64,000 nt of DNA, from the NCBI GenBank assembly GCA_002189035.1, contig NEEC01000007.1:310001-374000 (forward strand), read 5' to 3'. Under the pieces are notes generated by a model that was not told the DNA's origin, did not search any database, and worked only from the letters and a program-made list of their open reading frames with translations. Positions 1 to 64,000 of the stretch are shown in pieces (the stretch's first letter is position 1; the number at the start of each line of letters is the position of its first letter). The stretch comes from Utricularia gibba. Taxonomy: Eukaryota; Streptophyta; Magnoliopsida; Lamiales; Lentibulariaceae. A program made the position numbers and the translations under genes.

Positions 1-1483
1 CGGCGTAGAAGACCTCCATCTCCTTACCCAAATCGACCCGACTGAATCCAGGTTTCTTCTTCGAATCCAAGTTTTCCATCAGCTTTCGAATGGCAGATAC
101 GTTCTCCCACTGACCTGCCTGAGCATAGATATTGGACATGAGGATCAGTGTTGATGTCTCTTTGGATTCAAACTTGAGTAAACGATCTGCTATGTGAACT
201 CCCAACTCATGTCTCCCAGCTTGACAGCAAGCGCTTAACAATGTAGCCCACACTGCTTCATCAGGCTTGAACGGCATGGAGTTTACCACCTCGAGCGCCT
301 GTTCAAGGCGTCGAGATCGGGCGTAGAGATCCACTAAACATGTGTAATGCTGAAGAGAAGGTCTTAATCCATAGTCTGCAACCATGGATTGGAAAAGATG
401 CTGACCTTTTTCTACTAGTCCAGCATGGCTGCATCCATAGATGACACCAGTGAAGGTCACTGCATTTGGTCTGAAACCAGCAAGAATCATTTCATCATAC
501 AACTGCAGGGTTTTGTCAGCAAGGCCATGATGCGCCATTCCAACAATAATAGATGTCCAAGAAACGATATCTCTATGCATCATGGAACGGAATATTGCCT
601 CTGCAGATGATACTTCACTGCACTTTGAATACATGTCAATCAGAGAGTTACTGATATAGCAATTGGATTCATAACCAAGAACAATGACTAATCCATGAAT
701 TTGCTTTCCTATGTGCTGCAAAGCTGCATCAGCAGAACACGAAAGCAAACTTGAAAGAACAAACTTTCCCTCGATGGCAATACCTGATCGTCGCAATTCG
801 TTAAAGAGCTTGATCGAGTCAACAGAATGCCCACCCTGCACAAATCCAGATATCAAAGCTGATAAAGTGTGGACATTTTTCGTAGGCATTTTGTGAAAGA
901 TTTCCAGGGCTTCAACTTTCCTTCCCTTCCGTGCATATCCATATAGTAAACTAGTCCAAGAGGCGACATTTTTACATGTAATGGAGGCAAAAACTTGAGA
1001 GGCAACATCAGGCAATCCGCATTTAGCGTACATGTCAACGATAGAAGATTTAACAACGGGGTCATCGGAAAAAGGCGATACCAGAAAATAGGCATGGATC
1101 TGTTGGCCTACCCTCAAAGCTCCCAGGTTAGAGCATGCCTTGACCAGGCTGGCCAAAACAAAGTTGTCGGCTTGCAGGCCATCAAGAAGCATCATTTTGG
1201 GAAACATCAAAATGGGATATTTGGATCGTTTCGCTAGGTTATATGCAGTGAAAACAGATGCCCAGGAGGAAAAGTTTCTATGCGGCATTTCATCGAACAT
1301 CTGGACTGCATCCTCCAGAAGTCCACATTTACCATACATATCAAGAAGCGCGTTAGTGAAAACGGGTACATGACGTTCTGCGCCTGATTTGATGCAGTGA
1401 GCATGAAGCTTCCTGCCTTCGCTTGCTAGTTGAAGATCTCTGCAATGCTTAATCTGATGCAGCAATATACGTGAGCCGCTCAT
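1..1483 (-). CDS. PPR protein, At4g14050-like, C-terminus off the left edge
   Basis: The minus strand reads open without a stop from an ATG at 1483 to the window edge, about 494 codons and no intron. The product starts MSGSRILLHQIKHCRDLQ and is a chain of PLS-type pentatricopeptide repeats, with typical junctions such as DMYGKCGLLEDA, VFDEMP-like and SWTSIIVGMAHHG. It ends near the edge in an E/E+ type tail (KKPGFSRVDLGKEMEVFYA). The whole chain aligns by recall with Arabidopsis At4g14050, a predicted mitochondrial PLS-class protein. Family members bind organellar RNA and often specify C-to-U editing sites; the target here is unknown. The missing part would carry any DYW deaminase domain. The open frame and family match make the call secure; the localisation is inferred. 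Confidence 0.93.
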   Translation of the reverse strand, partial: MSGSRILLHQIKHCRDLQLASEGRKLHAHCIKSGAERHVPVFTNALLDMYGKCGLLEDAVQMFDEMPHRNFSSWASVFTAYNLAKRSKYPILMFPKMMLLDGLQADNFVLASLVKACSNLGALRVGQQIHAYFLVSPFSDDPVVKSSIVDMYAKCGLPDVASQVFASITCKNVASWTSLLYGYARKGRKVEALEIFHKMPTKNVHTLSALISGFVQGGHSVDSIKLFNELRRSGIAIEGKFVLSSLLSCSADAALQHIGKQIHGLVIVLGYESNCYISNSLIDMYSKCSEVSSAEAIFRSMMHRDIVSWTSIIVGMAHHGLADKTLQLYDEMILAGFRPNAVTFTGVIYGCSHAGLVEKGQHLFQSMVADYGLRPSLQHYTCLVDLYARSRRLEQALEVVNSMPFKPDEAVWATLLSACCQAGRHELGVHIADRLLKFESKETSTLILMSNIYAQAGQWENVSAIRKLMENLDSKKKPGFSRVDLGKEMEVFYA

Positions 1484-1836
1484 GAATACCTGGGAAGACG
1501 CAAAGGCTCATCCACCACAAACTACACAGAGATCTGAATCACTGTTGCATATACATGGATTCTTTGATGTTTCGAAACTTCCATTCCTTTTAGCGCCCAT
1601 CGTCGTGAGTTGCTGTCTGGAATCGACAGAAACTGAAACTTTTATTGCGAAATGTTGCCTTCTATCTATACAAAGAATCATGCCGTGTGTATCACTAAAT
1701 TATTTGGGATGCCTCATGAAGTAGACGAACATTTGCCCTACTGTGCCCCTTCACACAACTTCCATTGCACCTTGCTCCTGTGCTGGCACCTGCATCTGAC
1801 CCATGAAGGATCTTCCACCTACTGTGATCACCTCGC
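1484..1836. other. Short spacer between two minus-strand genes
   Basis: This 353 bp stretch must hold the 3' untranslated region of the vacuolar sorting receptor gene and the promoter and 5' leader of the PPR gene. I see no coding frame, strong TATA box or repeat. Confidence 0.5.
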
Positions 1837-4768
1837 TCACACATTGGGAGGTTGAGCATTGTCGAGAGGCATGTATTGCGCCATGATCGCCCGGATCTCC
1901 GAGTCCATATACCTCTGCACATTGCGTCATATGAAAAGTGTAGCATGAGAAAACACGCCAACGCTGTATGCTTCGTTTTGGTGGAGTTGTGGAGGTACCC
2001 GGATTCTGTATTTGTAGATCGCATATCCTGCCACTCCAGTAACGCTTATGCCCAGCAGAACAACCCACATGGTTCCCCAGCCAGACTCTGAGCTACCTTC
2101 TTTGCCTGCAGTTCATCAAAAAATGGCCTTAGCTGAAATGTCTTGCCACTGCTCTATGCTACACTTGAGAAGGTCACCTACCTATGCAAGTGTCATGCTC
2201 ACGAATGTACAGTAAGTTGCCTCTGCAGCTGCACTCGTAACTTCCCCATGTGTTCTTGCATATGCAATCTCGACACTGACAAGCTAACTTCTCCTTGCAT
2301 TCGTTGATATCTGGGATATTCCCATTCGACTGAACTACAACAATGCAAGAAACAACATATCGGAGCTGTGGGTGGAATCCATACCTCGACACATTGTGAT
2401 TCCATCACCTCGGAACCCCGGTGGGCATTCGCAACCTCTTACAATGCCTTCCTACAAAGATACATTTCCATGAAGTGTTGAAGGTAAAATAGATGTCCAT
2501 GAGAGAAACAAGGAAGCGTGTGCATAGGTGAGTGAGTGGATTTTGCAAAGAAAAAAAAACAAAGATGAGCTATCAACTAACATTGCATGCTGAATAAGAG
2601 TTCCCACCCTCACTTCCTTTCCAACACCCTCCATTATTTATCTGGCATCGTAAGGCCCCGGAAGCTGCCAAGTGCAATGTAGAGAGGGTTAGTGTTCAGT
2701 TGGTGGTCTCATTCAGAGGTCAAGATGGATATATCCCTCATCTAATGCAATTGTCAAACCAGAGCAATGGGTGTAACCATCTCCAGTGAACCTAACTCCC
2801 TGCACGGTGGGGCATTGACAAACTCTCCCTCGAAAGGTATCCTGTCACAAGTTTTGTTTTCCTTCATTTTGCATGAGTAAAGGAGAGCAAACTTGAAAAG
2901 CATAAGCTACAACATATCCTGATCTCTGTTTTACCCTGCATGCTGTGATATTTGAAATCTTATCTTCCCAGCACCCGCCATTGTTTTCAAGGCACTCATT
3001 TGTTTCCATATCTATGTCAATCAAGCACATGAATAATCCAGCTTCAGCATATAATAAAATAAAATAGAGATTTTCGTTTCTTTATGGTGTCAAAACATGC
3101 ATTCAATCATTAAAAGCAAAGCATCAATAAGTTGACCAGAAGTTAAACAAATCGAAGGCTCGGTGGTCTCCTCAAAGCCGGAACAGATAGCCTTTAGAAC
3201 TGCTGCTTTGCCCAGCTTACCTAAAAAAAAAGTGACGCCATGGATGTTTTGGGAAGAAATTTCAAGTTTGATGTAGATTCACTGCATGAGTTGTCCTAAA
3301 TTTTGAAGTACCTCTATATTGTCTATTGTTGATCACAAGGGTTGGTAAAATTGTGACATCTCCACGAGCCCCTTTACCAATCTGAGATTATTTGGAATGA
3401 CCTCTAATGAACAAAAGGTTTTAGAGGTAAACTGAAAGAAATCATCTTTCGTGCTTATAAGATAAATGACTACCTGAGCTTCTTGTTCTGCTCTCAAAAC
3501 CGGGTTTTCAACGTCTGCCTCGGTGTCTCCAACACATTCATCTATTTTTCCAACATCAAACCCTGGACACATCAAAGATCATGCAAATCAAACACCTAAA
3601 AGCTCAATCTTCATTATTATCATTGTACAAGAATGTGTATGAAAGTTCATTTAGTGTCTTCAGGTTCTCAACTCACCAAGAGACCTGATTACTTCATTAG
3701 CACATCCTCTGGTGTATTTCCTTGATTTCATCGGGCATCTGATCGAAAAATCAGTGACATAATCCCACCACATCCACTGTCTTCCTCTATCCTTTGAAAC
3801 CTTGAAGAAACAAGCTTGAATCAAGTTCTGAATGACAACATCTTTTCCACTATATCCCCTGCTGAAGTCCTGCTCCGGATCAGGTGCACAATATCTCCCA
3901 TTGTTGATGCACTGCGACTTGCATTGCTCGCTCAAAATGAAAGCCTCAGGACAATACCAAGTTATGTAATGTGGAGTGAACTGAGTGTAACCTTTCTGCT
4001 CCAAAATCTGAGCCGCCCCTTTGAAGTCGCTGACAAAATTCATCTGAGCCTCACATTTCGGGCCACACTCGTCGTTGCTATTGGTCCAGAGCTCATACTC
4101 TACACGATCATCGGGATGAGGAAGAGCCTCTCTCCAGTCGAGATTTACACTCACCATCTGCCCCAAGGAGAGCAGCTTCTTTATTTTGTCCCCGAGGTCT
4201 TTTGAAATGAGTGCAGATGGGATTGTGATGTTCTGTAAATAGTTAGGTTGTGCATCGGCATCTTCTGGCGTATCCATTGTAATCAGAGGCTCGATCTTGT
4301 CATCGGCAACAAGAATCGCAGCCACCCCTGCCCTCTGAGCATTCCATGCCTTGAGCGTGAAATAGCATTCTGCCGTGTAAACAATCAGACACAAATGGAT
4401 GGTGATAGTTTTCTTTGAGATACATGTAATTCAATACAGCAATCCATGCAGTTACGTAATGTACCTCCTCTATCGGCAAGAAGGAAAACAGGGATGCCGC
4501 CGGGGCCAAGCCCATTCCGCCACGAAACATCGGAATCCAGGAAGAGACGGCACGCCTTTCGATTCGATTTTGGGTAGAAAACTGAACCCACCATGGTGCC
4601 TCCATACTGCGGAACCCCGAAATTCCCAATTGCACATTCATACAAGCCTTTCAGCGAATTGGGACTAGTCACTTTTAAATTATTCTTCTCCACCACAAAT
4701 CTCCCAATGCAGCAACTGCAGTTCAAAGCCAACGCAAGCAGATAGAAACCCAGCAAATTGTTCGTCAT
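1837..4768 (-). CDS. Vacuolar sorting receptor (VSR/BP-80 family), multi-exon
   Basis: The gene encodes a type I membrane receptor that sorts soluble proteins to the vacuole through the trans-Golgi and prevacuolar compartment. I start at the ATG at 4768 ([17 protein letters not shown], a signal peptide), because the frame just upstream has no other ATG. Exon 1 ends near 4465 (LLADRG) and exon 2 starts near 4369 (ECYFTLKAW), giving the protease-associated domain. Exon 2 continues through the central cysteine-rich domain ([40 protein letters not shown]). Smaller exons follow: [18 protein letters not shown] near 3375-3312, the EGF-like repeats ([32 protein letters not shown]) between 3030 and 2180, a transmembrane exon ([20 protein letters not shown]) near 2095-1995, and a last exon. 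The tail [20 protein letters not shown] carries the YMPL sorting motif, then stops at 1837. All segments join in frame. I do not assign a VSR paralogue number. Confidence 0.95.
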
Positions 4769-5872
4769 TGTAACCGGAAAAAAACTCGAAGAAATCAAAT
4801 CTCACCTGATGGGTCTCTCTATTTTAAGGCTGTGAGATTCGAAAACATAGCAAAAATGTCTCTTTGAAAAAATCCAAATCGAGGGCACTGCATTTGTTGA
4901 TTGACACGTAGAAATTAGCGATCTCTTTTGCAGGAATAAAAACGGTGATCAAAGTTCAACCTGCACTTTCCATTTCTTTTTTATGGGTTGTTAAGAAAAG
5001 CGATCGCAGCGCATTTCTCAAAGACAAAGGTGGTCATTACAGTGAGCACGATCCCGAAGACAAAGGTGGCGATCTTTGCCTGTATAAAATGGGGAAGTCC
5101 ATGCACAGTTTCTCTCCTTTTTATCGAAGTTGTGATGAAAATCATTCAAAATTTTGTGTTGTATTTTGGAAATTTTCATTGATGGTAGCAGGTGACTGAG
5201 GCAAAAGATCACTGTGCAAGTTCAGTGGGGCTACTCGTAAATTGAAACTAACAAACAAACAAGTGTAGGCAAATCAATCTCTGCCGTACGACCTTTCTCT
5301 GTTTTTCCGATGAGATTGAAATTCTGCACCCGGATCCTCTGAAGCTGTTCTCCCGTATCTACCCAGATAATATCTACGCCGATTCGCTGGCGATCGTGTC
5401 GTGTCCAACTGAAATAAACAGCTTTTACAGCATGCAAAAAAGGTTTAGTCTGTCTTGCGTTGACATTTCTGAAACATCTCGAAAATCTTATTCAAAACTC
5501 AAAAGCTTCTTCCTCTTCTTCGTCTTTAATCGACAAACATGTCTTCCTCTGCAACACTATTGAGCATCAAAGATCAAATCTTTACAAATGAAATGACCCG
5601 AAACAATCATTCGTACAACGAAACCGGAGCGGCATTCGTAACGGCGTGTGATTCGAAGCATCGGCGGTCCCAGAGGTTTCCCTCAACAGATCTAGCAGTG
5701 AACGGGTGGTCCACTGGACGTGCTTCTGTTCGGTTCCATTGGTGCGTCTTTTTTTCGGATTGATTAATTAATAAAAAAAAATAATGATAAAGAATTCGAT
5801 GATGAAGAATGAGTCTCGGATTCTTTTTCGGGTCAGATCTGCATCTTTTGCTCCCCATTTTCGTAGATTCCC
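4769..5872. other. Divergent intergenic region
   Basis: This 1.1 kb region separates the head of the VSR gene (minus) from the head of the histidine-phosphatase-like gene (plus), so it should hold both promoters. Short open frames here show no recognisable family. A phrase around gacaaaggtgg is repeated imperfectly near 5022 and 5058. I see no clear RNA gene. Confidence 0.5.
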
Positions 5873-7392
5873 ATGGGCTCTACCCAATCGGCGCCGGTGC
5901 TCTCCGACGGCGAATATCAGGGACCTCTACGCCAAGATGCTGCCGCCGAAGACGACGACGATGAAGATGTGGAAGGTGAGGAACATGTAGGAGGCGCACC
6001 GACCGGGGATGAGGTGAAAATGGCGAAGAAGATTCTGCAGCAGGAACCGGAAATGCTTCCTTTTCACGCATCGGCCTCGCCGCTATCGCCTCAGCCGTCC
6101 GCGCACAATACTCCGAGATTAGGTCCTTCGATTAAGGTCTGGGATCCTTACAATGTCCTCGCTCCGCCTCCGCCATTTCTTGCGCCACCGCATTTCCCAA
6201 GGAACTTCTCTACTCCACTTGCGGACAACGATCGGGGATTGACGGAGGTCTATTTGATTAGTCACGGAGAGTGTCATATGAAACTAAGGCCAGATTTGAT
6301 CGCTGGTCGCTGCCCCGATGCGGCGCTTACTCCTTGTGGCAGACGACAGGCAAGGGCGCTTGCTGTGTTTCTCAAGTCTCTTGGCGTGAGGTTTAATTCC
6401 GTTTATACATCGAATCTGGATCGGGCTCGTGCCACAGCACTCTCTGTTTGCCAGGTGAAGTTCTCTCCAGTCACTAGTCACTTCTTCCTCTCCCTCTCTA
6501 TTTTTTCACAAATTGGTTTCCTTGGAATTCATACTGCAAAATGCAAATCGATGGGGATTCTCGTGTTCATCAACTTAATGTGCTTTGAAATGGGAGGATT
6601 CCTTGCTGGATGAATATCTGAACCAATCTCCATGAAAATGAACCTGTTTCGGTTGAAAAACTGAACTCCGGGTTGATAAAACCGATGGGAATTACTTAAA
6701 ATTTAACAGAATTGCTGCAGGAATTGAGTTTCCCTGAGGAAAGCATACAATCATCAGATGCTCTCGCGGAGATGAGCTATGGCCATTGGGAAGGATGCCA
6801 CAAATCCGAAATTTTTACTCCAGAAACAGCGAGTCTAATGGAGAAATCACAGCCTGATTTCTGTGCACCCTCTGGAGAATCATTGAGGCAGGTGGAATTC
6901 CGTATGGTACAGTTCCTAAACACCGCCATAGTGCCATTCCCAGAGAAGTTTACTTCCGATTTCTCGCCACCGGATCCGGTGGAGAACCCCCACGGATCTT
7001 CTTTGGCAGCTTCCCATTGGGATCTGATAAACCGGCACCGGCAGAGCCTGCCAAGAAAGAAGTCTGGGAAGAGCAGGCTCCAGATCGTGACATCAACCGC
7101 TGACCACGAAGCAGATGATGAGATGTCACCTCGGCAGCCTAGCAATCTAGACATGGCTACCGATCCAAACAGTATGGAGAGGTGCAACTCTTCTCTGGCA
7201 GCTTCTTGCGTTGGAGTTTTCAGCCACCCGACTCCGATCAAATGTCTGCTGACCGGCCTACTTGGCTGCAGTCCAGCAATGTCACACAAGATGTGCATTG
7301 ATGATTCTTCTGTCACAGTTCTACAGCATTCATGGAAACTGGGCTGGCAAATAAGGAGAGTGAACGATACTTCACACCTTAGGCTTCTTTAG
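5873..7392 (+). CDS. Histidine phosphatase (phosphoglycerate-mutase-like) protein, two exons
   Basis: Exon 1 runs from the ATG at 5873 to about 6453 and exon 2 from 6721 to the stop at 7392; the splice CAG|gtgaag...ctgcag|GAATTG keeps frame. The N-terminus (about 120 residues) is acidic and proline-rich and looks disordered. The phosphatase core follows: YLISHGECHM at about residue 127, RPDLIAGRCPDAALT, SVYTSNLDRARATA, an EMSYGHWEG segment, and PSGESLRQVEFRM. The second histidine motif is GVFSHPTPIKCLLTGLLGC near the C-terminus. The family hallmark RHG is SHG here: the catalytic histidine is kept but the neighbouring phosphate-binding arginine is lost. Plant homologues I remember carry the same SHG, so this looks like a clade feature. 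The substrate is unknown; true glycolytic mutase activity seems unlikely. Confidence 0.88.
6260..6271 (+). other. Degenerate RHG catalytic motif (SHGE) of the phosphatase fold
   Basis: The codons agt cac gga gag encode Ser-His-Gly-Glu at residues 130-133, where active histidine phosphatases have Arg-His-Gly-Glu. The histidine nucleophile is kept. Confidence 0.85.
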
Positions 7393-8635
7393 AACATAAA
7401 GGTTTGTTCTCTTGCAGGCCAGCCTTTTTATCTGAGTTTTTTCTGTTACCAGTTAGCATATCTATACAGCCACCGCAGTCCGGTCCTTGTCCGGGGAGGT
7501 GGAACATGATCGATTCTTTCTCTGGTGGTTCATAGCTATCTATGATGCGCAACTCAGTTTTGCCCCCATCTTAACCTCGGTTCTTGCATTGTTGTGAGCC
7601 TTCCCCAGCTCTATATTCTACTTGTTTCATCAGATGTACACTCTTGACTTGAAGCCATTATGCATCTCATTGGCAAAGATTTCGAAATCCAATTGCTCCT
7701 TGTTAACACAGCAGAGGTAATAAATGGACTATACACAGCACAATCACAAGGTTTCGTCTTCATAAAAGAATTGGAGGGGATGGGATCTTACTTGCAGTTT
7801 GGGGTGAAGAAAGGCGTGATCTCAAGAGCTTTCGCGAGATTACCAGCCGCGTCAGATGGATAAACAGCCGTGGTCATGATGATGCCAATGATCGGTGTGG
7901 CATACGTCCAACGGCATCGGCGGCGGAGAGTATCTCTGATCTTGATCATAGTATTACCCTTGGTAACCGCCAGATCCAGGATTGAAAGGCGGAGCCGACG
8001 GCGGCGACTCCCCCATGGTACCGTAACCTGATGAAATACTACTCGGAATGATCACACAGCATACAGCACACATCGCGGTGGCTGTGGTGGGCGAGGGTAC
8101 CTGGAGGCGGCGGCGGAGGCGAATAATTGGGAGTACTCAACAAGAACGCGCACCGGAATTGGCGAAACGAAAACGGCGTACCGAACCCAGTGTATGATCC
8201 CGTACGTTATAAATCGCCATGCAAAAACTTCTCTCTAATTCGCATCTAGCCAACGCCGTTTTTCTATTTGTATTTTTACTTTAAGCACTAAGCAAAGTGT
8301 TTAATTGATTTAGGATTACTTTTTAATCTTAATTCATAAACTCCAAGACCCCGAGTGGGATCAGTTGGAATTGGGATCCCCAGCTTGAGGGATCAGAAGA
8401 TGGTTTCCATTGACACTCACATAATGGCTCTGTATTTCATCCCCAGTAAAATGATTTCCCAAGTACATCTCCAATGAGCTACATTGTTTGGCTTAGCAAA
8501 GCGAGCCAGGGCCAGAGGGATCTCCCATCTTTCCATGGAATCTCTTCCAACAAGTTCACTGAATGAGGCAGGGAAGTGGAATGCTGACCCCGGAAGAGAA
8601 GCGGTTGGACCCGTTTCAAGAAACTTGCCTCCCAT
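7393..8635. other. Spacer with 3' UTRs and an unresolved proline-rich stretch
   Basis: The region lies between two convergent genes. About 250 bp after 7392 should be the 3' untranslated region of the phosphatase-like gene. On the minus strand around 8150-7960 the sequence can be read as a proline-rich peptide (NYSPPPPPP, then after a putative intron GYGTMGESPPSAPPFNPG) that meets a stop after GGYQG. Splice-like signals (CCAG|gtaccc and catcag|G) bracket the break, and a candidate start lies near 8222. I cannot build a convincing complete gene. It may be a small proline-rich gene, a remnant, or a gene damaged by sequence errors. Confidence 0.35.
7788..7949 (-). CDS. Small ORF of 53 codons, unrecognised
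   Basis: The minus strand has an ATG at 7949 and a TAA at 7790-7788. The peptide begins MIKIRDTLRRRCRW and continues TYATPIIGIIMTTAV (a short hydrophobic stretch), then ends ALEITPFFTPNCK. The same frame stays open upstream into an arginine-rich stretch, so this could instead be the last exon of a larger gene that includes the proline-rich segment near 8150-7960. I recognise no family. It could equally be chance. Confidence 0.25.
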   Translation of the reverse strand: MIKIRDTLRRRCRWTYATPIIGIIMTTAVYPSDAAGNLAKALEITPFFTPNCK

Positions 8636-10294
8636 CTAGAATGGTCTGGCTGCCTCCTGCATCATCTTCTTCACCCTCACCAGTTTCTCTATCTCCTTGA
8701 GAGTCTGTTTCCAGGATATATCAGTAAAAAGTGATAATAACAGGTGTCTATTTGTGGGGTGGAAGTTTATCATTCACCTCAATACAAAGATCCTCTGGCG
8801 TTACAGAACTCAACTCCTCGAGTCCCAATCGAGAAGCCACACCTGCTTCCAAAGAAACATATCAAAAGGAGCACATCAGGGAAGTGCGAGAAAGCATTGT
8901 AAACTAACCCGAAGCGAAATGGTGGCATCAGCTGTGGAGTATCCAGGACGTGCTGTGTCATACAGCTTTGCGAGCTTAGCGAGGACCTATTCAGTTCATG
9001 ATGGTCATCAAAGTAAATAGATCTAATGAAAAAATGAAAACTACGCATCTTAGTCGTATATGCTCTACATGTTCAAGTTCAAGTGAATGGTCAGGGTGAG
9101 ATGTGGATGTTGCCATGTCTGAAGCAGAAAGGTGAAGTCTATCATTGATCAGATCATTAGCTACAATATCCAAAGGCACATCGATCCATATTGAAATTCC
9201 ATGCCTTATCAACGCCCTGAAAAAATTGAACTGCATCGCTCAATGAACGAACCATAGCAGCAGCATCATCTTTAGGTGGGATATGCAGCATGCTTACAAA
9301 TTTATGGCACTTTTAACAGCTCCATTTCCAGCACTAACAACCAGACGACCCATCGATGACAACTGCTTCAACACTTCCGTCTAGTTGTCGATTTTAGAAG
9401 TGCTTTTATCATCCATAAGCTCATTACTCACAAAAGCAAAAGATGAGTAGCTACTATTGCTTTAAGATACCTCAGATGCAAGATATCCGTCCTCATCCCT
9501 CTGTAGGAGTGAAAGCGCAGCATCTTTTCCTCCAGCCGCTTCCTCTACCAGATTATCACTACAGAAATCAAAATGAGCTAAAATCAGGCACCTGGAACAG
9601 CAATTAGTCTACGAAATCACAATCAAACTGCTACCTGTCAAAATAATAGTAGCGTAATGAATCAGCTAGCATCCTTCCTAGAGCTGATTTGTAGCCGCTG
9701 TTTATGCCTGGAATAACAGCCATTAGCATGATAAAAACACTAATTATGTTTTCATAAAGCGGGAGGAGTATAGAAGAACATCAGAAATTCTGACCAACAA
9801 GAAAAATGGAAGTTCCCTTTAAATCCGCCGATATCTCAGATGCCCTTTTCTGAGATTGCATGAGAATTTCAATTAGGCCATAAGTATCAACGGCACTTCA
9901 ATTCAAGGGGGCAAAACTTACTTTGATTGCTAGAGACCCATCAGTCTGAACAGCCATCTTTCCTTCTAATCAAAAGATCGAAACATACGAAAGCTTCAGA
10001 TGAATAAGTCTACCAAGTTTTGAATGGGACGGATTCAACGTAAAGGGAGAAATGGGATTTAAAGCGGTGTAAATTGAGTTATATATAACGAAACGAAACA
10101 ACTGTAAACATGCTTCGTCACTCACCGCTACGTACTTCCGCCCGAGCACCGGCAGGGACTGCAGAAAGAGGACTTTGACGAGTTCCACGTTTGGAATGAA
10201 CAAATGAAATAGGAAAAGGCTTCGAGTTTTGAGATTGAGAGAGCAGTGAAGGAATCCATGGATGGAAGCCACAGTGAAAACATGCTCGGACCAT
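8636..10294 (-). CDS. SKL1: Shikimate kinase-like protein 1, plastid pseudoenzyme
   Basis: About ten exons on the minus strand join in frame from the ATG at 10294 (MVRACFHCGFHPWIPSLL, transit-peptide-like) to the TAG at 8638-8636. Exon products include TDGSLAIK, RASEISADLKGTSIFLVG, INSGYKSALGRMLADSLRYY, NLVEEAAGGKDAA, TEVLKQLSSMGRLVVSAGNG, ALIRHGISIWIDVPLDIVA, GYSTADATISL and the end KKMMQEAARPF. This matches my recall of Arabidopsis SKL1 (At3g26900) over its length. The nucleotide-binding loop is GINSGYKSAL rather than GxxGxGKS/T, which agrees with published reports that SKL1 lacks shikimate kinase activity and is needed for chloroplast biogenesis. Plastid targeting is inferred from the N-terminus. 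Confidence 0.92.
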
Positions 10295-10585
10295 CTCCGT
10301 TTTTGATTCCTCGTCGCAGTTGATAAGGCTGGCAAGACGACGTAGAGAAAACCAAACCCGGAGTACGGGTATCTGGGCCACCAACTTGAATCTTTAAGTG
10401 GGCCTAACATAAGGCCCATTATAGTAAATGATAGGCCCAAACGTAGTATGATTTGTGGGCCAATAATGACACAGGCTCATTTTTTTGTTTTACTGTTATT
10501 GGGCCTACTGCTACTACGTTTCCCGGCGCAAGAGATTCTACGTTAGGTCTTGGAGGGAGGTGATCACCAGTTCCAGTCATGGTTT
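10295..10585. promoter_or_regulatory. Bidirectional promoter with a cluster of five site II (TGGGCC) motifs
   Basis: Only 291 bp separate the start codons of SKL1 (minus) and the PPR gene (plus). TGGGCC or its complement occurs at about 10399, 10413, 10434, 10456 and 10500. Site II elements of this form are bound by TCP factors and are common in promoters of organelle and translation genes; the factor here is inferred. Confidence 0.65.
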
Positions 10586-12622
10586 ATGTACATGAGAGCG
10601 ATTAAGGAAGGGTTGAAACTTCAAGCCCAGGCTATAAAATCTGGTGTTCCCCTGAAAATTGTGACCGTCAATCAGCTTATCGATTTGTACTCGAAGAATG
10701 GACTTCCGGAGGAAGCCCAGAAACTGTTCGACGGAATGCCTGAGCGAAACGCGTACTCGTGGAACGCCCTGATAAATGCCGCTATCAAGTCCCGTGATTT
10801 GAGTAAAGCGAAGAGCATTTTCTACTCTTGTCCTTGTAAGGACACAGTCTCTTACAATTCGTTGCTATCTGGGTATGCACGTGCTGATGGTTATGAGGCT
10901 GACGCTGTTGATTTGTTTGTTGAAATGCGGAGTAATGCTAGCTCAGTTGAAACTGACGAGTTCACACTTACTACGATTCTTAATTTGGTGGCCAAGTTGA
11001 GGGCTTTGAGTTGTGGGAGGGAGGTACATTGTTTCATGGTAAAGAGTGGAAATGATATTAGTGTATTTGCATTGAGTTCTTTGATAGACATGTACTCAAA
11101 GAGTGGCAGTTTTTCGGATGCTTTCAGAGTTGTTAATGGTCCTGATTTATTTGATGTAGTTGTTATGAACTCATTGCTTGCAGCCTGCTGTAGAGAAGGT
11201 GAACTGGAGATAGCTAAGGATATATTTTTCAGTAATCCGGAGCTAAGAGATGATGTTACTTGGAATACAATGATTTCAGGTTTTGCTCAAAATGGCTTTG
11301 CCAATGAGACCATTGGGTTTTTCAAGCAAATGTGGGATGAGGGTTTTCGTTGGAATGAACATTCGTTTGGTGGACTTTTGACTGCCTGTTCTACTTTGAA
11401 GAGTATGAATATGGGAAAAGAAGTTCATGCATGGGTATTGAAGGAGGGCACTTTTTTGAATCCATTCATAAATAGTGGAATTGTTGATATCTATTCACGT
11501 TGTGGTAGCATGAAGTATGCAGAGAGTGTTTACTGTAGATATGGAAAGTTCAATATTTTTGCAATGACATCAATGATAGTGGGATATTCAGCAAAAGGGG
11601 AAATGCTCAAGGCAAGATACCTTTTTGATTCATTATCTGAGAAGAACTTTGTTATTTGGACTGCAATCATCTCTGGTTATGTGAACTCGTTACAATGTGA
11701 GGAAGCTTTCTTTCTTTTCCGGGAATACATGGCAAATGCAACTGCTGTCCCAGATCATGTGATCCTCGTAAGTCTTCTTGGTGCATGCTCTGTACAGGCC
11801 AGTGTCTCCCCCGGGAAACAAATTCATGCTTTCATAATGAGAACGGGAATTGTGGCAGATGTGAAAACAGTGAGTGCTCTCATTGATATGTATTCGAAGT
11901 GTGGATTCCTCCCGTATGCCTGTAGTATCTTCAAAGAATCCGTTGAAAAGGATACCGTGATCTACAATGTCATGATCTCTGCATATGCTCATCATGGATA
12001 TCAACATCAAGCAATTCTCCTTTTTGAGGAGACGTTGAAGCAAGGTCTTCAACCAGATGCTGTAACCTTCATAGCGCTTCTGTCAGTCTGTCGCCACCGA
12101 GGATTAGTTGAAGCCGGTGAAAAGTATTTCAGATCAATGACCAAAGACTACAGAATCTCCCCTGAAACTGATCACTACGCATGCATGGTAGACATGTATG
12201 GAAGGTCTAACAATCTAGACAAGGCTATTTCCTTCATGAAAGAAATGCCTTTCGAGCCAGACTCCATTATCCTGAGTGCATTCTTGAATGGTTGTAGAGC
12301 AAACAGAAATCCGGAACTCGCAAGAATAGCTGAGGAAAAGCTACTCGCGAATGGAGGAGATAGTGGTGGGAGGTATTTTCAGCTTGCCAGCATCTATGCG
12401 GCCGGAGGAAAATGGGAGGAGATGGGAAGAGTGATGAGAGCAATGAGAGGGAAGGAAGCAAAGAAGCTCGCTGGTTGCAGTTGGGTTCACATTGGCCCTG
12501 AACTTCATGCTTTCAGGTCTGGAGATCCTTCACACACCATTGCTGAAGCTGTAAGTTCAATTACCCGCTGCTTGATGACTAGTGAACAGTGTCATCACAA
12601 TGAAATCTTCTTGACAGCATAG
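10586..12622 (+). CDS. PPR protein, At3g18840-like, intronless
   Basis: A single open frame of 678 codons starts at the ATG at 10586 (MYMRAIKEGLKLQAQAIKSG). An upstream in-frame TAG lies just before 10550, and no other ATG is available. The protein is a chain of PLS-class repeats from about residue 25 on, with phrases such as LIDLYSKNGLPEEAQKLFD, SYNSLLSGYARADG, IVDIYSRCGSMKYAESVY, SLSEKNFVIWTAIISGYV and LIDMYSKCGFLPYA. It ends with an E-type tail (GCSWVHIGPELHAF) and no DYW domain. The order of repeats matches my memory of Arabidopsis At3g18840. It probably acts on organellar RNA; the organelle and target are not visible. It shares a short promoter with SKL1. Confidence 0.93.
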   Translation: MYMRAIKEGLKLQAQAIKSGVPLKIVTVNQLIDLYSKNGLPEEAQKLFDGMPERNAYSWNALINAAIKSRDLSKAKSIFYSCPCKDTVSYNSLLSGYARADGYEADAVDLFVEMRSNASSVETDEFTLTTILNLVAKLRALSCGREVHCFMVKSGNDISVFALSSLIDMYSKSGSFSDAFRVVNGPDLFDVVVMNSLLAACCREGELEIAKDIFFSNPELRDDVTWNTMISGFAQNGFANETIGFFKQMWDEGFRWNEHSFGGLLTACSTLKSMNMGKEVHAWVLKEGTFLNPFINSGIVDIYSRCGSMKYAESVYCRYGKFNIFAMTSMIVGYSAKGEMLKARYLFDSLSEKNFVIWTAIISGYVNSLQCEEAFFLFREYMANATAVPDHVILVSLLGACSVQASVSPGKQIHAFIMRTGIVADVKTVSALIDMYSKCGFLPYACSIFKESVEKDTVIYNVMISAYAHHGYQHQAILLFEETLKQGLQPDAVTFIALLSVCRHRGLVEAGEKYFRSMTKDYRISPETDHYACMVDMYGRSNNLDKAISFMKEMPFEPDSIILSAFLNGCRANRNPELARIAEEKLLANGGDSGGRYFQLASIYAAGGKWEEMGRVMRAMRGKEAKKLAGCSWVHIGPELHAFRSGDPSHTIAEAVSSITRCLMTSEQCHHNEIFLTA

Positions 12623-12926
12623 TGTAGTGTAAAATGTACATGGATTTTCAAAACACTATTTGGTCAGATTTCCATTACCAGACAACCGTTGCTGTTATAT
12701 TCTTGTCGCAAGGCACAAAAGAGGCCTCGTAGGTGCAATTTACCGTTGTAATTGTGAGGAACACTTTTTATGTTCTCACTCTTAATTTTCTTTTCAAACA
12801 TTACATGTGAAATTGCGAGTATAATCAGGAAAGCAATAAATAATTGCAGGTTCACTGGATGTTCTACAAAATGGAAACCAAACACAGCCAGCTCCTGCAA
12901 AAAGGTTCACTGGTAATTTTCAAGCT
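12623..12926. other. Tail-to-tail spacer
   Basis: These 304 bp lie between the stops of the PPR gene and SF3A1 and should contain both 3' untranslated regions. A 10-base phrase, ggttcactgg, occurs twice (near 12850 and 12905). No gene is seen. Confidence 0.5.
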
Positions 12927-15399
12927 TCATCTCTTTCTTCCACCACGTTCTCTGAGAGAAAGCGCGAGGGTCTCTCCAGAAGAGATATTGTAATATGCAA
13001 GTGACAGATTGTCTTTGAGAAAACCAGCCTTCCCACTCAGCTTCTGTTTGTTAGCAGGAAGCTGAATCTCGCCTGCAATTTTCTCTTTCAAGTTACCAAC
13101 TGTCTCGGACAATGATTGCATCGTAATTTCCAGCATCTGCCCTTTCAGATTTCCTTCATCGACGTTGGGCACGGCTATGGTGATTCTAGCAGGACCCTGT
13201 ATACGCAAAACGCATCTCATTAACTACAAGAATCTGGCCGTTCTTTGCAGTAACCTACACAGAAACTGAGTATGAACATACCATGTGGCGAGCCAGAAAC
13301 TGATCATCTGGAATGAGTATGGGGCCATCCATCTTTTGCTTTTTGGGCTCTGGTTCATCAGGAAGTGGTGGGGGCTCCTCAGACGGAGGCGGAGGAGGCA
13401 TTCCTTGGGGCATTGGAGGTGGATGAAACATAGGCATGCCAGGCTGTGGTGGGATAAAAGGCCTTGAAATACCCATCGGATTGAACTGTGATCCAGGCGG
13501 TGGAGGAACTGACATGTTTGGGAGCTGCATGGATGGAGGCATCGGAGCAACATTGCCCATAAATTGCTGTCCGTGCATTAATGGCAATGAAGGCGGAGGT
13601 GGATGAAGAGTCGGAATTGTTGGTGGCCCAGGTGCTGGTGGAGCCATCATCCCACCACCAGGTTGATTGGAGTACTGGACTAATGCGGGTCTAGGAATGT
13701 TCAAAGCTAAACCAGGTGGTGGAGGCATTGGCCTAACAGGTAAAACTCCGGGTTTAGGCGGGGGAGGTTGTGCACCTGGAAAGCTGATTCCATCACCAAT
13801 TGAAGCATCAGGCATTTCATCCGTGTGAGACAATGCCTGGCTAGCTGCAAGACCAACACTTCCCGCGTGGCCATCCCATATAACTTGTTTTGGTTGGTCA
13901 TCTTTCTTCTTCTCAATCTCTGCTTTTACAGCATTTGAAACTTCTTCCTCAGTGGTGCCAAAGATGTCAGGTCGGGTTCTTGCAAGACCCACGATGTTTC
14001 TTGAGATCTCATCATCTGCAGCCAGAGTTGTTTCTCTAATTTTTGCAAACATTTTGTCTTTCTGCTCCTTGTACTTGGGATCGATAAGAGAAATCCGCAT
14101 GTGCTCTGACATCTCACTGATAGGAATCAGTTCCTGAGTTATTGGCGATACAACATATTTTGTTGGATCCCTTTCAGCGGGGATTCGTTCTTCCGGCCTC
14201 TTCCAGTTTTTCACAATTCTCATAGGCGGTTCCTTTTCATCAGAAATCACCCTCGTTCCATTGTTCTTCATCTCAATATGATCTTCCAGAGTAGCTGCTC
14301 TCATACCCTCCTCCACAAGTTGAGCCTCTTCTTCATCCATTTCCATTTCAACTTCTTTTCCGGGCTCAGCAATCTCTTCTTCTTCCATTGCAGTCACCTT
14401 GCTTCTTCTAATCACCTCATCCAGCGTCATTGGAAATGGCAAATCCTCATCCTCATCATCGGCAAAATCAATTGTCTCAACAACAACAAAATCATGCCAA
14501 TCAATCATAGCCATCTGTATACGTTCTTCTTCTATCTCATCTTCCGCTTTTTGCCTAGCCTGTTCTTGAGAGCGCTCCCATTCAAGACGATGCAAGCAGC
14601 GCTCCAAAACCACAGTCCTATCCGCAACACTATTCCTTAGCTTATCAGTCAAGCCTTTTGGTGGCATTAGCACCTTCGAATACGCATCAGCAAGCGAAGT
14701 AAAGAACATGAACAAACTATGAGTTGGCCTGAGAAAATGGAATTGCGGATTCGTGCTTTCCCTACTGGTTAGACCAGTCAAGAAAGACTTGCCATTTCGG
14801 GCCACGAATTGGGCAGTGAGTTTAATTATATCCAGCTCCTCTCCAGTAATCCCTTCAGGTAATCTAACAGTATACTGCTCTGCCTCGGGTGGCTCAAGAA
14901 CTTTCCGGACAGGTCGAAACTGAGCCGAAGGATCAGGCTTTGCAGGTGCCACGACGCTCGCCTCAGTAGCTGGTACAGTAGCAACCAACTCCGGAGCACT
15001 TTCAGGCTGCTCCGGCGCAGATGATTGGTTCTGAGCTCGAGCCTCAGACAAACGATGCTGATAATAGCCATGGTAGGGATCAGAAGGGCGCAAGAAGTTG
15101 AATTTGGCGTTACCTTCATTGTTGGCTATAATCCGCTTCTCAAATTCCGGTCCATTTTTACCAACGAACTGAGCAGTCGTATCCACAATGTTCCTGATAT
15201 CGGGAGGTGGATGTATGATCCCAATTGCTTTTGTATGAGTTGCTACAGAAGGAACATCAGAATTAGCTCTACCACTAACCAAATCCTCGGTAGCTCCATG
15301 CTCGTTGGAATCCCCAGTGACCTGAGCAGCGGGGAGTGGACCTAGGTCTCCGTCAACCGGCGGAGCCGGAAGCGGCAATATCGGCAGCGAACCCAGCAT
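12927..15399 (-). CDS. SF3A1: Splicing factor 3A subunit 1 (SF3a120/PRP21 homologue)
   Basis: Exon 1 runs from the ATG at 15399 to 13282 (706 codons) and exon 2 from 13196 to the stop at 12927, about 795 residues in total. The product is a core subunit of the U2 snRNP SF3a complex. Two SURP domains are visible: IVDTTAQFVGKNGPEFEKRI at about residue 70 and IIKLTAQFVARNGKSF at about 190. A charged PRP21-type middle follows (VVSPITQELIPISEMSEHMR), then a long proline/glycine/methionine-rich linker. The ubiquitin-like C-terminal domain is exon 2 (ARITIAVPNVDEGNLKGQML to ETLALSLRERGGRKR). Order and length fit plant SF3A1. Reading through the only intron would end the protein after ARHMVCSYSVSV and lose the ubiquitin-like domain. 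Confidence 0.96.
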
Positions 15400-15646
15400 C
15401 TTCTACAAGAACATGCAGAAGCTCTCGAAACCCTAGGTTGCGGGAAGTCGCAAGATTGAATTGAAGCCTTGGAGAAACTTTTCAGAAAATGCTTTCAAAT
15501 GACGACCCCAAAATACAAAAATAGGCCCATTTTCATACTTACCGAGAAATAACAAGTAGGCCCATTAACGCCATTGAGCCCAAAATAGCATTTTTTTTTC
15601 CTTCGCCGGGAGTTCAAATGGATGCCGTGGATAACGTTCTCCGGCA
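15400..15646. promoter_or_regulatory. Bidirectional promoter with site II motifs and a telo-box-like element
   Basis: Start codons of SF3A1 (minus) and PTAC14 (plus) lie 247 bp apart. GGCCCA motifs lie near 15524 and 15559, with an AGCCCA near 15577. A telomere-like AAACCCTA sits near 15429 in the SF3A1 leader. The site II plus telo-box pairing is known from plant translation and organelle genes. Confidence 0.6.
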
Positions 15647-18600
15647 ATGGCTGCCTCCGTTTTGCCTCCGTTGTCCTACTTCATCCATGAGAAGAAGCAG
15701 GTAAGATTCTATAGCCGCCGTCCCCTATGACCCTTCTGGGCTAACTGTGAGAAATAAATGCTGCTGACCTCCATTTTTGCGTTGTTTACAGCAGCGACGG
15801 TTTTGTGTTTTTGGCGTATCCAAACCCGGAAACAGACACTTGAAAGCTGTTTCCGCTATTCTTTCCAATGTCGAGTATTCATCGGTCGATTCTCCTGAAA
15901 TTTCTACTTCGTTTCCTCTCTTTCAAGCACCTCCTGCGAGCGCTCCGATCACTCCTGCTTCTCTAGTACGGTGCTTTAATATAAATTCCTTTTTCCACGT
16001 CTTATTTATCGTTTTCATTGGGTCAGCTTGTAAAGTATCTAATTTTGAGCGTCATGTAAACAATGGAGCATGGATTAAGTCCTGCATGAATGCCCCAATT
16101 TCTCTCGTTCATATTCTGGGAAACTACTTAAAAGCTAGGGATCGATCAAGCTATGCGAGGTTAGCCTAGTAATCCATTATGGAATACTGGGGGAACTGTT
16201 GGCTTCTTGGAGAAAAATGCATCTTCTTTCGTCAAGCCAAATGGCATCAGCATTTTTGGATTTAGTTTTACTCTTCAGCTGAATTATACATAGCCGGTGA
16301 GGGACAATTTTAATTGAACTTATTTTTATTTATCTATATATTATGCAGCTTGAGCCAGCAGATCCAGATTTTTACAAGATAGGATATGCAAGGAGCATGA
16401 GGGCTTATGGAGTTGAATTCAGAGAAGGCCCTGATGGTTTTGGAGTCTATGCCTCCAAAGACATACAGCCTCTTCGTCGTGCAAGGGTAGTTTGTTCCTG
16501 GTGTTCCTATGTTGGCTTCTTGTAATGAGAATCTATTTGTAATATTCTGGTAACCTACGTGTTCTGCTGGACAGGTGATCATGGAGATACCATTGGAGTT
16601 GATGTTGACCATAAGCCAAGGGCTTCCTTGGATGTTTTCTCCTGATATCATTCCCGTTGGGCATCCTATCTTTGACATCATCAACTCAACCAATCCTGAG
16701 GTGAAGAGATTTTTATGTATTGCGATAAGGGATTGGCGTTTCCTCTTAAAGTCCCGTGTTAATATCAACTTAAAGCTAATTTTAGTTCATTTCATGACAT
16801 GTTCAAGTAGACAGACTGGGATCTACGGCTGGCATGCCTTCTTTTGTACGCATTTGATTGCAAGGATAACTTTTGGCAGCTGTATGGTGACTTCCTGCCT
16901 AGTAGTGATGAATGCACAAGCTTCCTTCTAGCTACAGAGGTTTGAAATATGTCTAAGCTTTCCAAGTTAAAATAGAGATGAAAGGTTCTATATAATTATG
17001 TGCATCATCTCATGACGTATAATTCTCTTCTACCCCTGTGGACAGGACGACCTCTCGGAGTTGCAGGATCAACACCTAGCCAAAAGATTGAAAGAACAGC
17101 AAAACCGAGCTTCTGAGTTTTGGGAGAAAAATTGGGTATATTTGTGCTTGTATTCTTCATACCATGGTTTTCTCCTATCTTTTTGGAACAAGTTGCTCAC
17201 CTTATAATTCGTCACTTCATTAGCACACAGCTGTGCCTCTTAAAGTTAAGCGCCTCGCACCAGAAAGAAGTAGATTCTTGTGGGCATTAAGCATGGCACA
17301 ATCTCGATGCATTAACAAGGAAGTTAGAATCGGAGCTCTGATTCATAAAGCAAACATGCTTGTACCTTATGCAGGTCAGCGTCTCCTCAGTGGTTTATTT
17401 ACATTGTTAAGTAGGTCACATATCCTTTAACTCATTATGCTCTATTTTCCCACGTTTCAGATATGTTGAATCATTCTTTTCAACCAAATTGTTTCTTCCA
17501 TTGGCGCTTCAAAGATAGAATGCTTGAGGTGATGATCAATGCTGGACAGGGAGTCAGAAGGGGAGATGAGGTATGTAGATACTTTGATGGGCATTCCCCT
17601 GTTTTTCTCAACAGGGAAATGACATGGCTAAACTTTCCATTTTGAATTTTTTTTTTCACACGATTGATCCTCAGGTAGTGGATAGCTGACAAATTCTGTT
17701 GCCTGAGACATCGAAGTTTCAAATATTGATCTATTACATTGCTCTCTTGTACGTGCAGATGACGATAAATTACATGGATGGAAAAATGAATGATTTTTTC
17801 ATGCAAAGATATGGATTTTCGTCTCCAGTGGTAATCTCATTTTACTTGTTGTTTATTCACTTTGGAGACTCACTGGCAGAAAGGCCACCAAATGAACCGT
17901 GATTGAGAACCTTGGTTGCAATCTTATGTATCTCATACTTGCTGTTTAATCATCTCTAGTCTTGCTCCTCTTTTTTGGTAGAATCCCTGGGATATGATCA
18001 ACTTCTCGGGTAATGCACGTATCCATTTGGATTCTTTCTTGTCCGTCTTCAACATATGTGGTTTCCCTGAAGAATATCATTACAATAGTAATGTCACACT
18101 CTTAACCGCTTGTTGATCAAATATGACATCTCAAAGTGGAAAACTGGAATGAGTTTTATTTGTGATTTACACAGGTAAAATAGCAAGTAGACAGAGTAGC
18201 TTCGTTGATGGGGCCATCATTGCTGCCGCAAGAACACTGCCGACTTGGTCAGACGGTGACATGCCTCCAGTACCTTGCATTGAAAGGAAAGCCGTGAAAG
18301 AGTTGCAAGATGAGTGTCGAAAAATGCTCATGAACTTTCCAACAACCGCAGTTCAGGACCAGCAAATTCTAGGTATGCTCTTGCCTAAAGTGGAAATGGC
18401 TTTATAACACTTCTAAACACAGCCAATCATGCTCTCACACAACACTCCATTCCCCTGTGCTGTTTTACTCATTTTTTCCATGGCTATGCTGTTTTAGAGT
18501 CGATGTCTGAAGGTAGGAGGACGCTCGAGGCTGCAATAAAGTGCGTTTCACGACAACTTGTATCATTTGATACGCACTCGAAAAAACCAGGCAGCCTAAA

Positions 18601-18716
18601 ACTCAATCTGATCCTCATGGTTTTTGTGTAAATTTAGGTACAGGATGCACCGGAAGCTCTTCATAGAGAAGGTCATTCAGGCGCTGGATACCTACCAAGA
18701 GCAAATACTATTCTGA
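15647..18716 (+). CDS. PTAC14: PTAC14, SET-domain protein of the plastid RNA polymerase complex
   Basis: About twelve exons join in frame from the ATG at 15647 (MAASVLPPLSYFIHEKKQ) to the TGA at 18714-18716. I prefer this ATG over the one at 15619, whose frame meets a stop in exon 2. Exon products include YARSMRAYGVEFREGPDGF, VIMEIPLELMLTISQGLPWM, DWDLRLACLLLYAFDCKDNF, DMLNHSFQPNCFFHW (the SET-domain asparagine-histidine core), MTINYMDGKMNDFFMQRYGF, FVDGAIIAAARTLPTWSD and KYRMHRKLFIEKVIQAL. This follows Arabidopsis PTAC14 (At4g20130) throughout. PTAC14 is a PEP-associated protein needed for plastid transcription and chloroplast development; methyltransferase activity is suspected from the fold only. 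Every splice junction I checked is GT-AG. Confidence 0.95.
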
Positions 18717-19118
18717 TCAACAAGAGCATAACCAACCAAACTTCCACGAGACTTGAGATCCCTTGAAGTTGCAATGTTTGGTCACTGTGCACATAGCAGT
18801 AAAAGAATATAATTGGACTGAAGTGAAGAGCAGGGGTCAGCTTCATGCTTCCCCAGGGGCTCTTCAGCCGAGGACCGAGGACCATATATCTGGCTGCCGC
18901 CGGGGCCTGCGACGGCCGAGGACGAAATCCCAGCAAACACTTGGTTGTTTCATGTGCCATCCAAGAAGTACGGACTTGACTTCTGCAATGTGATTCGTTT
19001 TCATTAATGGTTCTTTCTTGTTTTTTTAAAGGCACTCGATTCAATCCTACCATTACATCAGGTACATTATGAATCATGGTACTCTCAGTCATATTCATGC
19101 CTGCATCTCTTCCCTTGC
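18717..19118. other. Tail-to-tail spacer
   Basis: About 400 bp between the stops of PTAC14 and UFO, presumably both 3' untranslated regions. No further gene seen. Confidence 0.5.
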
Positions 19119-20407
19119 TTAAGCAGCGCTAAACGAGCTGAACGGAAGTGTCAGCTGTTCGAGCAGCGTCGTGATCGGAACCGTCAGCCGGGGCTCGTAG
19201 GGGAAGCCGTGCAGCTCGTCGATGCCGTTTCCGATCAAATACGGACACGGCGGAATCCAGGACCACTGTTTACTCAAAAAATCAAACAGCAGCAACTTCT
19301 CGGACCCTCTGATGAGTATCGCCACTGAATTCCATTGCGCGACGCACCCAAATCCTCTCCCATTTTCGATCTCTGCAAACTCGTTGTACAGTTGCTGCGG
19401 CATTCTCTCCATTTCCATCCACATTCCCCATTTTCATTCAGACTCCAGATCCGCAAACTTCTCGGTACGTTCAGTTTACTTTTTTCAACGGCTGCGATTA
19501 ACATCAGTCTTCCCCTGCTTTCCACCAGGCCAGGGGATCTCAGAAACCTGCGCATGGGAGCTTGGATTTTGCTCCATTGATTCGAAGAGATGTTATAGGA
19601 CAGAACTGAGAAAGGGCTGTAGTTCATGCAGTAAAACCTTCCTTCTACGTGAACCATCTTTCCAGATTCCAGACTACAGAGGCGGGGCAGCGTCGCGGTT
19701 GTTCCCCAAACGGAGTAAAACCCGCCTCCGTCAATGTGAAAGCTCTCCGATGTTAGATTCTTGACTGCGTATGGCGATATCAAATCGTCGCCTGCGAAGA
19801 CCAAGTCTATGGAGGAGTTGGTCACGGTTAAGCCGACAGAAGGACAGAGCCTTGGCCTTAACGTTGTTGGTAACTGGATAAACGTGCCCAGTAATGGATT
19901 TGAAAGAAGGATGGATTTTGATCCAGCTTCTTCAGAGACCCAGCAGATTAATCCACTGGACGTTGAAACAGGAGAAAACCCAGGTGGGATTGAAGGAAAC
20001 GAAATGCGGTACCACTTCGAAGTGTCAGGATCAAGGAGATAACCTTCGTAGGATTCTCTTGAGATGGGCATGCTGTTGCTGGAGGTCGAAACCGAGGCGT
20101 TTCTGTAAATGTGGCCTTTGAGGTTCTTCTGCTTGAAGAAGAGGAACCAATGGCGGGAAGGAGAAAGTTGGAGGTATAGCTCAAGAAAGGCATTGGAGAA
20201 TATGAGAGAGTACCATCTTTTGCAGACCGATCGGAATCGAAAGAAGGCGGGTGGCGGTAGAAAGACGAGAACGCGATCGATCAATCGCTGGGGGAGTCTG
20301 CTCCAAATCCTGAAGTTCATTGTGGAAGAGGTGCTGGAGGTTGAGTTGATGAAGGCGTTCAAAGAGTAGGTGATTGGTGGAGTGAATGGAGGATGGAAAG
20401 GATCCAT
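19119..20407 (-). CDS. UFO: UNUSUAL FLORAL ORGANS (UFO) F-box gene, apparent one-base frameshift
   Basis: From the ATG at 20407 the intronless frame gives MDPFHPPFTPPITYSLNAF, then an F-box at about residues 33-77 (IWSRLPQRLIDRVLVFLPPP, CKRWYSLIFSN). The Kelch-like C-terminal region includes ICWVSEEAGSKSILLSNPL, AGDDLISPYAVKNL, CSLESGKMVHVEGRFYCMNY and QAPMRRFLRSPGLVESRGRL. Near 19426 the homology moves to another frame (MWMEMERMPQQLYNEFAE to LLEQLTLPFSS), which ends at the TAA at 19119. Together they cover about 430 residues, close to Arabidopsis UFO (442). The shift equals one missing base in a run of four G (sense strand). UFO is the substrate adaptor of an SCF ubiquitin ligase and a cofactor of LEAFY in flower development. 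The identity is certain; whether the break is real is not. Confidence 0.93.
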
Positions 20408-21568
20408 TTTGCAGGAAAAAGATTCGATCTTTGGAAGTGGGAAGTAACTCTTCTCAATTTCAGTGTTATTGCAAGAAAAAAACAGTTTATTGGAGTGGAG
20501 ATGGTTGGGACTTGGGAGTGAAGGGGTGTAAGTAAATGTGTTTATATAGGCAGAGGAGAAGTCCCACTTGCTCTGTTTTTATAGACAGGAGACAAGACTC
20601 ATGTAACAAATTGAAAGTTCACTATGGTTTTTTAGGTGAGAAATGAAAAGGGGAAATAAGTGGACTTTGATGGATACATCCATGAAGAATTTTCTGGAAG
20701 GAAATGAAGGATGTGAACCTGAGCTGACTACACAAAATAACTTCAGCCACAGCAAAGAATAGTGGGGAGCAATGTGAATTGAACAGGCGCAGTTCCCTTT
20801 GCAACTGATGAGTTAACATACTCTTTCAGAACTGGGAGTTGGATTTTGGTGAATTTTGGTGGCAGTGGTGAGTGAGTGATCGAAATTCAAGACCCCTTCA
20901 CAAAAGTCAGAGTCTTGTTCACATCAATCCTTTGTTAGTAGAAAAAGCAAGGATACCTGTTTATGGGAATTGTGGGCTTCCTCCAAGAAACCTCTTTTAA
21001 AAGGAAAACTCTTTCATCCCAAAGATGGAATGCTCCCCCCTCAAGAAAACCCCGTCAAGTTGTCAAGAAACAGTAGAGATCCCAACGCTTTCTTTGTGTT
21101 CAACTTGTCTGCTGATGCACAGACCACACACTGCACGGCTTTGTTGATGTGTTTTGACTTGTTATTCTGCACAAATATGGCGCCGTTTGTTCGGTGGGTG
21201 CTCCTTATTGTCTTGTGGGCACCAGCCACTCTTCATCTTAGTGCTAGGTGACGCAAACCACGAAGATCCATACTTGTTAGTATAAAGCACACCATATTGC
21301 TCTCTTGGGTATCCCTAAAGTCACTGGCGCGTTAACGTAACAGGGGAGCATCCATTCAAGGGAATCCCTGAGATTATCGTACAGATGGAGAAGAAATTAG
21401 AAAAGCTCTCCACAAATCGTTTAGAGCAAAAGTTACTCCACTAATGGGAGTGAATACTTTCATTTTGGGAGATCAGTAGACATAAGATCAAAATAAGATA
21501 GCCATGTTCTTATTAGAGTGGACAGGGGGGAGAGCTGTTGAAGGTAAATGTAACTGAGAGTTCATCAA
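20408..21568. other. UFO upstream region and PUR7 3' flank
   Basis: The 1.16 kb between the UFO start (minus) and the PUR7 stop (minus) holds the UFO leader and promoter and, at the far end, the PUR7 3' untranslated region. Open frames here (for example around 20970-21251) show no family resemblance. Confidence 0.5.
20541..20548 (-). promoter_or_regulatory. TATA box of UFO
   Basis: The minus strand reads TATATAAA here, 134 bp upstream of the UFO start codon, so transcription would begin near 20510 with a leader of about 100 bases. Position and sequence fit a canonical TATA box; not tested. Confidence 0.6.
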
Positions 21569-23647
21569 TCAAAGAGATGAGAGCGCGGCCGACACATTGC
21601 GGATGAGTCTGTCATGAACAGGCTCCTGCACGAAGGCACAAATGGCTCTTTTGTTACATCTTCGGAGACCACTATCAGCAGAAGGTAAGGTGTACCTCAG
21701 TTGATGGGATTTCGAACTTTGAATTGGTTATTGTCTCGTACAACAGGATATACCTCCAGGCTAATTCACACACCAGCTCCTTCGGTGCATCAGGCAACAC
21801 CTTTCGCAATTGTCACCAAGAGTAACAATCATTAGATACATCCAGATGAACCAGAAAACTTTAAAAAAAAGTGCATCCTTGCGCATATTCATTACCTCAT
21901 CTTCGTAGGGGTTGCAATGATTCTTGAACCACAACCTCAGAAATTCCTTTAATAAAAAGATCAAGATATGAACTTGGCTACACCTATGCTATTTATGAAG
22001 TGGGGGAATATATGGATTGTGCAACTCCCTATCTGAATTACAAATAAGATTCACACACCTTGTCAATATTCTCAGGTTCAAGTCCTTTCTGAAAGCGCTC
22101 CTCATAGGTATCTGCAATCCAGTACCTGCTTGAGTCTGGTGTATGCACCTAAAAGAGATTATGCAAATTAGCACCAAGGCAGCGCCATGCAAAAGAGAAT
22201 AAATATTTAGTTTTCATCAGAAACGAACCTCATCTATTAAAAGAATTGTGCCATCTGCCCCTTTCCCAAACTCATATTTTGTATCAGCCAGTATCAGGCC
22301 ATGATCACGTGCAACTCGCTGAACAATCATAAAGTAGTTGTTGAGGTTGCAGTAAACTCAAAAACCTTACTCGCTCATGCATTTTTTTTAGTAATCTAAG
22401 TACCTGGCCATAAGCAAAAAGGTCTAATGCTGCTTTGCTTGCTTGATTGAACTCGGCTTCAGTCATCAGCCCTTGCTGAATAACCTGTGACACAAAATTT
22501 TATTAGATGTGTATAATCTGGGTGACCAAAATTAACAATATCAATCCAGTGCGCTGACTTCTTTGGGTGAGATGGGAACATCGTGATCAACAGCTTTTGT
22601 TGTTGGTGTAAGTATATTTTCCGGCAACTTTTGGCTTTTCACCATACCTACATCAGATATTTGCAACTGTATCATTGTGACATACATGAAGAAGATGGAG
22701 TTTGGTTATAACAGCAAACCTCACCATCAGGAAGAACATTGCCACAGTAATTACGAACACCTTTCTGGTAAACTGTCCAGAGTGATGTGTCAGTACTCCC
22801 AGTGATGTAGCCTCTAACTAAAAAAAAAAAAAACGTCTGTATTTCAACAGTGCCACAGGTTAGAAAGTGTCTTGTTTATAAAAATGAAAGTAAATTACCA
22901 ACAAATTCAACTGGGAATACTGAACACTTTTTAACAATAGTGACATTCCTATCCGGGGAGCAAAGAACTGCATTTGGAACAATGTGCTGAGTCCTATGAA
23001 ACCACCACAAACTTGTCTCATTGAGAACCTGAAATTCAATAACGCTGCATCACCAACGTCTAAGGGCAATATCTCTTCCAGCGAGACAGTGTCGAATACA
23101 AAACAGCAGATGGAAACACGGAAGGTCTAAAAAAATCCACCAAGCGCCACAAGTACCTGACCCTTAAAGGGAATCGAAGCAAGAACTCTATCAAACGCAC
23201 TTTGCCTATCGGTTGTGATCAGGACAAGATATTCTCCTCCATCATAAATATCTCTCACCTTCAAAAACAATTCTTTTGAACAATTCGTGGGTAACATTCC
23301 TAAAAAATAAAAAAAAAGCAAGAGCCAACCTTTCCTCTGGTCTTGGAACGAAGACGTGTAACAGTTGAATGAAGCTCTGTCTCCGAAAGACAACTACCAA
23401 CTGAGTTTTGAAGCGCGTTCATCAATTCTTCTTTCCTTCCGTTGTAGTTTCTCAATCCGACGATTGGTGTGGGCACAGTGCTGGGTTCTGATGATGAGAC
23501 CGCCATTGAAGGAAACCTTTTATGATTGTGATCCTCCATGATCGCTGTTTTCCAAGAACCCAGTGAACTCAAGGCGGAGTTGGCGCGCAAGAAGTGTCCT
23601 GAACTCAGGTGCCCGGAATAGTGCAAAGACCCACAATTCACTGCCAT
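21569..23647 (-). CDS. PUR7: SAICAR synthase, plastid purine biosynthesis
   Basis: The enzyme joins carboxyaminoimidazole ribotide to aspartate in de novo purine synthesis. The ATG at 23647 begins [19 protein letters not shown], a serine-rich plastid transit peptide. Exon products join in frame: TRLRSKTRG, then [20 protein letters not shown] (the N-terminal ATP-binding signature), [30 protein letters not shown]-like and [15 protein letters not shown]-like segments, [58 protein letters not shown] and [20 protein letters not shown]. The terminal exons give [20 protein letters not shown] and [15 protein letters not shown] with a TGA at 21571-21569. About ten exons. This is the plant PUR7 type (At3g21110). 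Confidence 0.95.
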
Positions 23648-24189
23648 TCCCGCTTAGACGGCAGGAGAAAAGACTTTGCGCGAACAGCAAGACTCCTCCA
23701 ACCTCCTCAGATGTCACAAAAACCGTACCAGAAAGAAGCAGCAAAGAGCGCACAAAAAGCGGAAATGGAAGCAGAATCATCGCCGTACTGTTTTTGTTTC
23801 CTCTGCTGCTTATCTTTCCTAACCCTAATTTCATTTACTAATAAGTTAATCAAATATGATAATATAATAATTGATTATTCCATAGACCAATTTTTTAAAA
23901 CCCTAACAAAACAAGAAGCAGTTGATAGTGTACAAGAATTCAATTAGGCTATATTAATTTTAATACAATATTTATTAATATTTAATTCAATCACGATTTT
24001 TAAATATGATTCCGTTAGATTATTCCCGCACAAGGCTCATTTATTACTCTGACCAAGGCCCATTAATATGTCGTGTAAGAAGGCCCATTGAAATGATTTT
24101 GGACCCATTTGATAAAATGGCCAGCCCGTTAAATGCGGAGCTCATGATCTTCTCCAAGTCACTGGGTGGTTGGAGTTCTTAGACTTCCG
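23648..24189. promoter_or_regulatory. Divergent promoter with telo box and site II motifs
   Basis: The region separates the starts of PUR7 (minus) and the PheRS gene (plus), 542 bp. AAACCCTAA, a telo box, lies at 23898-23906, and a related TAACCCTAA near 23820. GGCCCAT occurs at 24057-24063 and 24082-24088, about 100 bp upstream of the PheRS start. The middle (about 23930-24010) is AT-rich. Confidence 0.6.
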
Positions 24190-26627
24190 ATGGCGTCTTC
24201 AGTGGCGAATCCCTTGTTGTTCTCAAAGCCGTCTCGGTTATTCCTCGCCAGGGCCAGGTTTTCTACAGAGAATTCCACTTTTTTGTCGAAGTCTTCCATT
24301 TCATTCTGCGCCAGAGCTCTATCGTTTTGCCAAAGGTATCCATCTTTCTCCACGTCCTCTGCCTCTCTGCGTCAAGACAAGGTTCACGCGCTCGAGATAA
24401 CTAGCGAACCAGCGGTCGAATTCTCTAAAGAGGGTAACTCTCTTTTTCTTTTTTTGAAAATTTTCATTTTTGTGTTGCTTGCGCATTCCAGATGCTGATT
24501 CCGGGGCATGGAAATGCTCAAATCCAATTCTTTGCCTTGTTCTTTTTTTGAAAATTTTCATTTGATTTGAATCGGATTTTGGAACTATATGTATTACATA
24601 CTAACTGATGATTCACTATTTGATCTTTAACTGCTGTGAAGGGAAAACCCCATTTCATTGATTTGATTTCAATGCGCATATGGTTCATAGTTTCAATGTG
24701 CCACCATGAAATTGATGTGTTCTTCTGGTTTTCATCAACTAAAATGACGGTTGGAAGCCTGAATGAGCAGAGATCGTGAAGGATGATCCATCAAATAATG
24801 TGCCCGATTCGATTTTCTGCAAGCTTGGGTTCCAGCTTCATCGGCGGGATAAGCATCCTCTTGGCATTCTAAAGAATGCAATACATGGATACTTCGACAG
24901 CAATTACCCTAATAAGTTTGGGAAGTTTGATAATCTGAGCCCAATAGTTTCTGTTAAATCGGTATGTAGTACTTCAACGATGAGCATGCATTTCTGGAAT
25001 GTGTATTTCTTGTTATGAGCTGTAGATTCAATAAATGATATTTTGCTATGGTGTTTCAGAACTTTGATGATGTGTTGGTGCCTGCTGATCATGTTAGCAG
25101 GAGTTACAACGATACCTATTATGTGGATTCTCAAACTGTGCTCAGGTGCCATACGAGTGCTCATCAAGCTGAGTTACTTAGGGCAGGACATACTCATTTT
25201 CTGGTTACCGGAGATGTTTACCGTCGAGATTCAATCGACTCTACTCACTATCCTGTATTTCACCAGGTTTGCTGTGACCCCACCTTTTTTTTCAAACCGC
25301 CACTATGGCATTCTGCACCTGTTGCTACTCGAATTCTTGACTATGTCTTTGTGTATCACTACAGATGGAAGGTGTTCGTGTTTTTACTCCAGCTGAATTT
25401 CAGGGATCAGGCTCTGATGCAACATCTTATGCAGCTGAGGATCTAAAGAAGTGTCTGGAGGGTTTGGCACGGCATCTTTTTGGTATACCTGGAGAGATCC
25501 CTTTTTGTGCTTTTTAACAATGCAGGTGCACTTATGCTATCGCCATTTCAAGAATATGGGGCACAGAGAAAGCTTGGAACGTAAGCACACAATTGAGAAC
25601 TCATGTCATTGTGCTTATAAAATTGCAGGAAGTGTGGAGATGCGATGGATCGACACCTACTTTCCATTCACGAATCCATCATACGAATTGGAGATATTCT
25701 TTCAGGTTCGTAGCTTTCCCTCATCACCTCAATGATTCCGCAAAAGACAAGCACTCTCTGTAGCTGCCGAACACAGAGTAATCAGCCAGCCCGATTCAGG
25801 AAAAATGGCTGGAAGTGTTGGGATGTGGGGTGATGGAACACGAGATTTTAAAGACAAATGGAAGGCCAGATGGTGTTGCTTGGGCTTTCGGCCTTGGACT
25901 GGAGCGGTTGGCTATGGTTTTATTCGATATCCCTGACATCCGCCTCTTTTGGTCAACAGATAAACGATTTACCTCACAGGTATGGTGTTTTTGTTCAGAC
26001 TTGAATCATTTCTAGTGGCTGTGCTCATTTTCGCTTGTCTCATCTAGTTCTCCGAAGGAAAGCTTGGGGTTAAGTTCAAAGCCTTTTCAAAGGTATCACT
26101 GAAACTTCCACAGCTTCCTGAAAACCATTTCCTCTACAGTTCCTTCATTCAGTGAAACTGAAACCTGCAGTATCCACCTTGCTACAAAGACATAAGTTTT
26201 TGGATAAGCGATTCATTTACAGAGAACAACCTGTGTGAAGTCGTTCGAGGCATTGCCGGAGATCTCGTAGAGGAGGTGCAGTGCTTAAAACCTTTCTTTA
26301 GCAGCAACACTCTTCTCAAAATAATTCCTGCCAGTTCGGCCAAACACTTTGCTGACTTGTCCAGGTGAAACTGACCGACGAATTCACCAACAAGAAAGGT
26401 ATGACGAGCCACTGCTACAGAATCGCCTACAGGTCAATGGAGCGATCCCTCACCGATGTAGAGATTAACGATTTACAGGTACTGCTCCCATGAAAAAGAA
26501 CCCTTCTCTCCATTCATACTCAAGAACCTGTGAAGTTGAAGTTCGTTAAGGACACATCTGTGCTTTTGAAATGTAGTGGAAAGTGCGGGAGCAAGTGGAG
26601 GAGAAGCTGAAAGTTGTTCTGAGATGA
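24190..26627 (+). CDS. Organellar phenylalanyl-tRNA synthetase
   Basis: The monomeric organellar PheRS charges tRNA-Phe in mitochondria and plastids. The start is the ATG at 24190 ([20 protein letters not shown], a serine/arginine-rich targeting peptide). Exons join in frame: [57 protein letters not shown] (class II motif 2 region), [50 protein letters not shown], then [17 protein letters not shown] (motif 3). The C-terminus is the ferredoxin-fold anticodon-binding domain ([38 protein letters not shown]), ending KLKVVLR and TGA at 26625-26627. It matches the Arabidopsis dual-targeted enzyme At3g58140 by recall. Introns are short. Confidence 0.95.
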
Positions 26628-27296
26628 AGGAATGGCAAGTGCTGGATGGCGAATGTCTTCGGTACCTGTTTTTCCGAACGTGTTTTTATATGATTCTTGG
26701 TATACCATGTTATATACCAATGTTTAAGAGAAGCTATGTTTAGTAGACTGACTGATCAACCACTTGGTTAAAGCGCTGTGAATTTCACCCCTGCTTACAT
26801 TACTTTGTGTGTGGAGCTCAGAGGAAGCACACCAATGTAACAGGGATTGGGGCCTCGCAGCCCATGAAGCCCTCGTTTTGGGCCGGATTCTATAAAATGA
26901 CCCATTTGTGCCTGTTACGGCCCACTGGTTTGATAAAATGGCCCATGATGTAACGAATTTGGGTCACAGTTTTTATGAAGGCCCATTATGAAATGCTCAC
27001 TTCTTGTTTCCTCCGCCGTCATTTCCTTGGAATCTGTTGTTGTCGCCGCCTGTGGGTTCCGCAGGTTCGCCGCCCGCGTCTCCGCCTTTTCAGTGAGTAC
27101 TTCGGCTAGATGATTGAATTTATTCTTCGTGTAGTGCAATATATCTAATGATTCGTTTCTTCTGCTGCGTGAAAAAGGGTTTTCGTTTTCGAAATCTTAA
27201 TCCTCTTCCTTGTCCCGATTGATTTGCAGATTTTAGCTGGAATTGGTACAGATTTTTGGTTAGTTATATCGCAAAAGGTCTCGTTGGTTGCTGAAA
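26628..27296. promoter_or_regulatory. mL12 upstream region with site II motifs
   Basis: This 669 bp holds the PheRS 3' untranslated region and the mL12 promoter. AGCCCA or GGCCCA motifs in either orientation occur near 26859, 26879, 26919, 26940 and 26980, a tight cluster over about 125 bp. A likely 5' leader with an intron (a TTTGCAG-type acceptor near 27225) lies between the cluster and the start codon. Confidence 0.55.
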
Positions 27297-27949
27297 ATGA
27301 GTTTTATCGCCAGAGCGAGGCATCATTTGCCGTTTGGGTACTTAAGAACCCGTATCTGCTCTCCGGTGATCACTGGGTTTTATCCTGTAAAGTCTTCTGG
27401 TGTAGCGAGGAACTTCGCACAAGCTGTGAGGGTGGAGGACGAAGAGCACGAGGAGCTAGTGGACATAGACCAGAGAAGGCTTCCGACAGATTATGATCCG
27501 GCAAATTTTGATCCAACAGAATATCGTAGCCCCCCAGTGAGAGAGTTTGGAGGCTTGTTGACGAAGTCTCTGGACTCACGCTTGTCGAGGCAGCGGAACT
27601 TTCTTCTATTTTGATGCGCAAGTTGGGCATGAAGGAGGCCCCTGTTGTAGGAGTCATGAAGCCAGGTGCTGCTGGAGCAGCAGGATTGGGACCGAAAATG
27701 TCAGCGAATGCGACCGAGGAAAAGAAACCTGAGAAGACAGCTTTTGAGTTGAAGCTGGAGTCCTTTGATGCAGCCTCAAAACTTAAGGTAATCAAAGAAA
27801 TTAGGACGTTCACAGAGTTGGGATTGAAGGAAGCCAAGGACTTGGTTGAGAAGCTGCCGGCAGTTCTCAAAACAGGAGTTTCAAAAGAGGATGCTGAAAA
27901 AATACTAGAGAAAATGAAAGCTGTTGGTGCCATTGTCGTCATGGATTAG
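27297..27949 (+). CDS. Mitochondrial ribosomal protein L7/L12 type, apparent one-base frameshift
   Basis: The ATG at 27297 starts MSFIARARHHLPFGYLRTR, a basic mitochondrial presequence, followed by a linker (LPTDYDPANFDPTEYRSPP). At a run of six C (27530-27535) homology leaves this frame and continues in the next: VWRLVDEVSGLTLVEAAELS, the L7/L12 oligomerisation domain. The C-terminal domain FELKLESFDAASKLKVIKEI, ELGLKEAKDLVEKLPAVLK and KMKAVGAIVVMD ends at the TAG at 27949. One missing base in the C run explains the break. The arrangement matches Arabidopsis At1g70190. These proteins form the stalk of the large ribosomal subunit that recruits translation factors. No intron is seen in the coding part. 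Confidence 0.9.
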
Positions 27950-28209
27950 CTTCTTACTGGCGTCCATTTTTCATGGTGTATTATCCGGTGGTCAAGATTC
28001 ACTATTTGGAGCCTAGGTTTCTTGAGCACATCACACAGCTGCACAAGATCATTGCTTTTGAGATTCAAAGAAATGAGGGCCTCTTTTCTGCTATCCCTCA
28101 TGTGGGAGGAGCAAAAGGGTTCAAAAGCTGAGTATTTGAGATGAGAATGCGATATTCAATCATTTGACGTTGCATTGAAACGAAGAGAATACTTCAAACT
28201 CATAGTTCT
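27950..28209. other. Tail-to-tail spacer
   Basis: About 260 bp between the stops of mL12 and the KUP transporter, presumably both 3' untranslated regions. Confidence 0.5.
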
Positions 28210-31200
28210 CTATACATAGAAGATTTGGCCAACATTCAATAGACTTTCATGAGGTACGTTGAATATAACACTATTCTCCCTGCACATCCTTCTAAGAAAC
28301 GCATAAATGTAGTCTATAGCTATTTTCTTCACAATGGAAGACTCTTTCCGGGCCCTTACCACGGTGTTTCCTAGAATGTGAACAACTCCGGTGTCCCGGC
28401 AATGGTTCAGGAAATCCAACTCATCACTCTCACTATCTGATTGGCCGCTGTCGTGCCTGGATGAGGTGACTGTTGTTTGTCCACGAAAGGGTGATCCAGC
28501 AGGGACAATGGAGTCTCCTGATCCTGATGAAATGGTAATATCAGTATTTGCAGTGTACGCCTGAGGGATATCATTCATTTGCGAGGCTCTGGAGTGCTTC
28601 ATTCTCTGGTTATATACACTGCCGACCTCAGAGTCGGAGCATCCTTCCATCATCGACTCCAGGCGAACGAACATGAAAAGGCGCTCAAACAGCTTCCGCT
28701 CGAAGTCCTCATCCTTCTTATGCAGATCCTTGTAGCCGTACCTCGCAACACAACGGAACATGTGGTAGTTCTTTGGCCCTATACGTTTAACCAGAAACCT
28801 TTCATCTGCAGGGACTGTGTACACCGGGAGGTACTTGACGCAGACAAAGATCACAACAGAGTGAACGGCAGGTAAGTTGGTTATGAAGTGGGAAAAGATA
28901 CGCGGCACCCCGCTTGCTAGCTCGGTGTAGACGAGCCCTGTCCCCGGCACACGCACCAGGCCTAAGCTGGGTCCAAGGCCTAGGATCCAGGCCAAGGAAA
29001 CCTTGCTGTGCAGCTCAAACTCATACCTCTTGAGTGTACCATAATGCCAAGTATACATGATGAGGAGGAATACAGCAGCGATCACCAGCGGCACCCAGCC
29101 CCCTTGATCGAGCTTGAAGAGCAATGCCGAGAAGTAGGTGCATTCAACGGCCAACGACATGGAGGTGAACACCAGGACTATCATCCAGTGACAGTGCCAA
29201 ACCAGTAGCATCACCAGTGTCATGATAACGGTGGTAACCAGCATGACGACGCCCACTGCCGTGCCTGATTCGAAGGGTATTGGAACATGGGTCTTATAAC
29301 TGGAGGAATACCAGATTTTAATGAGCAGAATTGTGAAGCACTGACCATAGGCATTGCCGATCTGGCTCTGATTCCCAAAACCAGCAGTAACAGCAATGCA
29401 GAGAACCATCAGGATCCAGTTGACATCAGGGACGTATATCTGCCCCAGGAACCTCTTCGAGGTGTGAACAACTTTGACTCTCGGAAAACAGCCCAGCGCA
29501 TGTGCCTGCTTGATTATCGAGAATGTGGCGGATATCGTGGCCTGACTAGCAACAATAGCAGCTAAAGTTGCTAGCAGGAAAACTGGCCAGTAGATTCTTT
29601 CTGCAGTCACATTTCAAGACAGGCAGTCAGATTCCCAGATATAAAAAGCGGAGCTATAGAGAAGGTAACTGCCCCTACCAGGAATGGAACGATAGAAGCA
29701 AGCATACACATGGTCTTTGTTAACCATCAGGTATGCTGCTTGGCCACAGTAAGCTAGGAGCAGACAAGGGAACACGATGATTGTAAATGCAAGCTGTATA
29801 GCGAGAACCGGGAAATGAGCAAGATCAGCAAAAAGTGCCTCCGTTCCTACAGTTAGAAATGGACAGAAGCTTAGCAGCCACGAACAGGCCGAACAAGAGA
29901 GGACAAGTGAACTGTGCTTGAGACCTGTGATGCATAGCATGATCCCGCCAAGGGATATCCACCCTGTTTTCTTTGTTCTCTGGAAGTAGCGATAAATGTA
30001 GAGAGGGTAAAATGCTTTCAGAACAGAGGCGTCATACTTGTACAGATTGAAAATGCCAATGCCTCCGATAACAAGAAACCACAGCAGTACAATGGGAGCA
30101 AAGAGCCAGCCAACTCTATCAGTCCCATGGTGCTGCATACTGAACAGCCCCACTAGTATGACAACAGCGACGACAGTAACGACCTCTGAATTCAGATGCA
30201 TCGTCATTTGTTAAGGGGGATAAAAAAAAGCACACACTGCACGTAAGAAATCATACCACTAGACATGTGTGGGTGGTCTACTTTGATCCCTCCAGAAGCA
30301 GAAAGAACTGTTCATGGTTATGCGCAATCAGACAAGACAATGACAGCAGAAGCAGGCATTAATGGTAAGAACACGGCACTACTAGCTAAAGAGCATCGAT
30401 GCCTGGAGGGTGAAGTACCAGAAATTGCAGGTGTGAGAATTCCATCACCAATTACCATGCAAGTTCCTATGAGGACCAGTACGAGAAGAGCATTCCTTTT
30501 GAAAGAATCAGTCTCCAGCCATCTCTTCGTTTTAGCAGCAAACGAGTGCTCACTGAATGTGGTACGGCTGTATGTGGTTAGCTCCTCGTCAGTCCGGTGT
30601 TGATTCGGGATCGTTTTTAGCTTAGCATGCCGGCAAAGCAGTGAGTAGAGTGCAAGAGTTCCTCCTTCAAGGTAGAAAAGAAGTGCAAGAGCCTTCAGAG
30701 TCAACAAAAATTAAAGCAGGATGCGGAAGTAAACCACGTTCTTGATGGCAGTTGAACTAACTACTTTAAGCAAAGTGGAGTATTGGTGGCTAGGAGACCA
30801 CACCTTGGCTGTTGTCATTTGCTCTGCATACAACGAAGACATACTTGAGCAGAGGTATGAGTGTCAATGAATATATGATCAATGAGAGGGCTCCAATGAT
30901 ATCCTCTGTGTTGTCAATTCCTTGAGGAAAAGTGTTGTAGAACACATATAATGGAGAGGTCCCAAGGTCCCCATATACTACTCCAAGGCTCTGGAACGCA
31001 AGCCGCAAGAGAACAAATGCTGAAAATGTCTGCATCATCATAGGAGTCAAGCTTCTGAAACGTATAATTCCTGAACTACAGCAACCATCAAGTACCAACA
31101 TCAACATCAGACTCTTTTACAATAGCCGTGTGTTCTACAATAAGCATTTCAAATGAGATGTTTTGACTTTCGTACGAATTCTACTGTTTTAGTAAAAGGC

Positions 31201-31579
31201 ATCTCAAGCAGCATATGAAGATTTAAAACCAGAAAATAATTGAAGGCTAGCCACTTTCCTCAAGCAATGAAACCTGAAGCAAATGGCAGGAAAACAAGTA
31301 ATTTAAAACCAGGCGTCGTTCTGAACAAACTTTTAGATTTTACTTTTCTCGCGCAAAAGGCATGAACCGAACACCTTCTTTGATGAACTTAAGTAGCAGC
31401 AGAGTCAACAAGCATGAAATCAAGAGAATAAAGACTATTTTTTTTACCTTCTCCCTGTACGTATCGTTGAGCTTTTCAGCTTCTTCTTCCAAAGGCTGAT
31501 CAAGCTTTTGCTCCAGAACCCAAATACCTCCTTTGGACCCATTACGTCTTTCTTCAGAATCCGAGCTCCCAGATGCCAT
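28210..31579 (-). CDS. KUP10/KUP11: HAK/KUP/KT potassium transporter, KUP10/KUP11 type
   Basis: The start is the ATG at 31579, giving an acidic cytosolic N-terminus ([20 protein letters not shown]). After a long intron (about 31448-31032) come the membrane exons: [20 protein letters not shown] (the family signature), [99 protein letters not shown], and from 29600 [20 protein letters not shown] and onward. The soluble C-terminus ends [12 protein letters not shown]. This ending and the N-terminus fit KUP10/KUP11 rather than KUP6/KUP8. The protein should be a plasma- or vacuolar-membrane K+ uptake carrier. An 81-bp intron (29345-29265) is in frame with no stop. The next gene on the same strand matches the Arabidopsis neighbour of KUP10. 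Confidence 0.93.
29265..29345 (-). other. Exitron-like 81-bp intron inside the KUP coding sequence
   Basis: Splicing NAYG|gtcagt...aatcag|GC restores the family sequence [17 protein letters not shown]. The intron is 27 codons, in frame and free of stops, so unspliced transcript would encode a longer protein with an insert between transmembrane segments. Confidence 0.7.
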
Positions 31580-33473
31580 TGAAAAAGAAAATCAAAGCAG
31601 ATGGAAACAATCCCACAGACGTAAAACTAACTCTGCTCTTCTAAGAAAGAAGCCAAGCAGATTCTTGACTCTTCTCCATTCAACTAAGTTTTAAAGGACA
31701 CGGGAAAATCATGAATGATGATGTACTTCACAAAGAACAACAACTCTCAGCTTTTGTTAATCAATCAATCCCTATGGCTGGTCATTAGTGTTTTGTCTTC
31801 TCCCGAAATTTAATGAACGGTAAATAACAGATGAGAGAGCCGGCTTGAATAAGAATTCCCCATCATTAAAAATGTCAACTTTCACTGAACAACTCCTCCT
31901 AATCACCATCGTGTCGCCCCGGGTCGCGTGCTTTATCCTTAAAGTTACAAGCGTCAATGCGGCGAGTCCTATGCCCAATCTTTTTAATTGCATACCCACT
32001 CTAAGTCAGATGACAAATCTCAGCATTCATCTCAAGTGAGGGAGGTGCCATCCATTTCTTCAACGCATACCATCTTCACCGAATAAATAGTAAATACAAT
32101 ACACATAGGGAAACCAATATGGGTCGATGTCAGGTACATGGCGACCAATGGCCAGGCATGGTAACTTACCCTCGCACAAATTTCTGGGTAAGCTTGACAA
32201 CACAGCTGTTTTGTCAACGGCTGTAGGAGTGGCAAAAAACATTAGGGAAGCATTAAACAAATCACATGCCAATTTTCATTAGGGCCACCGGTTACCTAAT
32301 GCATGCCAAATATCAGTAAATCACTTGCAAAGTAAGTACAGAGTAGGAGTGCGAATATACAGCTATAATAATGAATACCGAAAGCGAGGGAGATTGTCAT
32401 AATATTATTTAAACACACATAGGAAAGGGTTTTTGAATTCGAATTAAAAAACAAAACAAGAAGCATGCGACTGATGTTGTGCACATGAATTTTTCTCGTA
32501 AGAAAGATCATACTACGTAGAGGGTAGAAACGTTTCACGTCAAGCATTATAAATACTGATGAGGGAGTGCACGCCTCAACAGGCTTCGAGCCATGTACAG
32601 TGCATTTGCACCCAATTAGGAACTAGTCAACAATCAAGATATGTGTTAGGTGTCATCCAACGTCATTCAAATAAATTGCTAACTCTGGAACTCCTGCCCT
32701 TTGTTGAGAATGCCTGCTTCGGAGTTCCTAACCTAGTCAACGTAAAGAAAGTTCATTTAAATAAAAAAAAAAAAAGGAAAGACAACTTTTTATATTCAAA
32801 TCATACACAATCCTGGTAAGGGACTGCAGATGTGGATGCCATGAAAAGAGTCCCCCCCAACTTCTGGTCCTCGGTAATCATCATATTTACAAAGTGGTCC
32901 CTGCATCAGTTTAGTGTGGTCGTAGGGTATTCTGTTCCATCAAAGCCTTTTAATTTCAGAATCCTATCAATAGATTCTGTTTCTAGAAAACCATTTCATA
33001 AGCACCAATAAACAGGTTTAAACCCTAAAAATGTCAAACTTGCTGCTTTTATTTAAAAATTATTAATTATCATATGCACTCGGGATCGGAGAGCTCTCAG
33101 CAAAGAAAAAGAAGGCAAAAATTTCTGATTGTGTTTACTTGTCGTGAAGTGAGTGGGACCTGCAGATGAACATTGGATCAAACAGGATAAAGAGGCAGAA
33201 AACACAGTACCTTAAGCAAAAGCGTAGTGAAATATCATTCTGGAAATGCACAGTGGAATCAATAGGCAAGCGTGCAACCATGCATAGAGCCTAAGCAGGC
33301 AAAATACTCCAGATGTATTTCAGTGTGCAACTAAAGTTTTAACACTTGAAACGGAAACAGGATCGCGGGTTACAAGTTTCAGCACATTGAAAAGTATGCA
33401 CAAGAATACGTGGGAAAAATTTCTATGTTTTTGTTGTGGTGAAGTGACCAGCGCTTGCAAATGCAGCGTGTGA
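31580..33473. other. Longest gene-free stretch, 1.9 kb
   Basis: It lies upstream of the KUP gene and downstream of the membrane-protein gene (both minus). Short open frames on both strands show no family resemblance and weak coding character. The phrase ctagtcaac occurs near 32624 and 32733. I see no tRNA, transposon end or clear hairpin. Promoter elements for KUP are expected in the first part. Confidence 0.5.
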
Positions 33474-34429
33474 TTATGCATCCAGGTTTTCCATCTGAAT
33501 GCTGCTCTTCAGAGGCACATACTCCCCAAGGTATCCACCCAAATGATCATGAAGAACAGACTTATCGATGCTCTGATTATGATAGCTCTTGCAAACATAG
33601 TAAAACACACTCTGAACCAGAAGCCCGACCAGGTTCACAATCACCAACACAGCAACGAGAAATCCTCCCACAATCATCCTCGATAGAACTGTGTATTCGT
33701 CTCCTCCACGTACAACAAGTGACCCAAAGAGGCCATTAATCACACCACAGACGACAAAGTAACAGAAAACCAGTGAGAACCCCATGCCAGTCTTACCCTT
33801 CAACAGCTCATAACTCTTCCTCATTGCGGCAAAACCATAAACAGGCTCAAGAACAGACACCACGCTAGCAAGATGCCACAATGCGCTTATGTAGACGTGC
33901 ACGCCAAGAAATAACGACATAACAATCACAAAAGAGATAAAAAACAACAGCATACTGTTCATGTCCAGAGAAATGATGAGAAGCACGAGAGACGCCACGA
34001 ATATAATGCTATAAACAACCATCATAAGAGATACCCACAAAAGGTGATAAACAGTCGCTTCAGCACTTTCGGAATCGCGGCAATGGTGGAGGAAAAAGAC
34101 ACGGGCTTTGAGGTATAAAGCGAGGCGACGGTAAACACGACCGCGGAGGTTGAGAGAAGGGAGAAAGCGAAGAGAAAAATGAGGTAAAAGAACTGAAACG
34201 CGAAGAGTTTGGACCAATCGGAGGAATTCGCAGCCGTTGGATCTTCCTGAAGCTGTGTAAGAATTGGATTAGTGAAGAGTGAGTGAGCCAAAATAGCGAA
34301 AGAAAGGGGAAAAATCAGCGTTAGGGTTATCAGGTAGAAAGTTCTCGGGGATTGCTTAGGAATCTCAATCGACTCCTTGAGAACATCCAAAACACTCAAG
34401 AACTGGAGTTGCTCCGCCGCCAGAGCCAT
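33474..34429 (-). CDS. Multi-span membrane protein (At1g31130 family), apparent one-base frameshift
   Basis: The ATG at 34429 begins MALAAEQLQFLSVLDVLKES, then hydrophobic segments including YLITLTLIFPLSFAILAHSL and LIFLFAFSLLSTSAVVFTVA. At about 34040 the frame breaks after KVLKRLFITF, and homology resumes in the next frame: WVSLMMVVYSIIFVASLVLL, ISALWHLASVVSVLEPVYGF, SYELLKGKTGMGFSLVFCYF, and the end VCKSYHNQSIDKSVLHDHLG with YLGEYVPLKSS, stopping at 33474. The break equals one missing T in a run of four. The protein has about six predicted membrane spans and belongs to a plant family of unknown function typified by At1g31130. In Arabidopsis that gene neighbours KUP10 (At1g31120), as here. 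Confidence 0.9.
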
Positions 34430-34818
34430 CGGAAAAAAGATTCTTCAGCCGCCGGATTCAGGTCCTATCTCCGAATCAACCGCATCAATTTCCAAATGAT
34501 TGGATGCTATTTCGGAGAAAACGAAAAATATCCGTTGAACGTCGGTGCCATGCCGACGCAAGTTGCTCTCTCTGAAGAAACGCGTTTTCAGGAAACACGA
34601 CTTATTAGTATTATAATTATTATTTTTATTTTAAAGAAATAATTTTCTTTTCCGTTTATTTTGTTAACCAGCCACAGCGATGAGTAAAAATTCCATAGAT
34701 TCTTGTGCCCATATAAAGAAAGTTTGACCCTCCCTCTTATAACCTACGACGATCATCAACCTCCATTTCAACCTTCGCACCGCCACCAACCCAGGAGGAT
34801 TTGACGGCCGAAGAGAAA
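34430..34818. promoter_or_regulatory. Divergent promoter with a TATA box for the H-protein gene
   Basis: The region separates the membrane-protein gene (minus) from the H-protein gene (plus). TATAAAG lies near 34712, 107 bp before the H-protein ATG, giving an expected leader of about 75 bases. An AT-rich block lies near 34600-34640. Confidence 0.55.
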
Positions 34819-36180
34819 ATGGCGTCAAGGTTGTGGGCTGCTAGGACTGCTGCTTATCTCAGGGTCTCTTTGATTTCCAGAAATTTTGCCACCGGTTAGT
34901 TCAGATCTTCACTTCATTTCCCCTGTTTCTTGCTTCTTGTTTTTGTTTCTTGAGCCCGGTTTGTTACGCCAGATCTGTTTTCAGATCAATGTAGGCTTTT
35001 CGAAGTTTTGTTCCGAGAATTTTTTCTAGTGTCAAAGTTTTCCTTTTTCGGTTTGTTCAGTTAGATCTCATCGTTACCCATGTTGGGTTGCTTATGCACG
35101 TTGTTGAACGAATGCAGTTGTCAAAGATCTCAAGTATGCAGATTCACACGAGTGGGTGAAAATAGAGGGTAATTCAGCGACGATTGGTATCACGGATCAT
35201 GCGCAGGGTCATCTTGGTGATGTTGTGTATGTTGAGTTACCCGAAGAGGGAACTGAGGTGAAACAAGGTGAAAGCTTTGGTGCTGTGGAAAGCGTCAAAG
35301 CTACCAGCGATATTTATACTCCCATTTCCGGGAAAGTTACTGATGTGAACACTAAGCTCAGTGAATCTCCTAGCCTGGTAAGTTAGGCTAAATCGGGGTA
35401 ATTTTCTTGAACCCCATATTTTGAGCTAGTCAAGCGAATGAACTTGGTAATTGTGATCTCTCTCTTCGCTCCATTCCTGCAGTTGTTTTTTTCCCTTGAA
35501 AGTTCTTTTGTCCCAAATTCACATAAAAGACAGTGGTCCCTGTATTTCCTGCTTGGCCCCTCATATACTAGTGCTGCTGGATCCCATCCAGGCTGAATGA
35601 TATCATGCTTCCATATCTTAAATGAACCACTGTAATCCTTCTCCTAGATGATGTTTCCGCCTGGAAGGTTGCCTGACATTGCTTTAGATGCTTCTGAATC
35701 AAACATAGACCGAATGATTGTTGATGCTTTTCATTTCTATCATCTTCACCTTAGCCAGGGTACTCCTTTTCCATGATTCAGTTTTCCCCTTCAAAATGTA
35801 TTTCCTGTAAAGTTTGCTACAGATTAGTGCCATCCCTTTTGGAAAATTTGCATCCGAGTTTCATGTAGCTTTGCTTTCTGCTCTCCTCCTGGCAAGTTGC
35901 CACAGGCTCCTACAATACGCCCCTACAGTCTGAATCATTTTGCTTATGCTGAAAGCTCTGTAACCCATGATGCACCAGACGCCGTGGATGAGATTCGAAG
36001 CTTCAACCCTTCAAAGGGCGTGGATTCTTACTGCAATCTCTGTGGTTGCAGGTGAACAGCAGTCCATTCGAGGATGGATGGATCATAAAGGTGGAGGTGA
36101 AGGATGCGCAGGAAGTGGATTCGTTGATGGATGCTGATCGCTACTCCAAGTTTTGCGAGGAGGAGGACAACAAGCACTGA
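34819..36180 (+). CDS. GDH2: Glycine cleavage system H protein, mitochondrial
   Basis: Three exons (about 34819-34894, 35118-35377, 36052-36180) encode 154 residues. [20 protein letters not shown] is a mitochondrial presequence. The mature protein starts near [20 protein letters not shown], with lipoyl-domain phrases [20 protein letters not shown] and [20 protein letters not shown], where the lysine of ESVKA is the lipoylation site. The last exon gives [20 protein letters not shown] and ends CEEEDNKH. The H protein shuttles the aminomethyl group between the P, T and L proteins of glycine decarboxylase, central to photorespiration and one-carbon supply. The order matches Arabidopsis GDCH (At2g35120 type). 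The second intron is unusually long (674 bp) for this window. Confidence 0.97.
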
Positions 36181-36506
36181 ACAATGCACTGCAGAGTTCA
36201 TGTATCTGGTGCCACTCCGTGTGAAGAACAGCCCACCCGGAAATAAGTTGTCTTAGAATGGGGAGGAGTGCCTTTCTGAACATTCGTTTGTGGGAATGCT
36301 TGGGAGATTTCTTTTTCTTTTGTACTTTTTCCTAATTATTTTAGATAAATAATGTGAAGGGACAATAAAAAAAATGTAAAAAAATATAAAAAAAGAATAA
36401 TTGTTTTTTTTCTTTTAAAAAGAAAAAATGTATGGGTTCTTGTGGATAGATTTTTTAAAATCTCACCTTAAACCCTACCTCCAGATTTCCAGCGGCGCTC
36501 TGGAAA
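36181..36506. other. Spacer with an A/T-rich low-complexity run
   Basis: 326 bp between the H-protein stop and the CPN60A2 start. 36361-36427 is almost entirely A and T with runs of A and T, probably around the polyadenylation region and the next promoter. Confidence 0.5.
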
Positions 36507-39152
36507 ATGGCGCTTCGCTCGACAAATCCTCTCCAACATCTCCAACCTCTTCCGAGCTCTTCTCGCTCGGTAACTTGTTCGCTTTAGGCTGCTACTCAAT
36601 TTCTTCTTCGGGGTGTATGCGTAATGTTTTGGTATTTTATGTTCTGATGTCTTCAGGATTTTCGCGGAAAACCGACGTCTTTTATGCTCTGGAGGACAAG
36701 GAATCCGCGGAAGAAGCTATTTCTGGTGAGATCAGGTCCGAAGAGGATAGAAGTAGACGGCAAGTGCAGAAATGCTCTGTTTTCAGGGATTAATAAGCTT
36801 GCGGATGCGGTTTCCGTGACACTTGGTCCAAAAGGTATGTAAGTTCTAATTTTTTGCTCCTCCATCGCTTCTTTATTTAGGAATTTTAGTTGTGCTTTTA
36901 GGTCAAATAGCGTGTGGTTTTTCTCTGCATTTGTGTAAACTTGGGTTTCCTGCAGGACGTAATGTGGTCCTTTCGGAGTCCGGGACAGTGAAAATTATAA
37001 ACGATGGTGCTGTTATTGCTCGAGCCATAGAGCTCCCAGATGCGGTTGAGAACATTGGGGCGCAGCTGTTACAAGAGGTCAATGACCCTCTTTGTATTTC
37101 TTCTGTTGAATGAGTGCACTGATTTCTATCTGTTGAATTAGTCAGTATACTGATCTAGTTGATGAGACAGGTGGCGAAAAGAACAAATGAGTCAGCTGGC
37201 GATGGTACAACGAGTGCTATAGTATTGGCAAGAGAGATGATAAAATATGGACTTTTAGCTGTCTGTAATGGCGCAAACCCTGTTTATTTAAAAACAGGAA
37301 TGGAGAAAACAGTAAAAATGCTGATTAAAATTCTGAAGGATAAAAGTTATGCTGTAAAGAGAGCTGATGAAATTAAAGGTTACTAAATCTTTCTCAGCAT
37401 CATCATATTCTGATGAATCAGGGATCATGACTCACATTGCCTTGATTTCACAGCCGTAGCTTCAGTGTCTTCTGGAAATGATCAGTATATTGGAGAAGTT
37501 ATCGCAGAAGCTATTGAAAGAATTGGACCTGATGGATTAATATCAGTTGAATCTTCTTCATCGTCTGAGACATATGTTATATTCGAAGAAGGAATGAAGG
37601 TAATAGTTCGTAGTTAATTCTAAGGTTTTCATTACTGTTTTGTGGAAGATTGATGCATTATTCTACCAAGAAGTCCATACAAAACAAGAGATTTTTCTGT
37701 TTATACATCTTCAAGCGTCCTCTTCGACCCATGAATTTTTAGGCCCTGAAGTTTAAATGCGTCAAGAAGTAGTATCAGACAGTAGTTCTTTTAATTTTCA
37801 ATAGATTTATGGTTTTCGTGTCTCTTGATTTTTCCTTCAGGCGGTCTTTTCTTACAGATAGATAAAGGGTACATGTCACCGCATTTTGTGACAGACAAGG
37901 ACAAATCAGTTGTGGAATTTGAAAATGCCAGAATTCTGGTTACTGATCAGAAGGTATCATCTGTGAAACAAATTATTCCGCTGCTGGAGAAAGCCACACA
38001 GCTGAGTGCCCCTCTGCTTATAATTGCTGAGGACATATCACGATCCGTACTGGAAACTCTGGTCGTGAATAAAAACCAGGGGCTGCTCCATGTTGCTGTT
38101 GTAAAATGTCCAGGCTTTGGTGAGGGTAAGAAAGCTGTTTTGCAAGATATTGCACTTATGACCGGTAAGTACCTTAGTTTTACTCTACCAAATATAGTTG
38201 CCCTTATGGCTCTAAATGAATATTCTTTTGCATAAAGACCGATTATTTTAGAACTTTTCCCTTTTTACTTTTCCTGACTGATTACTGTTGATTGCTACCA
38301 GGTGCTGATTTTATTTCTGGTGACTTGGGGCTGACCCTTGACACTGTAACCTCTGATCAGCTTGGGATTGCGCAAAAAATTACTGTGACGAGCAGTTTTT
38401 CCACTATAGTTGCTGATCCTTCAACCAAAGCTGAAATACACGCGAGGATTATGCAAATGAAGAAGGATCTTGCAACGACAGATAACAAATATCTTGCAGA
38501 AAAGCTAAGTGAGCGAATTGCGAAGCTTTGCTCTGGTGTTTCTGTGATCAAAGTTGGAGCTCATACGGAGGTAGAGCTCGAAGAACGGAAGCTACGAATT
38601 GAAGATGCAAAAAATGCCACTTTTGCTGCAATGGCTGAAGGTGTGGTACCTGGAGGCGGAGCTACTTTCATACACCTTGCCAAACAAATTCCATCGATTA
38701 AGAAATCTATGAAGCACCCTGAGGAGCAAATTGGTGCAGATATTGTGGAAAAGGTGAGAAGACTTGCTTCTTTCATCCTGTTTTTGTGATATATTCCATT
38801 GCCATTTGTTTCGATTTTGATAACAATCTGTTCCCACATACCTATTCTGAAATGTGATCTCCAGGCTCTAATGGCTCCTGCAAAACTGATCGCAGCAAAT
38901 GCTGGTCTCGATGGAGATGTAGTTATAGAAAATATACGAGATTTGGATTGTAGAGCTGGTTACAATGTTATGAGTGGGCGATACGAAGACTTGATGTCAG
39001 CTGGGGTGATTGATCCTGCCCGGGTCTCAAGATGTGCACTCCAAAATGCTGTCTCTGTTGCTGGTATGATTCTTACCACGCAAGCAGTATTAGTGGAGAA
39101 GTTTAAGAAACCCAAACCTCTTGTTCCCCATGTTCCTGGCATAACTCCCTGA
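36507..39152 (+). CDS. CPN60A2: Plastid chaperonin 60 subunit alpha 2
   Basis: The ATG at 36507 ([20 protein letters not shown]) opens a transit peptide. Exon 2 gives [19 protein letters not shown], then [18 protein letters not shown]. Further exons give [40 protein letters not shown] (the nucleotide-binding core), [80 protein letters not shown] and [20 protein letters not shown]. They continue with [33 protein letters not shown] and the end [18 protein letters not shown] to VPGITP. All join in frame. The first equatorial segment ([13 protein letters not shown]) is more divergent than in the housekeeping alpha subunit, and the C-terminus lacks a GGM tail; both agree with the CPN60A2 clade (At5g18820), which is needed for embryo development. 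Confidence 0.94.
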
Positions 39153-39490
39153 GAACATGCGAAGTCTTTCTTCTTACATGTGTTGCACTGTTGTCCGAAG
39201 AATTTTTTCTCATTTCTTATGAATGTTTTGTGATAACGACTCCATCCACTTTCTCACTATTGATCCTATCGCAACCCACCACGCAAGTCCATGAACTCTG
39301 ATGCGCCCGTAGCAAGAACCGGGCCATCTGTGGGTATTTTTCACAGGCCCAAGGTGACGGTCCGTTGAACATGGACGCTGAGAAAGGACTCCATCTTCTC
39401 CAATCTCCCATGTTTCTTCTCGGAAGAAAGAGGTCTCTTTTGGGGGGATAGTTGATACCTTTCTTTCAGCGCGTCTCTGATCCCATTTTC
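39153..39490. other. Short spacer before a PPR gene
   Basis: 338 bp with the CPN60A2 3' region and the promoter of the next gene. A single AGGCCCAA motif lies near 39348. Confidence 0.45.
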
Positions 39491-41650
39491 ATGGTGTCTC
39501 TTGTATGCCGTCAGCTGACTAAAGCTCATACTCGAAGTGCAGCAGCAGTCAAACTACTTCTAAATGGCGCTATCTCTTCCCTTCAAGATTTCACGCCTTT
39601 CCGCCAAATAACGACAAGCAATGATTCCGATTCAGTCTTGCCGCCCACAGTGATCAGAAGAGTTTGCTTTTGGGTCTGTGATTCATTCTACAGCCAAGAT
39701 AAGAAACAATCGCGGACCATCCTGGAATTGCCTATAGATTCTGATTTCTTAACTACAGAACAGGCTATTACGGTGGTTGCTGCCCTGGCTGACGAGGCTG
39801 GTTCAATGGTGGCATTGAGTTTTTTTTACTGGGCGATCAGTTACCCAAAGTTTAGATATTTTATGAGATTTTACATTGTATCTGCCTCATGTTTCATCAA
39901 GAACGCAAATTTTGAGAGAACCCACGAAGTTATTCGATGTATGGTGTCTAACTTCGCGAATGTTGGGTTACTGAAGGAGGCTGTGGACATGGTTTTTCAG
40001 ATGCGGAGCCAAGGTTTGCTTCTGAATGCCCATACATTGAATTGCTTGTTGGGCGTGATTAATGAACTTGGTCTCGTTGAGATGGCTGAGAAGGTGTTCG
40101 ATGAAATGTGTCAGTGCGGAGTGACTCCTGATATGTATAGTTTCAAATCTATGGTTTTGGGGCATTGTAAGGTTGGTAGAGTCGCTGATGCTGACAGATG
40201 GGTGACTTCTATGTTGAACAGAGGTTTTCTAGTGGATAATGTTACATGTAGTCTAATTCTGAGGGTGTTCTGTGAAAATGGTTTTGTGAATAGAGCATCG
40301 TGGATATTTAATACTCTGGTGGAAAGGGGTTTGGAACCAAATGTAATAAACTATTCATGTTTGATCAACGGATTGAGCCGCAAAGGAAGCATTAAGCAGG
40401 CATTTGAACTGCTGGAGCAGATGGTCAGCAGTGGCTTGAAGCCAAATGTATATACGCATACTGCTTTGATTGATGGTCTTTGTAAAAAAGGTTGGACTGA
40501 TAAGGCATTTAGGCTTTTCCTAAAGCTTGTCAGGAGTGGCAATTACAAGCCAAATGTGCACACATACACGGCCATGATCGATGGATATTGCAAGGATGGA
40601 AGGCTGAACAGAGCAGAGATGATGCTTGAAAAAATGCAGGAACAAGGACTGGTTCCTAATTTGAATACGTATTGCGCACTTATTGATGGCCATGCTAAGA
40701 ATGGAGATTTTGACAGGGTGTATGAATTGATGGATGAAATTCAAAGGCGAGGCTTAACTCTGAACACTTGCACTTGTAATGCTATCGTTGATAGTCTTTG
40801 TAAGAGGGGTAAGGTAAGAGATGCTTACAAGTTGCTCAGGAGGAGTTTTCAAACCGGAGTATCGGCCGATAAAGTGACATATACAATTCTCATATCTGAA
40901 AGTTGCAAGCAGAAAGATTTTGAGCATGCATTAGCACTTGTCTGTAAGATGATAAAAAGCGGAAATTCACCTGATATGTTTACTTACACTACCTTGATTT
41001 CACAGCTTTCCAAGCATAACAGGATGAGCGCCTGTGAGCGTCTTTTGGCAGATGCTCGTAGAATTGGGCTTGTTCCCACCACAGAAACATTTACTTCTAT
41101 GATATCTGGGTACTGCCAAGATGGGAAGAGTGAAGTTGCACTTGCCCTTTTCCGCGAAATGTGTACCAAGGGGCTGACTCCTGATAGTTTCGCTTATGGA
41201 GCAATAATTAGTGGTCTTTGCAAGGAGTCCTTGTTGGATGAAGCTAGAGCTCTTTTTGACGATATGATCAACAAGGGTATATCCCCATGCGAGGTTACTC
41301 GAATGGCGATCGCATATGAGTTCTGCAAAAGGGATGATTTTTTCACTGCAGTAAGCCTGTTAGACAGGCTTGAGAAAAAGCAGCGGACTAGAACTGTAAC
41401 CTCTTTGATCCGAAAACTTTGCAGTGAACAAAAAGTAGATATTGCTGCAAAGCTTTTTATTAAGCTTTTAGAATCAGAGGATGTAGTGGACCGTGTAACT
41501 GCTGCGGCTTTCATGACTGCATGCTATGGAAGTAACAAGTATGCACTTGTTGCTGATTTGTCTGAGAGAATCAGGACACAGAAGGTTCGCCTTACCCACC
41601 GTTCTTCTGGTAAGTCTGAGCCTTTGATTGAAAACAGTGGTCTGAGCTGA
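39491..41650 (+). CDS. P-class PPR protein, At4g19890-like, intronless
   Basis: A single frame of 719 codons starts at the ATG at 39491 (MVSLVCRQLTKAHTRSAAAV), a basic organelle-targeting N-terminus. The upstream part of the same frame has no ATG. From about residue 150 the protein is a tandem array of at least 13 canonical 35-residue P repeats, for example NVINYSCLINGLSRKGSIKQ, NVYTHTALIDGLCKKGWTDK, NVHTYTAMIDGYCKDGRLNR and DSFAYGAIISGLCKESLLDE. P-class PPR proteins bind organellar transcripts to stabilise, process or activate them. Length and order resemble Arabidopsis At4g19890. The last 80 residues are less repeat-like. The RNA target could be guessed from residues 5 and 35 of each repeat but I have not attempted it. 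Confidence 0.93.
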   Translation: MVSLVCRQLTKAHTRSAAAVKLLLNGAISSLQDFTPFRQITTSNDSDSVLPPTVIRRVCFWVCDSFYSQDKKQSRTILELPIDSDFLTTEQAITVVAALADEAGSMVALSFFYWAISYPKFRYFMRFYIVSASCFIKNANFERTHEVIRCMVSNFANVGLLKEAVDMVFQMRSQGLLLNAHTLNCLLGVINELGLVEMAEKVFDEMCQCGVTPDMYSFKSMVLGHCKVGRVADADRWVTSMLNRGFLVDNVTCSLILRVFCENGFVNRASWIFNTLVERGLEPNVINYSCLINGLSRKGSIKQAFELLEQMVSSGLKPNVYTHTALIDGLCKKGWTDKAFRLFLKLVRSGNYKPNVHTYTAMIDGYCKDGRLNRAEMMLEKMQEQGLVPNLNTYCALIDGHAKNGDFDRVYELMDEIQRRGLTLNTCTCNAIVDSLCKRGKVRDAYKLLRRSFQTGVSADKVTYTILISESCKQKDFEHALALVCKMIKSGNSPDMFTYTTLISQLSKHNRMSACERLLADARRIGLVPTTETFTSMISGYCQDGKSEVALALFREMCTKGLTPDSFAYGAIISGLCKESLLDEARALFDDMINKGISPCEVTRMAIAYEFCKRDDFFTAVSLLDRLEKKQRTRTVTSLIRKLCSEQKVDIAAKLFIKLLESEDVVDRVTAAAFMTACYGSNKYALVADLSERIRTQKVRLTHRSSGKSEPLIENSGLS

Positions 41651-41813
41651 TTTCTGTATTATTCGCTTTGGAAGTTTTGAAGAAGAAAATATTGCACCTT
41701 TTGCTGATATTCTGGGGTAGTTCAGTCGAAATTTGCAGTGGATATCCTGTCACGGGAAAGAAGGGTTGACAAAGTTGGTTTGATAGAATTTAACGTCACT
41801 GGATGCAAGCCGT

Positions 41814-42140
41814 TTAGTTTTCGGGAGTAAACTCCGATTGCATTCTAGCCAGGCAGACCGAGAGAGAAAGCTGCGCTTCACGGCACTGGTTGCGCTTGAG
41901 GGCGGTACCCGCGCTGGAGCACAGGCTGCGTACGGCTTCCGATTCCGAAGGACAGGCTTCTAGCACGAGGCACTGGGCCAACGAGCGGTTCAAATGGCTG
42001 CACGCCACCTCACGCGACAGGCCTTCGGGTATCCGGCGGTGGCAATCGGCTAATGAACGGTGGAGCCGATCGCAGCCGTTTCGGCGTCGCGGCCAAGGAT
42101 TGTTATCGGCTGCAGCTTGATCTGCGTTGGAGCCTTCCAT
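41814..42140 (-). CDS. Small CX9C (CHCH-like) protein
   Basis: A single-exon frame of 108 residues starts at the ATG at 42140. It contains three CX9C spacings: CDRLHRSLADC, CSHLNRSLAQC and CREAQLSLSVC. Two more cysteines (CLVLEAC) lie between the second and third, and another (SLCSSAG) after them. Twin CX9C proteins are imported into the mitochondrial intermembrane space by the Mia40 relay and often assist cytochrome c oxidase assembly. Localisation and role here are inferred from the cysteine pattern; I do not recognise a named orthologue. It lies head to head with cytochrome c6A, 104 bp between start codons. Confidence 0.8.
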   Translation of the reverse strand: MEGSNADQAAADNNPWPRRRNGCDRLHRSLADCHRRIPEGLSREVACSHLNRSLAQCLVLEACPSESEAVRSLCSSAGTALKRNQCREAQLSLSVCLARMQSEFTPEN

Positions 42141-42244
42141 TCCTTCAAAGGCTCTAGGAGAAACGACAATTCCAAGATCTCGGCTTTAAATGTTGTACGC
42201 AGGGGTTTCTAGGATCCGGACGCGGGTCTAACCCTGATCAGGAC

Positions 42245-43420
42245 ATGGGCTTCCCGAAAAGCATCTGCCCACCCTTTCCCACTGGGGTTCTCTTCTTCAC
42301 CAGAGATTCGTTATCGATGTTGGGAATCGATGGAGTCCAGCAGCTGGCGCTCCCTCGCCTTCCTCGTATGGGTATCTGTCTTATCCTGAGGACTTCCCTA
42401 TGCCTTACTTGACATTTTCTCATTAAGTTATATGTCGTTTCTGTAACCGCAGCCGGGAAAGAATTTGTGGAACATGGAACACTTTCCAAATCGGCGAAAC
42501 ATAGTTTGATGGTGACATTATTTGCTCCGCCGCTTGTTGCGGCGGTTTTATCTTCCTCCTCCATGGCTCATCCTCCAGGTAAAACTAAAACCCGGTTATC
42601 CTTCATCGCTTTGTTGATTCCTTTGCCATGGGTTGTGATGGAACATTTTTTACTTTCACATATGTTGGAAATCAGTGTTTTGGGCGGACTCGCGATAGAG
42701 GCTATTGTCGTGCGTCTTCTTGTTCTGGGTGTTCATATTTCTGCTGTTACCCAGTTGCAGTTGGGCAAACTGTGGATTCACAAAAGGCTGCTGTGATATT
42801 CCAGCGGTCATGCATTGGATGCCACGATGGCGGTGGAAACGTAATACAGCCGGTGAGTTCTAACGTTTAGCCATTTACATACTGTGAGCAAAAAGATTGT
42901 TCTATGAACAGCTGATTCGAAAATCTTGAGAGTGAAGTTCATTGTTCATCACTTTCCCGGGTGGGAGATTCCATCCTTTTCATTTTTGTATCTTTGGTCA
43001 TTCCTTTCAGGGAGCAACGCTCTTCTCACAGGATCTAACAAGGTAAGCAAATGAATCAACCTCTGGCTCTTTGATGGGAGCATTCACCTCATGCAGTGAT
43101 GCAAAAGAAAACTATGGGAGTTTTTGCAGAAATGGGGTGTATACAGAAGAGGAGATATATCGTGTCACTTACTATGGGAAAAGCAGAATGCCTGTGAGTT
43201 GCTTCTTTCTCTTGAATTTTGGAGATAAAATTAGGACGCAACAGACCGGATCTTTGAGTCCCCGTGCCAAATGCAGGGCTTTGGAGAGAGCTGCACCCCA
43301 CGAGGGCAGTGCACGTTTGGCCCTCGCCTGACGGAAGACGAGATCAGGCTGCTGGCACAATTTGTCAAGGCGCAAGCAGATCAAGGCTGGCCTAAGGTTC
43401 TTCAACCTGAAGGGGAATAA
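42245..43420 (+). CDS. Cytochrome c6A, thylakoid lumen
   Basis: Six exons join in frame from the ATG at 42245 (MGFPKSICPPFPTGVLFFTR). Exon 1 ends near 42371. Exon 2 encodes the thylakoid transfer segment (LMVTLFAPPLVAAVL). Exon 3 starts the mature protein (VGQTVDSQKAAVIFQRSC) and holds the haem motif CIGCH. Later exons give GATLFSQDLTR, NGVYTEEEIYRVTYYGKSRM (with the axial methionine) and GFGESCTPRGQCTFGPRLTE, ending at the TAA at 43420. The two cysteines in ESCTPRGQC mark the loop insertion peptide that sets cytochrome c6A apart from algal c6. The gene matches Arabidopsis At5g45040. Its function in the lumen is still debated, perhaps thiol redox sensing. Confidence 0.95.
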
Positions 43421-43848
43421 AAGGTGAAGCCAACGTACATTTAACATCATATTTGATCTAGTCCCGGAGTGGAATCAAAACCCACTAACACGCCTGGAAT
43501 GTTTTTGAAAATGAACAGATCATCGAAAGAGAAATGATGAACAAGAGAAAGCCGATGAAGGTGAAATTAGTTCTGTTTCTCTGGTATTGAAATCCTTTAT
43601 CTCGCCTGTTACACAAACGAGGAGTTCTGTTTGCATATGATCCATTTAAGCAGGATTATGAAGAAAATTAAGCTATATTCGTCATATCTCTGGCACAGAC
43701 GCCAAGATAGAATATGATGGATGCAGCCTCACGCACATGAAACAGGAAGCATGAACTCTCAGCAATCATGAAATTTATTGTCAACAACAGAAAAGCTTGA
43801 TGCTAGAATAGAATGCATCATTCAGCAGTTGTTTTTGACCCCTCATCT
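43421..43848. other. Tail-to-tail spacer
   Basis: 428 bp between the stops of cytochrome c6A and the PP2-like gene. No coding frame or repeat seen. Confidence 0.5.
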
Positions 43849-44656
43849 CTACTGATTTGGAACTGGGTCCTTGGGCTTGATGATTATCCCGTAGATCGTA
43901 AGTCCGCTTTTAAGGGTGTCACTGCATTCTTTCATACTGAACTCCATCTTACCCTGTGTAGGGGATCTGCAGGTGTACACTTTTTTCCATTCCCCCTGGC
44001 ACTCCGACAGACTTACTGTTTCAACGGGTGATTCTTGGTTGGGGAATTTGAAGGTGATAGTTACTGGAAATTCCTTAGGGCTGCAATCCATCAACGCGAA
44101 TCTGAACACGAAGTCATACGTCCACCCCGGTGTAAGAAGAGACATGTCGAATTCTGCCGTCACTTCTAGCCAACGAGCCTGGACGAGTTCAGGGACCTTG
44201 ACAGGATCCCTCAACCTGCAACATCAACTGTGTCAAATCCAACGGTTGCTCCTCAAGATCACGGCATGAATCTGTTACCTGATCCCAGGACCGTATCCAT
44301 TGTTTCTATTGGACCACCTCCAGAACTTGCTGTCCTCACACCAGGCTATAGAGAGACCTTTCGGAAACAAGATGAAGCAGTTCCTCCCTTTGTCAATCAA
44401 ACAGTACGCCTGCGCACGATTAGACAAATCAAAACTCTATTAAGGTTGATTCCTAGAGCCACTCACCCACCTTCTTGCGATCCATGTAGGCTCCGGGAAA
44501 ATTGCCGCTGTAATCTATGTAATCTACGCGTTCCCCAAACTGGGAGAAATGTTGAACCGCAGCCGAAACATCCCATTTTGCTGCTCGATCTTGGCTGTTT
44601 CCCATGGTGCAAGAACTTTGGAGTATCGCCTCAACGCGGTTCACTTGTGCTGTCAT
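43849..44656 (-). CDS. Phloem protein 2-like lectin (PP2-A9/A10 type)
   Basis: Three exons are read on the minus strand. Exon 1 starts at the ATG at 44656 (MTAQVNRVEAILQSSCTMGN); an alternative start is the ATG at 44605. It ends near AYMDRKK. Exon 2 gives AYCLIDKGRNCFILFPKGLS and IAWCEDSKFWRWSNRNNGYG, the start of the PP2 (Nictaba-like) domain. Exon 3 gives VPELVQARWLEVTAEFDMSL, TYDFVFRFALMDC and LTIYGIIIKPKDPVPNQ, stopping at 43849. The PP2 domain binds carbohydrate in some members; these proteins occur in phloem exudate and in stress-induced nucleocytoplasmic lectins. Exon 1 is the least certain part. Confidence 0.82.
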
Positions 44657-46388
44657 TTATAATAAACCAGAGGAGGAATCTAACTCTCCTCCTGGCGGTG
44701 AGAAACTTCTCACTTATTCCCCTAAAGATAGCAGCAGATTCCATTGTAGGCGTGGAAGATAACAACATCCGCACTACAATCGTATCTTGTTCCTTCCGTC
44801 AAACAAACCACGACATGGAATTGATTCTCTGGCCCATTGGTTTATGAATCAAGCTTAATATTCACGGTTGAAGCTGACTCTGGCGCTCGCGCATCTTGCT
44901 TTATTCTCCGCTTTCGCTTTTGCTTTTGCCTGCGCCGCTCTCGCAGCCGTAGGTTCGTCGTCCTCTTTCCGCTCACCAGAAGTTTCTTCAGAGCGAGTCG
45001 TACGGACGATTCAGGGTCCCTACTGGGCTGGGCTGTTGCTCTTCCAGCCCAATGGGTTGGCCGTGGCTGGTTCTCCAGGTACGGACACTTCCGTTCAATG
45101 AAGTCAAATTATTTCATTTTTTTAAATACTAATATATTTTAATTTCAAAGGATATTAATTTTCCTACTGCTGGCTTGACCTACAAATTATGAGCATGAGC
45201 TTCCTGGTTGGGGTCTGTTCAATTAATGGATTCCTATTTATTTTTATTATTCAATTTACGAATAATTCGTGTCCTTCTGTAGGGTTTCAATTTGGTATAT
45301 TTTACCTGCAATTTTTGGAATTATTTAAAAGAATGGTATAAAAATACTCTTGTTTATTTAGAATTGAAATAATAATTTCAATCAAGTTTTTTTGTTTATT
45401 ATCAAAATTACTAAAAAATATAATTTATTATATAACTAATAAAAACTATATATTATATTTGTAACTACATATCTAATTATTTAATAGTTAAAAATAAAAA
45501 AAATTTCACGGAAAAGGGATGGTGGTGGCTGTGGAAGATTCCTAAGCTAAGAGGCTTCCCGTGAACGCAACGGCATGTGCCTCGGGAATCTTTTTTCATT
45601 TTTTAATGACTTTTTCCAATTTATTAAAAACCGTTTTTCAGGGTAAAAAATGCCTTATTTTTTCTGTAACAAATAAAAAGAACAGAAACGGATAGCTGGT
45701 ATTATACTTTTAATAAAAAAAATAAAATTCACTGTTAAGGAAATCTTGGAGGTTTTGACAAGTGTGATTGGGACAATATATTTTGTCTGATTAGGTTCCC
45801 ATTTGCGTTTCTTGGCTCTCCTAAATTACTAGACAGAAATGTTCTCAGGAAAAGAAGGGTCGTCAGGTGGATTAATTGTTCGTCAGAATCAGAGTTATTG
45901 CTTTTACTGGGTTATTTAATTTTTCCCGTTTTTGTATCCAACCGGTAATTGAATGATTTCCTTGCGTTTCGGTTGTAGTGTAGTTGAGGGGAGAATTATT
46001 GATGCAAGAGATCAGTTGAAAGATGATTCTTTGTGAGAAGAGTAGGGGGTGAAGCGTCATCATTAGTTACAGAAGTGGGTGTTTCCTTTACGGCTGACTT
46101 TTGTTTAGGAACAAAGAAAAATTGTTGATCCCCTTGTTTCTCTGGTGGGATCTGCTTTTTATGGTTGTTTTTTTTTTTTTATGGAGTAAAGAGCGGAAAT
46201 TGCTTTCAGTATGTACTTATTTTTGAAACAATGGATCTCCAAGTGATGGGCAGTTTGCTGCGAGGATCGGATTTTCTTGGAGCGCCAATTCTTGTTTTTT
46301 GTTGAGTTTTGAAGATAATCGGTTCTTTTCACGCATCCTTCAGGTTTGGGCGGGGAATCTATAGATTCAGTTCTAGGCGATCAGTGAA
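44657..46388. other. AT-rich divergent intergenic region
   Basis: 1.7 kb between the heads of the PP2-like gene (minus) and the RBR gene (plus). 45100-45730 is strongly AT-rich with T and A runs and no coding frame. Around 45028-45060 there are TGGGCT/AGCCCA motifs. The last 400 bp may be the RBR leader. A stretch at 44868-45101 reads as a signal-peptide-like frame but has no ATG. Confidence 0.5.
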
Positions 46389-48316
46389 ATGGAGGAAAGA
46401 TTAGTTGTCGCTGATAGAAAGTGGGGGATGAAGCTCTGAGGCTCAAGTTGGAGGAAGACGAGGAAGAGTTCAAGAGTTGCTTCGAGGACGAGGATGAATT
46501 GAAGGATAGAGAAGAACGCCATAGGGTAGATTTCAAGGGAAGCACTTGCTTTGATGATGATCATGTAAAGATGTACATCAAGGGTGTTTCTGTCTCTGGC
46601 CCTGGAGATCGTGGCTCTAGAATTTCTGGAATTGGTGTGGTTATAGAGAGACCCGGCAATGTTTCTGTGCTCCAAGTCCAAAAAAAACTTGATTTTTATG
46701 TCGAAGAGCTGGTTGCAGAATATCTAGCTTTACTGGATGGCTTGGCTTTGGCTATCCACAATGATGTCCGCAGGATTTCTGTGCTAACAGATTCGGAAGT
46801 TATGCATACTCAGGTGATGAGCTTTTTCCTCAGAAGTTTTTGGAAAGATTAGTAATTAGATAGGTGTCTATAAATGTGTTTAAAATCCGGTTAGTTCTTG
46901 GAAAATGTGTTGATGGCCTTAACAATGACATAGAACAAATAGCATGCTTATCATTTTTTGGTTGTTTTCGTTAATCGACATAATTGGATGAAAGCCTCCT
47001 ACTGTAGTTCTCTCTTGTTTCCTGTTGTCAGCGATGGAATTTGCTCTTTCATGGTATATTCCGGATGTTGATGCATGTTAACATGTGAGGATATGCTGTG
47101 TAAATGTCTCTCAGCTTATGAATGATGAGGACGCTGTTGACATTCCTCTGGTTGAGGCACTCAGGCAAAGAATACTTGAGCAAGTCAATGTCATGGAAGC
47201 TTTTGTGTTGAAATTAGTCTCTACGGCAACACTGGAAAAGGCTTTGCATTTAGCTCGAGCGGCTGTTGGTTTCGTATCCACCCCAGATGAGGGAGATGGA
47301 TCTGCAGAAATCTGCTCAATCTGCGGCAAGGAGAGGCTCTCAGGCATGATGCTCACAATCAAATGTTCCCACAAATTCTGTTCCCACTGCATGAGATCAT
47401 ATGCTGAGAGGAAGCTGAAATCCGCCCAACTGCCTATCAGATGTCCTCAACCAGGGTGCAAGCATTGCATTTCTGCATCTGAGTTTAGGTCCTTTCTTAC
47501 AGTTGTTTCATATGAGTCGCTAGAGAGGGCGCTCGCAGAGGCAAATGTCATTTGCTGCCCATATTCTAGTTGCACAGCTCTTCTAGATCCTCATGACTGC
47601 TGGTCGACTCGGGCTACTTCGTCGAGCCAGACTGATCGCATATGCATGGAGTGCCACGCCTGCCAACATTTATTCTGTCTGGACTGTAGACTTCCTTGGC
47701 ATCCTTCTCTGACATGTGAAGAGTACCAAAGCCTTCCGGAAGACGAAAGAGCTGCTTCTGATTCGTCGTTGCATCGTCTCGTGCACAGTAAACGATGGAG
47801 AAGTTGTGAACATTGCAGAAGGGTCGTTGAGCTCACCAACGGCTGCTACCACATGCGGTGCTGGTAAATCCATTTCACCTTCAAATCCAACTGTATGATC
47901 CATAAGTCATTGCTCAAGATCTTTCTTTTTCCAGGTGTGGCCATGAGTTCTGCTACACATGCGGCGCTGAATACAGGGATTGCCAACAAACTTGTCAATG
48001 TGCACTTTGGGATGCTGACTACTCCATTGACTTGACATCGTATCCTCCTCCAAACGTAGAGGAATGGGCATGGGATTCGTTCGGGTCCATTCCATTGTCG
48101 ATGGATGCGTACTCAGAACAAGAGAGATCCCAGCTAGAACTAATCCAGAGGTTCCTTGCTGGAGGCTACAGTTTAGGTGAGCATGATTCTCATCAAGCTC
48201 CACCACGCTGCACTGACTCATATGCAGAGACAATGAAGTACCTTCATCAGCTGCCCTGGCTCGAACGATTTGTCTCCGTCATAACAGACAATTACTACGA
48301 AGGCTACGTCCAATGA
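46389..48316 (+). CDS. RBR E3 ubiquitin ligase with N-terminal RNase H-like domain, apparent one-base frameshift
   Basis: Exons are about 46389-46813, 47115-47863 and 47935-48316. The ATG at 46389 gives MEERLVVADRK and meets a stop soon after; the main frame (DEALRLKLEEDEEEFKSCFE) lies one base off across a run of five G (46423-46427), so one G seems to be missing. An RNase H-like domain follows (SGIGVVIERPGNVS, FYVEELVAEYLALLDGLALA). The RING-IBR-RING unit is CSICGKERLSGMMLTIKCSH, then CPYSSCTALLDPHDCW with CMECHACQHLFCLDCRLPWH, then CEHCRRVVELTNGCYHMRCW and CGHEFCYTCGAEYRDC. RBR ligases pass ubiquitin through a RING2 cysteine; the C after HMR is the likely one. The substrate is unknown. This RNase H-RBR fusion is a known plant family. 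Confidence 0.88.
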
Positions 48317-49659
48317 CCCCAATTGTTTGGGAGAAGCTGAGCCAGCTAAGAAGTTCTGGTCTTGGAGGTGAAGAGTTTCTCCCCTCCTCTTGGTTTCATG
48401 CTCAGCCACTGTAGTGTTGCAAACAAGTGTCATTCTTATAGCCTGGCACAATCATCATCTCAGTTATCTTGCTAGAGGGTATAAGGGGATTGTGGATGCT
48501 GATAGAGGTGGACTGCAAATCCCATATAATGCTCGGAACAAGTAGAATTGTAACCACCCATTCTCCATTTCTCCCTTTTTTGGGCTGCGATCACCATCAT
48601 CCTCGATCAAGGAATCGTATCGAACTGCACAGATCACCAATCATTTTTTGTAGGCGATGCGTCGCTGTATAACAACTAATATAGCGACCTACCAGCTAAT
48701 GCTTTGATCAGTCGCGGAATGTAGAAGGAATCACTCCAAGAGCCGTCCTACAGATCTAAAATTTTCAGTTTTTCTTGATCTTCTGCAGTGGGGTGGAGTG
48801 ACAGTAGGTTATTTATTACTTGACTTAATTTTGCAGCATGGACTTCAGGAAAAGAACAACTTGGGGACTGAATCTCTGAACCACCAGTGACGGTAGTTTT
48901 CCGGAGGATGATGAAATTTTTAGGTTTGTGACGAATTGAAGAAGCTCTGTCTGTTTGTTTGCTTTTTCCAATTTATTACTCGTCCCACACCATTATCGCT
49001 TAATCCGTTTCTGGTTTACCGATAATGAAGCAAAAAGAAACAATCTCGTTACAGTCTTGCTTGATTCAACTTTCCCTTATCGCTGTTACTTCTCAAACTT
49101 CCTACTTTACATGCGGTTTTTCTTAGTGAGTTTCGTTGCTTCCTACCAAGAGCATAGAAAACATATCAGCAGCATTCTTTCATATGGCTCCATGAGTTGG
49201 TTTGCTGTTCATCTTTTTTTTTTTCCAATTTCGTGAAGCGATTGGGTTGTTGCTAATCTGCTGGTCTGCGATCTGTGCGTTTTTTTCCCATGATTCGACG
49301 TGTTTTTTCTGATTAACTCATTGATGGGACTTTCTGGGAATTCATTTGCGTGATTTATAACGAGAAATGGACTGAACAGGGTTGCATTTGCTTACCCAGA
49401 TCTCTGATTTCTTTTTTTCCATCAGGAATCGCTTGCAAGCTTGGGACATTCTGGGTTGAAGATGGATGTGACTGACAAGATTGTGCTGAAGGTATTGCTT
49501 GGTTAGAGTAACCAGTTTTATGAAGGTTTTAGAAGGTTTTCTTCCATCAGAAACGGCTATAGCATATCATGAGTTCTTAGAAGTTGATTAGTTGATAAAT
49601 GCCATATGTGACCTGATCCATAGAAAGCTGGAGAATTATCACATTAACTGAGAAGAGAC
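48317..49659. other. Spacer with the TLC gene leader and a spliced upstream ORF
   Basis: 1.34 kb holding the RBR 3' untranslated region and the TLC promoter and leader. A likely leader intron (about 49492-49623, AAG|gtattg to catag|AAAGC) follows a short upstream ATG at 49462. Other open frames, such as one near 48955-49236, look like chance. Confidence 0.5.
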
Positions 49660-51176
49660 ATGCCCTCTCAAATTCGTTCTGGGGCGTTTCTTAAAACCTA
49701 CGCCGTTGCTGATGGTTTTGTTCCCGTGGCTTCAGTTCTCTGCGGCATCTTGGCTTGCAAAATGGTACATTACAAACCCTTTATGTCAGCCTCAGCAACT
49801 TTTGTTCCCATCCTTGAGGATGGTCTTTATGTTCTTTCTCCACGCGTGTTTCGAAGTAGATATTTATTCCTTCAACAGGTGTATGATCTGGTTAAGCTGC
49901 TGAGTACATTGCACAACAGGTTTTACAATGGCCTCACGAAGATCCAAAGAATCGAGTGGAATAATCGGTGCTTTATCTTCCTGAATAGTCTTATTTTGCA
50001 TTTATACTCGTTTTGGCCAAGGTTTTGACCTTTAGAAATCAAATGTGGATGCAGAGGAATGTCCACCGTTCATGCTCTTTTTGTGACAGTCATGTCATTC
50101 TACTTTGTCTTCTTCTCTGAGCTCTTCTCTAGTCGCATGTCGGCCAGCCTGATTACATTCCGGAGATCGCCTCTCTCGACTTTCTCACTTGGAGTAAGTA
50201 GCACTAACTATCCTTTGCTGCTAAAGATGCCACTCTACATTGAATCCATCACCTTTTTTCATAGTCTATATTGCCACCAAGTTCATGAATTCGTTTAGTG
50301 CTGTGATTGTTCATTGCTGCCACTTATTTCTGCCTACCTAATCGTGGTCCAGCTCATGGTCTTTCATGTATCGACATGGCCTTCGATTCTGGTTATCAAG
50401 CTTGACATTGGTGTCCCTTTTGTTCTGAAACTTCGCAGATGTCCGTTGGCTACTTCATTGCAGATCTTGCGATGATCTGCTGGCTGTTTCCTTCTCTGGG
50501 CGGCTTTGAATACGTAAGTGATCGAACTCTGTGATGTAATGATCGGATCCATTCACGCTGCTGACTGAGCTGAGCTGATCTGATCCCATCTTTTCAGATC
50601 CTCCATCACTCTCTTTCAGTGGTTGCCGTTGCGTATTCCATGTTCACCGGAGAAGGGCAGCTTTACACATTCATGGTCCTGTTGTCTGAGATCACAACGC
50701 CGGGGATCAACTTAAGATGGCAAGCAAGCCCTTGTTCAATTCTCTGCTGAACAGTCCGTAGCGTTTTTACAGAATGGATGGAAATCTTCTCCACAGGTTC
50801 CTCGACGTGAGCGGACTGAAGAAGACGACCGTGTATCTCGCCAACGGAGTTGCGATCTTCCTGGGGTGGCTGGTAAGTACCCACCACGACACGCTAAAGT
50901 GTTCTCACTGTCGCTAGACAAACAGCTCGATTTGTATGCGAATGCAGGTCGCCAGAATCCTGCTCTTCATCTACATATTCCGCCATGTCTACCTCCACCA
51001 CGCCCAGGTAACTAACTCAACGAAATAACTCGCTTCTTTGGTGATCCTCCTTCAACCATCGGGTTTCATGGCAGGTGATGAAGATGCATACCTTCGGGTT
51101 CGTCCTGGTGATCGCCGTGCCGCTGGCCCTCGCCTCCATGAACGTGATGTGGTTTGGGAAGATACTCAGGGGTTGA
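49660..51176 (+). CDS. TLC-domain (TRAM/LAG1/CLN8) membrane protein, At4g10360-like
   Basis: Seven or so exons join in frame from the ATG at 49660 (MPSQIRSGAFLKTYAVADGF) to the TGA at 51174-51176. Exon products include VYDLVKLLSTLHNRFYNGLT, KIQRIEWNNRGMSTVHALFV, MSVGYFIADLAMICWLFPSL, ILHHSLSVVAVAYSMFTGEG (the histidine pair typical of TLC domains), FMVLLSEITTPGINLRW, FLDVSGLKKTTVYLANGVAI, VARILLFIYIFRHVYLHHAQ and VMKMHTFGFVLVIAVPLALA. It should span a membrane five to seven times. TLC proteins act in lipid synthesis or sensing; the precise role is unknown. The junction after LRW uses a GC donor (AGATG|gcaagc at 50720). The ATG is chosen because a spliced upstream ATG at 49462 ends in a stop first. 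Confidence 0.92.
50720..50796 (+). other. GC-AG intron in the TLC gene
   Basis: The 77-bp intron begins GCAAGC and ends CACAG. Only this junction joins NLR-W with FLDVSG in frame (AGA TG|G TTC), as in homologues. The donor fits the GC-AG consensus. Confidence 0.8.
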
Positions 51177-51474
51177 GGAAGACGATCGCAAAGAGAGAAA
51201 CGGAGATGATGGCTTAATGTACAGTAAACAGAGGGGAGTCCCGGGGTTCTTCTAGTAACTTCCGTGAGTACAGTTTTTGCTCAGAAAAAAAATAAAATAA
51301 ACCTTTATTTTATTCAATGAAAATGGAACATGGTAGTTGGTATTCTAATTTTAAATTGTCTTGTTGTAAATAATTAAAAAAGAAAAGGAAATTAGAATAA
51401 TGATTATTATATTATTTAAGAAATTAATAATAATAATAATGGGTGATTATAATACATAACAATGGGATTTGAAA
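51177..51474. repeat. AT-rich tail-to-tail spacer with an (AAT)n tract
   Basis: 298 bp between the stops of the TLC and trihelix genes. A short trinucleotide (AAT)n tract lies at about 51425-51440 within an AT-rich block. Confidence 0.55.
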
Positions 51475-52476
51475 TCATTTGGTGGAAGAAGACGACTGGG
51501 AAGCGAGGGCGAGAATGGAGTTTGCGAGCTTGTTAATGGCGTCCACAAGTCCATTGATCCCTTGTCTATTCGTCTCTGCGTTGGATTCCTCAATTTTCAG
51601 CCGTCTCTCGTTCAGCATCACCGATTCTCTGTGTTGCCGTTCAACTCGTTCCTCGCAAGAACGAATGGCTTGTGCGATCATGGCGCCGCTTTTTGCGATC
51701 GCCGCCCCGATTTCATCGACGCTCGTTTTTCTCCTCTTCGCCGCTGAATCCGAGTACTCGCTCGTCTCTGAATCTGAATGATTTGAGGACATTTTTGCGT
51801 TTTTGGTGGATTGGTTTTGCGGTGTCGGTGATGGATTTGGGGGAAATTGGAAACCAGGAAGCTCTGTCGGCGGCGGCGGTGGCGGTAGTAGCAGTGGTTG
51901 ATGTGTCTGTTGATTGTTGGGATATTGCTTGACTGGAGACGCAGCGAGAGGCGACTGTAGAACTGCTGCATTGCTTCCGACGCCAACCGCCGTTGATCTC
52001 TGAGCTTTTCTGTCGACGGCTTCAACCAAGGCTTCGTATATCTCCGGCAACATATTGGAAGGTAAATTGTTGTCTTTCCGCTCGTTCTTATCGATGATCC
52101 AGTAAGATCTTCTAGATTCCTCTTCTTCTCCCTTTTCTCCTGCTGCTGTTCTGCGTTCGTACTCCCTCACTTTCTTGAAATCTCTCATCAGATTATCCCA
52201 TTTATCGTTGCACTGATTCTGACTCCTCAAACAACCATACCTCCAGCAGTAGTCCTCCACCCATTTCCATCTCAACTCCGCCGGCTTTGACCTCTCTCCG
52301 CCGCCTTCCCCGCCCATTCGCCTCATCCTCCGCTCCTCGTCCATCTTTTTGGCCTTAATCAAAACCATTGTCTCTTGTACAGACCAGTTCCCCTTTCTGT
52401 AATCCCTCACCGCATCAGCATTACTACTCCCCGCCTGATTAACCACTGTCAGATCCATGCAACAGCAAGATACCAC
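51475..52476 (-). CDS. Trihelix (GT) transcription factor, At1g31310-like
   Basis: An intronless frame of 333 codons starts at the ATG at 52476 (MVSCCCMDLTVVNQAG); the ATG at 52458 is an alternative. The trihelix DNA-binding domain spans about residues 23-115: YRKGNWSVQETMVLIKAKKM, AELRWKWVEDYCWRYGCLRS and NQCNDKWDNLMRDFKKVREY carry the three spaced tryptophans. A proline-rich middle follows (LPPPPPPTELPGF), with SDSETSEYSDSAAKRRKT, a likely nuclear signal (AKRRK), and a C-terminal helix (EERVERQHRESVMLNERRLK) that may dimerise. It matches Arabidopsis At1g31310 through the DNA-binding domain. Targets are unknown. Confidence 0.92.
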   Translation of the reverse strand: MVSCCCMDLTVVNQAGSSNADAVRDYRKGNWSVQETMVLIKAKKMDEERRMRRMGGEGGGERSKPAELRWKWVEDYCWRYGCLRSQNQCNDKWDNLMRDFKKVREYERRTAAGEKGEEEESRRSYWIIDKNERKDNNLPSNMLPEIYEALVEAVDRKAQRSTAVGVGSNAAVLQSPLAASPVKQYPNNQQTHQPLLLPPPPPPTELPGFQFPPNPSPTPQNQSTKNAKMSSNHSDSETSEYSDSAAKRRKTSVDEIGAAIAKSGAMIAQAIRSCEERVERQHRESVMLNERRLKIEESNAETNRQGINGLVDAINKLANSILALASQSSSSTK

Positions 52477-53908
52477 TCTACTACTCCATGGGAAACCAAG
52501 TATGAGAAGGGGTAAGAGTTCAGACTAGAAATAAAGGAGACGAAAGAGGTATGATTGAGAGGGGATGATACCAAAAGTCCAAAAAAATACCCATTCAAAC
52601 TGACACATATCACCTCTCCACTTGACCTCCATACATTGAAAACAGAAAGGAGCCAATAGATGAGTGGGGATAGATAGAAAGATGGATCAGAGTGGCGCAA
52701 TTACTTACATTTAGCAAGCGCTGAGATGAGATGAGAATATGAGATTCATTTCTTTCATTTCTCTTCTCTTTTTTTTTTGTTGCCCTGCTCAGCTCAGCTC
52801 AGCTCAGCCCCAGCCCTGCCTGCATGGGACAGGTGAAAGACTCTGACCACAGCTGGCCACCCACAGCCCACAGCAGCAGCAATCATGGCAGCTTTCTTAA
52901 ATTTCTTTCTACTTCCCCTTTCTTTCACCCCCATTTTCTATTCCTCCCATTAATTTTTTTTTTCACTGCAATGCATTAACGCAAATGCATCTTTTACTGA
53001 GATTTGGGGAGTTTTTGTTTGGGTTTGGCGGATTGGTGGAGCTGTTGTTTGTGCCAAAGTTGGGTGGTATACATGACATCTGTAGAGTAGAGATGTTGGT
53101 GACGTGGCCTTCGTGAGTGGTGGTGTGGATGTATCGTACTGTAAAGGAGGACAGCAGAGTGGGCCAGGGCCGTTTCTTTGACCGTCTCTAGGCCTTTGAC
53201 CCGAATGGGCCCGCCCAGTGCCCTCCCAGACTCGTCACTGTCGTTCTTAGCTCTTGGACTCTAGCCTGCTGTTTCTCTTATATTTACTACCATCGCTCGA
53301 GGCCATTCCCGTAATTTCAGGTCACCGGATTTTTCATCTAAGTTATCCCTGAAAAAAGAGAGGGAGGAGTGGAAAGTGAATGGATGGGCTTAGCTTCATT
53401 GCTGGGCCTATCGAGGGTCTCCATGGATAACCTCTGGATCCTTGGCCTCTTTATTCAGTCATGCTGGACAGTATTGGGCACTATGCTTCGTTTTTCATGG
53501 AGGATATAGTGGCTTGAAGTTGAGGGATGGATTCGGTCTTATCGATGAACTCTCTTATGAGTTTTAAGGAAGTTGTCTCTGTACATGGCTTATGAAGAAA
53601 CTTATCCAAGATTGTAGTACTCATTTTCTGCAATGTTATAACTTGTGAGGCGATGCTTGATAGTTCCCATGTTTGGTATGTTTGATGAGTTGGAATGATT
53701 TTGCTCATATTTATATGCAGAAAATACCATGAAGAAATCATCCTGGTTCTGGGAAATACAACACAACGTATGTTCCAAATCAGAGTTAAACCCACCTCCT
53801 CAGCAGCAACTTCATGGCCTGCACCAATGAGACCGGAATGGACTCCCCTTGAACTACATTATCGAGTAGTAGGGGCAACAGAGGGAGAGGGTGTAGTGCA
53901 TACCTGGA
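52477..53908. other. Trihelix upstream region and PsaF 3' flank
   Basis: 1.43 kb. Near 52787-52810 four copies of CTCAG stand in tandem. Site II-like TGGGCC occurs near 53161 and 53206. A frame on the minus strand at 53795-53481 has no ATG at its head and no family resemblance. Pyrimidine-rich stretches lie near 52770 and 52950. Confidence 0.5.
52787..52810. repeat. Pentanucleotide repeat (CTCAG)4
   Basis: Four tandem copies of CTCAG run directly upstream of the trihelix gene's 5' end, followed by imperfect CCCAG units. A short simple repeat. Confidence 0.8.
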
Positions 53909-54794
53909 TCAAACATTGGGGTCAATGAGCTCGCCGTTCAAGTACTCTCTGTAGGCAGCAACAGGCCAGCTAAATCCTCTCCAGACAAGCTTGCTAGCAA
54001 GTGGTACATCGATGATGATTTCCTTTTGAGTTGGTTTCTTGTCATCCCTGATAGCAATGAGGTAACTCCGGCCGACCCACCCAATCCATCCCGCAATATA
54101 CAGGAACAAGATTCCGGGAGTGATGAACTCGCCCCAATGTCTCTGATCCCCGCTCACAATCAGATGTGGCAGCCCATCGGATCCACAAAGCAGTCCTTGG
54201 TTCCCGTAGTTTTCGAACCTGCATCATCATCATCATCACCCGAGATTACTAACTATCCTGCTCTATGAATGAGTGCCATCCGAAAGAATTGAGATTGATC
54301 AGATACTCTATCAGTCCTAGTTGCAAGAGTACTGATGATCAAATGCTGTGGTGCACCTCTTGAGAGGTTTGAATGGAATTTACTGATTCAGGAGCGATCA
54401 CTTAACGGAAATCGTACCTCTTTTTGGTCTTCTCAATAGTAGCGTTGATGGCGAGTGCAGGGGCACTATCAGGAGCATACAGCTTGAGAGATGACTCCAG
54501 TTTCTTGATCTCCTGTTTCTCGCGCTTGGCAAACTGCTTAGATTCCTTGCAAGGGGTCAGCCCCGAGATATCGGCAGATGCCGGAAGCACGGGAGCCGAA
54601 AGGATGATCGATGAGAGCGCAACCGCAGCAGACAAAGCTTTCAGCTGAGCAGCAGGAGAAGAGGATTCGTCTGATTGAGAGGGAGCATTGATTTGGCAAG
54701 AAATCGATGCAGATTTCCGTTTAACCGTGAATTGGGATCCCAGCTTTGGAGTAGAAATGGATTTGGAGAAGTTTGTGGGTATCGTGAGAGACAT
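53909..54794 (-). CDS. PSAF: Photosystem I subunit III (PsaF)
   Basis: Two exons: 54794 to about 54418, and about 54218 to the stop at 53909. I choose the ATG at 54794 ([20 protein letters not shown]). Upstream in the same frame lies a run of arginines from a simple repeat, and plant PsaF starts at MSLT. The bipartite transit peptide has a stroma-exit segment and a lumen-transfer segment ([20 protein letters not shown]), cleaved before [20 protein letters not shown]. The mature N-terminus ([20 protein letters not shown]) is the lysine-rich plastocyanin docking helix. The second exon gives [20 protein letters not shown], the membrane helix [18 protein letters not shown] and the end ELIDPNV. 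PsaF docks plastocyanin at photosystem I. It lies next to the trihelix gene, as At1g31330 does to At1g31310. Confidence 0.97.
54222..54238. repeat. (CAT)n microsatellite abutting the PsaF splice acceptor
   Basis: A trinucleotide (CAT)n, read as (GAT)n on the PsaF sense strand, ends in the GATGCAG acceptor of the only PsaF intron; exon 2 begins at 54218. Length changes here would alter the acceptor context directly. Confidence 0.85.
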
Positions 54795-55346
54795 CTTTAT
54801 CTTCCTCCTCCTTCTCCTTCTTCTTCTTCTCCCACAGTGATGAACCACGTTTGATTTGTGAGCGGAGGGCAAGATTGGAGAAGAGATGAAGGTTGAAGAG
54901 ATTTGGTGGCTGGGAGTTTGGATAAGATGTGGTGGTGACGTGGAGGAGCATGATTGGAAGCCATCGTTTGCTCGTTTTAGATTCTCTTCCGCGACGCGAC
55001 TCTATCCAGCGCAGCCAATATCAACTCATGCTAAGGTACGAGATTTTTAAAATAATTTTTATTAACATAAAAATGGAGGATAGCGTATGTTATCATCATG
55101 GCTCATAATAGCGGCGCAATTTAGGGTCCGGTTCACTGGGCACATTGATCGATCAATAAGAAACTCGTTTACAGGAAAAATGGCGATTTGAATTTCGGAA
55201 GAGTGATGATAACAAGAATGAATGACACAAAGGTACAGATTTTTTTCTTCCCCGCGACGGAGGTTTACAGATCGATCAGAAGAATGTACCCAAACCAGCA
55301 TTCAGCAATGAACACAATTTACGAGTAGCAGCCAGTTGATTTATAT
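54795..55346. other. PsaF promoter region with a (CTT)n tract
   Basis: The interval holds the PsaF leader and promoter. A pyrimidine tract rich in CTT/CTC units at about 54801-54831 lies just upstream of the PsaF ATG and reads as GA-rich on the sense strand, a usual feature of plant leaders. The 3' flank of the small membrane-protein gene lies at the far end. Confidence 0.55.
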
Positions 55347-55583
55347 CTACACTTTGTCGGAATTATGAGGCTCAAATACAGTCGGCTGCAGCGGCGGCGG
55401 AGGGGACCCGTAGCCCTGAAAATCGGCTGTTCCGGGCGGCGGTCCAGGAGTAGGAAGGCCGACGACCTGGGCATTGGCGTAAGCCTCCTGGCGCCCTTTG
55501 GCTCTTCCAAAGAAATAACAACCGAATCCGAGGAGAATCGAGAAGAGAATCAACGGGAGAGAGATCACGATCACCATCCCCAT
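55347..55583 (-). CDS. Small single-span membrane protein with proline-rich tail
   Basis: The ATG at 55583 (or 55577) opens a 78-codon frame. Residues 3-26 form one membrane helix (MVIVISLPLILFSILLGFGC), followed by FFGRAKGRQEAY, a positive flank that suggests the tail is cytosolic. The tail is proline/glycine-rich (GLPTPGPPPGTADFQGYGSP) and ends PHNSDKV. I recognise no named family, but the clean start, helix and composition look like a real gene. Arabidopsis has a small annotated transmembrane gene (At1g31335, from memory) beside PsaF, which may be its counterpart. An overlapping frame at 55788-55372 is less protein-like. Confidence 0.6.
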   Translation of the reverse strand: MGMVIVISLPLILFSILLGFGCYFFGRAKGRQEAYANAQVVGLPTPGPPPGTADFQGYGSPPPPLQPTVFEPHNSDKV

Positions 55584-56897
55584 CTCTCAGGCGTTGGTTT
55601 GAACACGAACTCAGGGCATCAGGAAGAAGACGAAAAAAGGAAAAGAGAGGAAGCAGGGAATCCCGGAATTCTTCGCTGTCTCTAAAAAAACCCTGGCCAA
55701 CCTTAACGTTCGAGTTCACAACGTCTATCTCGGAATCTCCTCCCCAACGGGCAAATGCGAGTGACAGTCCGTCCAGGTCCAGAACCACATGGCGAGAATA
55801 ATAATTAATTTAGTCGCGGTTGCCAGCACCAGCACAATTGCTGTCATGAGATACGCAACAAAGGGGCCATTTATTATTAGCGACACGCTGCACCCATCCA
55901 CCATCAATGAAGGATGACCAAGCAGCCAAAGTCCCCTTTCGAATCCAGATTCCACGCACTGACACACGTACACCATACACACACCGCGCCTATTAACTGT
56001 GATTGTCTACGGGGAAGGAAGGATGGTCACGGGTTGTTAGACAAGACCCGTGGTAAAGGCAATGCATAGAGGGGAGAGGGAATTCGAACGTTGGGGGGGC
56101 TGGGGACTCCAGCCGGTCCAGTCCCCGAATCTACCAACACCTAGACCCACACATCTAGACTGTTTCCCTTTCTTTCTTCATCCCTCTCTTAGGAAAACTG
56201 TTTAGTACTTTGATGGGAATCATTTTAATCTGTCATCGTTCGAACCTCATATGCGGGATTTGAATGTCTGGAACAGGCAGACATCAACGGATTTCAAGAT
56301 TGATGTAAGTTAGAAGGCAAGAGGAACTGGAAGTGTCACATCCAAGAGAACAAAGAAAAGAAGAAGAGATCTTCATGTTCCACCCGTTATTCATCCAAAG
56401 CGATCAAAAAAAGTTAAGGGTAAGAATTGGAAAAAGCCTTTTTTTTTATTTTTTCTAAGTTTCACCAGTCTGCACGCTTTTTCAATCAGACCCAAGGCAA
56501 CTCATGGAAATCACATAGTAAAGCGGTGAGAGGGAAAAGAAACAAAACAGGCAGAGGCAGGCAGCGCAGCAACTTTTTTCTCACTGAAGCTATTGTATTA
56601 AAGAAAGAAATAAAGGAAAGAGAGCGGATTAACATTTACCTTCTCTTTACAGCTGAAAAGGGTTGAGCTTCGTTCCCTTCGCTTCTTCTGGAAATCTGCA
56701 AAGAAAGAAGAGGCAAAGCTTTTGTGGGTTCGTACTTCTTGAAGGAGACTTTACACATGCTCAGTTGGGAGGCTAGAGTTTACTTTGAAAACCAGTGCCT
56801 GTTACAATAAAGCTGTGCTCTTTGCCGATTTCTCCTTTCTATTCCTTACCTTGGAGGAACTCCCGAAGGGAGATTCCGCTTGAGGAGAACGACTGCA
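55584..56897. other. Divergent spacer between the small membrane protein and the subtilase
   Basis: 1.3 kb that should carry both promoters and leaders. Purine-rich stretches lie near 56330-56380 and 56515-56640. No coding frame with family resemblance and no repeat stands out. Confidence 0.5.
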
Positions 56898-59800
56898 ATG
56901 AAGTGGATGCGGGCTTTCGACTTCATTTTGCTTCAGTGGGTTGTAATAGCCTGCATTTTTTCGAAGTCCCACGCCGACTCGAACACTGATATATACATTG
57001 TGACACTGAAGAAGCCCCCTGTTCCTGATAACTACCAGGAGCTCATAGCTGAAAAGGGAGGAACTGACAGAACGACTAGATTTGATAGACCCTGGTAAGT
57101 TTCTTTCTTCTTGTTTCCAGCAGTTCCTGTTGCGTTGGTGGGTATTGGCTGTAAGAAACTCTACTGGAACAGGAATTTATCAAGAGGAGATAGCTATTAT
57201 CATGGCACATTCAACAGTCATCTACATGACTCTTTGCTGTCAAAGGTTTTAAGAGGTGAAAAGTACCTTAAGCTGTACAGCTACCGTTACCTCATCAATG
57301 GGTTTGTTGTGCTTGTCACCCCTGAGCAGGTTAGTTAGCAAGATAAGTGAATCGATTTGCAACTGTCAATGAAACTTGTATAACTTCTCAGCTTGTTCTG
57401 TAATAACTTCAGACATTTTCTCATCCATGCCCATTCATTGTGTCTGCTCTTTCTGTGTGTTTAAGGCTGAGAAACTCTCTAGGAGAAGGGAGGTATCGAG
57501 TATCGTCCCAGACTTCCCTGTTCAAGTAGCCACTACTCACACACCGCAGTTTCTCGGTCTACCTCAAGGTGCATGGTTCCAAGAAGGTGGATTTGAAACT
57601 GCAGGAGAAGGAGTTGTGATTGGATTCATTGACACCGGGATTGATCACACGCACCCCAGCTTCTCAGATGATGCACCTGAAAAACCATATCCGGTTCCTG
57701 ATCATTTTTCTGGAATCTGCGAAGTAACGAAGGACTTCCCATCAGGATCCTGCAACAGAAAGCTTATTGGAGCTCGTCATTTTGCAGCGTCAGCCATTAC
57801 CAGAGGAATGTTCAATGCCTCAAAAGACTATGCTTCTCCTTTTGATGCTGATGGCCATGGCACGTAAGTATTCCCAAGGGAAATGCCCGCATTGCTTTAC
57901 GTCAGCCTCTTTCTGTATCCTGTGCTTGCGGGTGAGAGTGCTCATGTGACAATTTACTCACAGGCACACAGCTGCTATCGCAGCAGGAAACCATGGGATT
58001 CCAGTTGTTGTTTCTGGGCACCGCTTTGGAAATGCCAGTGGGATGGCTCCTCGTGCACAGTAAGGAACTTGAATTCATTTCAACCATCCTTGTTTGTGGA
58101 GCACCTGACTTTTCATACTCATCCATCCATTGTCTCTCAGCATTGCTGTTTACAAAGCATTATATAAGAGTTTCGGAGGCTTTGCTGCAGATGTAGTTGC
58201 TGCAATCGATCAGGTAGGTGAACCTTGGATTCACAGAGTAGGCCCTCTGATCCTTTCTAGAACTCGGATTTGAACTTATATACAATTTCAGGCTGCCGTT
58301 GATGGTGTGGACATAATCAGCTTGTCCATAACCCCAAACAGGCGGCCCCCTGGAATTGCAACTTTTTTCAACCCCATAGACATGGCTTTACTTGCGGCTG
58401 TAAGAGCAGGGATATTTGTAGTACAAGCCGCTGGAAACACAGGCCCATCCCCTAAGAGTATTGCTTCATTTAGTCCATGGATTTACACTGTCGGTGCTAC
58501 TAGCCATGATAGAGTCTACAGCAACTCCATAGTCCTCGGAAACAATATTACAATCCATGGAGTTGGACTCGCACGTAAGTCTAGAATATCTGACATTCTT
58601 CGTTGCTTAGCTCTGATGGTTCATTTGAAGCAGAATCAATGTTTACCTTTCAAGTGTCTTTTCACCAGCTGGAACTAAAGGTGATGCCATGTACACATTG
58701 GTTTCTGCTGCACACGCCCTAAACAATACATCTTCTGGGAAGGATATGTACGCTGCAGAATGCCAGGACTCAAGCAATTTTAATCAAGATCTTGTCAAAG
58801 GGAATCTTCTGATCTGTAGCTACTCCATCCGATTTGTGCTTGGTCTTTCCACCATAAAAAGGGGTCTAGAAACCGCACAAAATCTCAGTGCGGCTGGTGT
58901 CGTGTTCTGCATAGACCCTTTTGTAGTCAGCTACCAGCTTAATCCGATTCCAATGCGTATTCCAGGAATTATTATCCCATCTCCGGATGACTCCAAGGTG
59001 AGTTCTACAAAGTTAGTCATCCATGCTACAGATGGATGCAACTGACTTTCTTGGTCATATTTCTGCAGGTTTTTCTCAAGTACTACAACTCGTCACTGGT
59101 GTGGGATGAAGACACTAACAAAGTTGCTTCATTTGGAGGAGTTGCAAGCATCTCGGGTGGGATAAGAGCGAATTTCAGCCATCCTGCCCCAAAGATCATG
59201 CACTACTCTGCCAGAGGACCGGACCCTGCAGATAACTCTTTCACAAATGCTGACATACTCAAACCAAATATTGTTGCCCCAGGGAACTTTATATGGGCTG
59301 CTTGGAGTTCTGGTGGCAGTGACTCCGCTGAATTTCAAGGTATCAATAAAAGGTAATATCGTCAAAGCGAATACCTTTCAGGAGAATTCACTGTCTGAAA
59401 TTAATATAGGTGAAGGCTTCGCAATGATGTCTGGAACAAGCATGGCTGCTCCACATATAGCCGGATTAGCAGCTTTGATCAAGCATAAGTTCCCGTTTTT
59501 CTCACCGGCAGCCATTGGATCAGCACTGTCAACAACAGCTTCTGCGGCTGATAGAAATGGAGGGCCTATCATGGCAGAAAGATCTTACATCAACCCTGAT
59601 ATGAACCAATCTCCTGCTACTTCCTTCGATATGGGGAGTGGATTTGTCAACACCACAGCGGCACTGGATCCGGGTCTGGTGTTCGACACAAGTAAGTCAC
59701 TTTCTTCTTCATCCAGAAGTTTGACAGCTCTGCATGCTCCAAAATAACAAATTGAGAGGAAAATTGCAGGCTATGATGAGTATAAATCCTTCTTGTGTGG

Positions 59801-60185
59801 CATGAATGGTTCATCCCCAGTTGTGCTGAATTACACTGGTGAAACCTGCAATTCAACGTTCACGTTGAGAGCTATAGACCTCAACTTGCCATCAATAACA
59901 GTATCTAGGCTGGAAAACACTCTTCTCATTCAAAGAACAGTGACAAATGTTGGCGGAAATGAAACTTACAATGTAAGCTGGACTGTACCTAATGGAACTT
60001 CTCTTCAGCTGTCACCAAGCCAATTTTCCATTGGTAGCGGAGAGAGGCAACTACTCACCATATCCCTGACCGCAACCGTGAACAGCTCGGCCCCAAGCTT
60101 TGGAAGAATTAGCATGTCTGGTTCTTTAGGTCACCAAGCTAACATCCCTGTATCTGTTATTGACAAAATCATACTGGAGCAGTAG
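56898..60185 (+). CDS. SBT2.2: Subtilisin-like protease, SBT2.2-like
   Basis: About ten exons join in frame from the ATG at 56898 to the TAG at 60183-60185. The start gives MKWMRAFDFILLQWVVIACI, a secretion signal, then an I9 inhibitor propeptide (DIYIVTLKKPP, KLYSYRYLINGFVVLVTPEQ). The mature domain begins near TTHTPQFLGLPQGAWFQEGG. The catalytic aspartate is in VIGFIDTGIDHTHPSF, histidine in DGHGTHTAAIAAGNHG (split by an intron), asparagine in VQAAGNTGPSP and serine in SGTSMAAPHIAGLAALIKHK. A PA-type insertion lies between Asn and Ser (ICSYSIRFVLG region). The Fn-III-like tail ends SGSLGHQANIPVSVIDKIIL. The match to my recall of Arabidopsis SBT2.2 (At4g20430) is close throughout. The substrate is unknown; it should act outside the plasma membrane. 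Confidence 0.94.
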
Positions 60186-60404
60186 CTGATTGTCCAGATA
60201 TTGGCCTGTGCAATTTTTTTGTCTGCTCACTTTGTAAATGGCTATGACATGTAGATGTAATCTGAATGACATTCATGAAACCAAACTCCAAAAGCAAGTT
60301 AAGATGGCCATCCAGTTTTTTAAGATTACGAGAACAAGTGTTGGGGATCCTGAAATAGGTGACAAAACAAATGCGCATGCCAAAGTAAGATGGTAGGGTT
60401 GCGA
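60186..60404. other. Short tail-to-tail spacer
   Basis: 219 bp between the subtilase and gamma-SNAP stops, holding both 3' untranslated regions. Confidence 0.5.
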
Positions 60405-62163
60405 TTAGGTAAGATCATCTTCATCCAATGGTTCTTCATCCTCATCCAAAGCACTCTTCTTGAAAGCTGTTACATCCCCGGTGGGCAACTTTCTTCCGAG
60501 CCTGATGATCTGCGGTTCACATGGCAGAGCATTGTGCGAAGAATGGAAAAGGGAATACTTGCTGAGTAGATGTAAGAAGAGATTTACCATGTGGTCAAGA
60601 TTGGAAATAATGCTCGACTGTGCTGCACGTTTGATTTCCTCGACATTACCATCTGTGTATGCAGAGAGAAGTCTGGAAGCAGCACGATTTTGATCGCTGC
60701 TCAGGAAAGCATCTACCCTGGGAAAGTAGAAGATTTTATGGTACAACACGGAATTCAAAGATAGAAGGCACCAGCAAATATGAATAGAAATGACTTACTG
60801 GGAACAATCATTGTAGCATTTCTGGGCTTGTTGGAAGTCATGTGCATAAAGATACACAATGATTGCACTAAGATAAGCCTACAGAAGATCATGTCACAAC
60901 ATATCTCAAAAAAAAAAAAATCACAAAACTGATCTCTTGTTAACGTTATGCAACAAAGTGGCATAGAAATATTAATGAACACAGAAAAAAACTCAAGACC
61001 TTGCACTGACTATGCGTGGAATTACTCTTATCAGCAGCTAAGGCCCATTTTAAAAGAAGAGTAGCAGCATCCTCATACCTGTAGGCAGCAGAAACATAAA
61101 TGACCAAATCTAAAAACCTTCATCCAGCAATTATACAGAATACAGCTGAAAATGAAAGTACCGCTATTTCAACTGAAGTAACAGATTGGCCTTCACATGA
61201 CGAGCAATCAAACCATAATTCAAGCCATGACGCAGAAGTGGAAAAAAAAATCTAGATGTCACGCACTCTGAATGTACCGCTATTTCAACAGAGATTTACA
61301 ACTGTAAATGGCATGCTTACTTCTCAAGCCTTATATAAAGGCTCGTAGCAGCACGATACAGATCAAAGGACATCTGTTCCTTCCCATCTTCTTCGAGTAT
61401 TCCACAGGCATCAATGTACAACTGGATAGCTTCATCGGGAGACTTTTCTTCCAAAGCACTTAAAAGATTGCACAAGTTTTATCAATTGAGTGATCTAACT
61501 AAGCAGCCAGCAGCAACAGTAAAAACGCAATAGAGAAAATATTGGCCACAGATCATTAGTGCATACCGAGCACCCTTCGCAAGTGCATCTGATGCAGCCT
61601 GAGACCTTCCACACTCAATGTACAACTCGGAAGCATGCTTATAAAAGTCATGCACCTCCTTCAAATTACCTAGTTCCTTGGCTATAGCCCCTGCAGACTC
61701 CATATGTTTCGCAGCATCCCAAGGTCTGATTCACTAGTCAAGGCTGACATAATTGTTCATGAATACAAAAGGAATTCCACATCAAGCCAAGCAGTAGAAC
61801 AATTAGGATACGAGGAGAGCATCTCCTGGCCTTTGGAAGCCTTCTCGAATGCATCCTTAGCGTTTTCATATTTCTTCGCTAGACGAAAAGCAATCGCTGC
61901 AGGAAAAATACGTCACATCTACAACTACATAATCCGAGTAGTCATTCCGCGGCCGTGAGTCCTACCTGCTTGTTCATAAAGAGATGTGGCGCTCCTCCAA
62001 TCAGCATTCCATCTGGTGAAGCTAAGTTTCGTCCTGCAAAACCACAATCGTCATAGGATTCCACGCATACGAGTAGTTTTAAGGAGTTCGCAAAATTTTC
62101 GAGTGATGGAACTCGCAGTTTATCAGCTTTGCGCATCAGTTGATCGGGATCGGAAGCCGCCAT
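60405..62163 (-). CDS. GSNAP: Gamma-SNAP
   Basis: Gamma-soluble NSF attachment protein works with NSF to disassemble SNARE complexes. Eight to nine exons join from the ATG at 62163 (MAASDPDQLMRKADKL) to the stop at 60405. Exon products include TKLSFTRWNADWRSATSLYE, AKDAFEKASKGQEMLSSPWD, MESAGAIAKELGNLKEVHDF, ELYIECGRSQAASDALAKGA, LEEDGKEQMSFDLYRAATSL, SAIIVYLYAHDFQQAQKCYN, LLSAYTDGNVEEIKRAAQSS and IIRLGRKLPTGDVTAF, ending EEPLDEDDLT. These are the TPR-like helical repeats of SNAPs. The first intron uses a GC donor (AAACT|gcgagt). The gene is convergent with the subtilase, 219 bp apart, as GSNAP (At4g20410) sits near SBT2.2 (At4g20430) in Arabidopsis. Confidence 0.95.
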
Positions 62164-62779
62164 GGATGATCGGAGCAAGAAACACTGCCGTCGCCACAAG
62201 GTCAAACCTCAATTTCCGGCTGAAGCAGTCGTGGATGATACGAGAGCAGCTCGGAAAATCCAACCGAAAGCGCTCGATTTTGGCGTGAAATTAATTGAAC
62301 CGCAAACGCGCTTTCCTCCCAGATTTTGCCATTTATTTAATTATACGTTGTATATATATATATATAACAAAAATTCAGCTATTACAGTTGATGTTGTTTC
62401 TTTACTATAATAAAAGGGTGGAACGTCATCACCCAGGAGGGGCTGTTGTCGTCATTTCCTAATTAATTATGTGATTAACGAATTAAATATTATTATAATT
62501 TGCAACAGAATATATTCAATAATATCATACTTCGTAAGAATCTTCTTTTAGATATTCAAAAATTTGACCATTTATTTTAAAATAGTTAAATAAATTATAA
62601 TATATTACTTCCATTTTATCTAAACTTTCCCTGCTTGCGTATGGGCTTGGAGTTTTAGCTGCCATTTCCCCTTTATATATCAAAAGTCAGCTACTTGTTC
62701 TTCCTCTTCTTCTTCTTCATGTATTGTTTGTATTTTTGTGTGTGCACAGAAACTCCTCCATACGCTCTGGTCCTAGAGC
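62164..62779. promoter_or_regulatory. Divergent promoter region of gamma-SNAP and WRKY
   Basis: 616 bp, strongly AT-rich from 62320 to 62620, with a (TA)n tract at about 62350-62366. TATATAT at 62674-62680, 100 bp upstream of the WRKY start codon, is a good TATA box for that gene; a CTTCTT-rich leader follows. Confidence 0.55.
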
Positions 62780-64000
62780 ATGTGTAGTCAGTGGATGGAG
62801 AATAATTATCAGGGCGATTTAACCGATATTATCAGAGCCAGCAACTGCGGTGGCCGCGGCGGTGGCGGTGGGGCGGGAGAAGCGGAGCCATGGGAGTTTC
62901 CAACGAACTATTTAGCTAACCCGGATGAAGATTTCGGCGACCCATTTACCCATTTCGGAGATCCGCTTCTTCGTGATACTGACGCGCAGGTTTCAGGGTT
63001 TCTGCACCCTTCCACTTTCTTCAAAGCCGGGTTTGAAGAAGCGGGAGGTGGGTTTCCGGTGGGGAAGGCGACACCGGAACCGCCGTGCGCAGATTCTCCC
63101 GCGGCACAGAAGCGCCTGCTGGTTCAAACTGATGGATTTTTGACGAAAATGGACGGCTCAGATATGCCGATCTCGTCTCCGCGAATTACGGGGACCAAGA
63201 GAAGGTGGAGATTTTCTGTTTTCTTACATAAGGTTATGATTTTTTGAATACAGGGTTTTTAGTTTTTCTTCCTGGGATTCAAAATACGGTTTCTCGGCTT
63301 TGTGAACATGTTAACGACAAACTCCGATCAGCTTATGATAATAAAAAACGTGGCTTTCTTTCGTTTCACTGTTTTTTCTCACATCCCGAGCACTTCCATT
63401 CTCACAAATTCTCCGTGTTTTCCGGCTTTTGTAGTGGAAAACACGAAAAGGGTTTTGTCTCAGTTTGCACAATTTGGTGTAAGTGGTGTGCTGTGTGGGG
63501 TTGTTTTCTACTAAAAGGTAATTTGATCTGAGCAGAAAGAATCAGGCAAAGAAGGTGGTCTGTATTCCAGCGCCGTTGCCGGCGAACGCCAGGTCCAGCG
63601 GCGAAGTTGTGCCATCTGATCTTTGGGCATGGAGGAAGTACGGACAGAAGCCCATCAAGGGGTCTCCTTTTCCAAGGTAATGGTCAAAAAGTGCTTACAC
63701 AAGACATAGTGCCAGTCTCAGGCTATCCTCTTTGGCCGTGTTCTGTCATCTAGGGCTTACTACAAGTGCAGCAGTTCAAAGGGATGCTCGGCAAGGAAAC
63801 AAGTTGAACGGAGCCGAACCGATCCCAACATGCTCGTGATCACTTACACTTCGGAGCACAATCATCAATGGCCGACCCAAAGAAACGCCCTGGCCGGCTC
63901 AACCAGATATCCTGCTTCGAGGAAGACCCAAAACCCCATGGAGACGCATGAAACCCCGCCATCCGCCGCGTCGGCAAGCTCCTCCTCATCCACCGTGAAG
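62780..64000 (+). CDS. WRKY transcription factor, group IIe, 3' end off the window
   Basis: The ATG at 62780 gives [20 protein letters not shown], then an acidic/glycine-rich region ([17 protein letters not shown]) and [13 protein letters not shown]. Exon 2 (from about 63536) holds [20 protein letters not shown] and the WRKY core [20 protein letters not shown]. Exon 3 (from about 63754) completes the zinc finger: [40 protein letters not shown] and [11 protein letters not shown]. The C-X5-C...H-X-H zinc finger, the K-rich motif before the core and the intron at the PR position put it in group IIe (WRKY14/22/27/35/65 class). YYKC replaces the YYRC usual in the group. Group IIe factors bind W-boxes and act in defence and senescence. 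The C-terminus is missing. Confidence 0.94.

Follow-up and report, generated by a model that had tools for sequence, protein, structure and literature searches.

Three genes in the window, the 64,000-nucleotide stretch of DNA analysed here (G000:C213:310001-374000, from an assembly totalling 100.1 Mb over 516 contigs), have each lost one base in or next to a mononucleotide run while remaining otherwise conserved, and these three breaks are very probably one-base deletions left over as errors in a long-read assembly made without accurate short-read correction. A sequence-only reading of the window had listed four single-base breaks at such runs; those in the UFO-like, mL12, and membrane-protein genes stand, whereas the fourth, in an RBR zinc-finger gene, is an intron (Table 1).

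Table 1. Genes of the window with a reported frame break, and the sequence at each break.
Feature	Position in window	Strand	Remarks
UFO-like F-box gene	19122..20407	-	F-box and KIB1-4 beta-propeller domains; both halves matched by two paralogues
GGGG (coding strand) at UFO frame break	19426..19429	-	1 base missing within ~20 bases
Mitochondrial ribosomal protein mL12 gene	27297..27949	+	Ribosomal_L12 C- and N-terminal domains; PDB hits to bL12m; ATG at 27297
CCCCCC at mL12 frame break	27530..27535	+	One base short
Plant membrane protein gene	33474..34429	-	Intact whole-genome-duplication (WGD) homeologue on C508, 91% aa
AAAA (+ strand; TTTT on coding strand) at membrane-protein break	34039..34042	-	AAAAA in C508 homeologue
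RNase H-like and RBR zinc-finger gene	46418..48316	+	Intact at reported break site
Ordinary GT-AG intron, 71 nt, taken for a deletion in the sequence-only reading	47864..47934	+	Frame restored on removal

The first frame of the UFO-like gene spans 19426-20407 and the second 19122-19433, with an upstream stop codon and homology to F-box paralogues confining the break to about 20 bases that include the GGGG run. Two intact F-box paralogues have four residues between the halves aligned to UFO, equivalent to one missing base. The gene is single copy, with no close second copy in the genome, and a PDB search with it returned no relative. It is very improbable that this sole UFO gene is truly truncated by the one-base loss, with ~100 C-terminal residues gone; if it were, flower development in this carnivorous plant would run on a shortened or replaced UFO. 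The mL12 gene is complete apart from its single break, with the homeologue on contig C508 in frame across the CCCCCC site, though decayed elsewhere, and a PDB search with the N-terminal part of mL12 found no relative. Between the membrane-protein gene and its C508 homeologue, the AAAA/AAAAA difference is the single indel in ~980 coding bp. The runs at the three sites are short as assembled, at 4, 6, and 4 bases for UFO, mL12, and the membrane protein respectively. Runs of at least four bases cover ~5% of the bases of intact GRAS coding sequence, such that all three sites would fall in such runs by chance with p ~1.5e-4, a value that is optimistic given that the UFO site is located only to ~20 bases. 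In the proline-rich stretch near 8 kb, which had been suspected of a similar frame problem, no conserved frame was seen.

The RBR gene had been described as lacking one base, and its reading frame does shift; the 71-nt GT-AG intron accounts for this shift, with the sequence outside 47864-47934 joining in frame as ...CYHMRCW-CGHEFCYTCG.... Three RBR paralogues (L018, L020, and L022) apparently carry an interruption at the same codon; two others are uninterrupted. That all four breaks are lesions, as first proposed, is therefore barely credible.

The sequence at C508:245001-275000 is colinear with window positions 7-64 kb and forms a homeologous whole-genome-duplication block with fractionation, in which UFO has no partner, mL12 is matched by a decayed pseudogene, and the membrane-protein gene by an intact copy. 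The C508 counterparts of the HAK transporter and trihelix genes (window positions 29869 and 51819) also seem to have one-base losses, lying in very short runs or in none. Fractionation, the true decay of the C508 mL12 copy, which carries a 107-bp deletion and several indels, and the intact relatives of mL12 and the membrane protein would all suit a reading in which the window genes are real recent pseudogenes, copies losing function after whole-genome duplication through slippage in short runs. Independent pseudogenes would be expected to show several varied lesions and relaxed constraint, however, and each of the three window genes has one lesion, with the membrane-protein gene equally conserved on either side of its break (Ka/Ks of 0.089 upstream and 0.083 past it); the resulting range of 0.08-0.09 applies to this gene, the one of the three for which constraint was measured. 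Furthermore, UFO has no backup copy, and the same type of lesion is seen again across the genome, in HSP70 and DELLA-type GRAS genes, almost invariably as a loss and almost always of G or C. Recent pseudogenisation is thus very unlikely to explain the three breaks.

Beyond the window, 26 further frame breaks were found in GRAS, HSP70, and P450 genes. The GRAS genes contain 15 contiguous frame splits over 48 kb of matches, of which 12 amount to a net one-base loss and three to the other shift; the exceptions include a PAT1-like gene on C244, which reads as two separate losses, and a gene at the end of contig C414, which lacks several bases relative to its intact duplicate. Six breaks were found in 34 kb of HSP70 matches and at least five at the ends of P450 matches, every one of them a net loss of a single base. 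The P450 table alone shows no frame splits, which is not a clean negative, as matches ending early hid these breaks. Histone genes show no breaks in 9 kb, a sample too small to be informative. Once the three window breaks are added, the tally is 26 net one-base losses among 29 breaks (p 8e-6 under equal odds, 0.004 if losses were twice as frequent as gains), two of the remaining three holding several losses, and the lost base is G or C in 23 of 24 clear cases (p 2e-8 to 6e-7), with these counts depending on how the junctions were read and with related genes treated as independent. In plants, spontaneous slippage occurs preferentially in A/T runs, opposite to the G/C bias observed here.

The fraction of GRAS sites that are broken rises with the inferred length of the G/C run, from 1/602 at three bases to 4/34 at five and 5/5 at seven, a trend with few cases at lengths six and seven and with true lengths inferred from frame. 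Five GRAS genes are broken in one and the same G/C-rich GGPP codon stretch, in which the runs of intact paralogues are interrupted; a GRAS split on C4, considered as a sixth such break, proved to be a GT-AG intron. Three of the five are of DELLA type (L058, L059, and L060, on C375, C142, and C2), and work on gibberellin signalling that relied on this genome might mistakenly score them as lost. Genome-wide truncation of the G/C run spectrum at length seven was rejected, with 2,706 runs of seven against 14,854 of six giving a ratio of 0.18, which fits that of shorter runs; sevens are not depleted, which counts against the artefact reading. The losses and their rise with run length are consistent with a process in which consensus calling would under-count bases, mainly G and C, doing so more commonly as the run lengthens, with every dropped base shifting the frame of an intact gene.

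Comparison of contigs that carry the same locus gives a direct view of such losses. Over 4.1 kb, C316 differs from C412 by one substitution and 10 gap events, with all of the missing bases absent from C316. Similarly, one GRAS locus has an intact copy on C422 and broken copies at the end of C414 and the start of C416, with no substitutions and missing bases only. These differences are best regarded as assembly errors, alleles differing by losses alone being less likely. Over 1.9 kb, C376 and C413 differ by one gap in each direction and one substitution. Between copies of the same locus, indels thus far outnumber substitutions and losses outnumber gains, which, with the rise in breakage with run length, is as expected of long-read error. 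The clearest of these errors lie on small contigs or at contig ends and the window lies mid-contig, such that they establish the type of error rather than its mid-contig rate. No duplicate contig covers the window, so the window sites were judged from relatives and the genome-wide pattern, from which we infer an artefact at each individual site.

Two HSP70 loci, L077 (C304:2236000-2236500) and L078 (C241:17540-18060), share an identical one-base loss at a G run. The loci are identical over at least 500 bp and then ~1% diverged, and C241 was rejected as a redundant copy of C304 on the basis of 16 substitutions in 1.4 kb. The shared lesion may reflect a systematic error or a genuine lesion of older date and, as the flanks have diverged, some breaks may be real or systematic. 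Not every break need therefore be a random error, and the membrane-protein site, an A/T run unlike 23 of the 24 others, in a gene with an intact homeologue, counts against an artefact there. A mixture, in which most breaks in the assembly are errors but one or more of the three window breaks is a genuine mutation, is nevertheless unlikely, with the Ka/Ks of the membrane-protein gene showing no sign of relaxed constraint. A long-read error signature, rather than independent pseudogenes, had been proposed for the window from the outset, and this is borne out by the common direction of the breaks, the bias towards G/C runs, and duplicate contigs that differ almost solely by missing bases.

The mitochondrial COX1 (L081-L082, on C515) carries a double cysteine (LLLLCCSALVEVG), which we take to mark Utricularia; the gene also has a large intron with an open reading frame inside. 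An exclusive cox1 mutation is common to Utricularia and Genlisea (PMC5749785). The genome is probably that of a Utricularia, likely U. gibba, in a long-read HGAP assembly; its size and contiguity agree with U. gibba, which is described as 88x PacBio with HGAP (PMC5793159). The sequencing platform is accordingly deduced rather than directly observed, and we infer that short-read correction was missing. The description of the assembly as “without polishing” goes further than the evidence, as the likely source used HGAP, which has Quiver as one of its steps (PMC5793159), and it is safer to speak of residual errors in a long-read-only assembly.

The breaks probably represent an artefact of an already known kind, a data-quality issue that recurs across the assembly rather than biology. 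With approximately one likely false break in every 3-16 kb of conserved coding sequence, UFO, several DELLA-type GRAS genes, and HSP70s would be among the many intact genes counted as pseudogenes. Claims of gene loss drawn from this assembly should not be relied on before a check against accurate reads. The plant is studied for gene loss and genome shrinkage, and the error bias runs towards the expected result.

In comparison of a PacBio consensus with Sanger sequence, 783 deletions and 8 insertions (791 errors) were reported, some at high coverage (PMC4787755), and homopolymer indels that break frames are described as common in long-read-only assemblies in PMC8812927, which cites Watson and Warr 2019. 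The breaks described here resemble the indels of such assemblies (PMC4787755, PMC8812927) in being single-base, deletion-dominated, associated with runs, and disruptive to the frames of intact genes, but differ in that many occupy G/C runs that are short in the assembly (2-6 bases) and in their high density within conserved coding sequence. They also resemble decayed plant WGD pseudogenes, in that the frame is disrupted in one of two homeologues; unlike these, of which the C508 mL12 copy with its several varied lesions is an example, the window genes carry one lesion each.
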